From positions 124,001-188,000 of the forward strand of contig NZ_JRHC01000001.1 in NCBI RefSeq assembly GCF_000949475.1: 64,000 nt of DNA, read 5' to 3'. A program made the position numbers and the translations under genes. The notes beneath the pieces are model-generated. The model saw nothing but the letters and a program-made list of their open reading frames with translations, ran no database searches and had not been told where the DNA came from. Of this stretch, positions 1 through 64,000 are shown piece after piece. The DNA comes from Draconibacterium sediminis (GTDB taxonomy: Bacteria > Bacteroidota > Bacteroidia > Bacteroidales > Prolixibacteraceae). Within the stretch, counting starts at the first letter, position 1; each line of letters opens with the position of its first letter.

Positions 1-108
1 TTCCAAACCAACCAATCGGAATAAATCATCACAGTAGGCCATTGTATGACCGTTCTCCCTCTTGGCAAGTCGGAGTCTTTTACCATCGATATTTATGAAG
101 TCATTCAT
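1..108 (-). CDS. Partial hypothetical protein of the integrative element (N-terminal 36 codons)
   Basis: An open frame starts with ATG at 108-106 and runs off the left edge of the window without a stop, reading MNDFINIDGKRLRLAKREN and onward. Its ATG overlaps the TGA stop of the upstream gene (ATGA, 108-105), the usual sign of translational coupling, which is why I accept this short fragment as real. The visible 36 residues are basic and polar and show no recognisable domain. By position it belongs to the same minus-strand module as the replication-like and integrase genes to its right. Function unknown. Confidence 0.55.
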   Translation of the reverse strand, partial: MNDFINIDGKRLRLAKRENGHTMAYCDDLFRLVGLE

Positions 109-689
109 TTGGAGTAAAGAGTATTTAAAATTTCATTTTGCTGGTTAGTAGACATCTTCGAAATAATACATCCTCGTTCTTTCCGATATTCTCTACATGC
201 CCGTAGAACTATTTGCGGATTGAATTTTCCATAGAACTCTCCGTAAAATCCCTCACGAATACGATGAAACAGTAAAGTCAGTTCAGCTAGATTCAACATT
301 CCAATCTCTTCATACATGTACTCTGAAGTTTGCCTAAGCTGAATTTCTATTGCTTCGAAACCCATGAATAAACAAAGTTGAGTTAGCCACAAACTCAATA
401 GTAATCTTGGAGTTTCTTGGTTATACACATTTGTTAATTCTCGCAGATTAATCATCTTAGAAACGAGAGCTGCTTTCTGGGTATTAAGTATTCGATACCT
501 GTCAGCACAATAATCGAAATTAAATTGCTTCAAAAAATCCTTTCCAGTGGAACAAACCTTTTGTAGTTCAACTTTGCGTTTGCTCAATTCTGGCAATAAT
601 GTTTTCGACTGTTCTCGCTGTTTCAGCGCCCCTCGAATTGCTAGTTCTTTTCTTGTTTCCATTTCGTGATTTGTATAGCATTGAATCAA
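105..689 (-). CDS. DUF6633-like mobile-element protein
   Basis: Up to 194 residues, soluble, with no signal peptide. The C-terminal half carries a block I recognise from proteins of Bacteroidota integrative elements (DUF6633-like): a Leu/Trp-rich stretch (LLSLWLTQLCLFMGF), then a segment around LLFHRIREGFYGEFYGKFNP followed by a basic tail. That family has no established biochemical role. The frame overlaps the end of the upstream gene by 122 nt with the first ATG and 95 nt with the ATG at 662, so the true start could lie further in. Its stop overlaps the next gene's start (ATGA). The family call rests on remembered sequence pattern only. Confidence 0.6.
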   Translation of the reverse strand: MIQCYTNHEMETRKELAIRGALKQREQSKTLLPELSKRKVELQKVCSTGKDFLKQFNFDYCADRYRILNTQKAALVSKMINLRELTNVYNQETPRLLLSLWLTQLCLFMGFEAIEIQLRQTSEYMYEEIGMLNLAELTLLFHRIREGFYGEFYGKFNPQIVLRACREYRKERGCIISKMSTNQQNEILNTLYSK

Positions 690-1428
690 ACCAGCTTTGT
701 CCGGTTGAATTCTGTTTAACTCTTAATTTTTCAGTTTTTTGTACATTCTGTTGATAGAATGGATCTTGCTCAAGAACATGCCACACCTCCCTTATATCAT
801 CTTCAGATTTTTGATCCTTTTCAACCAACATTTTAATGGGCTTAGTCCAGTCATCATATTTTGCCTGATCAACATGTTTGGTGCTCAAGTTAAATCGGAC
901 AAGATTGTCTCTGATTAATTTGTGAAAGGCTAAAGCAATTTTTAAATACTCCTTAGATTGAGTATCGAGGATTGATTCATCAACCTCGATAAGTAGTTCT
1001 TTCTTCTTTTTAAGTTTGGGTTTAGGTTTAGGTTTAATTATTGTATCAGGGTCACTATCAGACTGACTATCCAAGTGACCATCAGGATGACTATTATATT
1101 TTGACACTATCAATAATTGATACTCTGTTTTATTTTTTATATCTCTTGGATTACCCGAAGTGCCTTGCTTAACTTGAATAAGACCAGCCTCGATCAACCT
1201 TTTTTGTGCACTTTTAACAGAATTCACACTAAGTCCCGCCTTCCCACTGAGTTGGCGTTGACTTTGTTTAAAAGGATTTTGCCAATTGTAAGTATTACAC
1301 AGATGGACTAGAAAAAAATATAATCTGGTTTCATTGCCAGAGAACATATACTCTTCGTTAAGCCTCCAAAACTGATTTGCCAATTCAATGTAATTAAGCC
1401 CTGGGCGATATGTATTCTGATCACCCAT
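568..1428 (-). CDS. Helix-turn-helix replication/replisome-organiser-like protein of the integrative element
   Basis: 286 residues. Residues 1-110 form a winged-helix-like region with a clear helix-turn-helix (QRQLSGKAGLSVNSVKSAQK), as in the N-terminal domains of phage and plasmid replication initiators. Then come an acidic Ser/Asp linker, a run of Lys/Pro (near residue 135) and an alpha-helical C-terminal region that could be DnaD-like. A role in starting replication of the excised element, or in loading a helicase, is inferred from architecture and from its place next to an integrase. The start at 1428 overlaps the stop of the small upstream gene by 8 nt. A plasmid-type regulator is the alternative. 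Confidence 0.6.
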   Translation of the reverse strand: MGDQNTYRPGLNYIELANQFWRLNEEYMFSGNETRLYFFLVHLCNTYNWQNPFKQSQRQLSGKAGLSVNSVKSAQKRLIEAGLIQVKQGTSGNPRDIKNKTEYQLLIVSKYNSHPDGHLDSQSDSDPDTIIKPKPKPKLKKKKELLIEVDESILDTQSKEYLKIALAFHKLIRDNLVRFNLSTKHVDQAKYDDWTKPIKMLVEKDQKSEDDIREVWHVLEQDPFYQQNVQKTEKLRVKQNSTGQSWFDSMLYKSRNGNKKRTSNSRGAETARTVENIIARIEQTQS

Positions 1429-1633
1429 GCTTCATTAAGGTTTTAAGATTGTTATGAATAAGAATCCGGCGAAGATTTTCCATTTCGGATTTTGTGCCGG
1501 TACGCCGACTGCAGTATTGTCCCAACGGCCAGTTACGAGGTAAATCTTCGAGTTTCACGATCTCTAATTCACCTGAATCGAGACATAGCAGCAAAGTATA
1601 TTCCTCTGTGCTTTTAGCTTTTTCATCTTCCAT
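1421..1633 (-). CDS. Small hypothetical protein of the integrative element
   Basis: 70 residues, beginning MEDEKAKSTEEYTLLLCLDS, with no motif I recognise. I keep it because it lies in the same orientation as its neighbours, its stop overlaps the start of the replication-like gene by 8 nt, and about 60 bp separate it from the next gene upstream, so it fits the operon. The product is probably cytosolic. No function is proposed. Confidence 0.5.
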   Translation of the reverse strand: MEDEKAKSTEEYTLLLCLDSGELEIVKLEDLPRNWPLGQYCSRRTGTKSEMENLRRILIHNNLKTLMKHG

Positions 1634-1696
1634 ATAAAATGCTTCGTTAATAGTTTATTCTTTTACTCATGACTATAACAGAAGCCGTTACGTAGT

Positions 1697-2002
1697 TTAG
1701 AAATTAGCCAGATCCTCACGCAGCTCAGAATCATAATAGATTATCTCACGACCAAGTCTGTGGTGTCTGATCTTTCCTTGTTTCCGATACTTCGAGAAAG
1801 ACACACGTGACTTATTGTATCTTTTGCTAGCTTCCTTTTCGCTCAAAGGCTTTTCATTGATTTTTAAGCCCACAATAATTTCCTTAGCCGTCATTGTTGC
1901 CACACTTTGAGCAAAATCATTTAAGCTTTCCGGTGTTACAAAGAGCTGTACATTAGCTCCTACTCCCGGTGTGTTTTTTTTAACTAATTCTTCTAACCTC
2001 AT
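1697..2002 (-). CDS. Excisionase-like helix-turn-helix protein (DUF3853-like)
   Basis: 101 residues. The C-terminal half (about residues 52-98) reads as a MerR/excisionase-type winged helix: a KPLSEKEASKRYNKSRVSFS helix-turn-helix, a basic turn (KYRKQGKIRHHRLGREI) and the tail YYDSELREDL. Small proteins of this type next to a tyrosine recombinase commonly act as excisionase or as the element's DNA-binding regulator. The gene lies just downstream of the integrase, separated by a hairpin with a U-tract. It may instead control the downstream replication module. Confidence 0.6.
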   Translation of the reverse strand: MRLEELVKKNTPGVGANVQLFVTPESLNDFAQSVATMTAKEIIVGLKINEKPLSEKEASKRYNKSRVSFSKYRKQGKIRHHRLGREIIYYDSELREDLANF

Positions 2003-2023
2003 ATTTCAAATCTTAAAAAAATG

Positions 2024-2064
2024 CATAAAAAAAGCCCGTCCCACGCGAACGTGAGATAGGCTTT
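2024..2064 (-). terminator. Rho-independent terminator after the integrase
   Basis: An imperfect stem (AAAGCCCGTC... pairing with ...GATAGGCTTT, loop around CGAA) is followed on the minus strand by a run of seven T. It sits between the integrase stop and the start of the excisionase-like gene, so it either ends integrase transcription or attenuates read-through into the small genes. Confidence 0.6.
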
Positions 2065-2156
2065 ACTTGTATCTCAAAAGTAATGCTTAGTTTACATCAA
2101 TGCAAATTGAGTTATGAATAGGGTTATTAACTTTGCTCAAGTATTACCATTATTGT

Positions 2157-3524
2157 TCAGGCAGACTTAACAACCTCCATAATTTGATTAACGCTTTTGG
2201 TTTGGGCAAGATTATTTCTTAAAGCGTCCTTATCATCGTCGATGTACCTTTTTAAAGTTTTAAAATCGCTATGTCCGGTTATTTCCATTACCTGAGGTAC
2301 TGGCATTTTATAGATATTCAACAATATAGAAACAGCTGTACGCCGGGCCATATGTGTTGAAATTATCCGATGAATTGGTTCCTCAATTACAATCGATTTC
2401 ACACCTTGTTTTCTGGTAATTTTTACAACCCTCTTTAACTTGGCCTTTTCAGCTGCTACCTTCAGGTTGTCATTTAGTTTCTGATTACTTATTTCTGGAA
2501 GTTTATATTTATACTTTTTAAGTACATCCAATGCCGGTGCGGCATATCCGACTAGTGGAATAACTGTTTCTTTCTTTGTTTTATAAGCTTGAAAAATCCA
2601 GGCATCCCCCATAATTTGTTCCTTTTTAAAGCCTGCAACATCACTCCAACGCTGGCCAGTAAAGGCTCCAAAACAAAATAAATCCCGAGCACGGTCCAGG
2701 TGATTATCCTTTCCAAAGTCGTGATCATAGAACTGTTTCAATTCTTGGATGCTAAGCGTTACGATATCTACATTCGAATCACGTTTGCTTCTAAACTCTG
2801 AATGTTGAAATATTGTATTCGAATGATATCCTCGTTCGAAACTCCAACGAAGAAAATTCTTTAAATTCTCTATGAATTTTGATACCGTATCATCGCGATA
2901 TCCATCCTCTTCTGACTTCTGATTCTCTGCTTCATATAACAGATAGTGACGATATGAATCAATGAAGTTCACATCAATCTTATCAAAATCAAATCTTCGA
3001 TAGTATTTATCAGTGAACTTGTTTAATACAGTTTTCGCAGTATTAAATTTTTGGATTGTTCGCGGATGGAGCTCAGCCGTCTTTCTCCGAATAAATTCTT
3101 TATAAACATCGAAAAATCCATTCTCTTCTTTTAACCTTGGATTCTGAAAATCAAATATAAAATCCTGAAGCTTATTTTTGATTTCATCATAAGAAGGCTG
3201 TTTGAGCTCCGCCTCCTCCATAATAGTACTATAGTACTCCTGGCTCTTCTCCAATAACCGGTTTAGCGATTTATTGAATTTCTGAGCTCCCGGTGCCTGT
3301 TGTTTCTTTCTTTGTTTGACAAAATCCCAATGTGCTGGAAAAACTTGCATGCCAGTTTTACATTTAAATCGGTGTTCCCTATCGAAACTAATAAAGAGTA
3401 AAACCGGCGTTTGATCTTGATTAAGTAATGATGAAATGTTTTTACCTAACTGCCTTCTTTTCTTCAACTCTTCAGAAACGCCCTTTTTATAGGGTTTCCG
3501 CAAAACAAAACTATAGTTTGGCAT
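2157..3524 (-). CDS. Tyrosine recombinase (phage-type integrase)
   Basis: 455 residues, typical of Bacteroidota integrases of this class. The N-terminal half (about 1-240) holds an arm-binding-like region and a SAM-like core-binding domain (FIRRKTAELHPRTIQKFNTA). The catalytic half shows the first Arg in GAFTGQRWSDVAGF, a Lys-bearing beta-hairpin (YKTKKETVIPL), the H-x-x-R box in STHMARRTAVSIL, the second His in EITGHSDFKTL and the Tyr nucleophile in KRYIDDD. It should integrate and excise the element to its left. The gene is transcribed away from the proposed attachment site at 3771-3792, the normal position of an integrase at one element end. All catalytic residues appear present, so it is probably active. 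Confidence 0.93.
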   Translation of the reverse strand: MPNYSFVLRKPYKKGVSEELKKRRQLGKNISSLLNQDQTPVLLFISFDREHRFKCKTGMQVFPAHWDFVKQRKKQQAPGAQKFNKSLNRLLEKSQEYYSTIMEEAELKQPSYDEIKNKLQDFIFDFQNPRLKEENGFFDVYKEFIRRKTAELHPRTIQKFNTAKTVLNKFTDKYYRRFDFDKIDVNFIDSYRHYLLYEAENQKSEEDGYRDDTVSKFIENLKNFLRWSFERGYHSNTIFQHSEFRSKRDSNVDIVTLSIQELKQFYDHDFGKDNHLDRARDLFCFGAFTGQRWSDVAGFKKEQIMGDAWIFQAYKTKKETVIPLVGYAAPALDVLKKYKYKLPEISNQKLNDNLKVAAEKAKLKRVVKITRKQGVKSIVIEEPIHRIISTHMARRTAVSILLNIYKMPVPQVMEITGHSDFKTLKRYIDDDKDALRNNLAQTKSVNQIMEVVKSA

Positions 3525-3615
3525 GATAATATTTTATTGTGTCCCGCGTGTCTTCAATTAATTTAGCTTGAAGATATAGAGACAATTCACTATAGTAACC
3601 TGATTATCTGTCATT

Positions 3616-3623
3616 CAAAGATA
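3616..3623 (-). promoter_or_regulatory. Candidate integrase promoter (-7 box)
   Basis: On the minus strand this is TATCTTTG, an exact match to the Bacteroidota -7 consensus TAnnTTTG, about 90 bp before the integrase ATG. The matching -33 TTG is poorly spaced (candidates at 3637-3639 and 3648-3650), so confidence is limited. Confidence 0.4.
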
Positions 3624-3770
3624 CAATAATTGGACACAAACGAGACACAAATCATTTACATTTTTATGAACTAGCTTTACATCGTTGTAAAACAATTATA
3701 GAAAATACCTCTATAATCTGCGTTTTTAAGGGGTTAAAAGCAATTTAACTATTTATAATTGTAAATTAAA

Positions 3771-3792
3771 AGTAGCGCTGCTCCCGCTACTT
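3771..3792 (+). other. Possible attachment site: tRNA 3'-end-like sequence / hairpin
   Basis: CTGCTCCCGCTACTT reads like the end of a tRNA T-stem, acceptor stem and discriminator base, but no tRNA body lies upstream; element-like AT-rich DNA is there instead. Directly downstream is a strong terminator of the kind that follows tRNA genes. This is the arrangement expected when an element integrates in a tRNA 3' end and leaves a short duplicate at its far border, with the intact tRNA beyond the left edge of the window. The same bases also form a perfect 7-bp hairpin (AGTAGCG/CGCTACT), so a plain stem-loop is the alternative. Confidence 0.35.
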
Positions 3793-3797
3793 AGATA

Positions 3798-3828
3798 AGC
3801 CAGAGGAATTTTTCTTCTGGCTTTTTTT
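3798..3828 (+). terminator. Rho-independent terminator beside the proposed attachment site
   Basis: An 11-bp stem (AGCCAGAGGAA with TTCTTCTGGCT, one G-U pair) with a 3-nt loop and a run of seven T on the plus strand. No gene in the window uses it directly; it would be the native terminator of a tRNA gene displaced by integration. Confidence 0.7.
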
Positions 3829-3922
3829 ATGCCCAAAATTTTATTGAAATACGCCCCTGTTTGAACAATTACACTTTAATTTGTTTCATAGGTAAACGAA
3901 ACGAAAAACTGTTCAACGCGTC

Positions 3923-4720
3923 ATGATTAAATCAGAATACCATATTGCAAAAATGGACTGTCCTTCCGAAGAGAATATGATTCGGATGAAACTGGATGGA
4001 ATTCAAGCCATAAAAAAACTGGAGTTTGACATTGAAAACCGCAACCTTACCGTTTTTCACTCCGAAGAAAATGAGGAAATTCTCTCGCGGTTGGAATCAC
4101 TGAATTTTGGCGCAAAACTATCGGCCAGCCACGCGGTGGATGAAAACGATTTTGCTCCGGAAAGTTCAGAGGTGCAGTCGAAACTACTTTGGTCAGTACT
4201 TTTAATCAATTTTGGCTTTTTTGTTATTGAAATGACAACCGGACTCATCTCCCGATCAATGGGACTGGTAGCCGATTCGCTGGATATGCTTGCCGATTCG
4301 TTTGTATACGGGCTCAGCCTTTGGGCCGTTGGTTCAACAGTTCTTCGAAAAAAGAAGGTTGCACGCCTAAGCGGTTACTTTCAGCTTTCACTTGCACTGC
4401 TGGGTATTATTGAAGTAGTGAGGCGCTTTATTCAGTCGGAAGCCATGCCCGATTACCGCATGATGATCGGCATTTCAATTCTGGCACTGATTGCCAACGC
4501 CATTTGTTTATGGCTTCTTCAAAAATCGAAAAGTAAAGAGGCTCATATGAAAGCCAGTATGATTTTTACCTCGAACGATGTGATTATTAATAGCGGTGTG
4601 ATTTTAGCCGGTATACTGGTTTTGGTAACACAATCGAAATATCCCGATTTAATTATCGGTTCAATCGTATTTCTGATTGTTGTTAGAGGGGCGATACGAA
4701 TACTAAAATTGGGCAAATAA
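3923..4720 (+). CDS. Cation diffusion facilitator-type transporter with N-terminal HMA-like domain
   Basis: 265 residues. Residues 1-70 resemble a heavy-metal-associated ferredoxin-like fold, but the usual CxxC site is replaced by MDCPSEEN with one Cys. Then come about six membrane helices from residue 88 with the CDF signatures: an Asp-rich site in TM2 (ADSLDMLADS) and a second in TM5 (TSNDVIINSG), which in the family bind Zn or other divalent cations. The usual C-terminal cytoplasmic domain is absent, so the N-terminal domain may replace it. It is predicted to be an inner-membrane metal efflux pump; the metal cannot be told from sequence. It is monocistronic and the first gene outside the integrative element. 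Confidence 0.8.
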   Translation: MIKSEYHIAKMDCPSEENMIRMKLDGIQAIKKLEFDIENRNLTVFHSEENEEILSRLESLNFGAKLSASHAVDENDFAPESSEVQSKLLWSVLLINFGFFVIEMTTGLISRSMGLVADSLDMLADSFVYGLSLWAVGSTVLRKKKVARLSGYFQLSLALLGIIEVVRRFIQSEAMPDYRMMIGISILALIANAICLWLLQKSKSKEAHMKASMIFTSNDVIINSGVILAGILVLVTQSKYPDLIIGSIVFLIVVRGAIRILKLGK

Positions 4721-4729
4721 CAACAATTC

Positions 4730-5557
4730 CTATTTTACCACATAATCAATTAAATTCCACAATTCAATACGCTCGATGACGCGAGCTTCATTTGTTTTTT
4801 TCATTATTTCGTTAAAATCCTGTTCAGGATGTATCGCTTTAAACGATTCGGCAAAACTAAGCTCTAAGGCATAGGAGTAATCCGAAAAAGTATTCATTGT
4901 AACATATTGGTATGGCCGGCCGGCACCACGCGGAAACAGCGCCTCCCAAAGTCCCCAGCCAACAGTTCTCCCCGATCGTATCGACTCCTCGTGAATCGGC
5001 ATCCAAACATCCTTCTCCAGCGCCTCGTATTCCGAACCTTTTCCCGGCTCTACTTTCATATAATTCACCTGAATGTAATTCGCCGGATCTGCAAAAGGAA
5101 TGGACGGAATGGCCGCCACGCCCTGATACAACTCCGACCGAACAATTTCGCGGGCCTTGTTGGTGCGATCAAGTATTTCGCTTAAACCCATATTAGGATG
5201 AACCTTTGCCGGAATTTCAGCATTCCAGGGATTTTCCAGTGTTTTCGGATTATTATAAGTGGTAATTGCCACATAGTTGTAACTATCTGCCGACCCTGTA
5301 AATTCAACCGCATATAAATTCCAGCTAACAATTATCCCTTGTTTTATTCTTTCCTGGTGCATGGGTTTCCATATTTTTTGCTCCGCCTCGAGATATTTCA
5401 GGTGACCATCGGGTTTCACATTAAAATATTCAACCACCACATATACCTGATCAGCAGCCTTTGCCGGCGTCGTTGCGAATACAAATACGGTACAAAAAAC
5501 AACCGCCGAAACAAATAGTGTAAGCCCGGCGAAACGCGATGATTGTTTATTCTTCAT
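4730..5557 (-). CDS. Secreted protein with two tandem dimeric alpha/beta-barrel-like repeats
   Basis: 275 residues with an N-terminal signal peptide (about 1-34, ending AKA). The mature protein is an internal duplication. Each half starts with a beta strand (YVVVEYFNVKPDG / YIQVNYMKVEPGK), continues with an E-x-x-x-W-x-P-x-H segment (KIWKPMHQE / DVWMPIHEE), a W-x-L/LW strand and ends in T-N-x-A-R. This looks like a fused pair of ferredoxin-like ABM/NIPSNAP-type domains, which normally dimerise. Ligand or reaction is unknown. It lies 16 bp downstream of the DUF5916 gene and is surely cotranscribed, so the two probably work together at the outer membrane or periplasm. Confidence 0.6.
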   Translation of the reverse strand: MKNKQSSRFAGLTLFVSAVVFCTVFVFATTPAKAADQVYVVVEYFNVKPDGHLKYLEAEQKIWKPMHQERIKQGIIVSWNLYAVEFTGSADSYNYVAITTYNNPKTLENPWNAEIPAKVHPNMGLSEILDRTNKAREIVRSELYQGVAAIPSIPFADPANYIQVNYMKVEPGKGSEYEALEKDVWMPIHEESIRSGRTVGWGLWEALFPRGAGRPYQYVTMNTFSDYSYALELSFAESFKAIHPEQDFNEIMKKTNEARVIERIELWNLIDYVVK

Positions 5558-5573
5558 GGAAGTATGCTTTTTG

Positions 5574-7847
5574 TTAAAGATTAATCCAGTACGACATTTT
5601 TAAAATCAGTCCCCTGTTCTTAGAAACCATTCCATCGGGCAAAAAGTTCTCGGTGTAAACAAGGAATAAATCAGAAACGGGAGCAAACCTCCACTGTAAC
5701 CTCGAGTTGATGTTAACATTATCGGCCTGTTCGTTATACTGAATAAAATTAGTCCAGAATATTTTCTCGGTGAATGTCAGGTCAATTCGTGGCCCTACCA
5801 GCCAAAACGCTCCACTTGGGTAGGGATCAGGCAAATCGATTTTGTTGTAGGTGTAATTCATTGCCAAACTAAAAATGGGCTTAATCCGATATCGAAAAGT
5901 TCCCGATACATTTGTGGCATTTCCATTGTAAAAACCTCCGTATCCTGCGCGGATATCAAATGAAAAATCCTTTCTGCTATTTGAAGAATAACTGGTATTT
6001 ATTGCATTCCAGGTATATTCCGATCCCGATGGCAAAGGTTCCGTGCCCTCTTTAAACTGCCTTGTCGGATCAAAATCATCAAACAATTTTACATAAATAT
6101 TTTGCCACTCAACATCTAAACGGCTTGAATTTAAAAAGTTTATTCTGTAACCCGTTTCCATTTCTTTGTCGGTAAATTCCCAATTTGTGTCGAGGAAGTA
6201 ATCCGCCCGAAAAGTTGGGCCATGTGTGCTAATTGTTTGGCTTTCGGGATAAAAACTGTAGCGCACATACGGGCCAAAGGTAAAGTAGCCGGTACGCGGA
6301 AAGAAGCCCATTTCGGCATTAAAGTTTTCGGCCACATATTCATGCGTCCAAAATGCCATAATTTTTCGGGTATTGTACCGAACACTTGTTCCGTGCGCCC
6401 AGTGTTTTGAGGTATGAACAGGATCATCAGAATTAAAATAGTAGAAACTGCCATCCCATTTATCGTCGGCCGACAAGAGGTTGTATTGCAAACCATATAC
6501 GCGGTTGTATTCATTTTGATCTCCGAAATCAAATCCGTCATCCTGGTCTTTTGAGAAGTTAATGCCCTGTTTCATGGCCACAATACCGGAAATGTTCGAT
6601 CGGCCGAAAAGCTGTTTTTTAAACGTCGCAACGGTATAATTATAAGCCGGTGTATCATCAAAACCATCATTTATCTGGTGTTTGGTTTGGGCATTTAACA
6701 GGCCCACACGCATGCCCTCTCCTACCTGTCCGCTTAAACGTGCTCCAAAAATCATGGGCGACGATAAACCAATACGGCGCGAGAAAAACACCTGCGACTG
6801 CCGGAACCCAAAATCGCTGAAAAGGTCGCTGTTTTCGATAAAAAACTGGCGCCGCTCGGGATAAAACAGCTCGAAACGGGTAACATTAGTTTGCTGACGG
6901 TCGACTTCAACCGTTGAAAAATCGGGATTTAAAGTCAGGTCGAGATTTAAAGAAGTTGACAAGGCCACTTTCCCGTCGAAACCCGCATTCCAGTCCCAGC
7001 CAATATTGTTATTTACCGAAAGATCTTTCTGAGTGGCAGAACCCGAAACATAAGGAATAATACTAATGTTGGAGCTGGCTTCAGGCGGTGTACCATCCCA
7101 TTTCAGCTCTCCTGAATACGTTAATGATGTTGGCTGGTATTGCCTTTTAACAGTGGTCCAGGTAGAGCGTTCGTTTCTTTTCAAATCATTTCTTACAAAC
7201 TGTATATTCCAGTTGCTGATATCATCAGCGTACCGAATCGATTTAAACGGAATTTTTATTTCTGCAGTCCATCCCTCATCCGTTTTTTTTGTTTTCGAAT
7301 ACCACACGTTATCCCACGAATCGGAAACAGCCATAAAACCACCGCCGCCACCGGTAACTACACCTTCCATTTGCACCCCCAAAGGTGTAATGGTAAATGC
7401 ATAACCATTTGTGAGGTCGTCGAAAGGATCGATAACCAACATTAAATAGTCGTTGTTTCGTTCACTGTAATCCCTTCTCAACGATTCAACAACGTAGTTT
7501 CCCGGCAACTCATCAAAACAGGTTACTCCCACATACAGGTTGTTATCATCGTAAAGTATACTGGCTTCGGTTTTTGAAAATGCGGTTGTATCGTCGATCG
7601 GGTACTGCCTGTGAAAATCCTTTGCTTTGTCGGCTGTTTGCCACACCGCTTCATCAAGTATCCCGTCAATGGTAATATCCGCATCGGTTTTTGTAATTTC
7701 CAGTGTCTTCTCCGGAATACGTTTTCCCTTTGTTCGTGAAATTAGTGATAGTTCAAATCGATCTTGTGCACTTCCCTCGAAAATCGAGATCATCCCCAAT
7801 AAAAGAATAAGCAATCCGCCTAATCCGTAAGTCTTAGTTCGGTTCAT
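5574..7847 (-). CDS. DUF5916 family outer-membrane protein with N-terminal CBM9-like domain
   Basis: 757 residues. A signal peptide (1-27) is followed by a family-9 carbohydrate-binding-like beta sandwich (about 45-240; ITIDGILDEAVWQTAD, YDDNNLYVGVTCFD, EIKIPFKSIRY). The rest is rich in aromatic beta strands as expected of an outer-membrane barrel, with the DUF5916 landmarks ERRQFFIENSDLF and FFSRRIG and a C-terminal strand ending in ILKMSYWINL. Family members are frequent in Bacteroidota, but their substrate is not established. It is the first gene of a two-gene operon with the tandem-barrel protein. Confidence 0.8.
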   Translation of the reverse strand: MNRTKTYGLGGLLILLLGMISIFEGSAQDRFELSLISRTKGKRIPEKTLEITKTDADITIDGILDEAVWQTADKAKDFHRQYPIDDTTAFSKTEASILYDDNNLYVGVTCFDELPGNYVVESLRRDYSERNNDYLMLVIDPFDDLTNGYAFTITPLGVQMEGVVTGGGGGFMAVSDSWDNVWYSKTKKTDEGWTAEIKIPFKSIRYADDISNWNIQFVRNDLKRNERSTWTTVKRQYQPTSLTYSGELKWDGTPPEASSNISIIPYVSGSATQKDLSVNNNIGWDWNAGFDGKVALSTSLNLDLTLNPDFSTVEVDRQQTNVTRFELFYPERRQFFIENSDLFSDFGFRQSQVFFSRRIGLSSPMIFGARLSGQVGEGMRVGLLNAQTKHQINDGFDDTPAYNYTVATFKKQLFGRSNISGIVAMKQGINFSKDQDDGFDFGDQNEYNRVYGLQYNLLSADDKWDGSFYYFNSDDPVHTSKHWAHGTSVRYNTRKIMAFWTHEYVAENFNAEMGFFPRTGYFTFGPYVRYSFYPESQTISTHGPTFRADYFLDTNWEFTDKEMETGYRINFLNSSRLDVEWQNIYVKLFDDFDPTRQFKEGTEPLPSGSEYTWNAINTSYSSNSRKDFSFDIRAGYGGFYNGNATNVSGTFRYRIKPIFSLAMNYTYNKIDLPDPYPSGAFWLVGPRIDLTFTEKIFWTNFIQYNEQADNVNINSRLQWRFAPVSDLFLVYTENFLPDGMVSKNRGLILKMSYWINL

Positions 7848-8340
7848 TTGGTTTTTTTAGCTAGGAAGCTCTTCACTTACTTCCTGTTTATTTTAAAATA
7901 TTTTGTTGCGGTTTATCTTTTGCACATTTATATCAGCTATAAATGAACAAGCAGTTAGATGGCCAAAATATCAGAAGGTTTAATTAAATCATAACTGAAG
8001 CGATGAATAAAAGATTCAGCGGGATGAATCAGTAGTTTCAGTACGTATTAAGATTATCGCTTACAAAACCTACAGCTTGTTAAGGTGTTGAAACATAACC
8101 TGAGTTGGAAGGCTGGCTGATCGGTATAAAAAGGTGGTAGAACAAAGATCCTGTACTGGCGCTTGAAGCATGACCAAACAAGTAATATTAAAAGTATTCC
8201 GGCCTCTACCGGGCCGGAACACCCTCCCCTAAGCAAACAGGGTTTACTATGAAAAAAATTGCCTACAAAGCCTTTGCCATGTAGCTTTTGTTATACGAGT
8301 TAAACTGGCATAAAGTTGTCGCCCGGCTTGTGGTTTAAAA
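7848..8340. other. Intergenic region without a recognisable gene
   Basis: About 490 bp between the DUF5916 start and the efp terminator. I see no credible ORF and no known RNA motif. One strong hairpin (8197-8219, TTCCGGCC...GGCCGGAA) lies inside it. On the minus strand the hairpin is followed by only four T three bases later, so it is a weak terminator candidate or a leader structure of the DUF5916 operon. Confidence 0.5.
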
Positions 8341-8375
8341 CAAAAAAGCGGGCCCTGGAAAACCAGAGCCCGCTT
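8341..8375 (-). terminator. Rho-independent terminator of efp
   Basis: Stem GCGGGCCCTGG / CCAGAGCCCGC (one mismatch) with an AAAA loop. On the minus strand it is followed by TTTTTTG and lies 22 bp after the efp stop codon. Confidence 0.85.
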
Positions 8376-8396
8376 ATCTATTTAGCGTAAATATGT

Positions 8397-8966
8397 TTAC
8401 TGTTTTACACGTTCGCTGTATGAACGGTCGGCAGTGCTTACGCGAATTACGTCGCCTTCGTTAATAAACATTGGCACCATAACTTCAGCACCTGTTTCAA
8501 CGGTTGCCGGTTTCAAAGCTGTTGAGCTGGCTGTGTTACCTTTTTCACCTACAATTGTTTGGGTTACTGTTAACTCAACTTTGTCGGGCATTTCTGCTGT
8601 TAAAGGCAATTCTTCTTCGGCATGAAACTGAATTTCAATGATTTGTCCTTCTTTCATCAGGTCGTTGTTTTCAACCATCGAATCAGGAATGGAAATCTGC
8701 TCGTAAGTTTCAGTGTTCATTACATTTAATCCCATCTCATCGCGATACAGAAACTGGTATTGACGACGCTCAACACGAACATCATCAACCTTAACACCTG
8801 AATTAAATGTATTTTCAATTACCCTTCCGGTTTTTACATTTTTTAGTTTTGTACGTACAAAAGCGGGACCTTTACCCGGTTTTACGTGAAGGAATGATAC
8901 AATGGTGTAAATTTCACCTTTAAACAAAAAGCACATTCCATTTTTAAAATCTGCTGTAGAAGCCAT
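8397..8966 (-). CDS. efp: Elongation factor P
   Basis: 189 residues, the standard EF-P length and three-domain layout: a KOW-like N-terminal domain (1-65), then two OB folds. The exposed loop [10 protein letters not shown] puts Lys32 at the tip that in this family reaches the peptidyl-transferase centre and is often modified. The C-terminal signature region reads [24 protein letters not shown] relieves ribosome stalling on polyproline stretches. The gene appears monocistronic, with its own promoter at about 8996-9024 and a strong terminator. No EpmA-type modifying gene lies nearby. Confidence 0.96.
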
Positions 8967-8995
8967 GATAAATTAATTTCTTTTTATATGCGGTG

Positions 8996-9024
8996 CAAAA
9001 ATAATTAAATCCGTTAAAAATCAA
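8996..9024 (-). promoter_or_regulatory. Promoter of efp
   Basis: On the minus strand the -7 box is TATTTTTG (9003-8996), matching TAnnTTTG. A TTG (9024-9022) lies 18 bp further upstream as the -33 element. This predicts a start site near 8990 and a leader of about 25 nt before the efp ATG at 8966. Confidence 0.6.
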
Positions 9025-9059
9025 GCATTTCTAAATGCTTTTACTCAAAAGCCGAAAAT

Positions 9060-9794
9060 CTACTTTAAACTTTGTTCTACGCCATTAATTTTATAATGTT
9101 TTATAACGGTTTTAAGCGAACCTACCTGCATGTCGAACTCGATGTAAACCGGTACCTTGTCTTTTTTTGCCAGATAAAACCGCACTCCGTCCGACTTTTC
9201 AAGTACTTTCCCCTTCCGAACGGTCGGTGTCAGCACGTGGCAATCCACTTCTCCAACATCTGTCTTAATCTTTTCATCGCGCAAATATTGTATCGATATA
9301 TCCGATATTTTATCAGCATTAATTGTGGGATAAATAACTGCATCGCCGGGCTGAAGATTCTCAAACGGATTTTTGTGCACGAAATAAAAAAATACCGAAA
9401 CCAGATCGAGCAGATCATCGGGAACGGCACGCCACCCACTGCGGCTGCTGTTTATTGAATCAACATCGTGGTAAAAAAACGTCTCTGTATAACGGCGGTA
9501 GTTTCCTTCTTTTACATTCCGAATGGTTTTTACAGGAAGGCGCGTTTCGGCATCAACATACGTTTCGTAAATATCATAAACACCATATAGTTTATTGGCC
9601 AAACCCGTTGTTTTGCCCATAACGTGGTAATGAATGGCGGGCCGGTCGTTAAAAACCGTATCACTGATGGTCATCTCGGCTTCGCCACCTTTTACGAAAC
9701 TAAATTTCAGGTAAAATTTTAACGAAATATCCTCGGCAACGGTTGTTTGAGCTGCCAGAAAGAAAACGATAAGTATGGAGAGAAACTTGTTCAT
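9060..9794 (-). CDS. DUF3108 domain protein, exported
   Basis: 244 residues with a signal peptide (about 1-20, FLAAQTTVAE). The mature part is a single beta-rich domain matching the DUF3108 pattern: an early K-x-G-E-A-x-x-x-I strand (KGGEAEMTIS), aromatic Y-x-x-Y-E-T-Y-V-D (YDIYETYVDAETRLPVKTIR), and a final FYLAKKDKVPVYIEF. Family members are periplasmic and uncharacterised. Its ATG overlaps the tsaB stop (ATGA, 9794-9791), so it is the last gene of the four-gene operon starting with the DUF6427 gene. Confidence 0.8.
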   Translation of the reverse strand: MNKFLSILIVFFLAAQTTVAEDISLKFYLKFSFVKGGEAEMTISDTVFNDRPAIHYHVMGKTTGLANKLYGVYDIYETYVDAETRLPVKTIRNVKEGNYRRYTETFFYHDVDSINSSRSGWRAVPDDLLDLVSVFFYFVHKNPFENLQPGDAVIYPTINADKISDISIQYLRDEKIKTDVGEVDCHVLTPTVRKGKVLEKSDGVRFYLAKKDKVPVYIEFDMQVGSLKTVIKHYKINGVEQSLK

Positions 9795-10504
9795 TTTATT
9801 ACTTTGTTTTTTGGAATGGTTGCTACAAAATCCTTTAAATAAAAAGGCTCGAAATAAGCAACGTCTTCAAATTCATTTTTGTTGTACTTAATTTCTGCCA
9901 GATTTTGCATAAATCGTGCCGTTGTTTTGTCGGGCCCGGTAAACAAAGCGTTTACGTGCGTTAATTTTTCGCGGCATTTTTCGGCGCCATTTCCAAAAAA
10001 CAATATTTTTTTTGTTTGAAGATGCTCGGCAAAAGAGTTTTCATCAATAATTTCAGCAGTCACTTCGTTTATTGCCTTTCCTCCTTTTTCGAAAAGAGCA
10101 GTGTACACTTCCATACGGCGGGCATCAATCATCGGGCAAAATAACAGCTCTTCACCATCAGCTGCCTTGTAATATTCGCCGGCATTTTCGGCTACGTAAT
10201 GCCCCATTGCTTCAATCGAGCCAATACCAATAAGCGGTTTACCTAATCCGTAACACAAGCCTTTTGCCACCGATACGCCAATGCGCAAACCGGTGTACGA
10301 ACCAGGCCCTTTACTTACAGCCACTGCATCAATATTATGGATATCGAAATTGTTCTCGCTAAAAAGCTCCTCAATAAAAACGGTAAGCAACTTCGAGTGA
10401 TTTAATCCCTCAGTGCTTTCTTTTTGGTAAAGTGTTTTACCGTTTTCTGCCAGCGTAACCGAACAAACTTCGGTTGATGTTTCGATATTTAAAATAATTG
10501 CCAT
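9791..10504 (-). CDS. tsaB: tRNA threonylcarbamoyladenosine biosynthesis protein TsaB
   Basis: About 237 residues from the preferred ATG at 10504. That start gives the family N-terminus MAIILNIETSTEVCSVTL; an upstream in-frame ATG at 10531 would add nine unlikely residues. The ASKHA-fold signature KGPGSYTGLRIGVSVAKGLCYG is intact. TsaB is the inactive TsaD paralogue that partners TsaD and TsaE to make t6A37 in ANN-decoding tRNAs. It sits 33 bp after the carbamoyltransferase gene and overlaps the DUF3108 gene by 4 nt. tsaD and tsaE are not in the window. Confidence 0.93.
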   Translation of the reverse strand: MAIILNIETSTEVCSVTLAENGKTLYQKESTEGLNHSKLLTVFIEELFSENNFDIHNIDAVAVSKGPGSYTGLRIGVSVAKGLCYGLGKPLIGIGSIEAMGHYVAENAGEYYKAADGEELLFCPMIDARRMEVYTALFEKGGKAINEVTAEIIDENSFAEHLQTKKILFFGNGAEKCREKLTHVNALFTGPDKTTARFMQNLAEIKYNKNEFEDVAYFEPFYLKDFVATIPKNKVIK

Positions 10505-10537
10505 TTGAATCCTTTTAACAAAGTTCTGCAAAAATAG

Positions 10538-12187
10538 TTAAAGCAGAACAAACTTTCCATTTAACACCACGCCGTCGAGTTGCATTTTTTTTGCCGATTG
10601 CAGTGCATCCTCTTCGGTATGAACGATGGGTTCGCCACCTGCGTTAAACGAGGTATTTATCAATGCTTTTATTCCATGCTTTTCATCCAGCTGCTTAAGC
10701 AAGGCAAACAAAAACGGGTTCTCCGATTCTTTGGAAATGGATTGAAAACGTGCAGTTCCGTCGGCATGAATTGCGCCGGCTATTTCCTGTTGTTTTTTGG
10801 GAAGAACAGAAAAATCGAGCAACATAAATTTCGCCAACTGATGAACCTCCGGTTGGCCGGTAAAGTACTTTACGTTTTGTTCCAAAGCCACCGGTGCCAG
10901 CGGACGGTACCATTCGCGGCCCTTTTTCTCCATGCTTAGTTTTTTCGACAGTTCTTTCGAGCCGGCAAACGCTAAAACACTGCGGTTTCCCAAAGCACGC
11001 GGTCCGGCTTCGCCAAAGTTATTGCAAATGCCAATCAGCTTTTTAGCAGCCAGTTGTTCGGCCACTTCATTTATAGTTTCCTGTGAAAAACCGGCTTTAT
11101 AATTTTCAATTCCCCAATTGTTTAAATAGGCTGAATTAAGTTCAACGTTCCCGTGTTTTTTCCACTCGGCAAAAGCAGCAGCTCCCAAAGCTAACCCTGA
11201 GTCTTCGGTACACGGAGGGATAAAAACCTGCTGAAACATTTTGCTGTTTACGATGCGCGTATTGGCTACAATATTCAAAGCCGACCCGCCGGTAAAGTAC
11301 AAATTTTCAGTTCCGGTTTTTTGCTGCAACATTTGCAGCTTATTCAGTATTTCCTGAACAAAAAGTTCCTGCAGCGTTGCAGCTACATCCTGAATAAAGG
11401 GATCTTTCTGATTAAACGATTTCAGATCGACTCCCCAGTCCTTTTTTTCAGCCTCGAAAAAAACCGATGTTTTTCCCCAAATATCCTGGAAGAAATGGTT
11501 CCTTTTCAGCCAGTCGCCCAACTCGGGGCGGTAGTTTCCAAGGCCTGAAAATCCCATAAATTTTCCGGGAACGGCATTTTGTTCGGGCAGTTTTGCACCG
11601 ATTATTGCAAACACCAGCGCGTTGGCATTAAACAGCGTTGAGTAGGGTTTTAAATCCCAGTGGTATTCGAGCCACTCCAATTGGCCATTTTTAAATACCG
11701 CTGCTGAAAAATTGCTTAAACTGGCGCCACCATCAAAGTGAACCAGCAGGCTGTTATCGTGCATGTTGCAAAAAAAAGGCAGGCACGAAAACATATGCGC
11801 CAACTCGTGGTTCAATACCCAGGCTTCCTTTTCTTCGCCAAACCACCAGCATTTTCCTTTTTCCAAACCGGTGGCTAATTCGTGGTTTAACGGCGCTTCA
11901 AAACGCACTTCGCCACTTTGCAGCAAAAAGGTGCGCCCCACCACATTATCAACAAAAACAAGGTCGTAATCTTTGCCCAGTAGTTTCTTTTCTTTTAAAA
12001 TCGATTTCAGATGAATATGAAGCGAATTGTCTCGTTTGCGGCGCGAAATCCTTTCCTGCTGCAGGAACCACTCCACTTTTCCGTTTTGCATGAAGGCCAC
12101 ATTATGGTCGTGCACATAAAACGGGTGTTCATAATCAAACCGATCCTGAATACCATAAATCGCTAAAGTTGGCTTGTTCCTGTTCAT
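10538..12187 (-). CDS. NodU/CmcH-type carbamoyltransferase
   Basis: 549 residues. The N-terminal two thirds is the Kae1-like ASKHA domain (LLVHFDGGASLSNFSAAVF; GLGNYRPELGDW; YFTGGSALNIVANTRI). The C-terminal domain has the NodU family block ending NEFGEAGPRALGNRS-like (here NNFGEAGPRALGNRSVLA), then REWYRPLAPVAL and INTSFNAGGEPIVHT. Family members transfer a carbamoyl group from carbamoyl phosphate through a carbamoyl-adenylate to hydroxyls of sugars or antibiotics. The acceptor here is unknown, and no glycan or antibiotic cluster is adjacent. The start overlaps the DUF6427 stop (ATGA). Confidence 0.85.
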   Translation of the reverse strand: MNRNKPTLAIYGIQDRFDYEHPFYVHDHNVAFMQNGKVEWFLQQERISRRKRDNSLHIHLKSILKEKKLLGKDYDLVFVDNVVGRTFLLQSGEVRFEAPLNHELATGLEKGKCWWFGEEKEAWVLNHELAHMFSCLPFFCNMHDNSLLVHFDGGASLSNFSAAVFKNGQLEWLEYHWDLKPYSTLFNANALVFAIIGAKLPEQNAVPGKFMGFSGLGNYRPELGDWLKRNHFFQDIWGKTSVFFEAEKKDWGVDLKSFNQKDPFIQDVAATLQELFVQEILNKLQMLQQKTGTENLYFTGGSALNIVANTRIVNSKMFQQVFIPPCTEDSGLALGAAAFAEWKKHGNVELNSAYLNNWGIENYKAGFSQETINEVAEQLAAKKLIGICNNFGEAGPRALGNRSVLAFAGSKELSKKLSMEKKGREWYRPLAPVALEQNVKYFTGQPEVHQLAKFMLLDFSVLPKKQQEIAGAIHADGTARFQSISKESENPFLFALLKQLDEKHGIKALINTSFNAGGEPIVHTEEDALQSAKKMQLDGVVLNGKFVLL

Positions 12188-13182
12188 TGGAAAAAATCGA
12201 AAGAAAACTGCATGGAAACAACAATAAGCACTAAAAGGATAAAAAGCAACTCGCTCCAGAAGCGGCTTTTCATAAACACAAAATAGTTAGCAATAAGGTA
12301 AGTAACGGGAATTGCGGTAATAACCAGCATTTCCTGCGAGGTTACCGGGTTTAACGCAAATCCGGCCAGCGAAAAAATAAAAATCCAGAAAAATACTGTG
12401 AAGTACTTTCGCGAGCTGATCTTTTTGGTATCGTATTGTCCAAACATTCCAATACTTCCGGCAATAGTATATAATATTAGCGCTACCAGGTAAACCTGCA
12501 AGGGAATATTTGAACGGAAATGATTAACCGGTGTGACGATACTTTCTTTCATAATATTCAGCACCTCCAGCCAGCTGTCGGTTAACACGGCATAGGCAGC
12601 AGAAAAAGCAAAAGGAAGAAAGAACCCCAGGATCAAGGTGGTAAATTCGCGCCACCCGACTTCGCGGCCCAACAAGGCTATACCCACAATAAACGCAGGA
12701 ATCAGCACTGCAACATCGAGGTAAAAAAGCGCGCCTACTCCCAACAAAAATCCTACATCGAAAGTGGAAGAATAGGCTTTTTTCGTATCAAAAATGCCAA
12801 ACAGCCGGTAAACGGCAAGCAGCATAAATAAAGCCCCAAAATATACCGGATGCAAAGTGTGCATGGGCACAAAACCACCAACAATAACCACAAACAGCAA
12901 GGCAGGCAGCTTACTTTTTATTCGGATAAACATGAACCGGTCGTTTACCAATTGCATGGTGTAGGCCAGCAATATAACCATAACAATTCCGATAATAACC
13001 TGCACCAGTGGCTTGTCGTGAACCAGCCGGTAAATCAAATTAAAAAGGATGTTTTGATCTTCGCCCGGGAAATAGTTATAAGCAAACGGGTGCTGCAGGC
13101 TCTTTATCCACAGTGCAATTGTGACCAAAGGCACCAGGAACAAACTTACAGAACTGTTCGACTTTAACTTTTTTAGTATCAT
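12184..13182 (-). CDS. DUF6427 polytopic inner-membrane protein
   Basis: 332 residues, almost entirely hydrophobic, with about nine to ten predicted membrane helices. It contains the sequence FVPMHTLHPVYFGALFMLLA and a later FALNPVTSQEMLVITAIP that I associate with the Bacteroidota-specific DUF6427 family. Function is unknown. It is the first gene of the operon that continues into the carbamoyltransferase (ATGA overlap at 12187-12184), tsaB and the DUF3108 gene. This order suggests an envelope role rather than tRNA modification, but that is inference. Confidence 0.7.
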   Translation of the reverse strand: MILKKLKSNSSVSLFLVPLVTIALWIKSLQHPFAYNYFPGEDQNILFNLIYRLVHDKPLVQVIIGIVMVILLAYTMQLVNDRFMFIRIKSKLPALLFVVIVGGFVPMHTLHPVYFGALFMLLAVYRLFGIFDTKKAYSSTFDVGFLLGVGALFYLDVAVLIPAFIVGIALLGREVGWREFTTLILGFFLPFAFSAAYAVLTDSWLEVLNIMKESIVTPVNHFRSNIPLQVYLVALILYTIAGSIGMFGQYDTKKISSRKYFTVFFWIFIFSLAGFALNPVTSQEMLVITAIPVTYLIANYFVFMKSRFWSELLFILLVLIVVSMQFSFDFFQ

Positions 13183-13217
13183 GCCATTTTGCTTCTCAAT
13201 ACTTCAGAATATAAATA

Positions 13218-13262
13218 ACTCCGGACCTTGGCTCTCACATAAAAACAGCCAAAGTACGGAGT
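13218..13262 (-). terminator. Stem-loop terminator after purD
   Basis: A 16-bp stem with two mismatched pairs (ACTCCGGACCTTGGCT with AGCCAAAGTACGGAGT) and a 13-nt loop, 18 bp after the purD stop on the minus strand. The U-tract is better on the plus side (CTTTTT), so it may act in both directions or as a leader structure for the DUF6427 operon. Confidence 0.5.
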
Positions 13263-13279
13263 CTTTTTAAGCCGTAGGA

Positions 13280-14548
13280 TTAAAGATCGAATCCCAGGTC
13301 TTTACGGTAATATTTTCCTTCGAATTCGATATGTGCGGCGTTTTTAAATGAAGTAGCCAGTGCATCGTTCATATCCGTTCCGTACGAACTTACCGAAATC
13401 ACACGACCTCCGGCTGTAACCACATCGTCGCCTGCCTGTTTTGTTCCTGCATGAAAAACAAGACTGTCAGTTACCTTTTCAGTTCCGGTAATCACTTTTC
13501 CTTTTTCGTAATCTCCCGGATATCCGCCTGAAACCAACATTACAGTAACGGCAGCACGCTCGTCGAATTCAATCTCTTTTTCGCCAAGTGTTCCGCTGGC
13601 AGCTCCATCAAGCAACTCAACAAAGTCAGATTTTACACGCAACATAACCGCTTCGGTTTCCGGATCGCCCATACGCACGTTGTACTCAATTACATACGGC
13701 TCGTTGTTTACATTTATCAGTCCGAAGAAGATAAATCCACAGTAGTCGATTCCATCTTTTGCCAAGCCCGAAACCGTAGGAGCAATGATCCGCTTCTCCA
13801 CTTTTTCCATGAATACGGCATCAACAAACGGGACCGGTGTAATGGCACCCATTCCGCCGGTATTTAAGCCGGTATCGCCTTCGCCAATTCGTTTATAATC
13901 TTTTGCTTCGGGAAGAATTTTATAATCTTTACCATCGGTAAGAACAAATACCGAAACTTCCACGCCGCTCAAAAACTCTTCGATTACCACTTTGCTGCTG
14001 GCCTCGCCAAACTGCCCGTCGAGCATTTCCTTCAGCGAGTTTTGTGCCTCTTCCAGCGAGTCGATGATCAGCACCCCTTTACCGGCAGCCAAACCATCAG
14101 CTTTAAGCACATACGGCGATTGCATGGTGGTCAGGAACTCAACACCTTTATCCAGGTTATCGGCAGTTACCGTAAAATATTTTGCTGTAGGAATGTCGTG
14201 ACGAGCCATAAAAGCTTTGGCAAAGTCCTTACTTCCTTCCAGTTCGGCACCGGCTTTTTTCGGGCCAACAACTTTTACCGATGCCAGTTCAGGATCGGCA
14301 GCAAAAAAATCGTGCAGTCCTTCTACCAAAGGCACTTCCGGCCCCACTAACATCAGGTCGATGTTATTTTCGAGCACCAGTGTTTTTATTTTCTGAAAAT
14401 CAGAAACACCTGCATCCAGGTTGGTTCCCAATTCAGATGTACCGGCATTTCCCGGTGCAAAAAACAAATTATCTACTTTTTCGCTTTGTTTAATTTTCCA
14501 TCCCAAAGCGTGCTCTCTTCCTCCCGAGCCTACAATCAAAATATTCAT
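13280..14548 (-). CDS. purD: Phosphoribosylamine--glycine ligase
   Basis: 422 residues, normal GARS length. It starts with the nucleotide-binding [19 protein letters not shown] and has the ATP-grasp elements [33 protein letters not shown], the family signature [13 protein letters not shown], and [11 protein letters not shown] in the C-terminal domain. It catalyses the second step of de novo purine synthesis in the cytosol. It lies 23 bp downstream of the DUF2723 gene and is probably cotranscribed with it. No other pur gene is in the window. Confidence 0.97.
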
Positions 14549-14571
14549 CAGTATGTTGCTTTTAATTTTTA

Positions 14572-17500
14572 CTATTGCATGTTGCCATATCGTTCGAAAT
14601 AGCTTTGCAGGCTTCCGCCAATTTGTTCAGCCAATTCGCTGTTACCCGCTTTTGAAGCTGTTCGTTGCAGCTGCTGCATATAGAACAGCTTGCGTTGAAT
14701 CTCTTCCATAATGCCCCCCATAAACTTAGGCTGTAGTGAGAAATAATAAGTCAGTTCGTCGTTGAATACGCCATATGCGGTTTCAACCATTTCAAGACCT
14801 TTATCGTTTGCACCAGCCCGGATATAACCGTCGGCCAGTTCCAGGGCAAAATATTCGTAAGGTATAATGCTGTTTGGTAACAACTCGTTGCAGCGGTCGA
14901 TAACTGCAATGGCCGAATCCTTTTTACCTTCTTCAATCAATGCCGATGCCAGTCGGTTAAAACTGTTCCGGATGTTGGTCATCATGCGGGTATTGGTTTC
15001 GTCGAGGTACACTTCAGGGTCGTTCATGTTACCCCACTCGAAGTTGTTCATCAGGTTATCGTACATCGCAGATGTATTCACCCGGCCAAACTGCAATTGC
15101 TGCGGATTACTCTGGGTTTTTATCGGAACCAAACGGTAGGCAAAACCTTCCACCTGGAAATAATCCTCAAGATTCAGGTATTTGCTGCGGCCAACGGTAA
15201 TCGACCAGTAAATAGGACGTTCCCAGTTGTTGGTTGCCAACATATCGAGCACCATCATTTCATCTTTCGATAACATACTTTTGCCCGACAAATCAATAAC
15301 TATCTCGTCAACAATTTTGTCGTAATCTTCCGGAGCAACCACTTTATTTCTGATCACTGCTTCCTTATCCACTTTAAACTGAAGTTTCTTTTTCGGAAGA
15401 TAAGCTGCATTGTCGGCCTGCTGCAGTTTGGTAGCCGGGTCATCATTGGCAATCCAATCAATGCCCTGTTTTAATCCAACAAAATCACGCTTGAAGCGTG
15501 GATCATCAACAATGTAAACCGCATCGCGGGTTCCCAACAGATACTGATCGGGCTTTAACGTAAAATCGATTGGCTCCGAATCGTAAGCTTGTCGGCGCAT
15601 CTGATCGATATACCAATCGGTTTGCAGATAACTTAAGTTACACACACGGACGTCGGTCCGAACACCTTCCACCTCCTGGTTATACCACAGCGGGAATGTA
15701 TCGTTATCGCCATTGGTGAAAATCACCGCATTTGGCTCGCATGTTTTCAGGTAATTGGCACCAAAATCGCGGGCAGTATATCGTCCTGATCGATCGTGGT
15801 CGTCCCAGTTTTGCGCTCCCATAATTCCGGGAACCAAAATCAGCGTTACCAGTCCGGCAATTCCTCCGGCAAGTGTTTCAGGAATGTATTTTTTTAATGT
15901 TTCGGAAATGGCCAGCACTCCCAAACCAATCCAGATTGCAAAGGCATAGAACGAACCGGCATAAGCATAATCGCGTTCGCGCGGCTGGTGCGGATACTGG
16001 TTCAGATAAATTACGATGGCCAAGCCGGTTAATACAAACAGCAGGAATACCACCCAAAGTCCTTTCCGGCCTTCTTTACCGCGGTTATACTGGAAAAAGA
16101 TGCCCAGTAATCCGAGCAGTAGGGGCAGGAAGAAATAGGTGTTTCGGGCTTTGTTATTGGCCAGTTCAGCAGGTAAATTATCCTGATTGCCCAAACGAGC
16201 CTCATCAATAAATTTTATACCACTCAACCAGTTTCCGTATAGTATATCTCCGTGTCCCTGAATATCGTTTTGGCGCCCCACAAAGTTCCACATAAAGTAG
16301 CGCCAGTACATATGATTTACCTGGTAGCGAAAGAAAAACCGCAGGTTTTCGCCCATGGTTGGTTTTACAATGGTTTCCACCTCGCCACGTTCGTTGCGGA
16401 ACTGAATACGTGTACCTTTTATTTGTGCCCACTGCTGATAATCCTGCTCGTGTTGCGGATCCATATTGCTCCACATACGCGGGAAAACGGTGGTGAATTT
16501 CTCGTCGTAATTCGGATTAAAACGGTGATACGTAATTTTGTATTTTCCGTCGACCTGCGAATAAACCGGACTTCCTTCAGTAAAACGATCGCCCACTTTG
16601 TAAGGCGAATTGTAGTACTGGCCGCTAAACAACGGACGCGATCCGTATTGTTCGCGGTTGAGGTAGCCCAGCAGCGAGAAAGTATCGTTCGGACTATTCT
16701 GATCCATTGGCGGTTGAGCCGATGAACGAATAATTATTATAGCAAACGATGAGTAACCGATAAGAATTACGGCAACCCCCAGTAATACAGTGTTCCATAC
16801 CACTTTTTGTTTTTTGTGCGTGTAGTAAATTCCAAAAGCTATGGCAGCAATTACCAGCACAACATAAAAGAAAACGCCTGAGTGATAAGGCAAACCAAAG
16901 CCGTTAACAAACATCAGTTCGAACCACGATGCAATGGTTACAAAACCCGGAATAATACCGTACATTATAGCTCCCAGCAACACCACCGAAGCCACCAAAG
17001 CCCAGATAATACCGTTGCGGGTTACTTCATATTTTCTGAAATAATAAACAAAAACAATGGCCGGAATTGCCAGCAGATTCAGTAAGTGAACCCCGATTGA
17101 CAGGCCAACTACGTAAGCAATAAATATCAGCCAGCGGTTGGCATATTTTTCGTCGGCAACGTTTTCCCATTTTAAAATGGCCCAGAATACCACTGCCGTT
17201 AACAACGACGAGCTGGCGTAAACTTCGCCTTCAACAGCCGAAAACCAGAATGTATCGGAGAATGTGTAAGCCAGCGCTCCCACCAAACCGGCTGCGCAAA
17301 TTGAAATGGTTTGCCCCAGTGAAACCTCTTCGGCTTTTACCATTATCTTTTTTGCCAGGTGGGTGATGGTCCAAAACAGGAACATAATGGTTCCGGCACT
17401 GGCCAGTGCTGAAAGCACATTCACCATTTTTGCGGCGCCTTCAGGGCCTGCAAATAGTGTGAAGAAGCGGCCAACGATCATAAAAATCGGTGCCCCCGGC

Positions 17501-17652
17501 GGGTGACCTACTTCAAATTTAAAAGCTGTTGTAATAAATTCGCCACAGTCCCAAAAACTTACAGTGGGTTCAATGGTCATTAAATAAACAATGGCTGCAA
17601 TTAAAAAACTAACCCAGCCAAAAACGATATTAAACAATCTGTATTGCTTCAT
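14572..17652 (-). CDS. DUF2723 family polytopic membrane protein, glycosyltransferase-like
   Basis: 1026 residues from the chosen ATG at 17652 ([19 protein letters not shown]). The frame stays open upstream to 17919, but that extension is not signal-like and would fill the intergenic region. The N-terminal half is a PMT/GT-C-like membrane domain with the DUF2723 hallmark [20 protein letters not shown] followed by VGHPPGAP. Further helices reach about residue 600, then comes a soluble region ([32 protein letters not shown]) and a helical, TPR-like C-terminus. The family is predicted to transfer lipid-linked sugars across the membrane, but no substrate is known. The same gene order with purD suggests only cotranscription. 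Confidence 0.82.
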
Positions 17653-17991
17653 TTTCAAGTGATTTCTGAAAGCGTAAATGTTCGAAATTTTTAATAGTTG
17701 CGAAGATAAGGCTTTTGCTGAAAACTCAGAGAACAGTATATTATAATTAAAGCTTATTAACGTGAAATGTAGCCAACAACTATAGGCTAACAAGTGCGGA
17801 AGAGGGCATTTTTTTGCAAATTCATTACCTTTTGCAATTAGAAGGGGGCATTTTTTCAAAAATATATGGTCTTCTGTATGCGGAAGTCTAAATATTTTTG
17901 CCCAAATGTGCCCTTCCAACTGCAGCTTTATGAGGTTTTACATAAATGAAGCCGGAAAGAATTACAAAATCATAAAACTTATTTCCCGAAC
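17653..17991. other. Intergenic region, no gene seen
   Basis: About 340 bp, AT-rich, with two imperfect copies of a GGGCATTTTTTT-CAAA motif around 17804 and 17847. No terminator, promoter consensus or RNA gene could be assigned with confidence. Confidence 0.4.
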
Positions 17992-18900
17992 TCAGCTTTT
18001 ACTGTTAAGCCGGTATCCAAGCACAAATTCGTGAGTATTCAGTGTTTTACTATTCAGAAAATCATTAAAACTATAGCTATATCCAAGTCGGAATTTTTGT
18101 TTCAAGTCTACTCCCAACATGAGTGAGTGGAAATCCTCGAAATCAAAATTCTGGTACCCGCCCCAGAATGTGTTTTTGTATTCTGCAAAAATTCCAGGTA
18201 TAAGCGTATAGTCTTCATCGGAATAGTCGACCATAAGATTTGGGGTGAACGCAAAGTTCTGTGTATTAACAATTTTATAAGAAAAAACTCCGGTAAAAAC
18301 CGCAGGAATATCAATCGCCAAATTATCTTCACCGGAAATTTGTTCCTGAACGGTTACACTCAATCCTGCACTTAACCTTTCCGAATAAATAAAAACACCC
18401 ATATTTCCATTAAACGTTTTGTAATGTTCATCCAGAGGATTTTCAAAAAAAGGATCATTGGGATCAAGAGAAACATATTCAGACAAGGCATTCTTGTGGA
18501 AAGTAGTACCGCCCGAAATTCCGAAACTTAAAATAGCAGCATCAAAAACATTGAAGTCATAGGCATAATTTACTTTCACTAGATTAGCTGTTTCGAGACT
18601 GAGCTTTGTATGGTAAAAATCGAGCCCTATGGTTCCGGCTTTTTGAGATATTTTATAATCGAACGAAGCAGCAAACAAATTATAGGATTCCTTCCCAAAG
18701 TCTCCAAAATCGTAGGCCAGGTGAGAAAAGGATCCATAAATCCAATCGGATGGAGTAGAAATTGCCGCCGGGTTTTGGAATGATAGTCCCATCCAATAAG
18801 CTCCTTCCTGAGCTAACGATTTTTGGTTAGAAAAATGGAATACCAAGCTTAACACGGTAAATAGTTTTAATACAATGTGCCTGCTGCTTTTGACTTTCAT
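17992..18900 (-). CDS. PorP/SprF-like type IX secretion outer-membrane protein, copy 1
   Basis: 302 residues with a signal peptide (about 1-30, cleaved near SLAQ). The mature start EGAYWMGLSFQNPAAI-TPSDW resembles the Asn-Pro-Ala box of PorP/SprF proteins, and the rest alternates beta strands (YKISQKAGTIGLDFYHTK, LMLGVDLKQKFRLGYSYSF) up to a C-terminal strand HEFVLGYRLN. In gliding Bacteroidota such proteins help secrete or anchor SprB-like adhesins. There is no gliding or T9SS operon nearby. The neighbour at 19006 is a clear paralogue, 105 bp upstream, so the pair arose by tandem duplication. The family call is less certain than the barrel topology. Confidence 0.65.
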   Translation of the reverse strand: MKVKSSRHIVLKLFTVLSLVFHFSNQKSLAQEGAYWMGLSFQNPAAISTPSDWIYGSFSHLAYDFGDFGKESYNLFAASFDYKISQKAGTIGLDFYHTKLSLETANLVKVNYAYDFNVFDAAILSFGISGGTTFHKNALSEYVSLDPNDPFFENPLDEHYKTFNGNMGVFIYSERLSAGLSVTVQEQISGEDNLAIDIPAVFTGVFSYKIVNTQNFAFTPNLMVDYSDEDYTLIPGIFAEYKNTFWGGYQNFDFEDFHSLMLGVDLKQKFRLGYSYSFNDFLNSKTLNTHEFVLGYRLNSKS

Positions 18901-18943
18901 TACTATATGGTTTTTGTTCGAAATAATTATATCTGTTCTTTAC

Positions 18944-18970
18944 CAAAATTAAGCTTGCTTAAACATCACA
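18944..18970 (-). promoter_or_regulatory. Candidate promoter of PorP/SprF-like copy 1
   Basis: The minus-strand -7 box TAATTTTG (18951-18944) matches TAnnTTTG, with TTG at 18970-18968 as a -33 element after 16 bp. It predicts a leader of about 35-40 nt, and means the two paralogues need not be cotranscribed. Confidence 0.45.
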
Positions 18971-19005
18971 ACTCGCTACACCACTCCTTCAGCAATATGG
19001 CTTTA

Positions 19006-19860
19006 CTAATTCAATTTATACCCCAGCGTGAATTGATAGAACTTTATCGTTCCAAGCTGGTAGTAGTCAGAAAAAGAATACCTCAATGCAATCCTGAATC
19101 GGTTTGAAACATCTGCCCCGGAGTATATGCTACGCACCCCGTTTGTTCCGGTAGTTACATACCCTAACCAGACTTTATTGTTGTACGCCGTATGAATTCC
19201 ACCAAAACCATCATTGTCGCCACCGCCAAAGTCCATTCTAAGATTAGGCTCAATTACAAACTTCTCTTTTATATAAAAGCGGTAAGCAGTAATAAACGTA
19301 ACATAGTTATCAATTAAACTGCCCGAACTATATTCGTTATCTACCTCATTAAAAAAAGCATAACTAAGCCCTAAATCCAATTTCCGCGAACGATATAAAG
19401 TACCAAGGTTTGATTTCAGATAACTTGCTTTCGGGTTACTGTAACCATAGCTGCTATAATCACTCTCCTGCCCCTCAATACCTGTCGATACCCCAAAATT
19501 CCATTGCCTGTTCTTTTTCCGAGTAATCGTGTACGCATAAAGTAACTCCGCCAAAAATGCCGTCTCATCTCCTTTATGCGTGCGAATAAAATTTGCACCT
19601 ATCGTGCCTGCTTTTTGCGAAATGGTATAATCAGCAATTAATGCAAAACTGTTGTAGGCATCATTGTATTCCGGAATATCAGCAAACTCTGCAACACCCC
19701 AAACCCAGTCTGACGGGGTACCGATAAGTGCCGGATTCTTAGAGGATAGCCCCATCCAATAAGCTCCTTCCTGGGCGCTGCTTTTTTGCTGAAGAGAAAG
19801 AAAAATGATTAAAAAAATAAGAATTGTTTTGGGGAATAAACCAGTGTTTTGAGTATTCAT
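19006..19860 (-). CDS. PorP/SprF-like type IX secretion outer-membrane protein, copy 2
   Basis: 284 residues with a signal peptide (about 1-29, ending SSAQ). It shares with copy 1 the mature start EGAYWMGLSSKNPALIGTPSDW, the YTISQKAGTIGANFIRTH block, and the ending YSFSDYYQLG...FTLGYKLN, but diverges between, with shorter loops. It is predicted to be an outer-membrane beta-barrel of the same kind. It is transcribed in the same direction and separated by about 105 bp. No promoter consensus was visible directly upstream. Confidence 0.62.
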   Translation of the reverse strand: MNTQNTGLFPKTILIFLIIFLSLQQKSSAQEGAYWMGLSSKNPALIGTPSDWVWGVAEFADIPEYNDAYNSFALIADYTISQKAGTIGANFIRTHKGDETAFLAELLYAYTITRKKNRQWNFGVSTGIEGQESDYSSYGYSNPKASYLKSNLGTLYRSRKLDLGLSYAFFNEVDNEYSSGSLIDNYVTFITAYRFYIKEKFVIEPNLRMDFGGGDNDGFGGIHTAYNNKVWLGYVTTGTNGVRSIYSGADVSNRFRIALRYSFSDYYQLGTIKFYQFTLGYKLN

Positions 19861-19928
19861 TTTGGGTTAATATTAATTGTTTGAGGAGTAAATATATATT
19901 TTTTTGTTAAATGTTTATTCCGGTGAGG

Positions 19929-20663
19929 TTACAAAATCATTATACCCGAAACCATTCGACCGGTATCTACCCCATCGCGGCGTGCGGAATAATACTTTTC
20001 GGCCTCGGAAAACGAACACGCTCCAAGCACCTCAATATTTTGAGCCGGCACCCCGTTTTTTAACAACAACTGCCGGTTGGCCTCCCAAAGGTTAAAATGA
20101 AATTTGCCTGTACCGTTTTTATGCAGGGTTGTTTCAGCATTTGGAATCGATTTTCGGGCAGCAGCCACCACTTCGTCACCCACTTCATATATTTCGGGAC
20201 TAATTGACGGGCCAATGGCAGCCACAATATTTTTTGCAGAAGCGCCGTAGTTAGTCATTTTGCTAATCGCCTTTTCAGCTATTCCGCCAACGGTACCGCG
20301 CCACCCGGCGTGAACAGCAGCAATTACTTTTGCCTCCGGATCGAACAACAATACCGGAACACAATCGGCCGTTTGCACACACAAACACAGCCCGACCTGA
20401 TTGGTAACCAGTGCATCGGTTTCTGAAATTACAGCATCGGGAGCCTCCTGAATAGCGGCAACACAGCTGCTGTGCGTTTGATCGGGATAAACCATTTGCC
20501 CAACTTCCAGCGCCAGTGCCTCGGCCAGTTTTGCCTTATTTTCGGGCACATTGCTGTATCGCACGCGTTTAACCGGCAAGGTACTTTTGGTGGTGGTAAA
20601 AGCACAAAGTTTATCGAAAGGCTGAAATATGTTGTAACGGATTAAATTCAGGTTTCTATCCAT
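19929..20663 (-). CDS. pgeF: Peptidoglycan editing factor PgeF (YfiH/laccase-domain family)
   Basis: 244 residues. Family metal/active-site motifs are visible: DQTHSSCV (His), QTADCVPVLLFD (Cys) and AAVHAGWRGTVGGIAEKAI (His-Gly-Trp-Arg). C-terminal KYYSARRDGVDTGRMVSGI is also typical. E. coli YfiH removes wrongly incorporated L-Ser from muropeptides; related proteins act on purine nucleosides. The start overlaps the Crp/Fnr gene by 8 nt, so the two are cotranscribed and pgeF probably follows the regulator's autoregulation. Confidence 0.92.
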   Translation of the reverse strand: MDRNLNLIRYNIFQPFDKLCAFTTTKSTLPVKRVRYSNVPENKAKLAEALALEVGQMVYPDQTHSSCVAAIQEAPDAVISETDALVTNQVGLCLCVQTADCVPVLLFDPEAKVIAAVHAGWRGTVGGIAEKAISKMTNYGASAKNIVAAIGPSISPEIYEVGDEVVAAARKSIPNAETTLHKNGTGKFHFNLWEANRQLLLKNGVPAQNIEVLGACSFSEAEKYYSARRDGVDTGRMVSGIMIL

Positions 20664-21333
20664 TTTCCAATAAGCTGTTTAATCCCTCTTTATCAAGCAG
20701 GGTAACGGTTTTCTTTTCAATTTTTATCAGGTTTTCACTCTGCATTTCGCCAAGTACACGCGCGAGCGATGGCCGGGTAACTCCAAACAATTCGGCCAGC
20801 TGTTGTTGTGTATTTTTTAGTTCGAACGAATGAAACCGGTCGCCCGCCTGTTGAAGCAGAAAATGCGCAACCTTTTCTTTTATGGTTTTAAAACTCAGAA
20901 AATGCAGTTTTTGCGAAAGAAACTGCGCACGCGTTGAAATGTTATTCAAATAATTGCGTAACAAACGTGTATTTAGTTGTAACAATTTCAGGAATTCAAC
21001 AACAGGAATGGCCAGCAACTCCGACTTTTTATTGGCAGTTACCGTAACCGGAAACTTGTTTTCTTTACCAAACAAAAAAGCAGCTGCCAAGGGACGCGGT
21101 GCTTCAATGTCTTCAATCTTCACCGTTTTCCCCGAGTAATCGATCATCTCGCCCCGAACACTTCCGGAAAGCACAACAAACAAGTTGGTAACCTCCTCGC
21201 CTCCCTGCACAACAATCGCATCCTTTTCGAATTTACGTACCTGGTAATGAATTTTCGAGCAAAGCGTCATGCACTCTTCTTCTGAAATGCCATTAAACAA
21301 CGGACTTTTAACAAGAATTGAATAATCTATCAT
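20656..21333 (-). CDS. Crp/Fnr family transcriptional regulator, HcpR-like
   Basis: 225 residues: an N-terminal cyclic-nucleotide-binding-type beta roll (about 10-120, FEKDAIVVQGGEEVTNLFVV), a dimerisation helix (LLQLNTRLLRNYLNNIS), and a C-terminal winged helix with the recognition region QQQLAELFGVTRPSLARVL. The FNR [4Fe-4S] Cys set is missing; only Cys22 and Cys25 are near the N-terminus. It is divergent from a ferredoxin-hcp operon, and a palindrome lies between them. This is the context of HcpR, which senses NO/nitrite and activates hcp; that identity is inferred. The palindrome ends 3 bp before this gene's ATG, fitting negative autoregulation. Confidence 0.85.
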   Translation of the reverse strand: MIDYSILVKSPLFNGISEEECMTLCSKIHYQVRKFEKDAIVVQGGEEVTNLFVVLSGSVRGEMIDYSGKTVKIEDIEAPRPLAAAFLFGKENKFPVTVTANKKSELLAIPVVEFLKLLQLNTRLLRNYLNNISTRAQFLSQKLHFLSFKTIKEKVAHFLLQQAGDRFHSFELKNTQQQLAELFGVTRPSLARVLGEMQSENLIKIEKKTVTLLDKEGLNSLLENG

Positions 21334-21335
21334 TT

Positions 21336-21351
21336 TGTAACAATTGATACA
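21336..21351. promoter_or_regulatory. Crp/Fnr-type operator (HcpR-like box)
   Basis: TGTAACAATTGATACA is a 16-bp palindrome with a single unmatched pair. Its centre (21343.5) is about 42 bp upstream of the start site predicted from the -7 box at 21373-21380, the class II activator position for this family. It also abuts the start codon of the Crp/Fnr gene. Confidence 0.65.
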
Positions 21352-21372
21352 TTTTGCCTAACACCGGCAACC

Positions 21373-21380
21373 TACTTTTG
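21373..21380 (+). promoter_or_regulatory. -7 promoter box of the ferredoxin-hcp operon
   Basis: TACTTTTG fits TAnnTTTG exactly and lies 32 bp before the ferredoxin ATG. No good TTG lies at -33; the palindrome occupies the region just beyond it, as expected of an activator-dependent promoter. Confidence 0.6.
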
Positions 21381-21411
21381 TTGCGTAAACTTAAAGAAAA
21401 GAATAAAAAAG

Positions 21412-22293
21412 ATGATACGGGAGATAATAAAAATTGACGAGGATTTGTGTAACGGATGCGGCGTTTGTGTGCCGAACTGCCACGAAGGCGCGTTGCAGAT
21501 TATTGACGGAAAAGCACGACTGATTAGTGAGTTAATGTGCGACGGACTGGGCGCCTGTATTGGCCATTGCCCGGAAGGAGCAATTACCATTGAAGAGCGT
21601 GAAGCCGATGCTTACGACGAAATTACAACCATTTCGCAAATGGTAAAACAAGGAAAAGCCACCATGTTTGCGCATTTAAAACACTTGCAGGATCATAACG
21701 AAACCGGCTATTTGCAGCAGGCATTGGGTTTTATAAAAGCCAATCGCGAGGCCATGCCTTTCGAGATCAGCGAAGTGCACGAATTGCTTCACGGAGCAAA
21801 AGAAGAACAAGCTTCGGGTGGTGGTTGTGCCAGCGGCGGATGTCCGGGTTCGGCACCAATGGCTTTTGATGCAGGTGGTTTAAAAATGGCCGCTCCAGCG
21901 GCAGAAGTTCCATCGGAACTTACCCAGTGGCCGGTGCAAATGCACTTGATTAACCCGGCAGCAAGTTATTTCCAGGGCGCCGATCTATTGGTAGCAGCCG
22001 ACTGTGCAGGTTTTGCATACGGTAATTTCCACAACGACTTTATAAAAGGTCGGAAAATGGTAATTGCCTGTCCAAAACTCGACCAGGGAAAGGATATCTA
22101 CGTTCAGAAACTGGTGAAGCTGATCGACGAATCGAGAGTAAACACAATAACCGTAGTAATTATGGAAGTTCCATGTTGCGGAGGATTGTCGCAAATGGTA
22201 AAAATGGCCACCCAAATGGCATCGCGAAAGGTACCCGTTAAAGAAGTTGTGATAGGAATTAAGGGCGATATATTAAGCGATGAGTGGATGTAA
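21412..22293 (+). CDS. Two-cluster ferredoxin-domain protein, probable partner of Hcp
   Basis: 293 residues. Residues 1-65 hold two iron-sulfur sites: CNGCGVCVPNC (classic C-x2-C-x2-C-x3-C) and a second group C-x5-C-x3-CPEG (MCDGLGACIGHCPEG). A Gly/Cys-rich linker follows (about 140-150, SGGGCASGGCPGS), then a C-terminal domain with further Cys (VAADCAGFAYG, VIACPKLD, EVPCCGGL) that may hold another metal site. It is 89 bp upstream of hcp, in the same direction and under the same promoter. It most likely delivers electrons to the hybrid-cluster protein; that role is inferred from context. Confidence 0.8.
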   Translation: MIREIIKIDEDLCNGCGVCVPNCHEGALQIIDGKARLISELMCDGLGACIGHCPEGAITIEEREADAYDEITTISQMVKQGKATMFAHLKHLQDHNETGYLQQALGFIKANREAMPFEISEVHELLHGAKEEQASGGGCASGGCPGSAPMAFDAGGLKMAAPAAEVPSELTQWPVQMHLINPAASYFQGADLLVAADCAGFAYGNFHNDFIKGRKMVIACPKLDQGKDIYVQKLVKLIDESRVNTITVVIMEVPCCGGLSQMVKMATQMASRKVPVKEVVIGIKGDILSDEWM

Positions 22294-22382
22294 ACCACAA
22301 AAATTACCCAATTAAGTTGTGATAGAATCAGCCCCTTTTCACAAAAAAATCAAAAGAATAATCTAAATAAAGAATAGTAGAA

Positions 22383-24038
22383 ATGAGTATGTTTTGTTTT
22401 CAATGTCAGGAAGCAGCCAAAGGAACCGGCTGCACTATTGCAGGAGTATGTGGAAAAACCAGTGATGTAGCTAATTTACAAGATACTTTACTTTACGTAT
22501 TGAAAGGTATTTGCTGGTATAACGAGAAATTAAGAGCAGTTGGTGCCAACCCTAATAAAGTTGACAAATTTGTTTTCGATGGTTTGTTCAGTACCATCAC
22601 CAATGCCAATTTTGATGCAGCGGTATTCACCAAACGAATCATAAAAGCACTTCAGTTAAGAAACGAATTGCACGTATTGAGCAAAGAAGCCGGTGTTGTT
22701 TTACCAGCAGAATTACCGGCCTTTGCCTCATGGACAGGAAATACTACCGAAGAATTTGAAGCCAAAGCGGAAGAAGTTGGTGTATTGAGCACTGAAAACG
22801 AAGACATCCGTTCGTTGCGCGAGTTAATTGTTTACGGTGTAAAAGGATTGGCAGCTTATGCCGAACACGCTTACAACCTGGGAAGTCAGAAAGATGAGAT
22901 TTTTGCTTTTATGCAACGTGCCCTGGTAGCCACTACCGAAGATTTGAGTGTTGACGAACTGGTTGCTTTAACGTTGGAAACGGGGAAATTCGGTGTTGAT
23001 GTAATGGCACTACTGGATGCAGCCAACACCGGTTCTTACGGAAATCCTGAGGCTACAAAAGTAAATATCGGGGTGCGTAATAATCCGGCAATTCTGATTT
23101 CAGGTCACGACATGAAAGACATGGAAGAATTGCTGAAACAGACCGAAGGAACAGGCGTTGATGTGTACACACACAGTGAAATGTTACCGGCTCACTACTA
23201 TCCGGCTTTCAAAAAATACGAACACCTGGTGGGTAACTATGGAAATGCGTGGTGGAAACAAAATACTGAATTCGAAAGTTTTAACGGACCGATTCTGTTT
23301 ACTACCAACTGTATTGTTCCGCCAAAAGCATCGGCAACTTATACCGACCGTATTTATACAACCGGAGCTTCAGGTCTTAACGGTGCCATCCACATTCCGG
23401 ATCGCAAGGATGGCAAAATGAAAGATTTCAGCGCCATTATCGAGCACGCTAAAAAATGTGCGGCACCGCAGGAAATTGAAACCGGAGAGATCGTTGGAGG
23501 ATTTGCACACGCTCAGGTATTTGCACTGGCCGACAAAATTGTTGATGCCGTAAAATCAGGTGCTATCAAAAAATTCTTTGTAATGGCCGGCTGCGACGGA
23601 CGCATGAAAAGCCGCGACTACTACACAGAATTTGCTGAGCAATTGCCACAAGACACTGTGATTCTTACTGCAGGATGTGCAAAATACCGTTACAACAAAC
23701 TGCCTCTTGGCGATATCGGTGGTATTCCACGCGTAATTGATGCCGGACAGTGTAACGACTCGTATTCGCTGGCAGTTATTGCCTTAAAACTGAAAGAGGT
23801 ATTTGAGCTGAACGATATTAACGAACTACCAATTTCGTACAACATTGCCTGGTACGAACAAAAAGCAGTAATTGTGTTACTGGCACTGTTACACCTGGGC
23901 GTAAAAAATATACACCTTGGGCCAACACTTCCGGCATTCCTTTCTCCAAATGTTGCCAATGTTTTGGTTGAAAATTTCGGAATCGGCGGTATTACCGAGG
24001 TTGAACAAGATTTGGAATTATTTATGAGCGCAGTTTAG
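22383..24038 (+). CDS. hcp: Hybrid-cluster protein (hydroxylamine/NO reductase), class I
   Basis: 551 residues. N-terminal cluster Cys5-x2-Cys8-x8-Cys17-x5-Cys23 ([13 protein letters not shown]...C) gives the spacing found in strict anaerobes, not the E. coli class II spacing. Hybrid-cluster ligand regions are present: [12 protein letters not shown] with an upstream His/Glu context, [27 protein letters not shown] and [16 protein letters not shown]. Hcp reduces NO or hydroxylamine and protects against nitrosative stress in the cytosol. It is the second gene of the operon activated by the HcpR-like site. Confidence 0.96.
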
Positions 24039-24600
24039 AAGTTGAGGAGAGAGGGACGAACCTTAAATTGAGGGACAGTTTGTTTTGAGGTTTTTACAAT
24101 GGCATCTGCGAGAGTGGGTGCCATCTTTCATATAACTGTAACATTTATAAAAACTATTTACACTTGTCTTTTCAGACAGAAAATCCTTTTTCCTATAGCT
24201 GAAAAAGGATTCAAAAAAGCCACCGCTGACGATAAAAAGCTAAAAATAAATTCCTTTCACTAAAATCAAGAAACTTCCCGATGCTACCGATCGGGACAGG
24301 CTCTCCTTTTAGCCCTTCGTACCTCAGTGCTGACGAGCGTCAAACAGACTTGATTTTTTCACGCTCTCTCCATTTATTTTCTTAACGCTTTTTCTCGAAG
24401 GCGGACTTGAGGGTAAATTTTGTGCGGGCTCGTCAAAAATCCGTCAGTCGGGCAAATTGGTCACATTGAAAAAACGCAAAGGTTATTTTTTGATCCCGAT
24501 AAAATCGGGACTTTCTTTTCATCGAATGGAAAAGAAAGAGCCTGTCTGGCTTGAAGACAAAAGCAATCTTAACACCCAGATTTTCAGCAAATCCGAAGAA
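24039..24600. repeat. Intergenic repeat-rich region with hairpins and long inverted repeat
   Basis: About 560 bp with no credible ORF. It contains a stem-loop TCCCGAT...ATCGGGA (24276-24296), another with loop AAA (24494-24510), and a perfect 10-bp inverted pair GACAGGCTCT (24295-24304) / AGAGCCTGTC (24537-24546) that brackets 252 bp, with partial matching beyond (CTTTT / AAAAG). At 24316-24342 it has a fragment related to the hairpin repeats at the permease 3' ends (TTCGTACCTCAGTGC then TGACGAGCGTCA). It looks like a decayed dispersed intergenic repeat or MITE. Confirmation needs other copies in the genome. Confidence 0.5.
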
Positions 24601-27600
24601 CTACAAATGATCGAACACCTTTTCGTTTAACGGCAGAGTAAACCAAAAAACAGAACCTTTTCCCAAGGAACTCTCCACCCAGATTTTACCGTTATGCCAT
24701 TCGATAAACTCTTTGCAAAGCATTAAACCCAGTCCGCTGCCTTTTTCGCCTTTGGTCCCCGGTACTGTTTCCTGTTTTCCCGTCCGAAATAAATACTTCA
24801 TTTTATCGGGCTCCATTCCAACACCTTCATCGCGAATTCCCAGCGTTATAAAACGATCATCCGAATTACCTCTTACAATATAAACCGAACTTTCGGGATT
24901 GCTGAATTTTACCGCATTGGTAAGCAAGTTCCTGAAAATGAGCAAAAGCATATTATAATCGGCATACACATCTAATGATTTATCCTGAATCCGATTTTCA
25001 ATCACAACTCCCTTTTTCTTCGCTACTGCCTCAATTTCGTAAAGCGCCACTGAAATAAAATCATCAAGAACGATTGATTTTGGAGAAAACTCAATCACTC
25101 CCCGCTGCGACCTCGACCAGTTCATCAGATTCTCGAGTAAAGCAAAAGCCCCGTCACCGGCTGCTTTCAGGTTTTCAAGGATCTCCGCCATAAGTTTCTT
25201 ATCGAACTTTTGGTAACCCTCGATCAGCACATCGGTGTACCCCAAAATTACATTAAACGGGTTTCGAAGGTCGTGCGCAATAACCGAAAATAATTTATCC
25301 TTTGTGGCATTTATTTCCGCAAGTTGATTGGTACGACTTGCCACAGCCCTTTCCAGTTTCTGCTTTTGCTGCTCGAGCGACCTCACACGCATGTGATTGA
25401 CAAACCAGAAAATACAAACAAAAATTACGAACAGAGTTAAAATAAACCACCAGCTTTTCCACCACGGAGGTACTATAATAATCCTGAGCGCAATCCCTTC
25501 TTCATTCCAAACCCCATCGCCGTTGGCACCTTTCACCCTCAAAATATACATTCCGGGATCAAGATTGGTATAGGTTGCCTGATGCCGTGTTCCGCAATAA
25601 ATCCAATCTTTGTCGAAATACTCAAGCATGTAAGCATGTTGATTTTTTGTTGGGCTGGCATAATCCAAGACACTAAAATGAAAGGTTAAAACCGATCGTT
25701 TTTCAGAAATTTTAATCTCATCAACTTCTGAGATCACTCTTTCAAGCGGCGATTCGGGCTCGTTCGGATAAACTACTTTGTTAAAGATCTCCAGCTCTGT
25801 TAGTTTTACAACCGGCACATGTTCGTTCTTTTTCAGCTTTCCGGGGTAAATAATGCTGAAGCCGTTGATTCCTCCAAAATATAAATTGTTATCCGAGTCG
25901 ACCAACACACTTCTCGGCCTGAATTCATTGCTCTGCAGGCCGTCGTCGCTGTAATAACTTTCAAATACATTTTGATTATCATTGTATCGACACAATCCGT
26001 CAGAAGTTGAAAACCACAGAAAGCCATCGGCATCTTTTATAATACCATTCACTGTATTATTAGGCAAGCCGTCATTTACAGTGAAAGTGCGGACATCTCC
26101 GGTTTTCGGGTTAAAATGATATAAACCCGACAAGCTTCCCACCCAAACCGAAGTAGGACTTTCAACAAAAATATCGTAGATATGAGCCGCACTCAGCGTT
26201 TCCATTTCGTTCGTAACCGAACAATTGGTAAATGAATTATTTTCAGGAAAGTACCGTACCAATCCCGAGTTGGTTCCTACAAAAAAGGATTCATCGTCGG
26301 CCCTGCGAATTACGTTGACATAATTAGCCTGAAGATCGCTGTTTTCAGCATCAAACACTTCCCACTTGTTTTCTTTTGGAAAATACCGCACAACTCCCGC
26401 ACTAAATGTAGCAATTAGCAAATCGGAGTGATTTCCCGGGCAAACGTGAAACAGGTTATCGTCAGGAATTGGAGAACTCTCTGTATCAAACTTTGTAAAC
26501 ACCCCGCTTTTACCGTCATAACGTACCAATCCCGATCCCCAGGTTGCCAGCCAGCCGTTTCCATCCTCATCTTCAATTATCGACAACACATAATCGTTGG
26601 GCAAATCAGAATTGGACGAATTCAGATTGGTAAAGAAACCGGTATTTTTATTCATAAAATTCACTCCACCCCCATCGGTAGCTATGGCAATGGTACTATC
26701 GTTAAGCTCAAAAAAAGCATTTACCATATTGTTGGTATTGCTTAAATCTCCTCCTTTAAACTTGTTGTACGACACAATGGCCTCCCCATTTTCAGGAGCT
26801 ATCTGTACTCCGTTTGCATAAGTTCCTATCCATAAATTGTCGCCGCTATCGATAAAAAGACATTCGCCCGAATAGGTTTGTGCAACCAGTGGATCGGATT
26901 TAGCAGACAGAAAATGTTTAAACTGTTGCCGGTTTTTGTCGAGGCAATAAATACCGTCGTTTTCGGCCCCTACCCAAATATTATTGTCTTTGTCGGCTAC
27001 GAGGCTTAACAAGCGGTTTTCCGAGATAGAGCCCGGCTGGTTCGGATCGTGCCTAAAGTTTTTTAAACGCGCTTCACCCTTGTTATTCCTTGCCACCATA
27101 AACAGCCCGTGCGCATAACTGGCTGCCCAAATGTTTCCCGAACGGTCTTCCATAATTTTACCGATTCTTGTTCCGGAGTAATTTTCATTGTTAACACCTT
27201 TTACTACCCTCTCAATTTCTTTTGTTTCGGTATTTAATACGGCAAGTCCGTTGGCCGAACCAAACCATAGCCGTCCGTCGGAGGCTAGAAACACGTCATC
27301 AATAACCGAAATGCCTAAATTATTTATATGCTCTACGGTATTTCTCTGCGGATCGAAACAAAAGATTCCGTTGGAACTGGCAATGTATACCGAACCATTT
27401 TTGTCCACTTGCAGGGCTCTTGCCTGAATGGGAAGATCGTGTAAACAGGATAATGAATCGTATTTAAAACTGTGCAACTTATCGCGTGTAGGATCATAAA
27501 AACTTAAGCCCGAATTCGATCCCACATACAAGCGGTTATTATTATCGATACACAGGGCCAGAATCAAATTATCGGGCAAGGCATTATTCTCAAGCTTGTT

Positions 27601-27843
27601 TTCATCTTGACGGTAGGTTTTAAAATGGTAACCATCAAAACGATTAAGCCCCTTGCGGGTTCCAATCCACATAAAACTGTTTTGATCCTGAACGATACTT
27701 GTAACAGATGATGAGGATAAACCCTCTTCGGTTCCTAAATGATGTAGTGGAAGAAATTCGGGTTGTGCAACAACACGATTTATCTGAAAAGAAAAGATCA
27801 GAAGAATTCCGAGAATACCTATATGCCCTTGTTTTACTATCAT
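24601..27843 (-). CDS. Two-component sensor histidine kinase with Reg_prop propellers and Y_Y_Y domain
   Basis: 1080 residues. A signal peptide (about 1-26) is followed by repeated Reg_prop blades (SFMWIGTRKGLNRFDGYHF, DNIWVAGENDGI-like, NGWLATWGSGLVRYDG, GFLWFSTSDGLCRYND) to about 690. Then come a Y_Y_Y domain (HAYMLEYFDKDWIYCGT to LRVKGANGDGVWNE), one membrane helix (about 793-815), a coiled coil, a DHp helix with His857 in VIAHDLRNPFNVI, and an ATPase domain with N-box NLLTNAVKFSN, G1 DEGVGM and G2 GSGLGLML. Unlike the hybrid two-component systems common in glycan-use loci, it ends after the ATPase: no receiver or AraC domain. Its response regulator is not in the window. It presumably senses an extracytoplasmic ligand. 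Confidence 0.93.
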   Translation of the reverse strand: MIVKQGHIGILGILLIFSFQINRVVAQPEFLPLHHLGTEEGLSSSSVTSIVQDQNSFMWIGTRKGLNRFDGYHFKTYRQDENKLENNALPDNLILALCIDNNNRLYVGSNSGLSFYDPTRDKLHSFKYDSLSCLHDLPIQARALQVDKNGSVYIASSNGIFCFDPQRNTVEHINNLGISVIDDVFLASDGRLWFGSANGLAVLNTETKEIERVVKGVNNENYSGTRIGKIMEDRSGNIWAASYAHGLFMVARNNKGEARLKNFRHDPNQPGSISENRLLSLVADKDNNIWVGAENDGIYCLDKNRQQFKHFLSAKSDPLVAQTYSGECLFIDSGDNLWIGTYANGVQIAPENGEAIVSYNKFKGGDLSNTNNMVNAFFELNDSTIAIATDGGGVNFMNKNTGFFTNLNSSNSDLPNDYVLSIIEDEDGNGWLATWGSGLVRYDGKSGVFTKFDTESSPIPDDNLFHVCPGNHSDLLIATFSAGVVRYFPKENKWEVFDAENSDLQANYVNVIRRADDESFFVGTNSGLVRYFPENNSFTNCSVTNEMETLSAAHIYDIFVESPTSVWVGSLSGLYHFNPKTGDVRTFTVNDGLPNNTVNGIIKDADGFLWFSTSDGLCRYNDNQNVFESYYSDDGLQSNEFRPRSVLVDSDNNLYFGGINGFSIIYPGKLKKNEHVPVVKLTELEIFNKVVYPNEPESPLERVISEVDEIKISEKRSVLTFHFSVLDYASPTKNQHAYMLEYFDKDWIYCGTRHQATYTNLDPGMYILRVKGANGDGVWNEEGIALRIIIVPPWWKSWWFILTLFVIFVCIFWFVNHMRVRSLEQQKQKLERAVASRTNQLAEINATKDKLFSVIAHDLRNPFNVILGYTDVLIEGYQKFDKKLMAEILENLKAAGDGAFALLENLMNWSRSQRGVIEFSPKSIVLDDFISVALYEIEAVAKKKGVVIENRIQDKSLDVYADYNMLLLIFRNLLTNAVKFSNPESSVYIVRGNSDDRFITLGIRDEGVGMEPDKMKYLFRTGKQETVPGTKGEKGSGLGLMLCKEFIEWHNGKIWVESSLGKGSVFWFTLPLNEKVFDHL

Positions 27844-28125
27844 TACACAACCTATAATACCCAGTTTAGAGCAATGCTTTTACTTCTACAAGGACGTATA
27901 AAATAATTGAAATGGAATTCACTGCCTATTATGCGTCAGGGGTTTCGAGAAATCAAACTTAAGAAATATATTTCTATCAACCATATGTTTTCCCTACTTA
28001 TTTCGCACTTATTCCCTATGATAGCGCACAAAAAATAGCAAAATGTCAGTTTTGGGGAATAATACTTTTCGGATTAAAGTGCTTACAAACAAAAATGAAA
28101 TTAGGGGCTGTCGACAGCATTTCAT

Positions 28126-28156
28126 AAAAAAAGGACGGTGAATTCACCGTCCTTTC
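28126..28156 (-). terminator. Terminator of the class II aldolase (minus strand)
   Basis: A perfect 26-bp palindrome (AAAGGACGGTGAA and its complement), 23 bp after the aldolase stop, followed on the minus strand by seven T. The rest of the gap (27844-28125) shows nothing recognisable. Confidence 0.9.
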
Positions 28157-28178
28157 TATAATATATGGAATTACTTTC

Positions 28179-29174
28179 TTAAGCTTTTCCTGCCGAACCC
28201 AAAACGTTTTCGTTTTTGTGCTTGTACAACTCTTTTAATGAATCGCGTGCAGGTCCCAGGTATTTACGTGGGTCGAATTCTGCAGGATTATCGTTCATTG
28301 TTTTGCGGATAGCTGCAGTCATTGCCAAACGACCGTCAGAGTCGATGTTAATTTTACATACTGCAGAAGAAGCCGCTTTACGCAACTGATCTTCAGGAAT
28401 ACCTACAGCAGCTTTCAAATCGCCGCCGTTTGCATTAATAACTTCTACCTGATCCATCGGAACAGAAGAAGAACCGTGAAGAACGATTGGGAAACCAGGA
28501 ATACGTTTTTCAATTTCTTCCAGGATATCAAATTTTAATGGTGGTGGAACCAAAACGCCGTCTTCGTTTTTAGTACACTGCTCAGGAGTAAATTTGTGTG
28601 CTCCGTGAGAAGTACCAATCGAAATAGCCAGTGAATCAACACCGGTACGTTTTACAAAATCCTCAACCTCTTCTGGTCTTGTATAAGTTGATTCTTCAGC
28701 AACTACATCGTCTTCAACACCTGCCAAAACACCCAGCTCACCTTCAACACTTACACCGTGTGCGTGTGCGTATTCAACAACTTGTTTTGTAAGTGCCACG
28801 TTTTCTTCGTATGAGTGGTGCGAACCATCAATCATTACTGAAGAGAAACCGTTATCGATACAGTCTTTACACAATTCAAAAGTATCGCCATGATCCAGGT
28901 GAAGAACGATAGGAATTTCGCAACCCAGTTCTTTTACATACTCAACAGCACCACGTGCCATGTTACGCAACAAAGTAGCGTTGGCATATTTACGTGCACC
29001 TGATGATACCTGAAGAATTACCGGTGATTTTGTTTCAACACAAGCCTGAAGAATAGCCTGCATTTGCTCAAGGTTATTAAAGTTGTAAGCTGGAACAGCA
29101 TATCCGCCTTCAACTGCTTTTGCGAACATTTCTTTTGTGTTCGTCAAGCCTAAGTCTTTGTAACTTACTGCCAT
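28179..29174 (-). CDS. fba: Class II fructose-bisphosphate aldolase (short, type B-like)
   Basis: 331 residues. Zn-ligand and catalytic motifs are visible: VLHLDHGDTFELC (catalytic Asp and His), DGSHHSYEENV, EGELGVLAG (Glu), ISIGTSHGAHKF (His) and VLHGSSSVPMD (His). The length and the YNFNNLEQMQAIL start place it with the class IIB/short forms, distinct from the FbaA-like enzyme encoded divergently 252 bp away. It cleaves fructose-1,6-bisphosphate in glycolysis or runs in reverse in gluconeogenesis. A tagatose-bisphosphate aldolase activity is possible in this family but less likely. Confidence 0.92.
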   Translation of the reverse strand: MAVSYKDLGLTNTKEMFAKAVEGGYAVPAYNFNNLEQMQAILQACVETKSPVILQVSSGARKYANATLLRNMARGAVEYVKELGCEIPIVLHLDHGDTFELCKDCIDNGFSSVMIDGSHHSYEENVALTKQVVEYAHAHGVSVEGELGVLAGVEDDVVAEESTYTRPEEVEDFVKRTGVDSLAISIGTSHGAHKFTPEQCTKNEDGVLVPPPLKFDILEEIEKRIPGFPIVLHGSSSVPMDQVEVINANGGDLKAAVGIPEDQLRKAASSAVCKINIDSDGRLAMTAAIRKTMNDNPAEFDPRKYLGPARDSLKELYKHKNENVLGSAGKA

Positions 29175-29272
29175 TTTTATTCGAATTAATCTTTGGTTTT
29201 TAATTTTTTTTGCGCCGTGAAAGTAAATAAAAAACAGAGAATGAAGAGGTTTAGATAAATCCCCGAATCGAT

Positions 29273-29286
29273 ATTTAACGTTAAAT
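29273..29286. promoter_or_regulatory. 14-bp perfect palindrome between the divergent aldolases
   Basis: ATTTAACGTTAAAT, self-complementary, sits about 100 bp before the fba ATG and about 140 bp before the FbaA-like ATG. It may be an operator for a regulator of one or both genes, but AT-rich palindromes also arise by chance. Confidence 0.3.
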
Positions 29287-29354
29287 ACAATAATGTTACA
29301 GCGTTAATTTTCAGATAATTTTGTCCGTTTTTTACGATCATTAACAAGGAAAAA

Positions 29355-29385
29355 TTGGTTAACCTAAACTCAAATCGTAATTTTG
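29355..29385 (+). promoter_or_regulatory. Promoter of the FbaA-like aldolase
   Basis: TTG (29355-29357) and TAATTTTG (29378-29385) fit the Bacteroidota -33/-7 consensus with a 20-bp gap. They predict a start near 29391 and a leader of about 35 nt. Confidence 0.65.
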
Positions 29386-29426
29386 TGTTCTTATTCTATT
29401 TGATTTAAAAGTAAAACGATTTAATT

Positions 29427-30503
29427 ATGGGAAAAATATCCGAAAACGTTAAGCCGGGAGTTGTTACCGGTGCCGACGTACAATTTATTTTCGAAGAAGC
29501 TAAAGCTAAACAATTTGCCATGCCTGCAATAAATGTTGTAGGTTCTTCTTCAGTTAATGCAATTATGGAAGTTGCCAAAGAGGTAAACGCTCCTGTTATG
29601 ATTCAATTTTCGAACGGTGGTGCTGCATTTAACGCCGGTAAAGGTTTAAAACTTGAAGGCCAGGAAGCAGCCATTTTAGGAGCTGTTGCAGGTGCAAAAC
29701 ACATTCACACTTTAGCTGAAGCTTACGGTGTACGTGTTATCCTGCACACCGACCACGCCGCAAAAAAATTGTTGCCTTGGATTGACGGTTTGTTGGATGC
29801 CAGCGAAAAACACTTTGCTGAAACCGGTAAACCACTTTTCAGCTCGCACATGCTTGACCTTAGCGAAGAGCCATTGGAAGAGAACATCGAGATCAGCAAA
29901 AAATACCTGGAGCGCATGGCCAAAATGGGCATGACTCTGGAAATTGAATTGGGTATTACCGGTGGTGAAGAAGATGGTGTTGATAACAGCGATGTTGATG
30001 CATCGAAATTGTACACGCAGCCGGAAGAAGTTTGCTACGCTTACGAAGAATTAAGCAAAGTTTCGCCAAACTTTACAATTGCAGCATCGTTTGGTAACGT
30101 GCACGGTGTATACAAACCGGGTAACGTTAAACTGACTCCAAAAATTCTTGACAACTCGCAGAAGTACATCCAGGAGAAATTGGGAACTAAAGAAAAGCCA
30201 GTGAACTTTGTATTCCACGGCGGATCAGGTTCAACTCACGAAGAAATTCGCGAAGCTATTTCGTACGGTGTTGTTAAAATGAACATCGACACCGATACGC
30301 AGTGGGCATACTGGGATGGCGTTCGTGCTTTTGAAGCTGCTAACCACGATTACCTGCAAGGACAAATTGGAAACCCTGAAGGTGATGAAAAACCAAACAA
30401 AAAATACTACGACCCACGTGTTTGGTTGCGTAAAGCAGAAGAATCAATGATTGCCCGTTTGAAACAGGCTTTTGAAGATTTGAATGCTATCGACGTTCAG
30501 TAA
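29427..30503 (+). CDS. fbaA: Class II fructose-bisphosphate aldolase (FbaA type)
   Basis: 358 residues, matching the E. coli FbaA (class IIA) length. Motifs: VILHTDHAAKKLLPW (Asp/His), SSHMLDLSEEPLEEN, LEIELGITGGEEDGVDN (Glu ligand), FGNVHGVYKPGNVKL (His), and FVFHGGSGSTHEEI (His and phosphate loop), then VKMNIDTDTQWAYW. It makes dihydroxyacetone phosphate and glyceraldehyde-3-phosphate reversibly. Two subclasses of class II aldolase side by side suggest separate roles, for example glycolytic against gluconeogenic flux. It has its own promoter and terminator. Confidence 0.95.
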   Translation: MGKISENVKPGVVTGADVQFIFEEAKAKQFAMPAINVVGSSSVNAIMEVAKEVNAPVMIQFSNGGAAFNAGKGLKLEGQEAAILGAVAGAKHIHTLAEAYGVRVILHTDHAAKKLLPWIDGLLDASEKHFAETGKPLFSSHMLDLSEEPLEENIEISKKYLERMAKMGMTLEIELGITGGEEDGVDNSDVDASKLYTQPEEVCYAYEELSKVSPNFTIAASFGNVHGVYKPGNVKLTPKILDNSQKYIQEKLGTKEKPVNFVFHGGSGSTHEEIREAISYGVVKMNIDTDTQWAYWDGVRAFEAANHDYLQGQIGNPEGDEKPNKKYYDPRVWLRKAEESMIARLKQAFEDLNAIDVQ

Positions 30504-30529
30504 GAACAAATTTCGATATAAAATAGTAA

Positions 30530-30561
30530 AAACCGTTTCTCGTTTGGGAAGCGGTTTTTTT
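30530..30561 (+). terminator. Terminator of fbaA, possibly bidirectional
   Basis: Stem AAACCGTTTC / GAAGCGGTTT with a 5-7 nt loop and a run of seven T on the plus strand; the T-run reaches the last bases of the convergent MltF-like gene. An A-rich left flank would let it act for the minus strand as well. Confidence 0.8.
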
Positions 30562-31996
30562 ATTCCAGCAACTGCGTATAATGCTCGTAGCGGCTAAAAA
30601 TCTGTTTCACATAACTCACCGGTTCAATTCCGCGCACATAACCATATTTAATAAATGGTTTATTGTAATTCTCGGGATAGCTAAGTTTTAACATCGATTC
30701 CTCAACACATTCATCCCACCTGTAACTGTCAATTCCTTCCTCTTCGGCCAGTGTTCGTGCATCAAGCACATGGCTGTAACCACAGTTATAGGCAGCCATT
30801 GTAAATTTTATGCGCTGCACCGAATCAGGAATATCAATAAAACGGTCCCACAAAACTTTTAACACCTTGGTTGCTCCATCAAGGTTGTCCTCAGGGTCGG
30901 TTCTGTCTTCAACTCCGTAACGTTCGGCAGTTTGCGGCATCATTTGCATCAACCCTTTGGCTCCTGCCCACGATTCCGACACCGGATTAAACCTCGATTC
31001 CTGGTAAATCATCGATGCCATCAATCGCCAGTCCCAACCTATTGTATCAGCATAGGTTTGTATCAAATCGTCGTATTCACTTATCCGGTTGTGGTTAATA
31101 CTGTAGAAAACACTGTTTTCGCGCATCTTAAACGACCGTTCGTTTTTAAAGTACTTGTTGTAAATGACGTAATACGCTACTCCGTTTTTCATCGAGTCGA
31201 TCCAGCTGTTTAGTTCAGCCAGTAACTCATCCGAATTGGGACGGAGAGCCCAGGCCATACGTTGTGAAAAACTAACCGGTACCCGGATATCGAGATTGGG
31301 ATAATACGATGCATTTATGCTGGCAATATTATTATCGGCAAAGGTGTACTTGATTTCGCCGGTCGATACCATTTCAATAATTTTATCGGTCGACAAGTCG
31401 CCGGGCAGTGTATCAACATAAATTGTTCCGCCCATTTCGTCCATAAGGTTTTCTACCCGGTTCAGATATGACGAGTTGGCGCGTACCGAAACGGTATCGT
31501 CAATCAGCTCAATGGCATCGTGTAGTAACGCGTTTTGTACTGCACTCCATTTCATCTTTCGCCAGTTGTCGGGCTTTTTCTGTACCAAAACCTGGTGAGT
31601 GAGGTACAAATAATCGGAAAACTGCACCAACTCCTTGCGTTTTCCGGTAATGGTTAATCCATGCGCAATGAGGTCAACTTTTCCGTTCATCAGCATTTCG
31701 TGCATGGTCTCAAAATCATTCGATACCTCAAGTTTGTATTCAACACCAAGGTGTTCGGCAAAACGTTTTAGCAGTTCATACTCGTAACCCATAGGCTGTC
31801 CCCGGTACAGAAAATAACTGGTACTGCTATAGGTGGTAACCACATTCAATACGCCATCATCCAAAATCTCAGATAAATCACGAACAATAATTGGGCGATC
31901 TTCTTTCTTGTTGTCTTTTGGATTTTTGTTAGAGGTGCATGCAGCCAACATAAATAGCAAGACGATGCAAATAATACCAAAATAATGTTTTACCAT
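30560..31996 (-). CDS. mltF: MltF-type membrane-bound lytic murein transglycosylase
   Basis: 478 residues. A lipoprotein signal (lipobox LAAC, Cys20) leads to a periplasmic solute-binding-like domain (about 45-280; LNVVTTYSSTSYFLYRGQPM, LIAHGLTITGKRKELVQFS). Then follows an SLT/LysM-type lytic transglycosylase domain (about 300-478) with the catalytic Glu in MIYQESRFNP and the family tail GAKGLMQMMPQTAERYG and MAAYNCGYSHV. It should cleave peptidoglycan with formation of 1,6-anhydromuramic ends, tethered to a membrane. It is monocistronic and convergent with fbaA. Confidence 0.9.
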   Translation of the reverse strand: MVKHYFGIICIVLLFMLAACTSNKNPKDNKKEDRPIIVRDLSEILDDGVLNVVTTYSSTSYFLYRGQPMGYEYELLKRFAEHLGVEYKLEVSNDFETMHEMLMNGKVDLIAHGLTITGKRKELVQFSDYLYLTHQVLVQKKPDNWRKMKWSAVQNALLHDAIELIDDTVSVRANSSYLNRVENLMDEMGGTIYVDTLPGDLSTDKIIEMVSTGEIKYTFADNNIASINASYYPNLDIRVPVSFSQRMAWALRPNSDELLAELNSWIDSMKNGVAYYVIYNKYFKNERSFKMRENSVFYSINHNRISEYDDLIQTYADTIGWDWRLMASMIYQESRFNPVSESWAGAKGLMQMMPQTAERYGVEDRTDPEDNLDGATKVLKVLWDRFIDIPDSVQRIKFTMAAYNCGYSHVLDARTLAEEEGIDSYRWDECVEESMLKLSYPENYNKPFIKYGYVRGIEPVSYVKQIFSRYEHYTQLLE

Positions 31997-32172
31997 ACAT
32001 TTTACGGTTTATAATCTCTGATCTTACTCCGGCAAGGTATAAAAAGAATTAGAAATATGAAATTTATCAGTTTTCACGCTCACATCATTTACATTTTAGT
32101 TACAGTTGCCACCAACTGCCACCTTACATAAAAGGATTCTTTAAAAATAAACCATCAAATGCACATTTTTCA

Positions 32173-32200
32173 TTGTATGAAGTTGATTTAATTATATTTG
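32173..32200 (+). promoter_or_regulatory. Promoter of the TPR sensor kinase
   Basis: TTG (32173-32175) and TATATTTG (32193-32200), 17 bp apart, fit the -33/-7 consensus. The predicted start near 32206 lies only about 12 nt before the ATG at 32218. This also argues against the longer reading frame starting at 32173. Confidence 0.6.
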
Positions 32201-32217
32201 CAGCTCGGTGCAAACCT

Positions 32218-34302
32218 ATGAGAAATCGGAGTAAACATATTTTACTGAGTTTATTGTTCGCAATTGTTGTTGGCGGTTTACCTGTTTTTGGAAACGATAC
32301 ACTACAGATCGATTCGCTAAAAACGGCTGTTAAAACGGAAACAAATGCGGAGAAGATCGTCGATATCTACATCGATCTGTCCGATTTATACGACTTCACC
32401 AATCCGGATAGTTCGTTGGCATACGCACAAAAAGCACTGGAGCTGTCGCAAAAAATAAACTACAAATACGGCGAAGGAACAGCACTTTTTCTTATCAGTT
32501 ATGTGTACGACCAAACAGGCGACTGGCTTCCTGCCATTTCCAACCTCGAACAAGCCATTACGATATTTACCGAAACCAAAGATTCGGTGTCGTTACTCGC
32601 TTGCTACCTTAACCTGGGCGTATTTTATTCCTACGGAAAAGACCAGGTACAGGCACTTAATTACCTGATTAAAGCAAAAAATATTTGCGAAGAGGCAAAC
32701 CAAACTTACGGGCTTTCTGAAGCGTATTCAAACATTGCCACGTATTATGAATATTTAAAAGAATACCGAAGCTGCCAACTTTATTACCAAAAAGCTCTTG
32801 ATGTTGATGTTGAAACCCAAAACACCCGAAACCAGTGTTTGAATCACATTTCGCTGGGCTATACCAACTTAAAATTAAATCAACAGGAACAGGCCCTTCA
32901 TCATTTGAATAAGGCTCTGGAACTGTTACCACAAATTAATGACAAACAGCGAGAGATTGAAGTTCTCCTGGGCTTTATTACCTATTATCTTGAAACAGAA
33001 GATTTATCGTTGGCAAAAACCGATATTGACCGGGTTACTGATTTGAAAAACCAAAATAGTCAGATAAAATATGACGTTGAAATCAATTATTTACAAGGTA
33101 AATATTACCTCAGAAAGAAAGATTTCAATACAGCCACAAAATACTTCAACAAAGCCATTTCGAAAAGCCTGGAATTGGAAAAACTTGACTATGTCTCGGA
33201 TTATTACACCGAAGCAGGAGAAGCTTATGCCGGCCTTGGGCAATACGAAAAAGCCTACCAAATGAACATGAAAGCCAAACAGGCATTTCAATTGTTAAAG
33301 CCCGATGAAATTATAGAAGCACTGGGCAAATTCGAAGCCGACGAAGCCAGTAAGGCCGAAAGAAATAAAATTCTGCTCGAGCAGCAGTTGGCTTCAGCAA
33401 AAAACGAAAGCGATCAATTTAAATTTCGCGTAAAAGCGGCCTTTGCCATTGTTGCCTTACTTATTATTTTGGTGACACTCAGCTTTTTCCTTATCCTCCG
33501 AAAAAAACACACCGACGAGCTAAAAGCCAACTACAACACCATCAACCGTCAGAAATTATTGCTTGAAGAAAACCTCGTAAAACTTGCTGAAGACGAAAAA
33601 AACCTCAAAAAACTAAACGCCACAAAAGACAAATTCTTTTCGATTATAGCCCACGATTTAAAAAATCCGTTTAATGTTTTAATTGGCATTTCCGATTTGC
33701 TGCGTAATGAAAAGAAAACCAGAAACTCGGATGATTTTGATGTGCTTATTAACGGCATGTATCAGGCTGCCACCAGTGGTTACGAGTTGTTGGAAAACCT
33801 GTTGGAATGGTCGCGTACACAAACCGGATCCATTAAATTCGAGCCACAATCATTCTTTATTCATAAAGTTTTTGAAATTAACAAAGATCTCAATCTTGAG
33901 GTAGCCAAAACCAAAGGCATAAGCATCAACATTTCGGAAAAGAAAGTTATGGTTTATGCTGATTTCGATATGGTGAACTTTATTGTTCGAAACCTGCTTA
34001 ACAACGCCATAAAATTCTCGAATCAAAACGGCAAAATTGATCTGCTTGTCAAAAAGGATGGCGAAATGCTGATTGTTACGGTAAAAGACAATGGCATTGG
34101 AATGACTCCGGAAATGATAGAAAACCTGTTTAAAATTGAAAAATCGGTGCAACGCGAAGGAACTGCTCACGAAAAAGGAACAGGTTTAGGTTTAATTCTT
34201 TGCCAGGAATTTGTTAAAATAAATGGCGGCAATATCTGGGTCGAAAGCGAAGAAAATCTTGGCAGCAGCTTTCATTTCAGTCTTCCGCTTTCGTTATCGT
34301 AA
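32218..34302 (+). CDS. TPR-domain sensor histidine kinase
   Basis: 694 residues from the ATG at 32218 (MRNRSKHILLSLLFAIVVGG), which gives a proper signal peptide; the longer frame begins with TTG inside the promoter. Tetratricopeptide repeats fill about 30-370 (DSSLAYAQKALELSQKI, QALNYLIKAKNICEEA, CQLYYQKALDVDVETQ, ATKYFNKAISKSLELE). One membrane helix (about 407-427) is followed by a coiled coil, DHp with His479 in IIAHDLKNPFNVL, and an ATPase with NLLNNAIKFSN, DNGIGM and GTGLGLIL. No receiver domain is fused or adjacent, and the kinase core closely resembles that of the 24.6-kb kinase. The GH2/sulfatase operon lies 290 bp downstream, so control of that operon is possible. Confidence 0.92.
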   Translation: MRNRSKHILLSLLFAIVVGGLPVFGNDTLQIDSLKTAVKTETNAEKIVDIYIDLSDLYDFTNPDSSLAYAQKALELSQKINYKYGEGTALFLISYVYDQTGDWLPAISNLEQAITIFTETKDSVSLLACYLNLGVFYSYGKDQVQALNYLIKAKNICEEANQTYGLSEAYSNIATYYEYLKEYRSCQLYYQKALDVDVETQNTRNQCLNHISLGYTNLKLNQQEQALHHLNKALELLPQINDKQREIEVLLGFITYYLETEDLSLAKTDIDRVTDLKNQNSQIKYDVEINYLQGKYYLRKKDFNTATKYFNKAISKSLELEKLDYVSDYYTEAGEAYAGLGQYEKAYQMNMKAKQAFQLLKPDEIIEALGKFEADEASKAERNKILLEQQLASAKNESDQFKFRVKAAFAIVALLIILVTLSFFLILRKKHTDELKANYNTINRQKLLLEENLVKLAEDEKNLKKLNATKDKFFSIIAHDLKNPFNVLIGISDLLRNEKKTRNSDDFDVLINGMYQAATSGYELLENLLEWSRTQTGSIKFEPQSFFIHKVFEINKDLNLEVAKTKGISINISEKKVMVYADFDMVNFIVRNLLNNAIKFSNQNGKIDLLVKKDGEMLIVTVKDNGIGMTPEMIENLFKIEKSVQREGTAHEKGTGLGLILCQEFVKINGGNIWVESEENLGSSFHFSLPLSLS

Positions 34303-34589
34303 CTATCCTTTCCTCACAAAACGTGTTGCAGGATAGGTTTCGCAATCATTTGAGTTATCCGATTTCTTTGCATATTTGTACCATACCAGTACCTACCAGT
34401 GTAAATTTTGTATCTGAAGCAACAAATATTTTACTGAGAGCGTATGTATGTATTAATGAAAAGGCGTCTGTGTATATAGAACCTTATATGAAATTCGGTT
34501 ACAATACACCACCTTTATTACAAAAAGCAAGTTCTCTTATATAGTACGCCGGCGTATTTATCCACTAAAAAACAAACAGTTTTTATAAT

Positions 34590-37028
34590 ATGAAATCATT
34601 ATTTTCTTTCATTATTATTTTAGCTCTTTTCTCGGCTTGTGTCGAAACAAGCAGCGAAACCCGAAGTGTACAAACACTGCAAAAAGACTGGAAATTTATT
34701 AACCAGGAAGTTGCCGATGCACAGCTTCCACAAACCGATGTAGCCAACTGGGAAACCGTTGAAGTTCCGCACGACTGGGCTATTAAAGGACCTTTTGATA
34801 AAGAAATTGATGCACAGAAAGTTCGCGTTACTCAGGACATGGAAAAAGAGGCTCGCCTGCGTACCGGACGCACCGGCGCACTGCCACACATCGGAATTGG
34901 CTGGTACCGCAAAACATTCGAGCTTCCGGATTTCAGTCCGGGCAAAAAAGCCCTGCTTGTTTTTGATGGTGCCATGAGCAACGCCGAGGTGTACATCAAC
35001 GGGAAGAAAGTTGGAAACCGTCCCTACGGTTACAGTTATTTTTATTTTGATATCAGCAATTATGTAAATCCCGGCGAAGAAAACCTGTTGGCTGTTCGTC
35101 TTGAAAATAAAGAATCATCATCGCGCTGGTATCCCGGAGCAGGAATTTACCGCAAAGTGCAGCTTATTGTAAAAAACGAGGTGAATTTTAACCAATGGGG
35201 AACATTCATTACCACACCCTTTGTCTCGGAAGAAGAAGCGCAGGTAAACATTAAAGCCGAAGTTAACGGAAGCAACATTAAAGTGGTTACCGAAATAAAA
35301 GATGCCGAAGGAAACGTGGTGGCAACAAACACCACCAACGAAGTTTTTGGCACCAAAACAGAACAAAACATTGCTATTCCGAATCCGAAACTATGGGATA
35401 CCGAATCGCCTTATTTGTACACCGCAAATATGAAACTGTACGAAGGCAACACGCTAAAAGACGAACAAAACATTCGTTTTGGAGTGCGAAGTGTGGTTTA
35501 CGAAAGCGGCAAAGGACTGGTATTAAATGGCGAAGTTACCAAGTTTAAAGGGATTTGTCTGCACCACGATTTGGGGCCACTTGGAGCTGCTGTAAACAAA
35601 GCTGCCTTAAAACGTCAACTGACGATTCTAAAAGATATGGGTTGTAATGCCATCCGTTCATCACACAATATGCCATCAATGGAGCAATTGGAGCTTTGCG
35701 ACGAAATGGGTTTTCTTTTCCTGGCTGAAAGTTTTGACGAATGGGCAAGGCCAAAAGTTGAAAATGGGTACAACCTTTATTTTGACGACTGGGCCGAAAA
35801 AGATGTGGTAAATCTGGTTCGGGCAACACGCAACCACCCGTGTATTGTTATGTGGAGCTCGGGCAACGAAGTTCCCGACCAGTGGGGCAACGAAGGCGTA
35901 AAACTGGCCAAATGGCTGCAGGATATTTTTCACCGGGAAGACCCAACACGCCCGGTTACCGTTGGAATGGACCAGGTGAGCAATACTCTGAAAAACGGAT
36001 TTGGTGCTATTATGGATATTCCCGGTCTCAATTACCGCTTACATTTATACGACGAGGCTTACGAGCGTTTTCCCCAGGGATTCATTCTTGGCTCGGAGAC
36101 CGCGTCAACAGTAAGTTCACGCGGAATTTACAAGTTTCCTGTGATAGAGGGAAAAATGATGAGATACGATGATTTCCAAAGCTCATCATACGATCTGGAA
36201 GCTTGTTCATGGTCAAACATTCCTGACGAAGATTTTTACTGGCAGGATGATTTTGACTGGGTAATTGGCGAATTTGTCTGGACCGGTTTTGATTACCTCG
36301 GCGAACCTACTCCATACAACGAAGCGTGGCCATCGCGCAGTTCGTACTTTGGCATTTGCGATTTGGCAGGTTTACCAAAAGACCGCTTCTACCTGTACCG
36401 CAGCCGCTGGAACACGGAAGACGAAACCCTGCACATTCTTCCGCACTGGAACTGGGAAGGCCGCGAAGGAGAAACAACGCCTGTTTTTGTGTACACCAAT
36501 TACAACAGTGCCGAATTGTTCGTTAACGGTAAAAGTCAGGGCATTCAGAAGAAAAGCAAGGAGACATTGCTGAACCGGAACCGCCTGATGTGGATGGATG
36601 TAAAATACGAACCGGGAACTGTAAAAGTGGTTGCTTTCGACGATGATGGAAATGCCGTTGCCGAACAGGAAATTCACACCGCCGGAGCGCCTCATCACCT
36701 GCAATTATCTGCCGATCGTGATCAGATATCTGCTGATGGAAATGACCTCAGTTACATCACCGTTTCAGTGGTTGACAAAGACGGCAACCTTTGCCCTACC
36801 GCCACCAACCAACTGAATTTTAAAGTGAACGGTGCCGGAAAATATAAAGCCGTTTGTAACGGCGATGCTACTTCGCTCGAGTTGTTCCACCTGCCAACAA
36901 TGAAAGCCTTTAGCGGCAAACTGGTGGTAACGGTTCAATCGCTTGAAGAGGCCGGAGAAATGCAGCTGGAAGTAAGTGGCGAGGGACTTGAAACTGCAAC
37001 AATTTCGATTCAAACAAAACAGATTTAA
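34590..37028 (+). CDS. Family 2 glycoside hydrolase, beta-galactosidase-like lipoprotein
   Basis: 812 residues. A lipoprotein signal (lipobox FSAC, Cys17) is followed by the GH2 sugar-binding sandwich (VPHDWAIKGPF, GIGWYRKTFELP), an Ig-like domain, and a TIM barrel with acid/base Glu427 in MWSSGNEVPDQ and nucleophile Glu503 in ILGSETASTV, 76 residues apart as usual. After that come a DUF4982-like domain (FVYTNYNSAELFVNGKSQG) and an Ig-like end (SADGNDLSYITVSVVDKDGN). It should release beta-linked galactose or a related sugar outside the cytoplasmic membrane. The sulfatases 15 bp downstream suggest a sulfated glycan as substrate; which one cannot be said. Confidence 0.92.
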   Translation: MKSLFSFIIILALFSACVETSSETRSVQTLQKDWKFINQEVADAQLPQTDVANWETVEVPHDWAIKGPFDKEIDAQKVRVTQDMEKEARLRTGRTGALPHIGIGWYRKTFELPDFSPGKKALLVFDGAMSNAEVYINGKKVGNRPYGYSYFYFDISNYVNPGEENLLAVRLENKESSSRWYPGAGIYRKVQLIVKNEVNFNQWGTFITTPFVSEEEAQVNIKAEVNGSNIKVVTEIKDAEGNVVATNTTNEVFGTKTEQNIAIPNPKLWDTESPYLYTANMKLYEGNTLKDEQNIRFGVRSVVYESGKGLVLNGEVTKFKGICLHHDLGPLGAAVNKAALKRQLTILKDMGCNAIRSSHNMPSMEQLELCDEMGFLFLAESFDEWARPKVENGYNLYFDDWAEKDVVNLVRATRNHPCIVMWSSGNEVPDQWGNEGVKLAKWLQDIFHREDPTRPVTVGMDQVSNTLKNGFGAIMDIPGLNYRLHLYDEAYERFPQGFILGSETASTVSSRGIYKFPVIEGKMMRYDDFQSSSYDLEACSWSNIPDEDFYWQDDFDWVIGEFVWTGFDYLGEPTPYNEAWPSRSSYFGICDLAGLPKDRFYLYRSRWNTEDETLHILPHWNWEGREGETTPVFVYTNYNSAELFVNGKSQGIQKKSKETLLNRNRLMWMDVKYEPGTVKVVAFDDDGNAVAEQEIHTAGAPHHLQLSADRDQISADGNDLSYITVSVVDKDGNLCPTATNQLNFKVNGAGKYKAVCNGDATSLELFHLPTMKAFSGKLVVTVQSLEEAGEMQLEVSGEGLETATISIQTKQI

Positions 37029-37043
37029 TACGACTAACTAATT

Positions 37044-38480
37044 ATGAGAAAACTAATCTTACCAGCTATTCTAAGCTTGCTGCTGCTGGCTTGCCAGCCT
37101 AAAACTAAAACAACAGAGACGCAGCCTGCGCAGCCAAATATTATTTACATCCTGGCCGATGATTTGGGTTATGGCGATCTGAGTTGCTACGGGCAAACGC
37201 ATTTTTCAACACCCAATATCGATAAGCTGGCCGCAAATGGCATGCTGTTTACCCAGCATTATTCGGGTTCAACGGTTTGTGCTCCGTCGCGCTCGGCGTT
37301 AATGACCGGGCAACACACCGGCCACACACCCGTTAGAGGCAACAAAGAATGGCAGCCCGAAGGCCAGTATCCCATGGCGGCCAGTGCTGTCACCGTGGCC
37401 GAAGCACTTAAAGAAGCTGGTTACACCACAGGTGCTTTTGGCAAGTGGGGATTGGGTTATCCGGGCTCGGAAGGTGATCCGAACATGCAGGGATTCGACG
37501 AGTTTTATGGCTACAACTGCCAGCGAATGGGACATAACTACTACCCTTATCACTTATGGCACAACCAGGAAAAAATTGTTCTTGAAGGCAATTCCGGTAA
37601 AAAAACGGAATCGTACGGACCGGAACTCATTCATAAAGAAGCGCTTCGTTTTATCGAAAACAACAAAAACCAACCGTTTTTTATGTATTATCCGTCCATA
37701 ATTCCACACGCCGAATTGTTTGCTCCTGAAGAATATATTGCCAAATACCGCGGCAAACTTGAGCCCGAAAAAGCTTACAAAGGAGTTGATGATGGCCCCA
37801 ACTACAAACAGGGTGGCTACGGTTCGCAGCAGGAAACGCATGCAGCATTTGCAGCCATGGTGGATTACCTTGATATGCAGGTTGGCGAAATCGTTGCCAA
37901 ATTGAAAGAACTGGGGATTTACGACAACACTTTGATCATTTTTACATCTGATAACGGACCACATTTGGAAGGTGGAGCCGACCCTGATTATTTCAACTCA
38001 AACGGACCATTAAAAGGTTACAAACGCGATTTATACGAAGGTGGTATCCGGGTACCAATGATTGCAATGTGGAACGGAAAAATTAAAGCCGCCACCACAT
38101 CCAACCATATTTCTGCATTTTGGGATGTCTTTCCAACCGTAGCCGAAATTACCGGCATTTCTACTCCCGATTCCATTGACGGAGTTTCATTTTTACCTAC
38201 ACTGCTGGGCGAAGAACAAACGGCTCAGCACGATTATTTGTATTGGGAATTCCATGAATTGAAAGGCCGGCAGGCAATTCGTAAAGGCGATTGGAAACTG
38301 GTGCGCTACAACGTTTTCACACCCGAAAAAACAACTACCGAATTATACAATCTGGCTACCGATGTGGGCGAAGAGAACAATGTTGCTTCCGATCATCCTG
38401 AATTGGTTGAGGAAATGATTGCGCTAATCGAAAAATCACATACTAAATCTGATCTTTTTAAATTCGGAAATGAAGAATAA
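37044..38480 (+). CDS. Sulfatase, family S1 (formylglycine type), lipoprotein
   Basis: 478 residues. Lipobox LLAC (Cys17); metal-binding ADDLGYGD (Asp39, Asp40); the formylglycine signature CAPSRSALMTG with Cys79; a late metal-ligand stretch FTSDNGPHLEG; and a C-terminal subdomain GDWKLVRYNV. The Cys-type motif needs oxidation to formylglycine by a sulfatase-maturing enzyme, which is not in the window. It removes O-sulfate esters from glycans at the cell surface or periplasm. It lies 15 bp after the GH2 gene and just before a second sulfatase. Confidence 0.93.
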   Translation: MRKLILPAILSLLLLACQPKTKTTETQPAQPNIIYILADDLGYGDLSCYGQTHFSTPNIDKLAANGMLFTQHYSGSTVCAPSRSALMTGQHTGHTPVRGNKEWQPEGQYPMAASAVTVAEALKEAGYTTGAFGKWGLGYPGSEGDPNMQGFDEFYGYNCQRMGHNYYPYHLWHNQEKIVLEGNSGKKTESYGPELIHKEALRFIENNKNQPFFMYYPSIIPHAELFAPEEYIAKYRGKLEPEKAYKGVDDGPNYKQGGYGSQQETHAAFAAMVDYLDMQVGEIVAKLKELGIYDNTLIIFTSDNGPHLEGGADPDYFNSNGPLKGYKRDLYEGGIRVPMIAMWNGKIKAATTSNHISAFWDVFPTVAEITGISTPDSIDGVSFLPTLLGEEQTAQHDYLYWEFHELKGRQAIRKGDWKLVRYNVFTPEKTTTELYNLATDVGEENNVASDHPELVEEMIALIEKSHTKSDLFKFGNEE

Positions 38481-38490
38481 ACGGAACATT

Positions 38491-40065
38491 ATGAGCAACA
38501 AAATCACATTTCTGCTTCTAATTGCGATTACATTGTTATCGTGTGAGCCCAAAAAACAAGAGGTTTCAAAACCCAATGTTCTTTTTATTCTGGTTGACGA
38601 TTATGGCTACACCGATTGCAGCGTAATGGGCAGCAAATACTACGAAACACCCAATATCGACCGTATTGCCAACGAAGGGATGCTGTTTACCGACGGCTAT
38701 GCAGCTTGTCAGGTTTGCAGCCCGTCGCGAGCCAGCATCTTAAGCGGAAAATTCCCGGCACGGCATGGTATTACCGACTGGATTGGAGCAAAAACCGGCG
38801 AAGAATGGAGCAATACCGGCCGGGCCACAAAACTGCTTCCACCGGAGTATGTTCATCATCTTGAGCACAGCTACACCACATTGCCCGAAGCAATGAAAGA
38901 GGCCGGCTATAAAACTTTTTTTGCCGGGAAATGGCATTTGGGCGAAAAAGGATCGTGGCCCGAAGATCATGGTTTTGACATCAACAAAGGCGGTTGGGAT
39001 GTTGGTAGTCCGAAGGGCGGTTATTACGCCCCCTGGGAAAATCCTAATCTGCCAAGTGGCCCCAATGGAGAGAACCTCACCATGCGCTTGGCAAAAGAAA
39101 CTGTAGACTTTATCAAAAACCATAAAGACACCGCTTTTTTCGCTTACCTGTCGTTTTATGCGGTACATGGCCCCATTCAAACCACACAGGAAAAATGGGC
39201 AAAATACCGCGATAAAGCCGAAGCAATGGGAATTGCCGAAACCGGATTTGAAATGGGTCATTTTCTGCCCATCCGTCAACATCAGGATAACCCCATTTAT
39301 GCCGGGCTGGTGGAAAGTACCGACGACGCAGTTGGTTACATTCTTGATGCCCTGGACGAATTGGGCCTGGCAGAAAATACAATAATCTGCTTTACCGGCG
39401 ATAATGGCGGAGTGGCGGCCGGCGATGCATTTGCCACCTCGAATAAACCCTTGCGTGGCGGCAAAGGATATCAGTACGAAGGCGGAATTCGCGAACCATT
39501 CTTTATAAAAGTTCCTGAGCTGGGAAATGGACAGACGTGCAACACTCCTGTTACCGGAACCGATTTCTACCCTACAATTCTGGAACTTTGCGGGGCCAAT
39601 TTAAAACCGGAAGAACACAATGATGGAGTGAGTCTTGTTCCGCTTTTAAAAGGCGGATCACTTGCCGAACGACCTTTAATCTGGCATTACCCGCATTACG
39701 GGAACCAGGGTGGCGAACCATCATCAATTATCCGTTTGGGCGATTGGAAGCTTATTCATTATTACGAAGACGGCCGGGAAGCTTTATATAATTTGAAAAA
39801 TGATTTAAGCGAAACAAATGACCTGGCGGCTGAGAATCCGGAAAGAGTGGAACAGTTAAGCCAACAACTTTTTGCAATGCTGGAAGAAATGGGAGCTCGT
39901 TATCCAACACAAGATCCAACGTGGACAGCAGAGCGCGAAAAAGCACATCTTCAAAAGGTTATTGATAAAAGATGGCCGGCACTGGAAAAAGAACGGCTTT
40001 GGATGCTCTCAGAGGATTTCGATCCGGGTAATGATTGGTGGGGAAGTAAAATCACGATTGACTAA
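38491..40065 (+). CDS. Sulfatase, family S1 (formylglycine type), lipoprotein, second copy
   Basis: 524 residues from the ATG at 38491 (MSNKITFLLLIAITLLSC, lipobox Cys18). An in-frame ATG at 38470 overlaps the previous gene by 11 nt and adds seven residues; either is possible. Motifs: VDDYGYTDC (Asp36, Asp37), CSPSRASILSGKFPARHG with Cys76, FTGDNGGVAAGD. It differs from the first sulfatase in inserts and C-terminus (DPTWTAEREKAHLQKVI), so the pair likely removes sulfate from two positions. It is cotranscribed with the GH2 and first sulfatase. Confidence 0.92.
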   Translation: MSNKITFLLLIAITLLSCEPKKQEVSKPNVLFILVDDYGYTDCSVMGSKYYETPNIDRIANEGMLFTDGYAACQVCSPSRASILSGKFPARHGITDWIGAKTGEEWSNTGRATKLLPPEYVHHLEHSYTTLPEAMKEAGYKTFFAGKWHLGEKGSWPEDHGFDINKGGWDVGSPKGGYYAPWENPNLPSGPNGENLTMRLAKETVDFIKNHKDTAFFAYLSFYAVHGPIQTTQEKWAKYRDKAEAMGIAETGFEMGHFLPIRQHQDNPIYAGLVESTDDAVGYILDALDELGLAENTIICFTGDNGGVAAGDAFATSNKPLRGGKGYQYEGGIREPFFIKVPELGNGQTCNTPVTGTDFYPTILELCGANLKPEEHNDGVSLVPLLKGGSLAERPLIWHYPHYGNQGGEPSSIIRLGDWKLIHYYEDGREALYNLKNDLSETNDLAAENPERVEQLSQQLFAMLEEMGARYPTQDPTWTAEREKAHLQKVIDKRWPALEKERLWMLSEDFDPGNDWWGSKITID

Positions 40066-40175
40066 GCAAAATATAGTCATATTTCATATCTTTTACGTCT
40101 TAATAAAACAGTACATACTTTTAATGTCTCAATAAACAACAGACAAAACAGCACATAATTTAAACCACATAACCA

Positions 40176-41105
40176 ATGGAAAGAAGAAATTTTATTCGAA
40201 ACACAGTAGCGGGCAGCCTGGCATTTAGCGGTATTTCCGGAATTGCAAGTGCAGCAACGCCAGATTCAAAAGTGTCAAATTCGGCAAAGTTTAAGTTGAA
40301 ATACGCTCCGGGGCTTGGAACCTTCCGCGAGCATGTTGGACAAGACCCCATTGAAAACCTAAAGTTTATTGCCGATCAGGGTTTTACTGCATTTTTTGAC
40401 AATGGCCTGATGTGGAAACCGGCCGAAATGCAGGAAAAAATTGGTAACGAAGCAGCACGGCTTGGTCTTGATATTGGCCCGTTTATCGTTTATGCCGATC
40501 ATGGTGCCAAATACGCTGTTACTGACGATCCTGAAGTGACTAAAATGCTGGTAGATAAAACAAAAGAAGCACTTGATGTACAAAAAAGAACAGGTGCAAA
40601 AACAGGACTGATAACATTCGGTATATACGACGAAAAAATGGATTGGGATTATCAAACCATTAATGTAATCAATAATATGCGCGCTTGTTGTGATGTTGCC
40701 GGAACAACCGGACTGGAGATGGTTATGGAACCACTTAACCACCAGGTTGACCATCCAAAATTATTCCTCACAAAAATGGCTCAGGCTAAAATGATATGCG
40801 TAGCCGTTAATCATCCAAGCTGTAAAATTGTCGACGACCTGTACCATCAGCAAATTACCGAGGGGAACCTCATTATGAACATGGATATCTGCTGGGATTA
40901 TATTGGTGCATTTCATTGTGGCGACAACCCCGGACGTAAAGAACCCGGAACCGGTGAAATTAACTTTGTCAATATCTTCAAACATTTGCACGACAAAGGC
41001 TACAAAGGCACAATTTGCGCCGAACATGGTAAAAGTATTTCCGGAAAAGAAGGCGAAATAGCGTTTATTGAAGCCTACCGGAAAGCTGATTCTTTTGAAG
41101 TTTAA
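40176..41105 (+). CDS. Tat-exported hydroxypyruvate isomerase-like TIM-barrel protein
   Basis: 309 residues. It begins with a twin-arginine signal (MERRNFIRNTVAGSLAFSG, cleavage near ASA). The rest is an AP-endonuclease-2/xylose-isomerase-like TIM barrel: GLEMVMEPLNHQ with a metal Glu, CVAVNHPSC, MNMDICWDYIGAFHCGDNPGR with metal/substrate His and Asp, and CAEHGKSISGKEG near the end. Relatives interconvert hydroxypyruvate or act as sugar epimerases; the substrate is not clear. It is the fourth gene of the sulfatase operon (110 bp gap), so it may act on a sugar the operon releases. Confidence 0.8.
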   Translation: MERRNFIRNTVAGSLAFSGISGIASAATPDSKVSNSAKFKLKYAPGLGTFREHVGQDPIENLKFIADQGFTAFFDNGLMWKPAEMQEKIGNEAARLGLDIGPFIVYADHGAKYAVTDDPEVTKMLVDKTKEALDVQKRTGAKTGLITFGIYDEKMDWDYQTINVINNMRACCDVAGTTGLEMVMEPLNHQVDHPKLFLTKMAQAKMICVAVNHPSCKIVDDLYHQQITEGNLIMNMDICWDYIGAFHCGDNPGRKEPGTGEINFVNIFKHLHDKGYKGTICAEHGKSISGKEGEIAFIEAYRKADSFEV

Positions 41106-41129
41106 GAGTTAAAACAGTAGATAATTGAA

Positions 41130-41160
41130 AAAGGTGGTTTGTTAACAAACCACCTTTTTT
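41130..41160 (+). terminator. Terminator of the GH2/sulfatase operon
   Basis: A near-perfect palindrome AGGTGGTTTG / CAAACCACCT with loop TTAA and a run of six T, 26 bp after the last stop codon. The remaining gap to 41383 shows nothing recognisable. Confidence 0.9.
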
Positions 41161-41383
41161 CATTTATGTTTAATCTAAGAGGAGGGTAGGCAGTTTACGG
41201 CAATACTACCGAAGAACCGCCAAATATTTTGTATTGGTTAGTATGTCCTTCTCCGAACGTTTTGCAAAGATCGTTCGACATTCGATAAACGCAGCTTCAA
41301 ATCGTAAAAATTAAGCTCCATATTGTAAAAAGCATATACCTATACCAATAATTTGTACTTTTATAGCACAACTTAATTCGCAA

Positions 41384-42544
41384 ATGATTCAAACTATTGC
41401 TCTATTGTCTCCCATTTACGTTACCTTATTTTGGGGCATAATATTTTTAGTTCAAAAAAAATCGGACAATGCCCCACGGTGGACACTTGGCCTGTTTTTA
41501 ATTTTTGCGTGCTTTTTATATATCTCTCATGCCATATTTTTTTCGAGACTGTATCACCTTTATGCCTTTTTCGAAAGTATTTATTTATACACCGGACTGT
41601 CGCTCTACCCTCTTTTTTACACTTATATTTTAAAACTAACAACCCATAGCTTTAAAACACCCCGTCATTTATTTCATTTTATACCCGGGGTCCTTTTTGG
41701 GGTAGTTTCGCTACTATTAACGCTTACACTCTCACCCGAACAACGTATTTACTACGTGAAGCACATTCTCGTTGAAACAAACCTGAAAGCAATAAATTTC
41801 AACACTTTACCCGGAATAAAAGGATACATCTTTCTGCTCAGCCGAATTGTTTTTATTCTTCAAACAATAGTTTATCTGATGCTGGTAATTCGACTCTCCA
41901 ACCAACATAATAAAACCATTAACCAATATTTTTCGAATACCGAAGGCAAAAAAATGAACTGGGTACGTAACCTGAGTATCCTTGCTTTTGCCGTATCGGT
42001 TGCAGCTATAGCTTTTGCGCTTTTAGGAAGGAGTTATTTTATACACCATAACCTTTCGCTTCTTATTCCTTCAATTTTTTTCACCACAATATTTTTTCTT
42101 ATCGGTTACAAAGGAAATATGCAGCGCGAAATCTTTGAAATGTTATACGAACAAGAGAAAGACAATGTGGACGAGGAGATTTCGGACAGCCCTGAAAATG
42201 ACTTAAAAACACGACTTTTAAAACTATTTGAACACGACAAAATATACCAGGTTAACGAACTGAGAATAAGTACGGTTTGTGAATCGCTACTTACCAACCG
42301 CACCTACATTTCGAAATTGATAAACGACGAATTTGAAATGAATTTTAACGAGTTTGTAAATAAATACCGTGTTGCAGAGGCCAAACAGCTATTACTTTCA
42401 CGCGAAAACAACAAGTTCACAATGGAATATATTGCCCAGCAAGCCGGCTTTGGTTCGGTTGCGTCATTTTCGCGGGTGTTTAAGGAAATTGAAGGAACAA
42501 CTCCGGGGAAATATCGCGAAAAAAATTCTTCAAAAATGACTTAA
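41384..42544 (+). CDS. AraC family transcriptional regulator with N-terminal membrane domain
   Basis: 386 residues. The first 240 hold about seven hydrophobic helices with short loops (TIALLSPIYVTLFWGIIFL; LSLLIPSIFFTTIFFLIGY), resembling 7TM sensor-type modules. A linker leads to the AraC double helix-turn-helix (about 290-386): LRISTVCESLLTNRTYISKL, then FTMEYIAQQAGFGSVASFSR and the family ending FKEIEGTTPGKYRE. Membrane-anchored AraC proteins of this kind occur widely in Bacteroidota. The ligand is unknown. It stands alone between the glycan operon and the permease array and could regulate either. Confidence 0.88.
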   Translation: MIQTIALLSPIYVTLFWGIIFLVQKKSDNAPRWTLGLFLIFACFLYISHAIFFSRLYHLYAFFESIYLYTGLSLYPLFYTYILKLTTHSFKTPRHLFHFIPGVLFGVVSLLLTLTLSPEQRIYYVKHILVETNLKAINFNTLPGIKGYIFLLSRIVFILQTIVYLMLVIRLSNQHNKTINQYFSNTEGKKMNWVRNLSILAFAVSVAAIAFALLGRSYFIHHNLSLLIPSIFFTTIFFLIGYKGNMQREIFEMLYEQEKDNVDEEISDSPENDLKTRLLKLFEHDKIYQVNELRISTVCESLLTNRTYISKLINDEFEMNFNEFVNKYRVAEAKQLLLSRENNKFTMEYIAQQAGFGSVASFSRVFKEIEGTTPGKYREKNSSKMT

Positions 42545-42617
42545 ATCAGACCGGGATTTCGTCACTCATACCTGAGCGCCTCAATACTGACGAAACTTCG
42601 TTTGTCAGCATCTACGC
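42545..42617 (-). repeat. Hairpin unit and displaced permease C-terminal codons after the 802-residue permease
   Basis: Directly past the permease stop (TAG, 42620-42618) on the minus strand lie a hairpin (42608-42587, CTGAC-AAAC / GTTT-GTCAG) and then GAGGCGCTCAGGTATGAGTGA (42582-42562), which spells E-A-L-R-Y-E-stop, the same C-terminus as the permease, outside any gene. The same arrangement recurs at 56646-56708 and 61582-61645. Confidence 0.7.
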
Positions 42618-45026
42618 CTACTCATATCGTAAGGCTTCGACAGGATTTCGACTGGCTGCTCGATACGATTGAAAACTTACCGTAAACAAGGCAATCGCTA
42701 ATGCCAGAACTCCGGCCACCACAAAAATCCACCAACTCAAAGTGGTTTTATAGGCAAAATTCTCCAACCATTTATCCATGGCAAACCATGCCGCAGGACA
42801 GGCAATAACAAAGGCCAGCGCCACCCATTTAATGTAATCTTTATTAAGCAGTGTCAGAATTTCGGAAACGCGCGCGCCATTTACTTTTCGCACACCAATC
42901 TCTTTGGTACGGTTTTGTGTAATAATCAGTGCCAAACCAAACAAACCCATCGAGCAAATAAACAAGGCAATAAGCGTAAAAACCGATAACAAGCGAGCCT
43001 GTAGCAACTCGGCTTTGTACACGCGTTTATACATGGCATTAACGTGCTCGTACTGAAACGGATATTCGGGAAACAGATCATTCCACACCTTTCCCATATC
43101 GGCAAGCGCTTCATCTTTCATTCCGGGTTTAAACGACACCACAAAGTTTAAAAGCCATAATTTATCGCGTTTAAAAAGTACCAGCGGCTCTACCTGTTTT
43201 CGTAAACTCGACAAATGAAAGTCTTCAACCACACCGATAATTTTCCCTTTTGGTATGGTAATTCCCGATCCCGGAGATGAAAAAATAAGTTTGAAATCTT
43301 TACCAACAATATCCTCCGGATTCGAATAATGCAAGCGTTTCATGGCCGCTTTATTGATAATGTATTCACCCGAACCTTCATTGTCTTTGTTGTTTTCCGA
43401 AAAATTGGTGCCGGCCAAAAACTGCAGGTTGAATATCGATGCAAACGAATAATCGCAGGGGAAAACACCAATGCCATCAGAATTCTGCCCGGGATCTTCC
43501 GTTTCGTAACCTTCCATTTCAAACGGAAACATATCGTTTGCCTCGCCACCCGGTGGTTCCAACATGGCAGAAACCGATTCGATGCTGTTGTATTGCAGCA
43601 ATTCCTCTTTAAGCACGCCAAATTTTTGCTGAATACTGGCATGAACCGATTCAAAACAAATCACATTGTCTTGCTGAACGCCCATACTGTTTTTTAGCGC
43701 GTAGTTGGTTTGCCGCGAAATTACAATTACGGTAATGATTAAAGCAATGGAAAAAGCATATTGAAAAACGATTAAAACACGGCTGACGCCATTGCGGTGA
43801 ACCGCCACTGCAGATCCTCTGTTTCCACCCAGGCGGATAGTCGAGAAAACCGATTTCAGAACCGGAAGCATACCAAATACCAGCGCTAATAAACTAAATG
43901 CCAAAACCAACAGAATAATTGTGGTAGAATTCCCGGCCAGCAAATTCAGCTTATAAAAACGAATGATTCCGGTATTGACCGGCACCGACAGTAAAACGGT
44001 AAAAAACAAGGCGGCCGCAAGAATACAAATCCCCTCGAAAAAGAAATACTTAACCACCGCACTTTTTGAGGAGCCAAGTAGCTTGTTTATAAACAGATAT
44101 TTTGCACTGAAACCGCTCATCCCAATATTCAAGTTGGCGTAATTACTAATTGAAATTAGCAGCAAAATAAAAGCCGCAATGGCCAGTACATAAACGTTTC
44201 GGATGTTACTGTTTTCTTCGATCTCGCGGAGTTTATGCGAGTTTAAATGAATATCGGAAATCTTTTGCAAATGCACTTCGGTATCCATTTCCTCCGGATT
44301 GGTTTCGTTATTGTTTTTCAGGTAATCGTAAATTCCAGCCGTAACATTTTCAGGCGTAGTATTTTCGTTTAAAACCAGGTAGGTCCAGGCCCAGCCATAG
44401 GTAAACTGATCAGTCAGTGGTGTGGCCACAAAATCGGGATGAAAGTGACTGTTTGCCGGAAAATCTTCCATTACTCCTGCTATGGTAAAGTCCTGATCCT
44501 CGCCGTAATATTGCCCGGCCGGTAAAGTAAGCACCTCTCCCACCGGGTTCTTTTCTCCAAAAACCATTTTTGCAAAACTTTGGGTGACCACCATTGATGC
44601 CGGATTTTCAAGCACCGATTGTTTATCACCTATCAACATTTTTGCATCAAAAACATTAAAAAAAGTACTGTCGCACTCAAAAGCCTGCGCCACTTTGTAG
44701 TACCGCTGATCGTATTTCATTAAACCACCACGCACCGGACGTAAACGGACGAATTCCTCCACCTCCGGAAGCGCATCGCTCATTTCATGAATATACCCGG
44801 GATTGATGATGCGGGCAAAGTGTTTTCCGCTGAAAAAATCAGGATCCGTGGTTGTATAGCGGTAGATCTGAGCTGATTTCTGATGAAACGAATCGTAAGT
44901 CAACTCATTTTTCAGAAACAGCGCAATAAATATTATCCCGGTTAAAGCCAGACCAAGTCCGATTATTTTTACCAGGTTTAAAAACGGATGCTTTTGCAGG
45001 TTTCTTAATACAACTTTCAATACCAT
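42618..45026 (-). CDS. FtsX/MacB-like ABC transporter permease 1
   Basis: 802 residues, about eight membrane helices in a 1+3+1+3 pattern (near 18-38, 275-298, 325, 365, 418, 685, 735 and 765), with two large periplasmic MacB-type domains between. The cytoplasmic coupling motif KEIGVRKVNGARVSEIL and the ending AASRNPVEALRYE mark the Bacteroidota FtsX-like family. Such permeases use mechanotransmission to extrude peptides, drugs or lipoproteins, with an ATPase of the LolD/MacB type. It is 73 bp downstream of the only ATPase gene of the array and so is its most probable partner. Substrate unknown. Confidence 0.9.
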   Translation of the reverse strand: MVLKVVLRNLQKHPFLNLVKIIGLGLALTGIIFIALFLKNELTYDSFHQKSAQIYRYTTTDPDFFSGKHFARIINPGYIHEMSDALPEVEEFVRLRPVRGGLMKYDQRYYKVAQAFECDSTFFNVFDAKMLIGDKQSVLENPASMVVTQSFAKMVFGEKNPVGEVLTLPAGQYYGEDQDFTIAGVMEDFPANSHFHPDFVATPLTDQFTYGWAWTYLVLNENTTPENVTAGIYDYLKNNNETNPEEMDTEVHLQKISDIHLNSHKLREIEENSNIRNVYVLAIAAFILLLISISNYANLNIGMSGFSAKYLFINKLLGSSKSAVVKYFFFEGICILAAALFFTVLLSVPVNTGIIRFYKLNLLAGNSTTIILLVLAFSLLALVFGMLPVLKSVFSTIRLGGNRGSAVAVHRNGVSRVLIVFQYAFSIALIITVIVISRQTNYALKNSMGVQQDNVICFESVHASIQQKFGVLKEELLQYNSIESVSAMLEPPGGEANDMFPFEMEGYETEDPGQNSDGIGVFPCDYSFASIFNLQFLAGTNFSENNKDNEGSGEYIINKAAMKRLHYSNPEDIVGKDFKLIFSSPGSGITIPKGKIIGVVEDFHLSSLRKQVEPLVLFKRDKLWLLNFVVSFKPGMKDEALADMGKVWNDLFPEYPFQYEHVNAMYKRVYKAELLQARLLSVFTLIALFICSMGLFGLALIITQNRTKEIGVRKVNGARVSEILTLLNKDYIKWVALAFVIACPAAWFAMDKWLENFAYKTTLSWWIFVVAGVLALAIALFTVSFQSYRAASRNPVEALRYE

Positions 45027-45041
45027 CTGTGCTTAATTAAG

Positions 45042-45072
45042 CTGTCATTTCTCACTGCGTTCGAAAGGACAG
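45042..45072 (-). repeat. Short palindromic unit between ATPase and permease 1
   Basis: CTGTC-TTTC ... GAAA-GACAG stem-loop. It contains CGCAGTGAGAAATG, related to the GTAGTGAGAAGTGCG segment next to permease stops at 61.6 kb and 56.7 kb, so it is probably a member of the same dispersed repeat family. Confidence 0.4.
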
Positions 45073-45099
45073 ATATTTGAAACTTATTTTTGATAATTG

Positions 45100-45768
45100 C
45101 TATTCGTCTTCTTTCAAATAACCATCTTTTAAACGGACAATACGGTTTCCGTATTTTGCATTTTCTTCAGAGTGCGTCACCTGGATGATGGTCATTCCCT
45201 CATCGTTCAGTTTTTTCAGTAGCTCCATAATCATTTGTCCCTGCTCGCTGTGCAGGTTTCCTGTAGGCTCATCGGCCAGTAAAAGTTTCGGACTACCCAC
45301 AATTGCGCGTGCAATAGCTACCAGTTGTTGCTGACCACCCGACAACTGACTTGGGAACAGATCCTTTTTGGCCACAATGTTAAAGCGGTCAAGCATTTCG
45401 GCCACCAGGGCCTTACGTTCTTTGCCTTTCACCCCGCGATAAACCAACGGTGTTTCGATGTTTTCGTACACATTCATTTCCTCAATCAGATGAAAAGCCT
45501 GAAAAATAAAACCGATGTGACTACGATGGTACTGCACCTTTTGTTTTTCTTTTAACTGGTTGGCCGGCTGATCGAGGAACAAATATTCGCCTTCGTTGGG
45601 TTCGTCCAGAAAACCAATAATATTCAGTAAGGTTGATTTACCGGCACCACTGGGCCCCATAATTGAAACAAATTCGCCTTGATTAATATCAAGGTTTACT
45701 CCTTTTAATACAAAAGTTCGCTGAAACTTTGCGTCGTAGTATTTGTCGATGTTTTTTAGTTGTATCAT
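45100..45768 (-). CDS. ABC transporter ATP-binding protein (LolD/MacB-type)
   Basis: 222 residues, the usual size for stand-alone ATPases of this class. Walker A GPSGAGKST (38-46), Q-loop FIFQAFHLIEEM, signature LSGGQQQLVAIARAI (Leu where Arg is common), Walker B LLLADEP, D-loop/His switch VTHSEENA. It energises FtsX-like permeases by driving conformational change across the inner membrane. It is the only ATPase among seven permeases in this array, so either it serves several of them or further ATPases lie outside the window. It precedes permease 1 in the same operon. Confidence 0.93.
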   Translation of the reverse strand: MIQLKNIDKYYDAKFQRTFVLKGVNLDINQGEFVSIMGPSGAGKSTLLNIIGFLDEPNEGEYLFLDQPANQLKEKQKVQYHRSHIGFIFQAFHLIEEMNVYENIETPLVYRGVKGKERKALVAEMLDRFNIVAKKDLFPSQLSGGQQQLVAIARAIVGSPKLLLADEPTGNLHSEQGQMIMELLKKLNDEGMTIIQVTHSEENAKYGNRIVRLKDGYLKEDE

Positions 45769-45783
45769 GTTACTAGCTTATTA

Positions 45784-46250
45784 ATTGTCTGAATCCTGAT
45801 AATCAGGATTTAAAGATTTTCAGGATTAATGTTTTTTATACAGTCGTTTGGTTTGCAAGCTGGTAGAACCAAAATTCATGAGCAAACCAGTTTCTAAATC
45901 GTATGCTGTTAAGTAATTTAAACCTTGAGCGAGATGCACATCCTCAAGATTAATTATTGCTTTTAATTCAACCATAACTTTCTCTTCAATTATAAAATCT
46001 GCTCTACGCTTACCAACTTCGTACCCTTCGTAATAAATGGGCATTTCTTGTTCACGCTGATACGCGATTCCTGCATTGTCTAATTCAATAGCCAGGCATC
46101 TTTGATAAATTACCTCTTGGAATCCATTCCCCAGAGTGTTGTGCACCTTCATTGCACAACCAATAATTTTGTATGTCAGCTCATCATCTATCTTCGTCAT
46201 TTCCCTTTTTCAATCAAGCTAATCCTAATATCCTGTCCATCCTGATTCCG
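45784..46250 (-). mobile_element. GxxExxY cassette A with terminal inverted repeats
   Basis: A 467-bp unit holding one gene. Its inner 27-nt ends at 45801-45827 and 46221-46247 are inverted repeats of each other (20 of 27 match by eye; both carry AATCAGGAT outside and AGGATT inside). It lies between permease 2's stop codon, 7 bp away, and the ATPase start. A second copy lies at 51053-51521. Boundaries are estimated from where the two copies stop matching. No transposase is encoded. Confidence 0.6.
45826..46200 (-). CDS. GxxExxY protein, PD-(D/E)xK nuclease-like, copy A
   Basis: 124 residues. It carries the family motif at Gly26-Glu29-Tyr32 (GFQEVIY) and a candidate nuclease core Asp68-x9-Glu78-x-Lys80 (RRADFIIEEKVMVELKA), as in the PDDEXK_3-like proteins. 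The family is widespread and of unknown function; the nuclease reading is structural inference. It differs from copy B (51095) at 8 of 124 residues. Its stop codon overlaps the inner end of the left inverted repeat. It is transcribed in the same sense as the permeases, which probably allows read-through expression. Confidence 0.88.
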   Translation of the reverse strand: MTKIDDELTYKIIGCAMKVHNTLGNGFQEVIYQRCLAIELDNAGIAYQREQEMPIYYEGYEVGKRRADFIIEEKVMVELKAIINLEDVHLAQGLNYLTAYDLETGLLMNFGSTSLQTKRLYKKH

Positions 46251-46257
46251 AACACTT

Positions 46258-48675
46258 TTACTCATACTTCAAACTATCCACCGCACTCGAATGTGCTGTT
46301 TTTAGTGTTTGATAACTAACGGTTAACGATGCGATTGACACCAGCACCACAATGGGCAAAGCAAAAAACCACCAATTCATTTCCGTTCTGAATGCATACG
46401 ACTTCAGCCACTCATTCATTATAAAAAAGGCTAAGGGAATACCTAAAATTGCCGAATACAATGTTAAATAGATAAACTCGCTGGAAAGGTTGTAAAACAA
46501 ACTCGGCGTTGATGCTCCCAGAGCTTTTCGGACGCCCATTTCCTTTTTGCGAATTAATCCGGCAAACAGTGCCAGTGCCCATAATCCCAAACAAGCAATA
46601 AAAATGGCCATCAGTGCAAACAGCCCAAAAATGGTAGCAAATTTCCGATCAAGTGAATATTGCGCTTCATAAAACTGATCGGAAAAGAAATAATCAAAAG
46701 TTGATTCCGGGAAAAACTGATTCCAGATTTCGTTTACCTTACCCGAAGCAGAAGCAACATCAGCCCCCGATATTTTCAGTGATAAATATTTAGGTCGCAG
46801 CCAACCGATGCTGTTGTACATGATCATCATTATCGGGGTGTACGATTTATTCAGCGACTGCTGATGGTAATTTTCAACCACACCAATTACCTGGTAAGGT
46901 TCTGATTCGCCTTCAATTAAAACCTTCTGATCGATGGCATCGGCGTTATTCGCAAAACCCAGCTGTTTCACCGTTTCTTCGTTCAGAATAACCTTTTTTA
47001 TATCGTTGGTAAAAGTTTCGTCAAAACCTCTTCCTTCCAGAATATTCATTTCGTAAGTATCAATAAAATCGTAATCAACCGTTTGCATTTCGTACAGGCG
47101 GTTTTGTTTGGCGGCATCTTCAAACAAACGATTTGATGCGAAAAAGGCCACTTCCATTCCAGGCACCGCATTTGAAATAGCCACGTTTTTTACATCGGGC
47201 AAATCTTTTAACTGGCGCTTGAAACTCATGACTTTCTCCATTAAATTAGGAGTTTGTGCAGGAAATTTCACCACTAATGTTTTATCGATGTTTATACCCA
47301 GCGGCTGATTCTGCATGTATTTTAGCTGCGCATAAACCACCAGAGTTCCGCAAATTAAAACCAGCGAAGCCACAAACTGAAAAACCACCAAACCTTTTCG
47401 TACCATACCTGCCCGTTGTGAGTTCAGGTATTTTCCTTTCAATATAATTGCAGGCTTTACATTCGAAAGCACAAGCGATGGATACAGCCCGGAAAGAACG
47501 ATACCCGTTACAAGAAATAGTGTGATTAAGACCCAAAAGCGGGGCATGTATAAAATTGAAAAACCAATGGTTTTGCCGATAAACGAGTTAAATGAGGGAA
47601 TAAGAAGCAGGAATAGCCCAATTGAAACAGCCAGGGCAATAACATTTACCAGGGTTGATTCAATTAAAAATTGAATGATTAGTTGCTTTTTCTGTGCCCC
47701 CGACACCTTTCTCACACCTACCTCGCGTGCACGCTCCAGCGATCTCGAAGTAGTAAGATTGATGTAATTTATCCAGGCGATAAGAAGAATTGCCAGTGCA
47801 ATCAGAACCAGGGCTTTTACCGCTTTTTCGTTTCCTTTGGCTTCGCGTTCGTATTGTTTTTGCGGAGTCAGATGAATATCAGCCAACGGTTGTAATTCAA
47901 TGGCCCAGGTTTTATTTTTAAGTGCATCGGCTGTTTTGTATTTTTCCGACATGGCCGGAAAAGCATTCTCAATGCTTATGGGCGAAATACCTGGTTCCAG
48001 CTGAACATACGAATAGGTTTCGTGCAGGTACCAGAAGTTTTTAATCCAATCGGGTTGTGTATCCCACGACACAAAATAGTCGAAATTAAAATGGCTGTTA
48101 GCCGGAATATCTTCCAGCACGCCGGTTACTTCGCATTCATAAGCCTGGTTTAGCGTTCTGAACTTTAAAACTTTACCCAGCGGATTTTCATTCTTAAAAA
48201 ACTTATGGGCTGCCAATTGCGAGATCACTACTTTATTCGGACTGCTTAAGGCAGTTGACACATCTCCATCAATCAGTTTAAACGAGAAAATGGAAAAGAA
48301 AGAAGGTTCGGTAACAACAACCGAATTTTCGCGCGATTTATCCTCTTCGTAACTCACCATTTGCTCGGTGCTGTTAATGGCAATTCGCACGAAATCCTGA
48401 ATACCGGGAATGTTTTCTTTCATGGCACTGGCATAACCAAACGATGCCGTTGCCCAATCGTCGGTGAGCGTTTCGCCTTCGTAGAATTTACTTTCAACAC
48501 GATATATACGATCCGCATTTTCATGCATCGAGTCGTAGCTGCGCTCAAAACTTACATAGTTAAAAATAAGCAGAGCCACCACCATCCCAATTACTAAACC
48601 GGTAATATTTATAAAAGTGAAAAGCTTGTTTTTCAACAAGCTACGAAGTGCAACTTTCAGGTAATTTCTAAACAT
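46258..48675 (-). CDS. FtsX/MacB-like ABC transporter permease 2
   Basis: About 805 residues from the ATG at 48675 (MFRNYLKVALRSLLKNKLFTF), which matches the N-termini of its paralogues; the upstream ATG at 48714 would overlap permease 3. It has the paired MacB-type periplasmic domains and eight helices. The first coupling helix reads EVGVRKVSGAQKKQLI, the second EMGVRKALGASTPSLF, and it ends SSAVDSLKYE, the most divergent C-terminus of the seven. It follows permease 3 by 16 bp and is surely cotranscribed with it. Substrate unknown. Confidence 0.88.
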   Translation of the reverse strand: MFRNYLKVALRSLLKNKLFTFINITGLVIGMVVALLIFNYVSFERSYDSMHENADRIYRVESKFYEGETLTDDWATASFGYASAMKENIPGIQDFVRIAINSTEQMVSYEEDKSRENSVVVTEPSFFSIFSFKLIDGDVSTALSSPNKVVISQLAAHKFFKNENPLGKVLKFRTLNQAYECEVTGVLEDIPANSHFNFDYFVSWDTQPDWIKNFWYLHETYSYVQLEPGISPISIENAFPAMSEKYKTADALKNKTWAIELQPLADIHLTPQKQYEREAKGNEKAVKALVLIALAILLIAWINYINLTTSRSLERAREVGVRKVSGAQKKQLIIQFLIESTLVNVIALAVSIGLFLLLIPSFNSFIGKTIGFSILYMPRFWVLITLFLVTGIVLSGLYPSLVLSNVKPAIILKGKYLNSQRAGMVRKGLVVFQFVASLVLICGTLVVYAQLKYMQNQPLGINIDKTLVVKFPAQTPNLMEKVMSFKRQLKDLPDVKNVAISNAVPGMEVAFFASNRLFEDAAKQNRLYEMQTVDYDFIDTYEMNILEGRGFDETFTNDIKKVILNEETVKQLGFANNADAIDQKVLIEGESEPYQVIGVVENYHQQSLNKSYTPIMMIMYNSIGWLRPKYLSLKISGADVASASGKVNEIWNQFFPESTFDYFFSDQFYEAQYSLDRKFATIFGLFALMAIFIACLGLWALALFAGLIRKKEMGVRKALGASTPSLFYNLSSEFIYLTLYSAILGIPLAFFIMNEWLKSYAFRTEMNWWFFALPIVVLVSIASLTVSYQTLKTAHSSAVDSLKYE

Positions 48676-48691
48676 ATTTTTAATAAACTTT

Positions 48692-51034
48692 TTATTCGTA
48701 TCTGAGTGCCTCAACCGGATTTAACAACGATGCTTTTAATGCCTGATATCCACTCGACACTAAAGTTACAAAAACGGAAATTCCCAACACAAGCAGCAAA
48801 TCAAAAACTGTGAATTGATATTTAAAATGCCCCGGTGTTACGTTTTTCAGGAAGTTGGCCAATGGGTACACAATAATATTTGCCGCCACAACCAAAATAA
48901 TAAACTGCCGGGTAATTAACGGCAATATTTGTGCAGCTTGCGCTCCCTGGACCTTTCGAATTCCAATTTCCTTTATACGTCGCTGCGAGGCAAAAACAAC
49001 CAGCCCAAATAATCCCATGGCCGCAATTAACACCGCCATTATGGTAAAAAAAGCAAATGTATTTTTAGCGCTCGTCCAAATTTCCAGTGCCAGCCGGTAA
49101 GTTCCTACATCGTACCCGTTTACTTCAAAAAGAATATTCGGGAAAGCCTCGTTTAATACCGAGTTAATGTGTTCAAGGCTGCTTGTCATAGTATTCGGAT
49201 TCACCTTAAAAGTGAGATCGTTATTACTTGCAAAACCTTCATCGCGATACAACAGCACATACGGAATTATTGGATTATGTACATCTTCAATATTAAAATC
49301 TTTTATAACACCGATTACTGTAAAGTGGCCATCAATCATTTCAAGCCATTTCCCGATGGGGTTGTCCCAACCAAATTGTTTTACCGCCGTTTCGTTTATC
49401 AAACACGTTTTGGTTTCGGCTGAATAATCGGTAGAAAAGTTACGCCCATCCACCAATGTCATACTCATTGTATTCAAATAATTTTCGTCAGCCTGGTTCC
49501 ATCGTACATAAGCATGATCATCGGTCGGGCCACCTTCGTAATGAACACGTGTTCCCCAATTTGAATGCAACGGCGAATTAATCGATATAGTCATGTTCTC
49601 GATTCCGGGATTTTCAAGTATCCGCTGCCGAACCTGCTGATATGAAACCGTGCTATTCACACTTGGCAACTTACAATGCAACAGGTTATCTTTTGTGTAG
49701 CCAAGATCTTTGTTTTTCAGAAATGTAACCTGCTTGTACATCCAGATACTTGAGGTTAAGAGCACCACAGAAAGTATAAACTGAAGATAGACCATGGCAG
49801 TTAATCCACGTACTTTCCCTTTGTTGAAAGAACCTCTGCCTTTTAAAACATTTACAGGCTTTAAACGCGATATAAACAGAGCGGGATAGCTCCCTCCGAT
49901 AAATCCTGTTACAACAACCGTTGCCAGTAAAAACAACACAAACAGAGGATTTTGCAGCAACTGAAGTTCGATATTCCGGTTTACAACATTATTAAACAAG
50001 GGCAGTAAAAGATAAGCCAGGAACACTGCAAATGCCAGCGAGATTAGTGCAATTAACACCGCCTCGGTAAGAAACTGCACTCGCAAAATGTTTCGGTTGC
50101 TGCCCGACACTTTGCGAATACCAATTTCGACAGCACGCATGGTAGAAAACGATGTGGTTAGATTCATAAAACTCACACAGGCCAGCAAAAGAGTTAAAAT
50201 ACCAATGAAAGAGAAAAAGTAAATAATGGAGCCCCGGTCGTCGCGTACACGTTCTTTCAGGTGTAAATTGCTTAAGGGTTGAAGAAAGCTGACCCGTTTC
50301 GATTCCTTATCGTAACGTCGAATCACATCTGCTATTTTCTCATTCACTGTACCGGCCATAGCACCGGGTTTTAGCAACACAAAAATCTCGAACGAACTAT
50401 TGTCCCAGTTATCATTGTATCTTTTTACCAGGTCGGCATTCGACCGAAAATACGTGGCTACAATCGACGATTGTTCAGGAATATCCTGCATAATTCCGGT
50501 AACACGAAGCTCCTGTTTTTTCTCATCCAGAATTATTTTCCCCATCGCATCCTGTCCGGGAAAATATCTTTCTGCCATCGATTCACTAAGTACGATAGAA
50601 TTGGGATCGTCGAGTACATCTTCTTTATTTCCCCGAAGCAACTTAAACGAGAAAAAACCGAAAATTTCAGATGGCGCAAGCAGTCCGGTTTGCTCCTTAA
50701 AAACACGTTCCTCATCGGGCGACAAATACTCGTTCCAAATTTCGTTGGTGGCAATGGCATTCTCAACTTCAGGAACATTATCGCGAATGAATTTCGCCAT
50801 CGGAACAACGGATTGACCGGTTTCATCCATCCTGTCCGTCATTTTATACGATTGTACGCGATAAATTCTGTCGAAATTTACGTTGAACTTATCGTAGTCC
50901 ATTTCATACTGAACATAGCGGGCAACCAAAATAAAAGCAGCCAGCCCCACCGAAAGGCACAAAATCTGGATAGCAGAAAGCGTTTTCCGTCTTCTGATAT
51001 TTCGCCAGGCTATTAAAATAAAATGTTTAATCAT
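48692..51034 (-). CDS. FtsX/MacB-like ABC transporter permease 3
   Basis: 780 residues. N-terminal helix SAIQILCLSVGLAAFILVARYV, coupling motif EIGIRKVSGSNRNILRVQF in the first FtsX unit and EIGIRKVQGAQAAQIL in the second, ending LLNPVEALRYE. Same eight-helix, two-periplasmic-domain plan as the others. It is the only permease of the seven whose stop codon has no inserted DNA; the next permease starts 16 bp downstream. Cassette B lies directly upstream of its start codon. Confidence 0.88.
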   Translation of the reverse strand: MIKHFILIAWRNIRRRKTLSAIQILCLSVGLAAFILVARYVQYEMDYDKFNVNFDRIYRVQSYKMTDRMDETGQSVVPMAKFIRDNVPEVENAIATNEIWNEYLSPDEERVFKEQTGLLAPSEIFGFFSFKLLRGNKEDVLDDPNSIVLSESMAERYFPGQDAMGKIILDEKKQELRVTGIMQDIPEQSSIVATYFRSNADLVKRYNDNWDNSSFEIFVLLKPGAMAGTVNEKIADVIRRYDKESKRVSFLQPLSNLHLKERVRDDRGSIIYFFSFIGILTLLLACVSFMNLTTSFSTMRAVEIGIRKVSGSNRNILRVQFLTEAVLIALISLAFAVFLAYLLLPLFNNVVNRNIELQLLQNPLFVLFLLATVVVTGFIGGSYPALFISRLKPVNVLKGRGSFNKGKVRGLTAMVYLQFILSVVLLTSSIWMYKQVTFLKNKDLGYTKDNLLHCKLPSVNSTVSYQQVRQRILENPGIENMTISINSPLHSNWGTRVHYEGGPTDDHAYVRWNQADENYLNTMSMTLVDGRNFSTDYSAETKTCLINETAVKQFGWDNPIGKWLEMIDGHFTVIGVIKDFNIEDVHNPIIPYVLLYRDEGFASNNDLTFKVNPNTMTSSLEHINSVLNEAFPNILFEVNGYDVGTYRLALEIWTSAKNTFAFFTIMAVLIAAMGLFGLVVFASQRRIKEIGIRKVQGAQAAQILPLITRQFIILVVAANIIVYPLANFLKNVTPGHFKYQFTVFDLLLVLGISVFVTLVSSGYQALKASLLNPVEALRYE

Positions 51035-51052
51035 GGTTTTTGTTTTCTAATC

Positions 51053-51521
51053 ATTGTCTGAATCCGGACAATCAGGATTTAAAGATTTTCAGGATTAATG
51101 TTTTTTGTATAGTCTTTTGGTTTGCAGACTCGTTGAGCCAAAATTAATGAGCAAACCTATTTCTAAATTGTAAGCCGTTAGATAATTTAAGCCTTGAGCG
51201 AGATGAACATCCTCAAGGTTAATTATGGCTTTCAATTCAACCATTACCTTCTCTTCAATAATAAAATCTGCTCTGCGAGTGCCAACTTCGTAACCTTCAT
51301 AATAAATGGGCATTTCTTGTTCACGCTGATACACAATTCCTGCATTGTCTAGCTCAATAGCCAAGCATCTTTGGTAAATTACCTCCTGGAATCCATTCCC
51401 CAACGTGTTATGAACTTTCATTGCACTACCAATAATTTTGTATGTCAGTTCATCCTCTATCATCGTCATTTTCTTTTTTCAAATCATGTAAATCCTAAAA
51501 TCCTGTATATCCTGATTCTGA
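51053..51521 (-). mobile_element. GxxExxY cassette B with terminal inverted repeats
   Basis: Second copy of the cassette at 45784-46250. Inner 27-nt inverted ends at 51070-51096 and 51491-51517 match at 22 of 27 positions; the outer ends also start similarly (TGTCTGAATC / TGTCAGAATC). It sits 4-8 bp after the stop codon of permease 4, the same relative place as cassette A after permease 2, and in the same orientation. Confidence 0.62.
51095..51469 (-). CDS. GxxExxY protein, PD-(D/E)xK nuclease-like, copy B
   Basis: 124 residues, about 93-94% identical to copy A by direct comparison (differences at residues 3, 5, 15, 46, 64 and three near 100-107). The GxxExxY motif and the Asp68/Glu78/Lys80 set are conserved, so both copies seem to be under purifying selection or recently duplicated. 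Located between permease 4 and permease 3. Confidence 0.88.
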   Translation of the reverse strand: MTMIEDELTYKIIGSAMKVHNTLGNGFQEVIYQRCLAIELDNAGIVYQREQEMPIYYEGYEVGTRRADFIIEEKVMVELKAIINLEDVHLAQGLNYLTAYNLEIGLLINFGSTSLQTKRLYKKH

Positions 51522-51525
51522 CAGT

Positions 51526-53901
51526 TTATTCGTAACGTAATGACTCAACCGGATTACGTGTTGCAGCACGCCAGCTGTTCCAGGTTACGGTTAGCAATGC
51601 AATTCCCAGTGCCAGCAAACCGGCCAGTGCAAAAATCCACCAGCTCATGTTGGTTTTGTAGGCAAAGTTTTCGAGCCATTTACTCATGGCATAAAAAGCA
51701 AGCGGAGTAGCTATAATAAATGCAAAACCCACCCATTTTACAAAACTCTGGTTTAGCAATCCTAATATTTCCGAAACCGTTGCTCCATTCACTTTTCGGA
51801 TACCGATTTCTTTGGTGCGTTGCTGAGAAATAAACAGGGCCAACGCACTGATTCCGATAATGCTGATGAGAATCCCGATGGTTGAAAATGCAAATAGGAT
51901 ACGGCTCAAAATCGTCTCTGCTTTATATTGTTGAGCAATTTTTTCATCGATAAAAAAGTATTCGGGTTCCTGGTTAGGGTAATATTCATTCCAGGTGTTT
52001 TTAATGGCTTCCATGCCGGCGTGCAGGTTGTTAATCCGCACGTGAGTAAAACGCGCCCTTGGTCCGCCTTCATCCAGCCAAAAGGCAAAATCGCCAATGC
52101 TTTCATGTGCCGAACTGTAATTAAAATCCTCAGCAACTCCGACAAAATTAATCCGTGTTTCTCCCGGGCCTAAGGGTTGGGCATTTGAATAGGCCAAAAG
52201 TTTTTCCATGCTACCGTGTTTATCCATCAGTCGCTGGTACAAATGATTGTTTATCACCATTCCCCGCACGGTGTCGGCATCCGGTTTTATCCAGTTATGT
52301 ATGAGTTTAATATTCATGGTTTTGAGGTAGTCATAGTTGGCAAAAACAAATTCAGCCGTACCCTCAATTCCCAGTCCTTCCAGACCCATTCCCTGTGCCG
52401 GATAGCCAAAATGCTGTGCCGTCATTCCTACCGAAACTACCTGGCTTTGTTTTTCCAACTCGCGGGCAAAAACAGCGGGGTCTTTGGAAAGGTCTGTTAA
52501 GTGCAAAACAACAACATTTTCCTTGTCAAAACCCAATGGTTTATTCAGAACGAAACCAACCTGCTTATTCACCAGCAAGGTTCCTGAAATGAGGACGATA
52601 ACAATTGTTACCTGCACCACCAGCAATGATTTCAGGACATAACTACCCGAAAAGTTGTTGCGCCCCGCCAAAATATCGATAGCCGAACTGCGAGCCAGTA
52701 AAAATACCGACACAAAAAAGGCAGTGATAAAAAGGCAGATGATCAAAACTCCGATGATGGTAAGATATACAACCGGCTCTGAAAAATAAATATCGAATTC
52801 AATCTCGAACAATCGGTTAATCATTGGCTTTAAACTTTCAATCGCCAGCAATGAAATACCAATGGCCAGTAAGCAAACCAAAAACACTTCCATTAAAACC
52901 TGCCTGACCAACTGGCGTTTTGTTGCTCCTATTGATTTTTTCAGGCCCAGCTCTTTTGATCGTTTAATTAATTTGGCAATGGAAAGGTTGGTGAAATTCA
53001 GCAACGAGATCGTAAGAATGACAAATGAAATAAGGATAAACAAACCAATATTTATCTTGCTTGAACTTTCGCGCAACTCAAAACGGTAATCCGATTTTAA
53101 GTGAATATTATCCATCGGGAACAGCGAAAAATCGTATTCCTGAGGGCCACGTGTTGTTTTCAGACTGCTGTTATCGTAATAAGTAGCTACCTTCTCAGCT
53201 ACGAGCTTTGGATCTGCAGCTTTCTGAAGTTTGAAATAGTTATAAGTCCACTGTATTTTCCGGTCGGGAAGCGAAGCAAAACGTTCTTGCAGTCCTCCTT
53301 TCTGAGAGATCAGCAATTCGTACCTGAAATGAGTTTTCGGATGCGTGTTTTTTACCACTCCCCGAATCTCATAATCGCCCAAATCCCTGGTATACTGCAG
53401 TGCTTCAATAGTTATGGTTTGACCAACAGGATTTAAGTTACCGTAGTATTTCCGGGCAAAATCCTCGGTAATAAAAACGGTATTAGGTTTCGAAATTTCT
53501 GACAGATCACCTACCACCGGCTCTACCTCAAAAAGCTCCATAAAGGCCTTGTCAACCGACATAATATCCTTTTGTGCAACATAAGATTCCCCCATTTTAA
53601 TGGTACCTTCCTCGCAATGCGAAAACTGGGTAGCCAGCTCCACTTCAGGAATTTCGGCTGCTGCAGTATGAACAATTCCCATACTACGCGCCCATGAAGC
53701 ATTATCGCGTCCTCCCGGAACAGAATTCACACGGTAGATATTTTCGTGCGCACCAAAATGTTTATCAAAACTTTTTTCGTTTGAAACGTGAATGAATAAA
53801 ACCAGGAAAGACGAAATACCGATCACTAATCCAAAGATGTTGATCAGCGAAAAAGCCTTGTCTTTAAAAAGGCGTCGTATCGTAATTTTCAGATTGTACA
53901 T
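51526..53901 (-). CDS. FtsX/MacB-like ABC transporter permease 4
   Basis: 791 residues. N-terminus MYNLKITIRRLFKDKAFSLI with first helix IFGLVIGISSFLVLFI. Coupling motifs KELGLKKSIGATKRQLV and KEIGIRKVNGATVSEIL; C-terminus ATRNPVESLRYE. The last 60 residues (SKWLENFAYKTNMSWWIFAL) resemble those of permeases 5-7. It is the most upstream gene of the left half of the array (permeases 4-3-2, ATPase, permease 1), with about 330 bp of non-coding DNA before it. Confidence 0.9.
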   Translation of the reverse strand: MYNLKITIRRLFKDKAFSLINIFGLVIGISSFLVLFIHVSNEKSFDKHFGAHENIYRVNSVPGGRDNASWARSMGIVHTAAAEIPEVELATQFSHCEEGTIKMGESYVAQKDIMSVDKAFMELFEVEPVVGDLSEISKPNTVFITEDFARKYYGNLNPVGQTITIEALQYTRDLGDYEIRGVVKNTHPKTHFRYELLISQKGGLQERFASLPDRKIQWTYNYFKLQKAADPKLVAEKVATYYDNSSLKTTRGPQEYDFSLFPMDNIHLKSDYRFELRESSSKINIGLFILISFVILTISLLNFTNLSIAKLIKRSKELGLKKSIGATKRQLVRQVLMEVFLVCLLAIGISLLAIESLKPMINRLFEIEFDIYFSEPVVYLTIIGVLIICLFITAFFVSVFLLARSSAIDILAGRNNFSGSYVLKSLLVVQVTIVIVLISGTLLVNKQVGFVLNKPLGFDKENVVVLHLTDLSKDPAVFARELEKQSQVVSVGMTAQHFGYPAQGMGLEGLGIEGTAEFVFANYDYLKTMNIKLIHNWIKPDADTVRGMVINNHLYQRLMDKHGSMEKLLAYSNAQPLGPGETRINFVGVAEDFNYSSAHESIGDFAFWLDEGGPRARFTHVRINNLHAGMEAIKNTWNEYYPNQEPEYFFIDEKIAQQYKAETILSRILFAFSTIGILISIIGISALALFISQQRTKEIGIRKVNGATVSEILGLLNQSFVKWVGFAFIIATPLAFYAMSKWLENFAYKTNMSWWIFALAGLLALGIALLTVTWNSWRAATRNPVESLRYE

Positions 53902-54153
53902 TTACTGGTATTTAAGATCCGGTATTTGCCGGTAGTTTTGTTCGTCAGTTTATTAACCAACTCTTGTGCCTTAAATACTAAAGGCTGAATTCTAACCACT
54001 TAACAAAAATACTATTTTTATTGTGTAAATAATTTTGACAAAAACTGTATAATTCCTTGTCACAAAGACCGGAACATCAATTTCGCAGTTTTACTCCGTT
54101 GGATATAAAAGTCAGATGCGTTTTGTAGGAACTTTGGATCGGATTTTTTTGAC

Positions 54154-54197
54154 AAAAAAATAGTGAGGACTTCACGTCAAGAGAAATCCTCACTATT
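54154..54197 (-). terminator. Terminator of the DUF4097-like gene
   Basis: Stem AATAGTGAGGA / TCCTCACTATT (11 bp, perfect) with a 17-nt loop, followed on the minus strand by seven T, about 33 bp after the stop codon. The rest of 53902-54153 shows no gene. Confidence 0.85.
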
Positions 54198-54229
54198 ACT
54201 ACTAAATTTTATGCAGAAGGAAACGGGAA

Positions 54230-55231
54230 CTAATCCTCGTAACTGATGTTCACGTTACCTCCTGATGCATGAGCATAAACCGGAATTCCTCCTCCGTTCA
54301 TTTTACCTTTCACGCGGTCTTTTTCGGAAGTACCGTTAAAGTTATGGAGCTCGATATTCACTCTGCCTGAACGCAAATCAAGATCGAGGCCCAATTTCTC
54401 GCCATCATGAATAACCGCAGAAACACCACCGCCGCTGGATTGCAGGTACAACTCATCGCTTAGATTACTAATATTAACCTTAACCGATCCGCCACTCGAT
54501 TTGGCCTTAACCATCCCCGCTTCACCCTGCACATACACACCGCCACCACTGCTACTGGCATCCACGTCGCCGTTAATCTCTTCGAGTTTTACACTGCCAC
54601 CAGAACTGCGTGCATAAACACTTCCTTTAGCTTTTTCAAGCGTTACGCCACCGCCACTCGAACTCAGTTTAATGTCTCCCTTATGTTTGTACACGTGAAC
54701 ACCGCCACCCGATGAGCTGGCTTTTGTGCTACCGCTTGTATTTTCCAGTTTTACGCCACCGCCGCTACTTGAGAAATCATGTGTTCCTTTTACGCCCGAA
54801 ATTTTCAGGCCACCGCCGCTGGATGATACATCGCACGACATTTCTTCCGGAACGATAATGGTGAGCGAAATACCCACATTGTTTCTCCAGAAATTCATCT
54901 GACCCCTGCGTTTTACAACTGCAGTAATTGTTGATCCGCTTTTTGAAAAATCGATATCAAAATCGTCAAGAACTTCATCCAACGATTTGTCAGACGGAGA
55001 TAAAAGACTTCCGTTTTTACGTACAAAAGCCTGAATTATAACTTTTGGCTGATTATGTGTTTGCACTGTTACACCACCTCCCGATGATGAAGCATTGAGT
55101 TGCCCCGGCTGGTTGATATCAAAGGTTTTTGTAATGGTTGGCTGACCGTCTTTTGCCAATCCATTCAACGAAAGCACAGCGGTCAGCACTGCTATTATCG
55201 TAAATAATTTGATGTTCTTTTGAGTTTTCAT
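54230..55231 (-). CDS. Secreted DUF4097-type beta-repeat protein with SSGGG repeats
   Basis: 333 residues with a signal peptide (about 1-25). The mature protein is built from about ten units of 15-25 residues, most containing S-S-G-G-G/S-V followed by a short hydrophobic strand (SSSGGGVKLEN, SSSGGGVHVYK, RSSGGSVKLEE), like the right-handed beta-solenoids of DUF4097/DUF2807 proteins. Such proteins often form adhesins or accompany membrane stress systems; no catalytic motif is visible. It interrupts the permease array but has its own terminator, so it may be functionally separate. Confidence 0.7.
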   Translation of the reverse strand: MKTQKNIKLFTIIAVLTAVLSLNGLAKDGQPTITKTFDINQPGQLNASSSGGGVTVQTHNQPKVIIQAFVRKNGSLLSPSDKSLDEVLDDFDIDFSKSGSTITAVVKRRGQMNFWRNNVGISLTIIVPEEMSCDVSSSGGGLKISGVKGTHDFSSSGGGVKLENTSGSTKASSSGGGVHVYKHKGDIKLSSSGGGVTLEKAKGSVYARSSGGSVKLEEINGDVDASSSGGGVYVQGEAGMVKAKSSGGSVKVNISNLSDELYLQSSGGGVSAVIHDGEKLGLDLDLRSGRVNIELHNFNGTSEKDRVKGKMNGGGIPVYAHASGGNVNISYED

Positions 55232-55332
55232 AATGCGTTTGATTTAATTGTTTTAAACTGATTATTAGTTATAGGACGACAAAGTTTTGGAATAGTTACT
55301 ATTATTTTCAAATCGATCTCGCCATAATTACC

Positions 55333-55525
55333 TCATCGGGCTGAAAGCCCAGACTATTCTAACCCAACGGCAAAGCGAATGCGACACCTTGGGTTTCAGA
55401 CGCCTATCTTTACGTCGCCCTGTATGGGCAGACTAATAACCTGGGCTTTCAGCCCGATATCCTTTTTTGTTCATCTACCCAAGACGATGTCTTGGGCTCA
55501 ATTTAGCTGTCCTTTCAGGACGAAA
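55333..55525. repeat. Composite palindromic REP/BIME-like repeat
   Basis: Contains a perfect 18-bp inverted pair 55335-55352 / 55441-55458 (ATCGGGCTGAAAGCCCAG and its complement) enclosing further stem-loop material, then CCCAAGAC-GAT-GTCTTGGG (55478-55496) and GTCCT-TTC-AGGAC (55509-55521). These words are typical of REP elements mobilised by RAYT transposases in Bacteroidota. It fills most of the gap between the DUF4097-like and SMP-30 genes. No RAYT gene lies in the window. Confidence 0.6.
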
Positions 55526-55552
55526 AATCAGGATTGGACAATTTTAATGAAT

Positions 55553-56551
55553 TCATTTTTTAAGGTGAACGCGCATGAGATAATTGTCAGCTGTTACATA
55601 CAAAGCCGAATAGTCGTCATTAAATGCGCAGTTTGCCGTCTCTTTCCCTGTTTCTATTTTTCCCAGGATTTTCCCGTCAGGAGAGAAAATAAAAATCCCG
55701 CCTGGCCCTGTAGCAAAGACCGTCCCATTCCTGTGAACTTTCATTCCATCGGGAAGTCCATTATTCGCTAAAACCAGGTTTGTTGCATCATAAAAAACTT
55801 TTCCATTCCCAATGCTTCCATTCTCTTTCACATCATAAACCATCCAGATGGCTCTTTTCGGATCTGAATTGGCCACATATAATTTTGTTCCATCAGGCGA
55901 AAAAGCAATTCCATTTGGGCGGGTCAATGCTTTTGTGAGCAACTTAATTTCGCCCGATTTTGAAAGTTTGTAAACCCCCTGAAAATCCAATTCCTTTGCA
56001 GGATCATCTACATTTTTTTCAAGCCCGTATGGAGGATCGGTAAAATACAATTCACCGGTTTTACTAAAAACGGCATCGTTAGGGCTATTAAGTTTCTTTG
56101 CCTGATAGCTGTCAACCAGGGTTTCAAATTTTGGTATCGGATCACTCAATGGTGCTAACATTTTAGCTATCCTGCGATCGCCGTGCTGGCAGAGAACCAA
56201 ACGCCCATCCGAATCCAAAAGCAAGGCATTGGAACCAAGCTCTCCCCCTCTGGCTTGTTCCCCGGTATACCCTGATGGTTTAAGATACAACTTCAGTCCA
56301 TCGGATTCACTCCATTCATAAATCGAATTGTCTGGAATATCTGAAAAAATAAGTTTGTTCTCAGAGCTCAGCCAAAGCGGTCCCTCTGACCATCCAAAGC
56401 CATCGGCCAGAATTTCTATGCCTGCAGAAACATCGATCAAATCGGCCAGGTGTGGATCGTCCACAATGATTTTTCCGGTGGTTTGATAGTTTTGAGCGAA
56501 AGCTGGAACCGTCAAAATAAATGATAAAACCAGGTAAATAAATTGATGCAT
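55553..56551 (-). CDS. SMP-30/gluconolactonase/LRE-like secreted protein
   Basis: 332 residues with a signal peptide (about 1-19, VPAFAQ). A six-bladed propeller of the SMP-30 kind follows: a first metal Glu in GWSEGPLWLSSENKLIFSD, NSPNDAVFSKTGELYFTDPPYG with Asn/Asp ligands, RPNGIAFSPDGTKLYVANSD, and NGLPDGMKVHRNGTVFATGPGG. The family hydrolyses sugar lactones; here the secreted form suggests action in the periplasm. It sits inside the permease array, in the same orientation, but the intergenic repeats on both sides argue against tight coupling. Confidence 0.88.
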   Translation of the reverse strand: MHQFIYLVLSFILTVPAFAQNYQTTGKIIVDDPHLADLIDVSAGIEILADGFGWSEGPLWLSSENKLIFSDIPDNSIYEWSESDGLKLYLKPSGYTGEQARGGELGSNALLLDSDGRLVLCQHGDRRIAKMLAPLSDPIPKFETLVDSYQAKKLNSPNDAVFSKTGELYFTDPPYGLEKNVDDPAKELDFQGVYKLSKSGEIKLLTKALTRPNGIAFSPDGTKLYVANSDPKRAIWMVYDVKENGSIGNGKVFYDATNLVLANNGLPDGMKVHRNGTVFATGPGGIFIFSPDGKILGKIETGKETANCAFNDDYSALYVTADNYLMRVHLKK

Positions 56552-56645
56552 CTTGTTCTCTTTTAGGTTTGACTAATACCTATAAAGGTATGAATAAGCT
56601 TCGTAATTTGTTTGGTAACTCCCTTAGCTACTTTGAAGTTTGGGC

Positions 56646-56708
56646 TTACTCATACCTAAATGCCTCAATACTGACGAACTTCGTTTGTCAGCATCTCCGC
56701 ATTTCTCA
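56646..56708 (-). repeat. Hairpin unit and displaced permease C-terminal codons after permease 5
   Basis: After the permease 5 stop come a TGAGAAATGCGG segment, the hairpin 56691-56671 (CTGAC-AAAC / GTT-GTCAG type) and the out-of-gene copy GAGGCATTTAGGTATGAGTAA (56666-56646: E-A-F-R-Y-E-stop). Confidence 0.7.
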
Positions 56709-59087
56709 CTACTCGTATCGAAGTGCTTCGACCGGATTCCTCGTTGCCGCCCTCCAGCTTTGCCAGCTAACGGTTAGTAATGCAATTCCCAAAGCCAGTA
56801 CTCCGGCAAGGGCAAATATCCACCAGCTTAAAGTAGTTTTATAAGCAAAGTTTTCAAGCCATTTATTCATGGCGTAGTATGCAATGGGGGTGGCAATTAT
56901 AAATGCTATGACTACCCATTTTATAATATTATTATTTAGAATAATCACTACTTCAGAAATTTTAGCACCGTTAATTTTTCGAATCCCAATTTCCTTTTTT
57001 CGTTGTAAAGCCGAAAAAGAGATTAGACCAAAAAGACCTAAGCAAGCTATAAATATCGCGATCAGGGTAAATATTTTAATCAATGAACTGAATTCAGTTT
57101 CGGTTTTATAAAGTTCCTCAAAACGTTCATCCAGAAAATGATATTCGAAAGGTACATCGGGAGAGAACTTCTTCCATGTGCTTTCAATTGTGGCAATTGT
57201 ATTTTCCAGATCCATCCCCGATACTTTAATGTTAATGCAAGTATTCCACGGCAGATAACAAAGCATTGAAGGTTTTATTTCGTGGTGCAAAGAGTTAATA
57301 TGGAAGTCCTTAATTATCCCAATAATCGTAATGTCATCTCCTAAAAAAGTTACGGTTGAGCCAATTGGGTCTTCTAACTCCATTTGCTTTACAAAACATT
57401 CATTTACCAACGCCGTGTTATTTAAGTCGTTTTTAATGGTTTTTGAGAAATTACGACCTGCGAGAAGTTCAATTCCAAATGTTTCGATGAAATCAGGATC
57501 AACCGTTGTAGCTTTATAATTTTTAAATTCACCATTCACTTTATGTTTGGAACCAATATTCAGATGGCCAACAAATGTTCCATTTGAACGTGCAACATTT
57601 TGAATCGATGGATTTGTCAATAATGATTCCCTAAATGACTGATATTGTTTACTTATACTGGCACCACCTGATAGGTAAATTAGGTGTTCTTTATCGAATC
57701 CCAGATTTTTAGATTTAATATAGTTCGCTTGTTTCGAGAATGTTAAAACCGCTATTATTAGAAAAATTGAAACAACAAATTGTGTTGTGATTAATACTTG
57801 TTTTAACCTATTTCCTTTCGTTCCTTTGTTGAATTCATTTTTTATACTCTTTACAGGTTTGAGCTTTGTAAGGAACCAGGCAGGATATAATCCTGAAATG
57901 AATCCAATCAGAATTAGTCCTCCAATCAGGAATACCAGTGCTTTGAATGTTTCACCAGGTGCAACCACGGATTTAAATCCGGTAAAGTTGAACAAATAGG
58001 GGTGAATGAAAAGAACTATAATTACTGCAATAATGCCAGCAATTGAAGTGATTAGTATTGACTCAGTTATAAATTGTTTGAATAAAGTACTTTTATCAGA
58101 ACCGATTATTTTTCGAATTCCTATTTCTTTTAAACGGGTGCTGGAAATGGCCAGTGACAAATTAATGTAGTTTATAATGGCTATTATTAAAATGACCAGT
58201 CCTATTAGTAATATCAGATAAACAGAAAAGCGTTTGTTGCTACCATGGAAATGTACCTCTTTTAGTGGAACAAAGTTTAATTTGTATTCCTCTGCACGCT
58301 GACTTCCTTTATCTACCTGCCAACGCTCAGCCATCAGATTTGTCCAGCATTCGGGTGTTTCGTTATTGAGTTGATGTACTGTTTCAGGTGAAGAAATTTT
58401 AACAAAGCTGCCAAATCCCCAGTTGACCCAATCTTCGCTAATATTTCCGTTTCTAATGTGGTGATAAATTATGGTTGACATTGAAATTATTCCATTGTAT
58501 GGAATTGATGAATTGGTAGGTGAGTCCTCAATTACACCGCTTACGGTGAAAGTATATTTTGCACTGGGGTAGTCACTTAAATAGGTAATTTGTTTACCTG
58601 TTGGGTTTTCGTTGCCAAACATTTTTCGCGACAAACGCTCTGATAAGATGATTGAATTTGGAAATTTCAGACCATTTTGGGCATCACCAAACAACATTTT
58701 AAAATCAAAAAAATCAAAGAAACTGCTGTCAGCAAAAATAAAATTCTCAGTTCTGATCGTTTCGTTTTCGTATTCTAAATAACCTTTATTTCCTCCACCA
58801 AACCATTCATCTACCCGAACAACATCTTCAATTCCGGCAATATTATCCTTTAAGAATAAGGCAACAGCCGGAGGTAAAGATCCATTATCGCCAAGATATA
58901 CCTTGTAAATATTGTTCTGCTGTTTGTGAAAGCGATCGAAACTGAATTGATGATTTACGTATCTTGCTATTAGTATAAAAACAGCGATGCCAATTGCTAG
59001 TCCGATAATGTTAATCGAAGAATGAAGCTTATTGCGCCAAATGGTTCGCAGGATTATTTTATGATTTATATTTCTTAATGAGTTCAT
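56709..59087 (-). CDS. FtsX/MacB-like ABC transporter permease 5
   Basis: 792 residues. N-terminal helix INIIGLAIGIAVFILIARYV; coupling motifs EIGIRKIIGSDKSTLFKQF and EIGIRKINGAKISEVVIIL; C-terminus AATRNPVEALRYE. Its upstream half is noticeably more AT-rich than the last 200 bp. That last stretch is near-identical in sequence to permeases 6 and 7, as if the 3' end had been replaced by gene conversion. Eight predicted helices and two periplasmic MacB-like domains. Substrate unknown. Confidence 0.88.
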   Translation of the reverse strand: MNSLRNINHKIILRTIWRNKLHSSINIIGLAIGIAVFILIARYVNHQFSFDRFHKQQNNIYKVYLGDNGSLPPAVALFLKDNIAGIEDVVRVDEWFGGGNKGYLEYENETIRTENFIFADSSFFDFFDFKMLFGDAQNGLKFPNSIILSERLSRKMFGNENPTGKQITYLSDYPSAKYTFTVSGVIEDSPTNSSIPYNGIISMSTIIYHHIRNGNISEDWVNWGFGSFVKISSPETVHQLNNETPECWTNLMAERWQVDKGSQRAEEYKLNFVPLKEVHFHGSNKRFSVYLILLIGLVILIIAIINYINLSLAISSTRLKEIGIRKIIGSDKSTLFKQFITESILITSIAGIIAVIIVLFIHPYLFNFTGFKSVVAPGETFKALVFLIGGLILIGFISGLYPAWFLTKLKPVKSIKNEFNKGTKGNRLKQVLITTQFVVSIFLIIAVLTFSKQANYIKSKNLGFDKEHLIYLSGGASISKQYQSFRESLLTNPSIQNVARSNGTFVGHLNIGSKHKVNGEFKNYKATTVDPDFIETFGIELLAGRNFSKTIKNDLNNTALVNECFVKQMELEDPIGSTVTFLGDDITIIGIIKDFHINSLHHEIKPSMLCYLPWNTCINIKVSGMDLENTIATIESTWKKFSPDVPFEYHFLDERFEELYKTETEFSSLIKIFTLIAIFIACLGLFGLISFSALQRKKEIGIRKINGAKISEVVIILNNNIIKWVVIAFIIATPIAYYAMNKWLENFAYKTTLSWWIFALAGVLALGIALLTVSWQSWRAATRNPVEALRYE

Positions 59088-59123
59088 TTTATTAGCTTAA
59101 ATATTTGATTTTTTTTTGTTTAG

Positions 59124-59176
59124 CTATTCGTACCTCAGCGCCTCCATCCCGATACGCTTCGCGATCGAGGATTTTG
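59124..59176 (-). repeat. Hairpin unit and displaced permease C-terminal codons after permease 6 (variant)
   Basis: Past the permease 6 stop the minus strand reads a different imperfect hairpin (59171-59146, ATCC...GATCGC / CGTATCGGGAT) and then GAGGCGCTGAGGTACGAATAG (59144-59124), again E-A-L-R-Y-E-stop. Confidence 0.6.
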
Positions 59177-61564
59177 TCACTCATACCTGAGTGCCTCAAC
59201 CGGGTTTCGTGTAGCAGCCCGCCAACTTTGCCAGCTAACAGTCAACAACGCAATTCCCAGCGCCAGCACCCCGGCAAGGGCAAATATCCACCAGCTTAGT
59301 GTGGTTTTATAGGCAAAGTTTTCGAGCCATTTATTCATAGCGTAGTATGCAATGGGCGTGGCAATTACAAAGGCAATAACCACTCTCATCACAAAGTCTT
59401 TGTTTAATAGCATCATTACTTCTGAAACTTTGGCGCCGTTTACTTTTCTGATACCAATTTCCTTGGTTCGCTTTTGCATGGCCAAAATAGAAAGAGCAAG
59501 CAAACCCATGCAGGCGATCAGAATTCCAATGCCTGCAAATACATTTAAACTGGCAGTCAGTTTACTTTCCGATTCGTACATTTGGTTGAGTTGGTCGTTT
59601 ACAAAACTGTATTCAAAAGGGTATTCAGGCACAAATTCTTCCCACAATGTTTTTATTTGATCCGGCACTGCCGGTACTCCGGGATTCATTCTTACAATAA
59701 TTTCATTGTAGTAAAACGGATTCATATTAAAACACATGGGAGTTATTTCACTGTGCAGCGATTTGAAGTTGAAATTTTCTACGATGCCAACTATCGTACC
59801 TTCCTGGTAAGCATATAATGTTTTCCCTATAGGATTATCAATCCCCATCTCATCAGCCGCTTTTTGGTTGATCACATAGGCACATTTTCTTTGGATGTCG
59901 TAATCAACTATGTCGTTTTTGAAGTCGCGATTAAATCCACGCCCCTCCACCATTTTAACACCTAGCGTTTCAAAATAATCGTAATAAACCGAGTTCCATT
60001 GCATGCTAACAGTTTCTCCTTCGGGCATTCCGTCACAACGAAAACCATCGGCTGATGTTTGTACATCCGAGGGCGAAGAAAAAGCGAGTGTTGCATTCTT
60101 TATCCCCTGCAATTTTTTTACTTCCTGTGCAAAAGCATCAAATTTATTCCCGTTTAATCCGTCGTCAACCGACATATTCAAAGGAATGGTTATTAATTCC
60201 TCCCTGGCGAATCCAGGGCTGTGTTTTTCCAGAAAATAAACCTGTTTATAAAATAAAGTAGTTATCGCCAACAGCACCACACTGATGGTAAATTGTCCAA
60301 CGATAAAGACATTTACCATTTTGGGTTGTTTGTGCAGCGATTGTTGATCTGCCTTAAAAATACGTACTGTTTTTTGTCTCGAAATTATCAAGGCAGGAAC
60401 AATCGAAGTTATAATTGCAAAAACAAAAATTACTCCTGTCAAAAAGAGTAAAAGTGTAAAATCAAACTCTTTTAAAGCTGGAAGAAATGAAAACCTGACT
60501 GTAAGAATAGAATTATACAGATAAATAAAAATTATTGAAATCGCCACGCTTATAGAGATATAAGATAATATCTCGCGAATTTGATCGCCGAAAATAATTG
60601 ATTTTGAGGCCCCGCAAACTTTTTTGACTCCCGTATTAATAGCTCGTTGCGATGCGGTTCCAATGTGGAGCAGAAGAAAATTTACTGCCGACATGGAAAG
60701 TATAATCAAGGCAACAATGGCCAAAAGATATAGGTAACTTTTGTTTGCCTGCGGTACCGATTCCCAGCCGGTTTGCATTTCAGTGTGTAACTTTTTTAAC
60801 GGTTGTAACGCCAGTTTATCGGGATTTTCTTCCACATGTGTCGTTAGGTAATCTGATACTTTTGTCGAAAAGGCTTCCTCTTCAATTTGGTTTTCGGCCA
60901 GGATAAATGTATGAATGTCGGATGGATAATTCCATGAAGGTTCAATCCAAACCTGGGTTAGTTTTGAGATACTTTCCAGGGGTAAAAGGATATCGCCACG
61001 AAAATTGGAATTCCTCGGGAAATCACTAAAAACCCCCTGAACTGTAAATAATCTGTCTTTGCCGATTTTTATCTGTTCCCCCACCGGGTCCTTTTCACCA
61101 AAATATTTTTTGGCTGCACTCCCCGATAATACAATAGAATTTGGCGAACTCAGGCAATTTGCCGCATCGCCTTTTTCAAGAGGAAATGAAAACAGCGAGA
61201 AGAAGTTTGGATCGGCAAAAATGGTTCGATTCTCATTAAACATTTTATCACCTGCAGTGAGTGCCAGGTAGCCCCAGTAAAAACTGGTGCGTGTAGCGTC
61301 CTTAATTTCCGGAAAACCTGATTTTAGGCTTTGTGCTAACGGCCCGTAAGTTGCTGCACCCGATAATTCATTTTTATCATTTTGAGTTAAAACACGGTAC
61401 ACCCGACTGGAATTTTCATATTGAGAATCATAGGTAAATTCCTGATAAACATGGCCCAAAACAATAATTACTACTGCCAAACCTATTGCCATCGACAAGA
61501 TATTCAGCAGGTTCAATCTACTGTTTTTTCTGAATCCGCGCAGGATGATTTTTAGTGTTTTCAT
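59177..61564 (-). CDS. FtsX/MacB-like ABC transporter permease 6
   Basis: 795 residues. First helix LNILSMAIGLAVVIIVLGHV; coupling motifs AINTGVKKVCGASKSIIF (degenerate in the first unit) and EIGIRKVNGAKVSEVM (intact in the second); C-terminus VSWQSWRAATRNPVEALRYE. The last 60 residues are nearly identical to permeases 5 and 7. The first coupling motif departs from the E-I-G-x-R-K consensus, so coupling to an ATPase may rely on the second. Eight predicted helices; no ATPase gene adjacent. Confidence 0.88.
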   Translation of the reverse strand: MKTLKIILRGFRKNSRLNLLNILSMAIGLAVVIIVLGHVYQEFTYDSQYENSSRVYRVLTQNDKNELSGAATYGPLAQSLKSGFPEIKDATRTSFYWGYLALTAGDKMFNENRTIFADPNFFSLFSFPLEKGDAANCLSSPNSIVLSGSAAKKYFGEKDPVGEQIKIGKDRLFTVQGVFSDFPRNSNFRGDILLPLESISKLTQVWIEPSWNYPSDIHTFILAENQIEEEAFSTKVSDYLTTHVEENPDKLALQPLKKLHTEMQTGWESVPQANKSYLYLLAIVALIILSMSAVNFLLLHIGTASQRAINTGVKKVCGASKSIIFGDQIREILSYISISVAISIIFIYLYNSILTVRFSFLPALKEFDFTLLLFLTGVIFVFAIITSIVPALIISRQKTVRIFKADQQSLHKQPKMVNVFIVGQFTISVVLLAITTLFYKQVYFLEKHSPGFAREELITIPLNMSVDDGLNGNKFDAFAQEVKKLQGIKNATLAFSSPSDVQTSADGFRCDGMPEGETVSMQWNSVYYDYFETLGVKMVEGRGFNRDFKNDIVDYDIQRKCAYVINQKAADEMGIDNPIGKTLYAYQEGTIVGIVENFNFKSLHSEITPMCFNMNPFYYNEIIVRMNPGVPAVPDQIKTLWEEFVPEYPFEYSFVNDQLNQMYESESKLTASLNVFAGIGILIACMGLLALSILAMQKRTKEIGIRKVNGAKVSEVMMLLNKDFVMRVVIAFVIATPIAYYAMNKWLENFAYKTTLSWWIFALAGVLALGIALLTVSWQSWRAATRNPVEALRYE

Positions 61565-61581
61565 TTTTTTGTCTTTCAGGT

Positions 61582-61645
61582 TTATTCATATCTCAAAGCC
61601 TCAATACTGACGAAACTTCGTTTGTCAGCATCTACGCACTTCTCA
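61582..61645 (-). repeat. Hairpin unit and displaced permease C-terminal codons after permease 7
   Basis: After the permease 7 stop: TGAGAAGTGCGTAGATG, which can pair with GCACTTC inside the permease's own last codons; then the hairpin 61628-61607; then GAGGCTTTGAGATATGAATAA (61602-61582: E-A-L-R-Y-E-stop). It is the closest relative of the unit at 42.6 kb. Confidence 0.7.
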
Positions 61646-63979
61646 CTACTCGTATCGAAGTGCTTCGACAGGATTTCGCGTTGCCGCCCGCCAGCTTTGC
61701 CAGCTAACGGTTAACAGGGCAATTCCCAAAGCCAGTATTCCGGCCAGGGCAAATATCCACCAGCTTAGTGTGGTTTTATAGGCAAAGTTTTCGAGCCATT
61801 TATTCATGGCGTAGTATGCAATGGGGGTGGCAATTACCAAAGCTACAATTACCCAAATCACAAAATCTTTATTCAGCAAAACCAGTATTTCCGAAACGGT
61901 TGCACCATTCACTTTGCGCACACCGATTTCTTTCGTCCGGTTTAAACTGATCAGGAAAATCTGACCTAAAATCCCCATACAAGTTAGCACAATTGCAATT
62001 ATTGAAAAGAATGTAATGGATTTGGCCAACTTATCTTCTTTTTGGTACATGGCCTGAAACTGGTCGTCGTAGAAAGTAAATTCCATGGGGTCGTCCGGTA
62101 ACAGGCGCCCCCAAACTTTCCGAAGTTCACTTATTTGCTGTCCAAGGTTCCCGGGAATCAGCCGCAGTGAAAGCGTATTATACTCGCGGTCGGATTCGTA
62201 AATCAACGCAACCGGACTTAAAGAAGAATGTAACGATTCAACGTTGAAATTATTCACCATCCCCACTACATCGTAACCACCTTCTCTTCCGTTGTTATAT
62301 TTTTTGCCAATAATATCTTCCCAGCCATAACGTTTTACGGCAGCTTCATTCATCAAACACGCCTTTCCTTTATCGCCCGACAAAAAATTTCGACCATCAA
62401 GTAGCTGAACGCCCATTGTTTCCAGGAAGTTTTCAGTTACATAAATACATTCGACCATAAACTCATCGTCTTCTACTCCACTTCCCATACTCATATTAAT
62501 TAGCCCGGGATAACCGTTACTCAAAGCACTGCCCGATACAAAAGGAAGATCGCTGAACTCGTTTCGCAATGTCGTCTGGTTTTCACTCAGCCACGGAAGT
62601 TCTACCCTCAACAAGTGCTCTTCGTTAAAACCTAAATCATAGTGTTTTACGTATTGTAATTGTTTAAAAATCAGCATCACAACTGCAATCAGGGCAATGG
62701 AAACTGTTAACTGAAAAGTAAGCATTAGCTGTTTACCGAATTGTTTTCCGTTTCTTTTGCGTCCTCCCTGCAGAAAATCGGCAATGTTAAACCGGGATAA
62801 AATATAGATAGGCGCTAAACTGTTCAGAAAAATAATGCCGGTAACGATACCCAAAACAACAGGCAATAATTGTTGAAGATTAACATCGGCAAGATGAATT
62901 TCTCTTCCAAATAAGGTTCCGGTTGCCGGTAAAAGCAACGAGACAAATAGCACCGAAATAATCAAAGCAATAAAAATTCCTAGGGTAACTTCAATAAAAG
63001 AATCGATGAGCAAATGTGGTTTCCCCGCGCCATTGGTTTTGTTGATGCCAATTTCTTTCAGTTTTGCGTATTGCATTGAAACCGTGTAATTGAGGTAATT
63101 AATACTCGAAAGGAGAATAATCAGAATTGCAATAGCCAAAAAGATAAACAGCATTTTTGAATTGCCTTTGCTATGCTCATCAGTCCAACCCAACTTTATT
63201 GGAAACAGATAGATATCGGATAAACTTTGCAGTGCCAGGCTGTCGGTAGTGGTATTAAACTGCCCGATAGAGGCATTCATTTTCTTTGCAAACTCATCGG
63301 GTTCGATATTGTCTTTTAACAACAGAAAGTGTTCGACTGGAAATATACAAACACCGTCATTGCAGGCTTGCGCCATCTGAAATTCTTCATTTTCGCTATT
63401 CAGCAATAGTTCGGCTTTAAAACTCGAATTATCGGGCAAATCCTGCATAACAGCAGTAACTGTTGCCGAGAAAAATTCTTCTTTAATCGTTTTTCCTAAC
63501 GGATTCTCATCCCCAAAAAGTTTTCTGGCTAATGACTCTGTAATTACTGCCGAGTTCAACTGACTAAAAGGCTTTTCATCCAGACTGGATAAAACGGGTA
63601 TTGAAAATACATTGAAAAAGTTATTGTTCGTTGAAACAGTGTACTCAACACGTGTATAATTTCTTGTTTCAGGATCTTTTAGTGTAAATGGAAAATACGA
63701 GTACCCGAGCGGACAGGCTTTTTCAACATCAGGGTATTGTTCGGCAATTACAGCGTTGATTTTGTAATCGAGTCCCGACTCATTCTTTTTGGCATCATAC
63801 ACGCGATAAATCTGTTCATGCCGGGTATAGTGTTTGTTCACATTGTGTTCAGCACTGTAAAACAAAGCTATTAAAATACAGGCCGTAAAACCAATGGCAA
63901 ACCCACCAATAATAAGCGATGAATACAACTTATTCTTCAACAAATTCCTGAATGCCAGTCTTATTTTGAATCGTAACAT
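61646..63979 (-). CDS. FtsX/MacB-like ABC transporter permease 7
   Basis: 777 residues, start 22 bp from the right edge of the window. N-terminal helix LIIGGFAIGFTACILIALFY; coupling motifs EIGINKTNGAGKPHLLID and EIGVRKVNGATVSEIL; C-terminus ATRNPVEALRYE. Eight predicted helices with two periplasmic MacB-like domains. Its upstream context, including any further permease or ATPase, is outside the window. Confidence 0.88.
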   Translation of the reverse strand: MLRFKIRLAFRNLLKNKLYSSLIIGGFAIGFTACILIALFYSAEHNVNKHYTRHEQIYRVYDAKKNESGLDYKINAVIAEQYPDVEKACPLGYSYFPFTLKDPETRNYTRVEYTVSTNNNFFNVFSIPVLSSLDEKPFSQLNSAVITESLARKLFGDENPLGKTIKEEFFSATVTAVMQDLPDNSSFKAELLLNSENEEFQMAQACNDGVCIFPVEHFLLLKDNIEPDEFAKKMNASIGQFNTTTDSLALQSLSDIYLFPIKLGWTDEHSKGNSKMLFIFLAIAILIILLSSINYLNYTVSMQYAKLKEIGINKTNGAGKPHLLIDSFIEVTLGIFIALIISVLFVSLLLPATGTLFGREIHLADVNLQQLLPVVLGIVTGIIFLNSLAPIYILSRFNIADFLQGGRKRNGKQFGKQLMLTFQLTVSIALIAVVMLIFKQLQYVKHYDLGFNEEHLLRVELPWLSENQTTLRNEFSDLPFVSGSALSNGYPGLINMSMGSGVEDDEFMVECIYVTENFLETMGVQLLDGRNFLSGDKGKACLMNEAAVKRYGWEDIIGKKYNNGREGGYDVVGMVNNFNVESLHSSLSPVALIYESDREYNTLSLRLIPGNLGQQISELRKVWGRLLPDDPMEFTFYDDQFQAMYQKEDKLAKSITFFSIIAIVLTCMGILGQIFLISLNRTKEIGVRKVNGATVSEILVLLNKDFVIWVIVALVIATPIAYYAMNKWLENFAYKTTLSWWIFALAGILALGIALLTVSWQSWRAATRNPVEALRYE

Positions 63980-64000
63980 AGTTTTTCGTTTTTTAATTAT

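Follow-up and report, generated by a model that had tools for sequence, protein, structure and literature searches.

The window analysed here, a stretch of 64,000 nucleotides from the genome of Draconibacterium sediminis, contains seven genes for FtsX/MacB_PCD permeases arranged in tandem on the minus strand, and the cluster extends past the window edge, with permeases P8, P9 and P10 located outside. A preliminary description had reported hairpins directly 3' of the stop codons of P1, P5, P6 and P7, all of which were recovered here. On the 3' side of each hairpin is a second, untranslated gene terminus in the orientation of the gene, giving the order first terminus (T1), hairpin, second terminus (T2). 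The features are located as follows.

42618..45026, minus strand: permease P1 (FtsX/MacB_PCD), with the end ..RNPVEALRYE
42585..42640, minus strand: unit of P1, consisting of EALRYE-stop codons, a short inverted piece and hairpin A, 56 bp
42587-42608: exact hairpin A in the unit of P1
42562..42584, minus strand: T2 of P1, IEALRYE-stop
45826..46200, minus strand: GxxExxY (PDDEXK_3) ORF behind P2, a separate kind of insert, located post-stop
48692..51034, minus strand: permease P3, with a single terminus, an empty site; the orthologue in the relative G024 is filled
51095..51469, minus strand: GxxExxY (PDDEXK_3) ORF behind P4, a separate kind of insert, located post-stop
56709..59087, minus strand: permease P5, with the end ..RNPVEALRYE
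56669..56731, minus strand: unit of P5, with hairpin A minus one base, 63 bp
56646..56668, minus strand: T2 of P5, IEAFRYE-stop
59177..61564, minus strand: permease P6, with the end ..RNPVEALRYE
59147..59199, minus strand: unit of P6, with hairpin B1, 53 bp
59124..59146, minus strand: T2 of P6, MEALRYE-stop
61646..63979, minus strand: permease P7, with the end ..RNPVEALRYE
61605..61668, minus strand: unit of P7, with hairpin A, 64 bp
61607-61628: exact hairpin A in the unit of P7
61582..61604, minus strand: T2 of P7, IEALRYE-stop

The units start in the Val codon of the N-P-V-E-A-L-R-Y-E terminus, 23 nt from the gene end with the stop codon included, and contain new codons for E-A-L-R-Y-E, a stop codon, an inverted piece and a second hairpin, with a length of 48-67 bp. 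The second hairpin belongs to type A, B1 or B2 or is a variant. The T2 sequences of P1, P5, P6 and P7 code for (I/M)EA(L/F)RYE-stop, and the right junction, from the hairpin end to the TNGARGC of T2, was constant in the units listed. The hairpins behind the four permeases are of two kinds, as we observed hairpin A at P1, P5 and P7, as well as at P9 and P10, and hairpin B1 at P6, with P10 also carrying a B2 variant. The sequence 3' of the T2 of P1 is CGAAATCCCGGTC, which resembles the beginning of a truncated B2 hairpin. Searches of the window allowing up to 3 mismatches yielded 2 matches to the hairpin A pattern versus 0.00 expected, and 7 matches to the terminus motif versus 0.17 expected, the latter corresponding to the functional ends of P3, P4 and P6 and the four second termini. 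Read-through or frameshifting into T2 is unlikely, since T2 does not keep one frame relative to the gene (the same at P1 and P6, another at P7) and T2 of P5, although in frame, is preceded by two adjoining stop codons. A known structured RNA was rejected since no Rfam family scored above its gathering score in the window.

The preliminary description had proposed a comparison of orthologous sites in related genomes, and such a comparison yielded an empty and a filled site for P3, the permease whose stop codon is, as reported, 16 bp from the next ATG. The gene bodies of D. sediminis (G000) and G024 are 94% identical and the downstream sequence is the same. A single terminus is present in G000, compared with T1, hairpin and T2 in G024, where T2 and the following sequence match G000. 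The host codons are kept up to AAATCCGGT, which places the unit inside the Val codon, and the left junction lies within about nine bases of common sequence. The hairpin units had been thought to be inserted after the stop codon; both the P3 pair and the reading of the units revealed that they start before it and bring a replacement end. The proposal that the hairpin units make use of the conserved terminal codons as their site was borne out. The older terminus is left downstream as a fossil, T2, and the protein end is unchanged. In G000, the P3 site either never received the unit or lost it cleanly. P3 was the one clean empty/filled pair found, and P10 was observed in three states, T-B2-T in G030, T-A-T-B2-T in G024 and T-B2-T-A-T in G000. 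Units at orthologous sites vary in presence, kind, number and order, and the protein end remains the same. Deletion of a neighbouring gene as the source of T2 may explain some of the changed downstream sequences but not P3, for which both the body and the downstream sequence are unchanged.

For a survey of relatives, we used 70 permease ends from stretches of six genomes of the genus, picked around matches to hairpin A. A second terminus was present within 85 nt at 28 of the 70 ends, both with up to 3 and with up to 4 mismatches (means of 0.05 and 0.6 in shuffled sequences), a fraction that is not a genome-wide rate because the stretches were picked by hairpin matches. With up to 2 mismatches the number was 25 of 70 (0.0 in shuffled sequences), and no second terminus was found on the opposite strand within 250 nt of the 70 ends. 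For three of the 28 (e10, e51 and e65), the first of the second termini has 3 mismatches, and e51 is without a clear hairpin. In G024, one end has its T2 at a distance of 183 bp, on the far side of a DUF559-type palindrome; this end is included in a wider set of 29 but lies outside the 28, and the stem comparison below is therefore between 28 filled and 41 empty ends. Some arrays contained two or three units, the longest being T-H-T-H-T-H-T in G005 and G030. By content, 24 of the ends had a unit only, and in 4 the unit was joined by a DUF559-type palindrome. A GxxExxY gene was present at 4 further ends, a DUF559-type palindrome at 3 (two of them with the gene) and a Y1 transposase at 1, and the motifs used recognised no such feature at the remaining 34. 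All 15 ends read in G010 were free of units, while a covariance model gave three matches elsewhere in this genome. The EALRYE end is present in 13 of the 15 G010 permeases read, and the terminus is therefore a feature of the protein that is independent of the unit. At another locus in D. sediminis (L201, C1 ~2326500), a permease end of the type NPAHTLRYE is followed by a word-repeat tract of GGATTGA/GGACTGA and no hairpin unit.

The covariance model was built from 19 units and applied with E values up to 0.01. It gave matches in 32 of 101 genomes, of which 25 were among the 37 genomes of the same genus (D. sediminis included) and 7 among the 24 of other genera of the family; there were none in 40 genomes of other families of the order with search filters that lose weak matches. 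We read 26 of the 30 match loci given, and in 22 of these the match ends a permease ORF with the stop codon at unit position 23, while the remaining 4 were either cut by contig ends (two) or unplaced (two).

To its own array's last terminus, T1 showed a likeness of 0.685, compared with 0.701 for the last termini of other arrays (28 arrays). Since T1 is no closer to the last terminus of its own array than to those of others, it is not a target duplication, and a transposon-like target-site duplication was rejected. Most of the codon differences between T1 and the last terminus were synonymous (113 of 137), which fits both having once been translated gene ends. An exact EALRYE-stop was found in 26 of the 28 first termini, with ESLRYE in the other 2; among the last termini it was kept in 15 and changed in 13.

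Folding of 35 units yielded imperfect palindromes with bulges, and the orientation of the unit was always that of the gene. In the first hairpin of many units, the Ala-Leu-Arg codons would pair with the post-stop piece, as in the stems GCACTTC/GAAGTGC, GCCTTAC/GTAAGGC, GCTCTCC/GGAGAGC and CACTCA/TGAGTG. Perfect stems of 6 bp or more were present at 18 of the 28 filled ends versus 1 of the 41 empty ends. After re-dealing the downstream pieces among the filled ends, a mean of 10 of 28 (maximum 14) still formed stems because the units are related. An alignment of 19 units contained 12 cells changed on both sides of a pair versus 3.9 after shuffling, and the covariation score was 0.205 versus 0.083; none of 500 shuffled alignments was as high in either measure, and both placed the proposed structure above slid versions. 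In the same 19 units there was no excess of pairs with change on both sides (3 versus 2.3, with 215 of 500 as high) or of further pair types (5 versus 6.0, with 457 of 500 as high). Pairing of the T1 codons with the post-stop piece is a prediction from alignment that these data support but do not prove.

The distribution of the hairpins differed between types. All 10 matches to hairpin B1 (up to 3 mismatches, six genomes) were located in permease arrays, and 10 of 11 matches to hairpin A (up to 2 mismatches, 101 genomes) were located beside the terminus motif. Nine of these 10 were directly behind a permease and one, in G010, was behind a permease end, a DUF559 gene and an ORF of 357 aa; the eleventh match (in G045) was elsewhere. 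With 3 mismatches there were 6 further matches to hairpin A, one at a permease end and five elsewhere. Hairpin B2 is a general palindrome with at least 6 of 54 matches (four genomes) at permeases; 30 of the 54 were read in context, and many of these were in word-repeat tracts. In D. sediminis itself (for example L079, L083, L087, L095 and L099), the palindrome AATCCCGACCGNAGCGTCGGG is often found after TTGAG or TTAAG, and it recurs within short word-repeat tracts (TATCCAG, GGCAAAAGT).

Beyond these genomes, hairpin A (up to 1 mismatch) did not occur in any of 394 further genomes sampled throughout the phylum. The GTDB collection (84,980 genomes) contained 12 contigs with an exact match to a slightly looser hairpin A pattern. 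One of these is a locus in Maribellus maritimus, six belong to a single Bacteroidales MAG (Ch23) and five have the match beside a tRNA gene. No tRNA was found on the Ch23 contigs, which mostly contain tandem copies, arranged head-to-tail, 31 bp apart and intergenic (L044-L046, L048, L050 and L052). On the five tRNA contigs, hairpin A is located between repeated pieces of the adjoining tRNA gene: in Maribacter aquimaris a 5' piece of tRNA-Met is present six times with five hairpins, in M. polysiphoniae a tRNA-Met 5' piece is present twice with one hairpin, two MAGs have tRNA-Ala 5' pieces, four times and twice, and a third MAG has the 16-nt 3' end of tRNA-Leu four times (with 0, 0, 1 and 3 mismatches). 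The same hairpin therefore accompanies other multicopy gene ends. A plasmid source was rejected since blastn gave no match of a 161-bp query in a plasmid collection.

The cassettes behind P2 and P4 were also confirmed, with sequence similarity starting 6 and 4 bp past the respective stop codons, and the two are 88% alike over 300 nt at a distance of 5.3 kb from each other. The idea that hairpins and cassettes share one relative position did not hold, since the units start in the Val codon, a site at which the GxxExxY and DUF559 cassettes were not found, and the cassettes are located post-stop. Of six GxxExxY genes in the D. sediminis genome, four are away from the permease cluster, as are three of four DUF559 genes, the other being behind P8, and at least three cassette genes elsewhere (L105, L107 and L110) begin no more than about 50 bp past the stop codon of another gene. 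GxxExxY genes may be over-represented at permeases (2 of 6), an excess that could be due to local copying given the similarity and proximity of the two copies. The DUF559 gene behind P8 (L026 2186-2605, minus strand) is accompanied by a CCCCAAACCCCTAAAGGGG palindrome, and similar palindromes occur behind T2 in four units of relatives and at one permease end in G010. In G024 (L060 11271-13709, minus strand), a permease end is followed by a DUF559-type palindrome element without an ORF, then by a repeated permease 3' piece of about 60 bp and the start of the same palindrome.

Occurrence at unrelated gene ends, named in the preliminary description as evidence against targeting, was seen for the cassettes but for neither hairpin A nor hairpin B1, while B2 is mostly found elsewhere. 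As an observation, the preliminary description is upheld for the hairpins, the cassettes and the P3 spacing and revised for the post-stop placement and the common position; as an interpretation, it holds for the terminal-codon site, whereas insertion of the hairpin units after the stop codon is wrong and a target common to two unrelated kinds of DNA is unsupported.

Synonymous differences were calculated for 28 orthologous permease pairs from codons for identical residues, excluding Met and Trp; the pairs come from overlapping sets of genomes and do not count as independent. The value was 0.536 for the last seven codons, 0.32 for codons 8-20 from the end, 0.374 for codons 21-50, 0.264 for codons 51-100 and 0.217 for codons 101-300. 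The end was thereby 2.5 times the body rate and was above the body in 24 of the 28 pairs. In neighbouring genes (39 orthologous pairs), the lowest value was that of the last seven codons (0.194 versus 0.274), and the end was above the body in 11 of 38 pairs. The downstream sequence was the same in 7 of the 28 permease pairs by the threshold used, with one more just under it, and most sites are not cleanly comparable because 21 of 28 pairs lack a recognisably common downstream sequence. In the P4 orthologues of G024 and G030, the identity is 92-100% until the last 24 nt, where it drops to 67%, and the sequence behind is different. In the clusters of G000, G005, G024 and G030, permease bodies are uncoupled from the downstream sequence. 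The gene end is most likely the exchanged part, a silent exchange junction, and the uncoupling in 21 of 28 pairs suggests that permease genes are frequently lost and reshuffled at their 3' ends.

A search for a mobilising enzyme in four genomes gave 31 matches to Y1 transposases. None of the 30 loci that were read had hairpins A, B1 or B2 within 1.5 kb of the Y1 gene, and an origin by RAYT/REP was rejected. One Y1 gene (IS200/RAYT-like) in G005 (L053 15304-17754, minus strand) is located right behind a permease stop codon with hairpins of its own (GTCGCGTAGCGAC..). No integron integrase (TIGR02249) scored over the cut-off in the four genomes, and an integron was rejected on these grounds. Tyrosine recombinases were present in all four genomes, and one of these, of 375-391 aa, matches most of the integron-integrase model below the cut-off.

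Rickettsia palindromic elements (RPE) are short palindromic inserts within coding sequences that add residues to the protein. The units are likewise short palindromic inserts in genes, but with them the protein keeps its terminal residues and the former gene end is displaced. In diversity-generating retroelements hairpins follow the target genes; this explanation was set aside since the termini encode the same residues. Integron cassettes with attC sites resemble the clusters in that co-oriented genes are each followed by an imperfect hairpin and in that gene order varies between strains; the units differ in including the last codons of the gene, and the integrase was lacking from the four genomes at the cut-off used. 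Closest in form are REP/REPIN sequences (RAYT) and CGTC-type repeats, which are short imperfect palindromes like the units (PMC3733652, PMC6006769). The 2013 survey (PMC3733652) reports CGTC repeats in Bacteroidetes that lack a transposase partner, and it places a little over 10% of repeats at the ends of coding regions. Unlike REP sequences, the units are confined to one kind of gene end, whose codons they include, and are not beside Y1 genes; the conserved GTAG/GTGG foot is absent, 3 of the 19 aligned units having GTAG ahead of the second hairpin, and A and B1 are not dispersed between unrelated genes, whereas the related B2 is. In principle, the units are most like e14 in icd of Escherichia coli, where an insert within the 3' end of the gene gives new terminal codons and the old icd end survives as a duplicate on the far side of the inserted DNA (PMC6379469). 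The units, too, provide a new gene end with the old one persisting beyond; however, e14 is a prophage of 15 kb that has an integrase and a single site, while the units are 48-67 bp, gene-free, multicopy and stacked. A search of the open-licence PMC literature gave no description of such units, an absence that is weak evidence.

As to how the units spread, we give roughly even chances to short-homology copying between multicopy gene ends. A hairpin would disturb replication or repair, after which the nascent strand would switch to the terminus of another copy of the multicopy gene end, copy this terminus together with its hairpin and return at the terminus of the recipient. No dedicated enzyme would then be needed, and arrays would gather only at conserved gene ends present in many copies, such as those of the permeases and of tRNA genes in other Bacteroidota. 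The graded rise in synonymous difference toward the gene end, absent in neighbouring genes, suits copied tracts of varying length. Copying is also consistent with second termini at 28 of 70 ends, with the P3 pair and the three states of P10, with T1 being no closer to the last terminus of its own array and differing from it mostly by synonymous codons, with the restriction of B1 (10 of 10) and A (10 of 11) to the terminus motif, with hairpin A between tRNA gene pieces in five contigs and with the 30 Y1 loci devoid of these hairpins. However, a site-specific enzyme would equally account for the right junction being constant and the left one at P3 being short, and the tyrosine recombinases in all four genomes tested provide candidates; moreover, there is a single clean empty/filled pair, 21 of 28 pairs do not share the downstream sequence, and the process is one that we infer.

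Such an enzyme is central to an explanation that we consider improbable, namely that the unit is a miniature mobile element, whose hairpins and terminus core G^TNGARGC would be recognised by a candidate recombinase or HUH transposase. The constant insertion point, the fixed orientation, the imperfect bulged hairpins, the use of tRNA gene ends as other sites and the many tyrosine recombinases would all fit, but neither the Y1 loci (0 of 30 with A, B1 or B2) nor the integron-integrase search in four genomes provided an enzyme, and the synonymous rise is graded up to about 100 codons upstream. The raised difference in the last 50-100 codons is instead in line with the somewhat more doubtful scenario of one or a few ancestral insertions spread by RecA gene conversion and unequal crossing-over between conserved 3' ends of adjacent permeases, with hairpins that would be retained for stabilising or punctuating the operon RNA; the uncoupling of body and downstream sequence in 21 of 28 pairs and the covariation of the first-hairpin stem in two measures also agree with it. 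Conversion of this kind is difficult to reconcile with P3, where sequence specific to the host runs up to within about nine bases of the unit, and with the P4 orthologues of G024 and G030, where the high identity falls only in the last 24 nt. Very improbable is the original proposal that permease stop codons are a common target at which two unrelated kinds of insert are placed post-stop. The tally of 70 ends, with units, GxxExxY genes, DUF559-type palindromes and a Y1 transposase, speaks for it, but the empty-site comparison largely refutes it, with units entering before the stop codon, and most GxxExxY and DUF559 genes of the genome are away from the cluster.

If copying between gene ends is the correct explanation, it may, tentatively and with less confidence than for the permeases themselves, represent a general protein-free process in Bacteroidota, in which hairpin-bearing copies of multicopy gene ends (the 3' ends of permease genes, the 5' or 3' ends of tRNA genes) would invade other copies without changing the product, the ends serving as junctions for gene loss and reshuffling. 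The sites before and after filling are natural tests of template switching versus an enzyme for the spread of hairpins. Repeats can become lodged at the ends of protein-coding genes by means of synonymous replacement codons that leave the protein unchanged, and the last codons and post-stop second termini of such genes are not necessarily vertically inherited.
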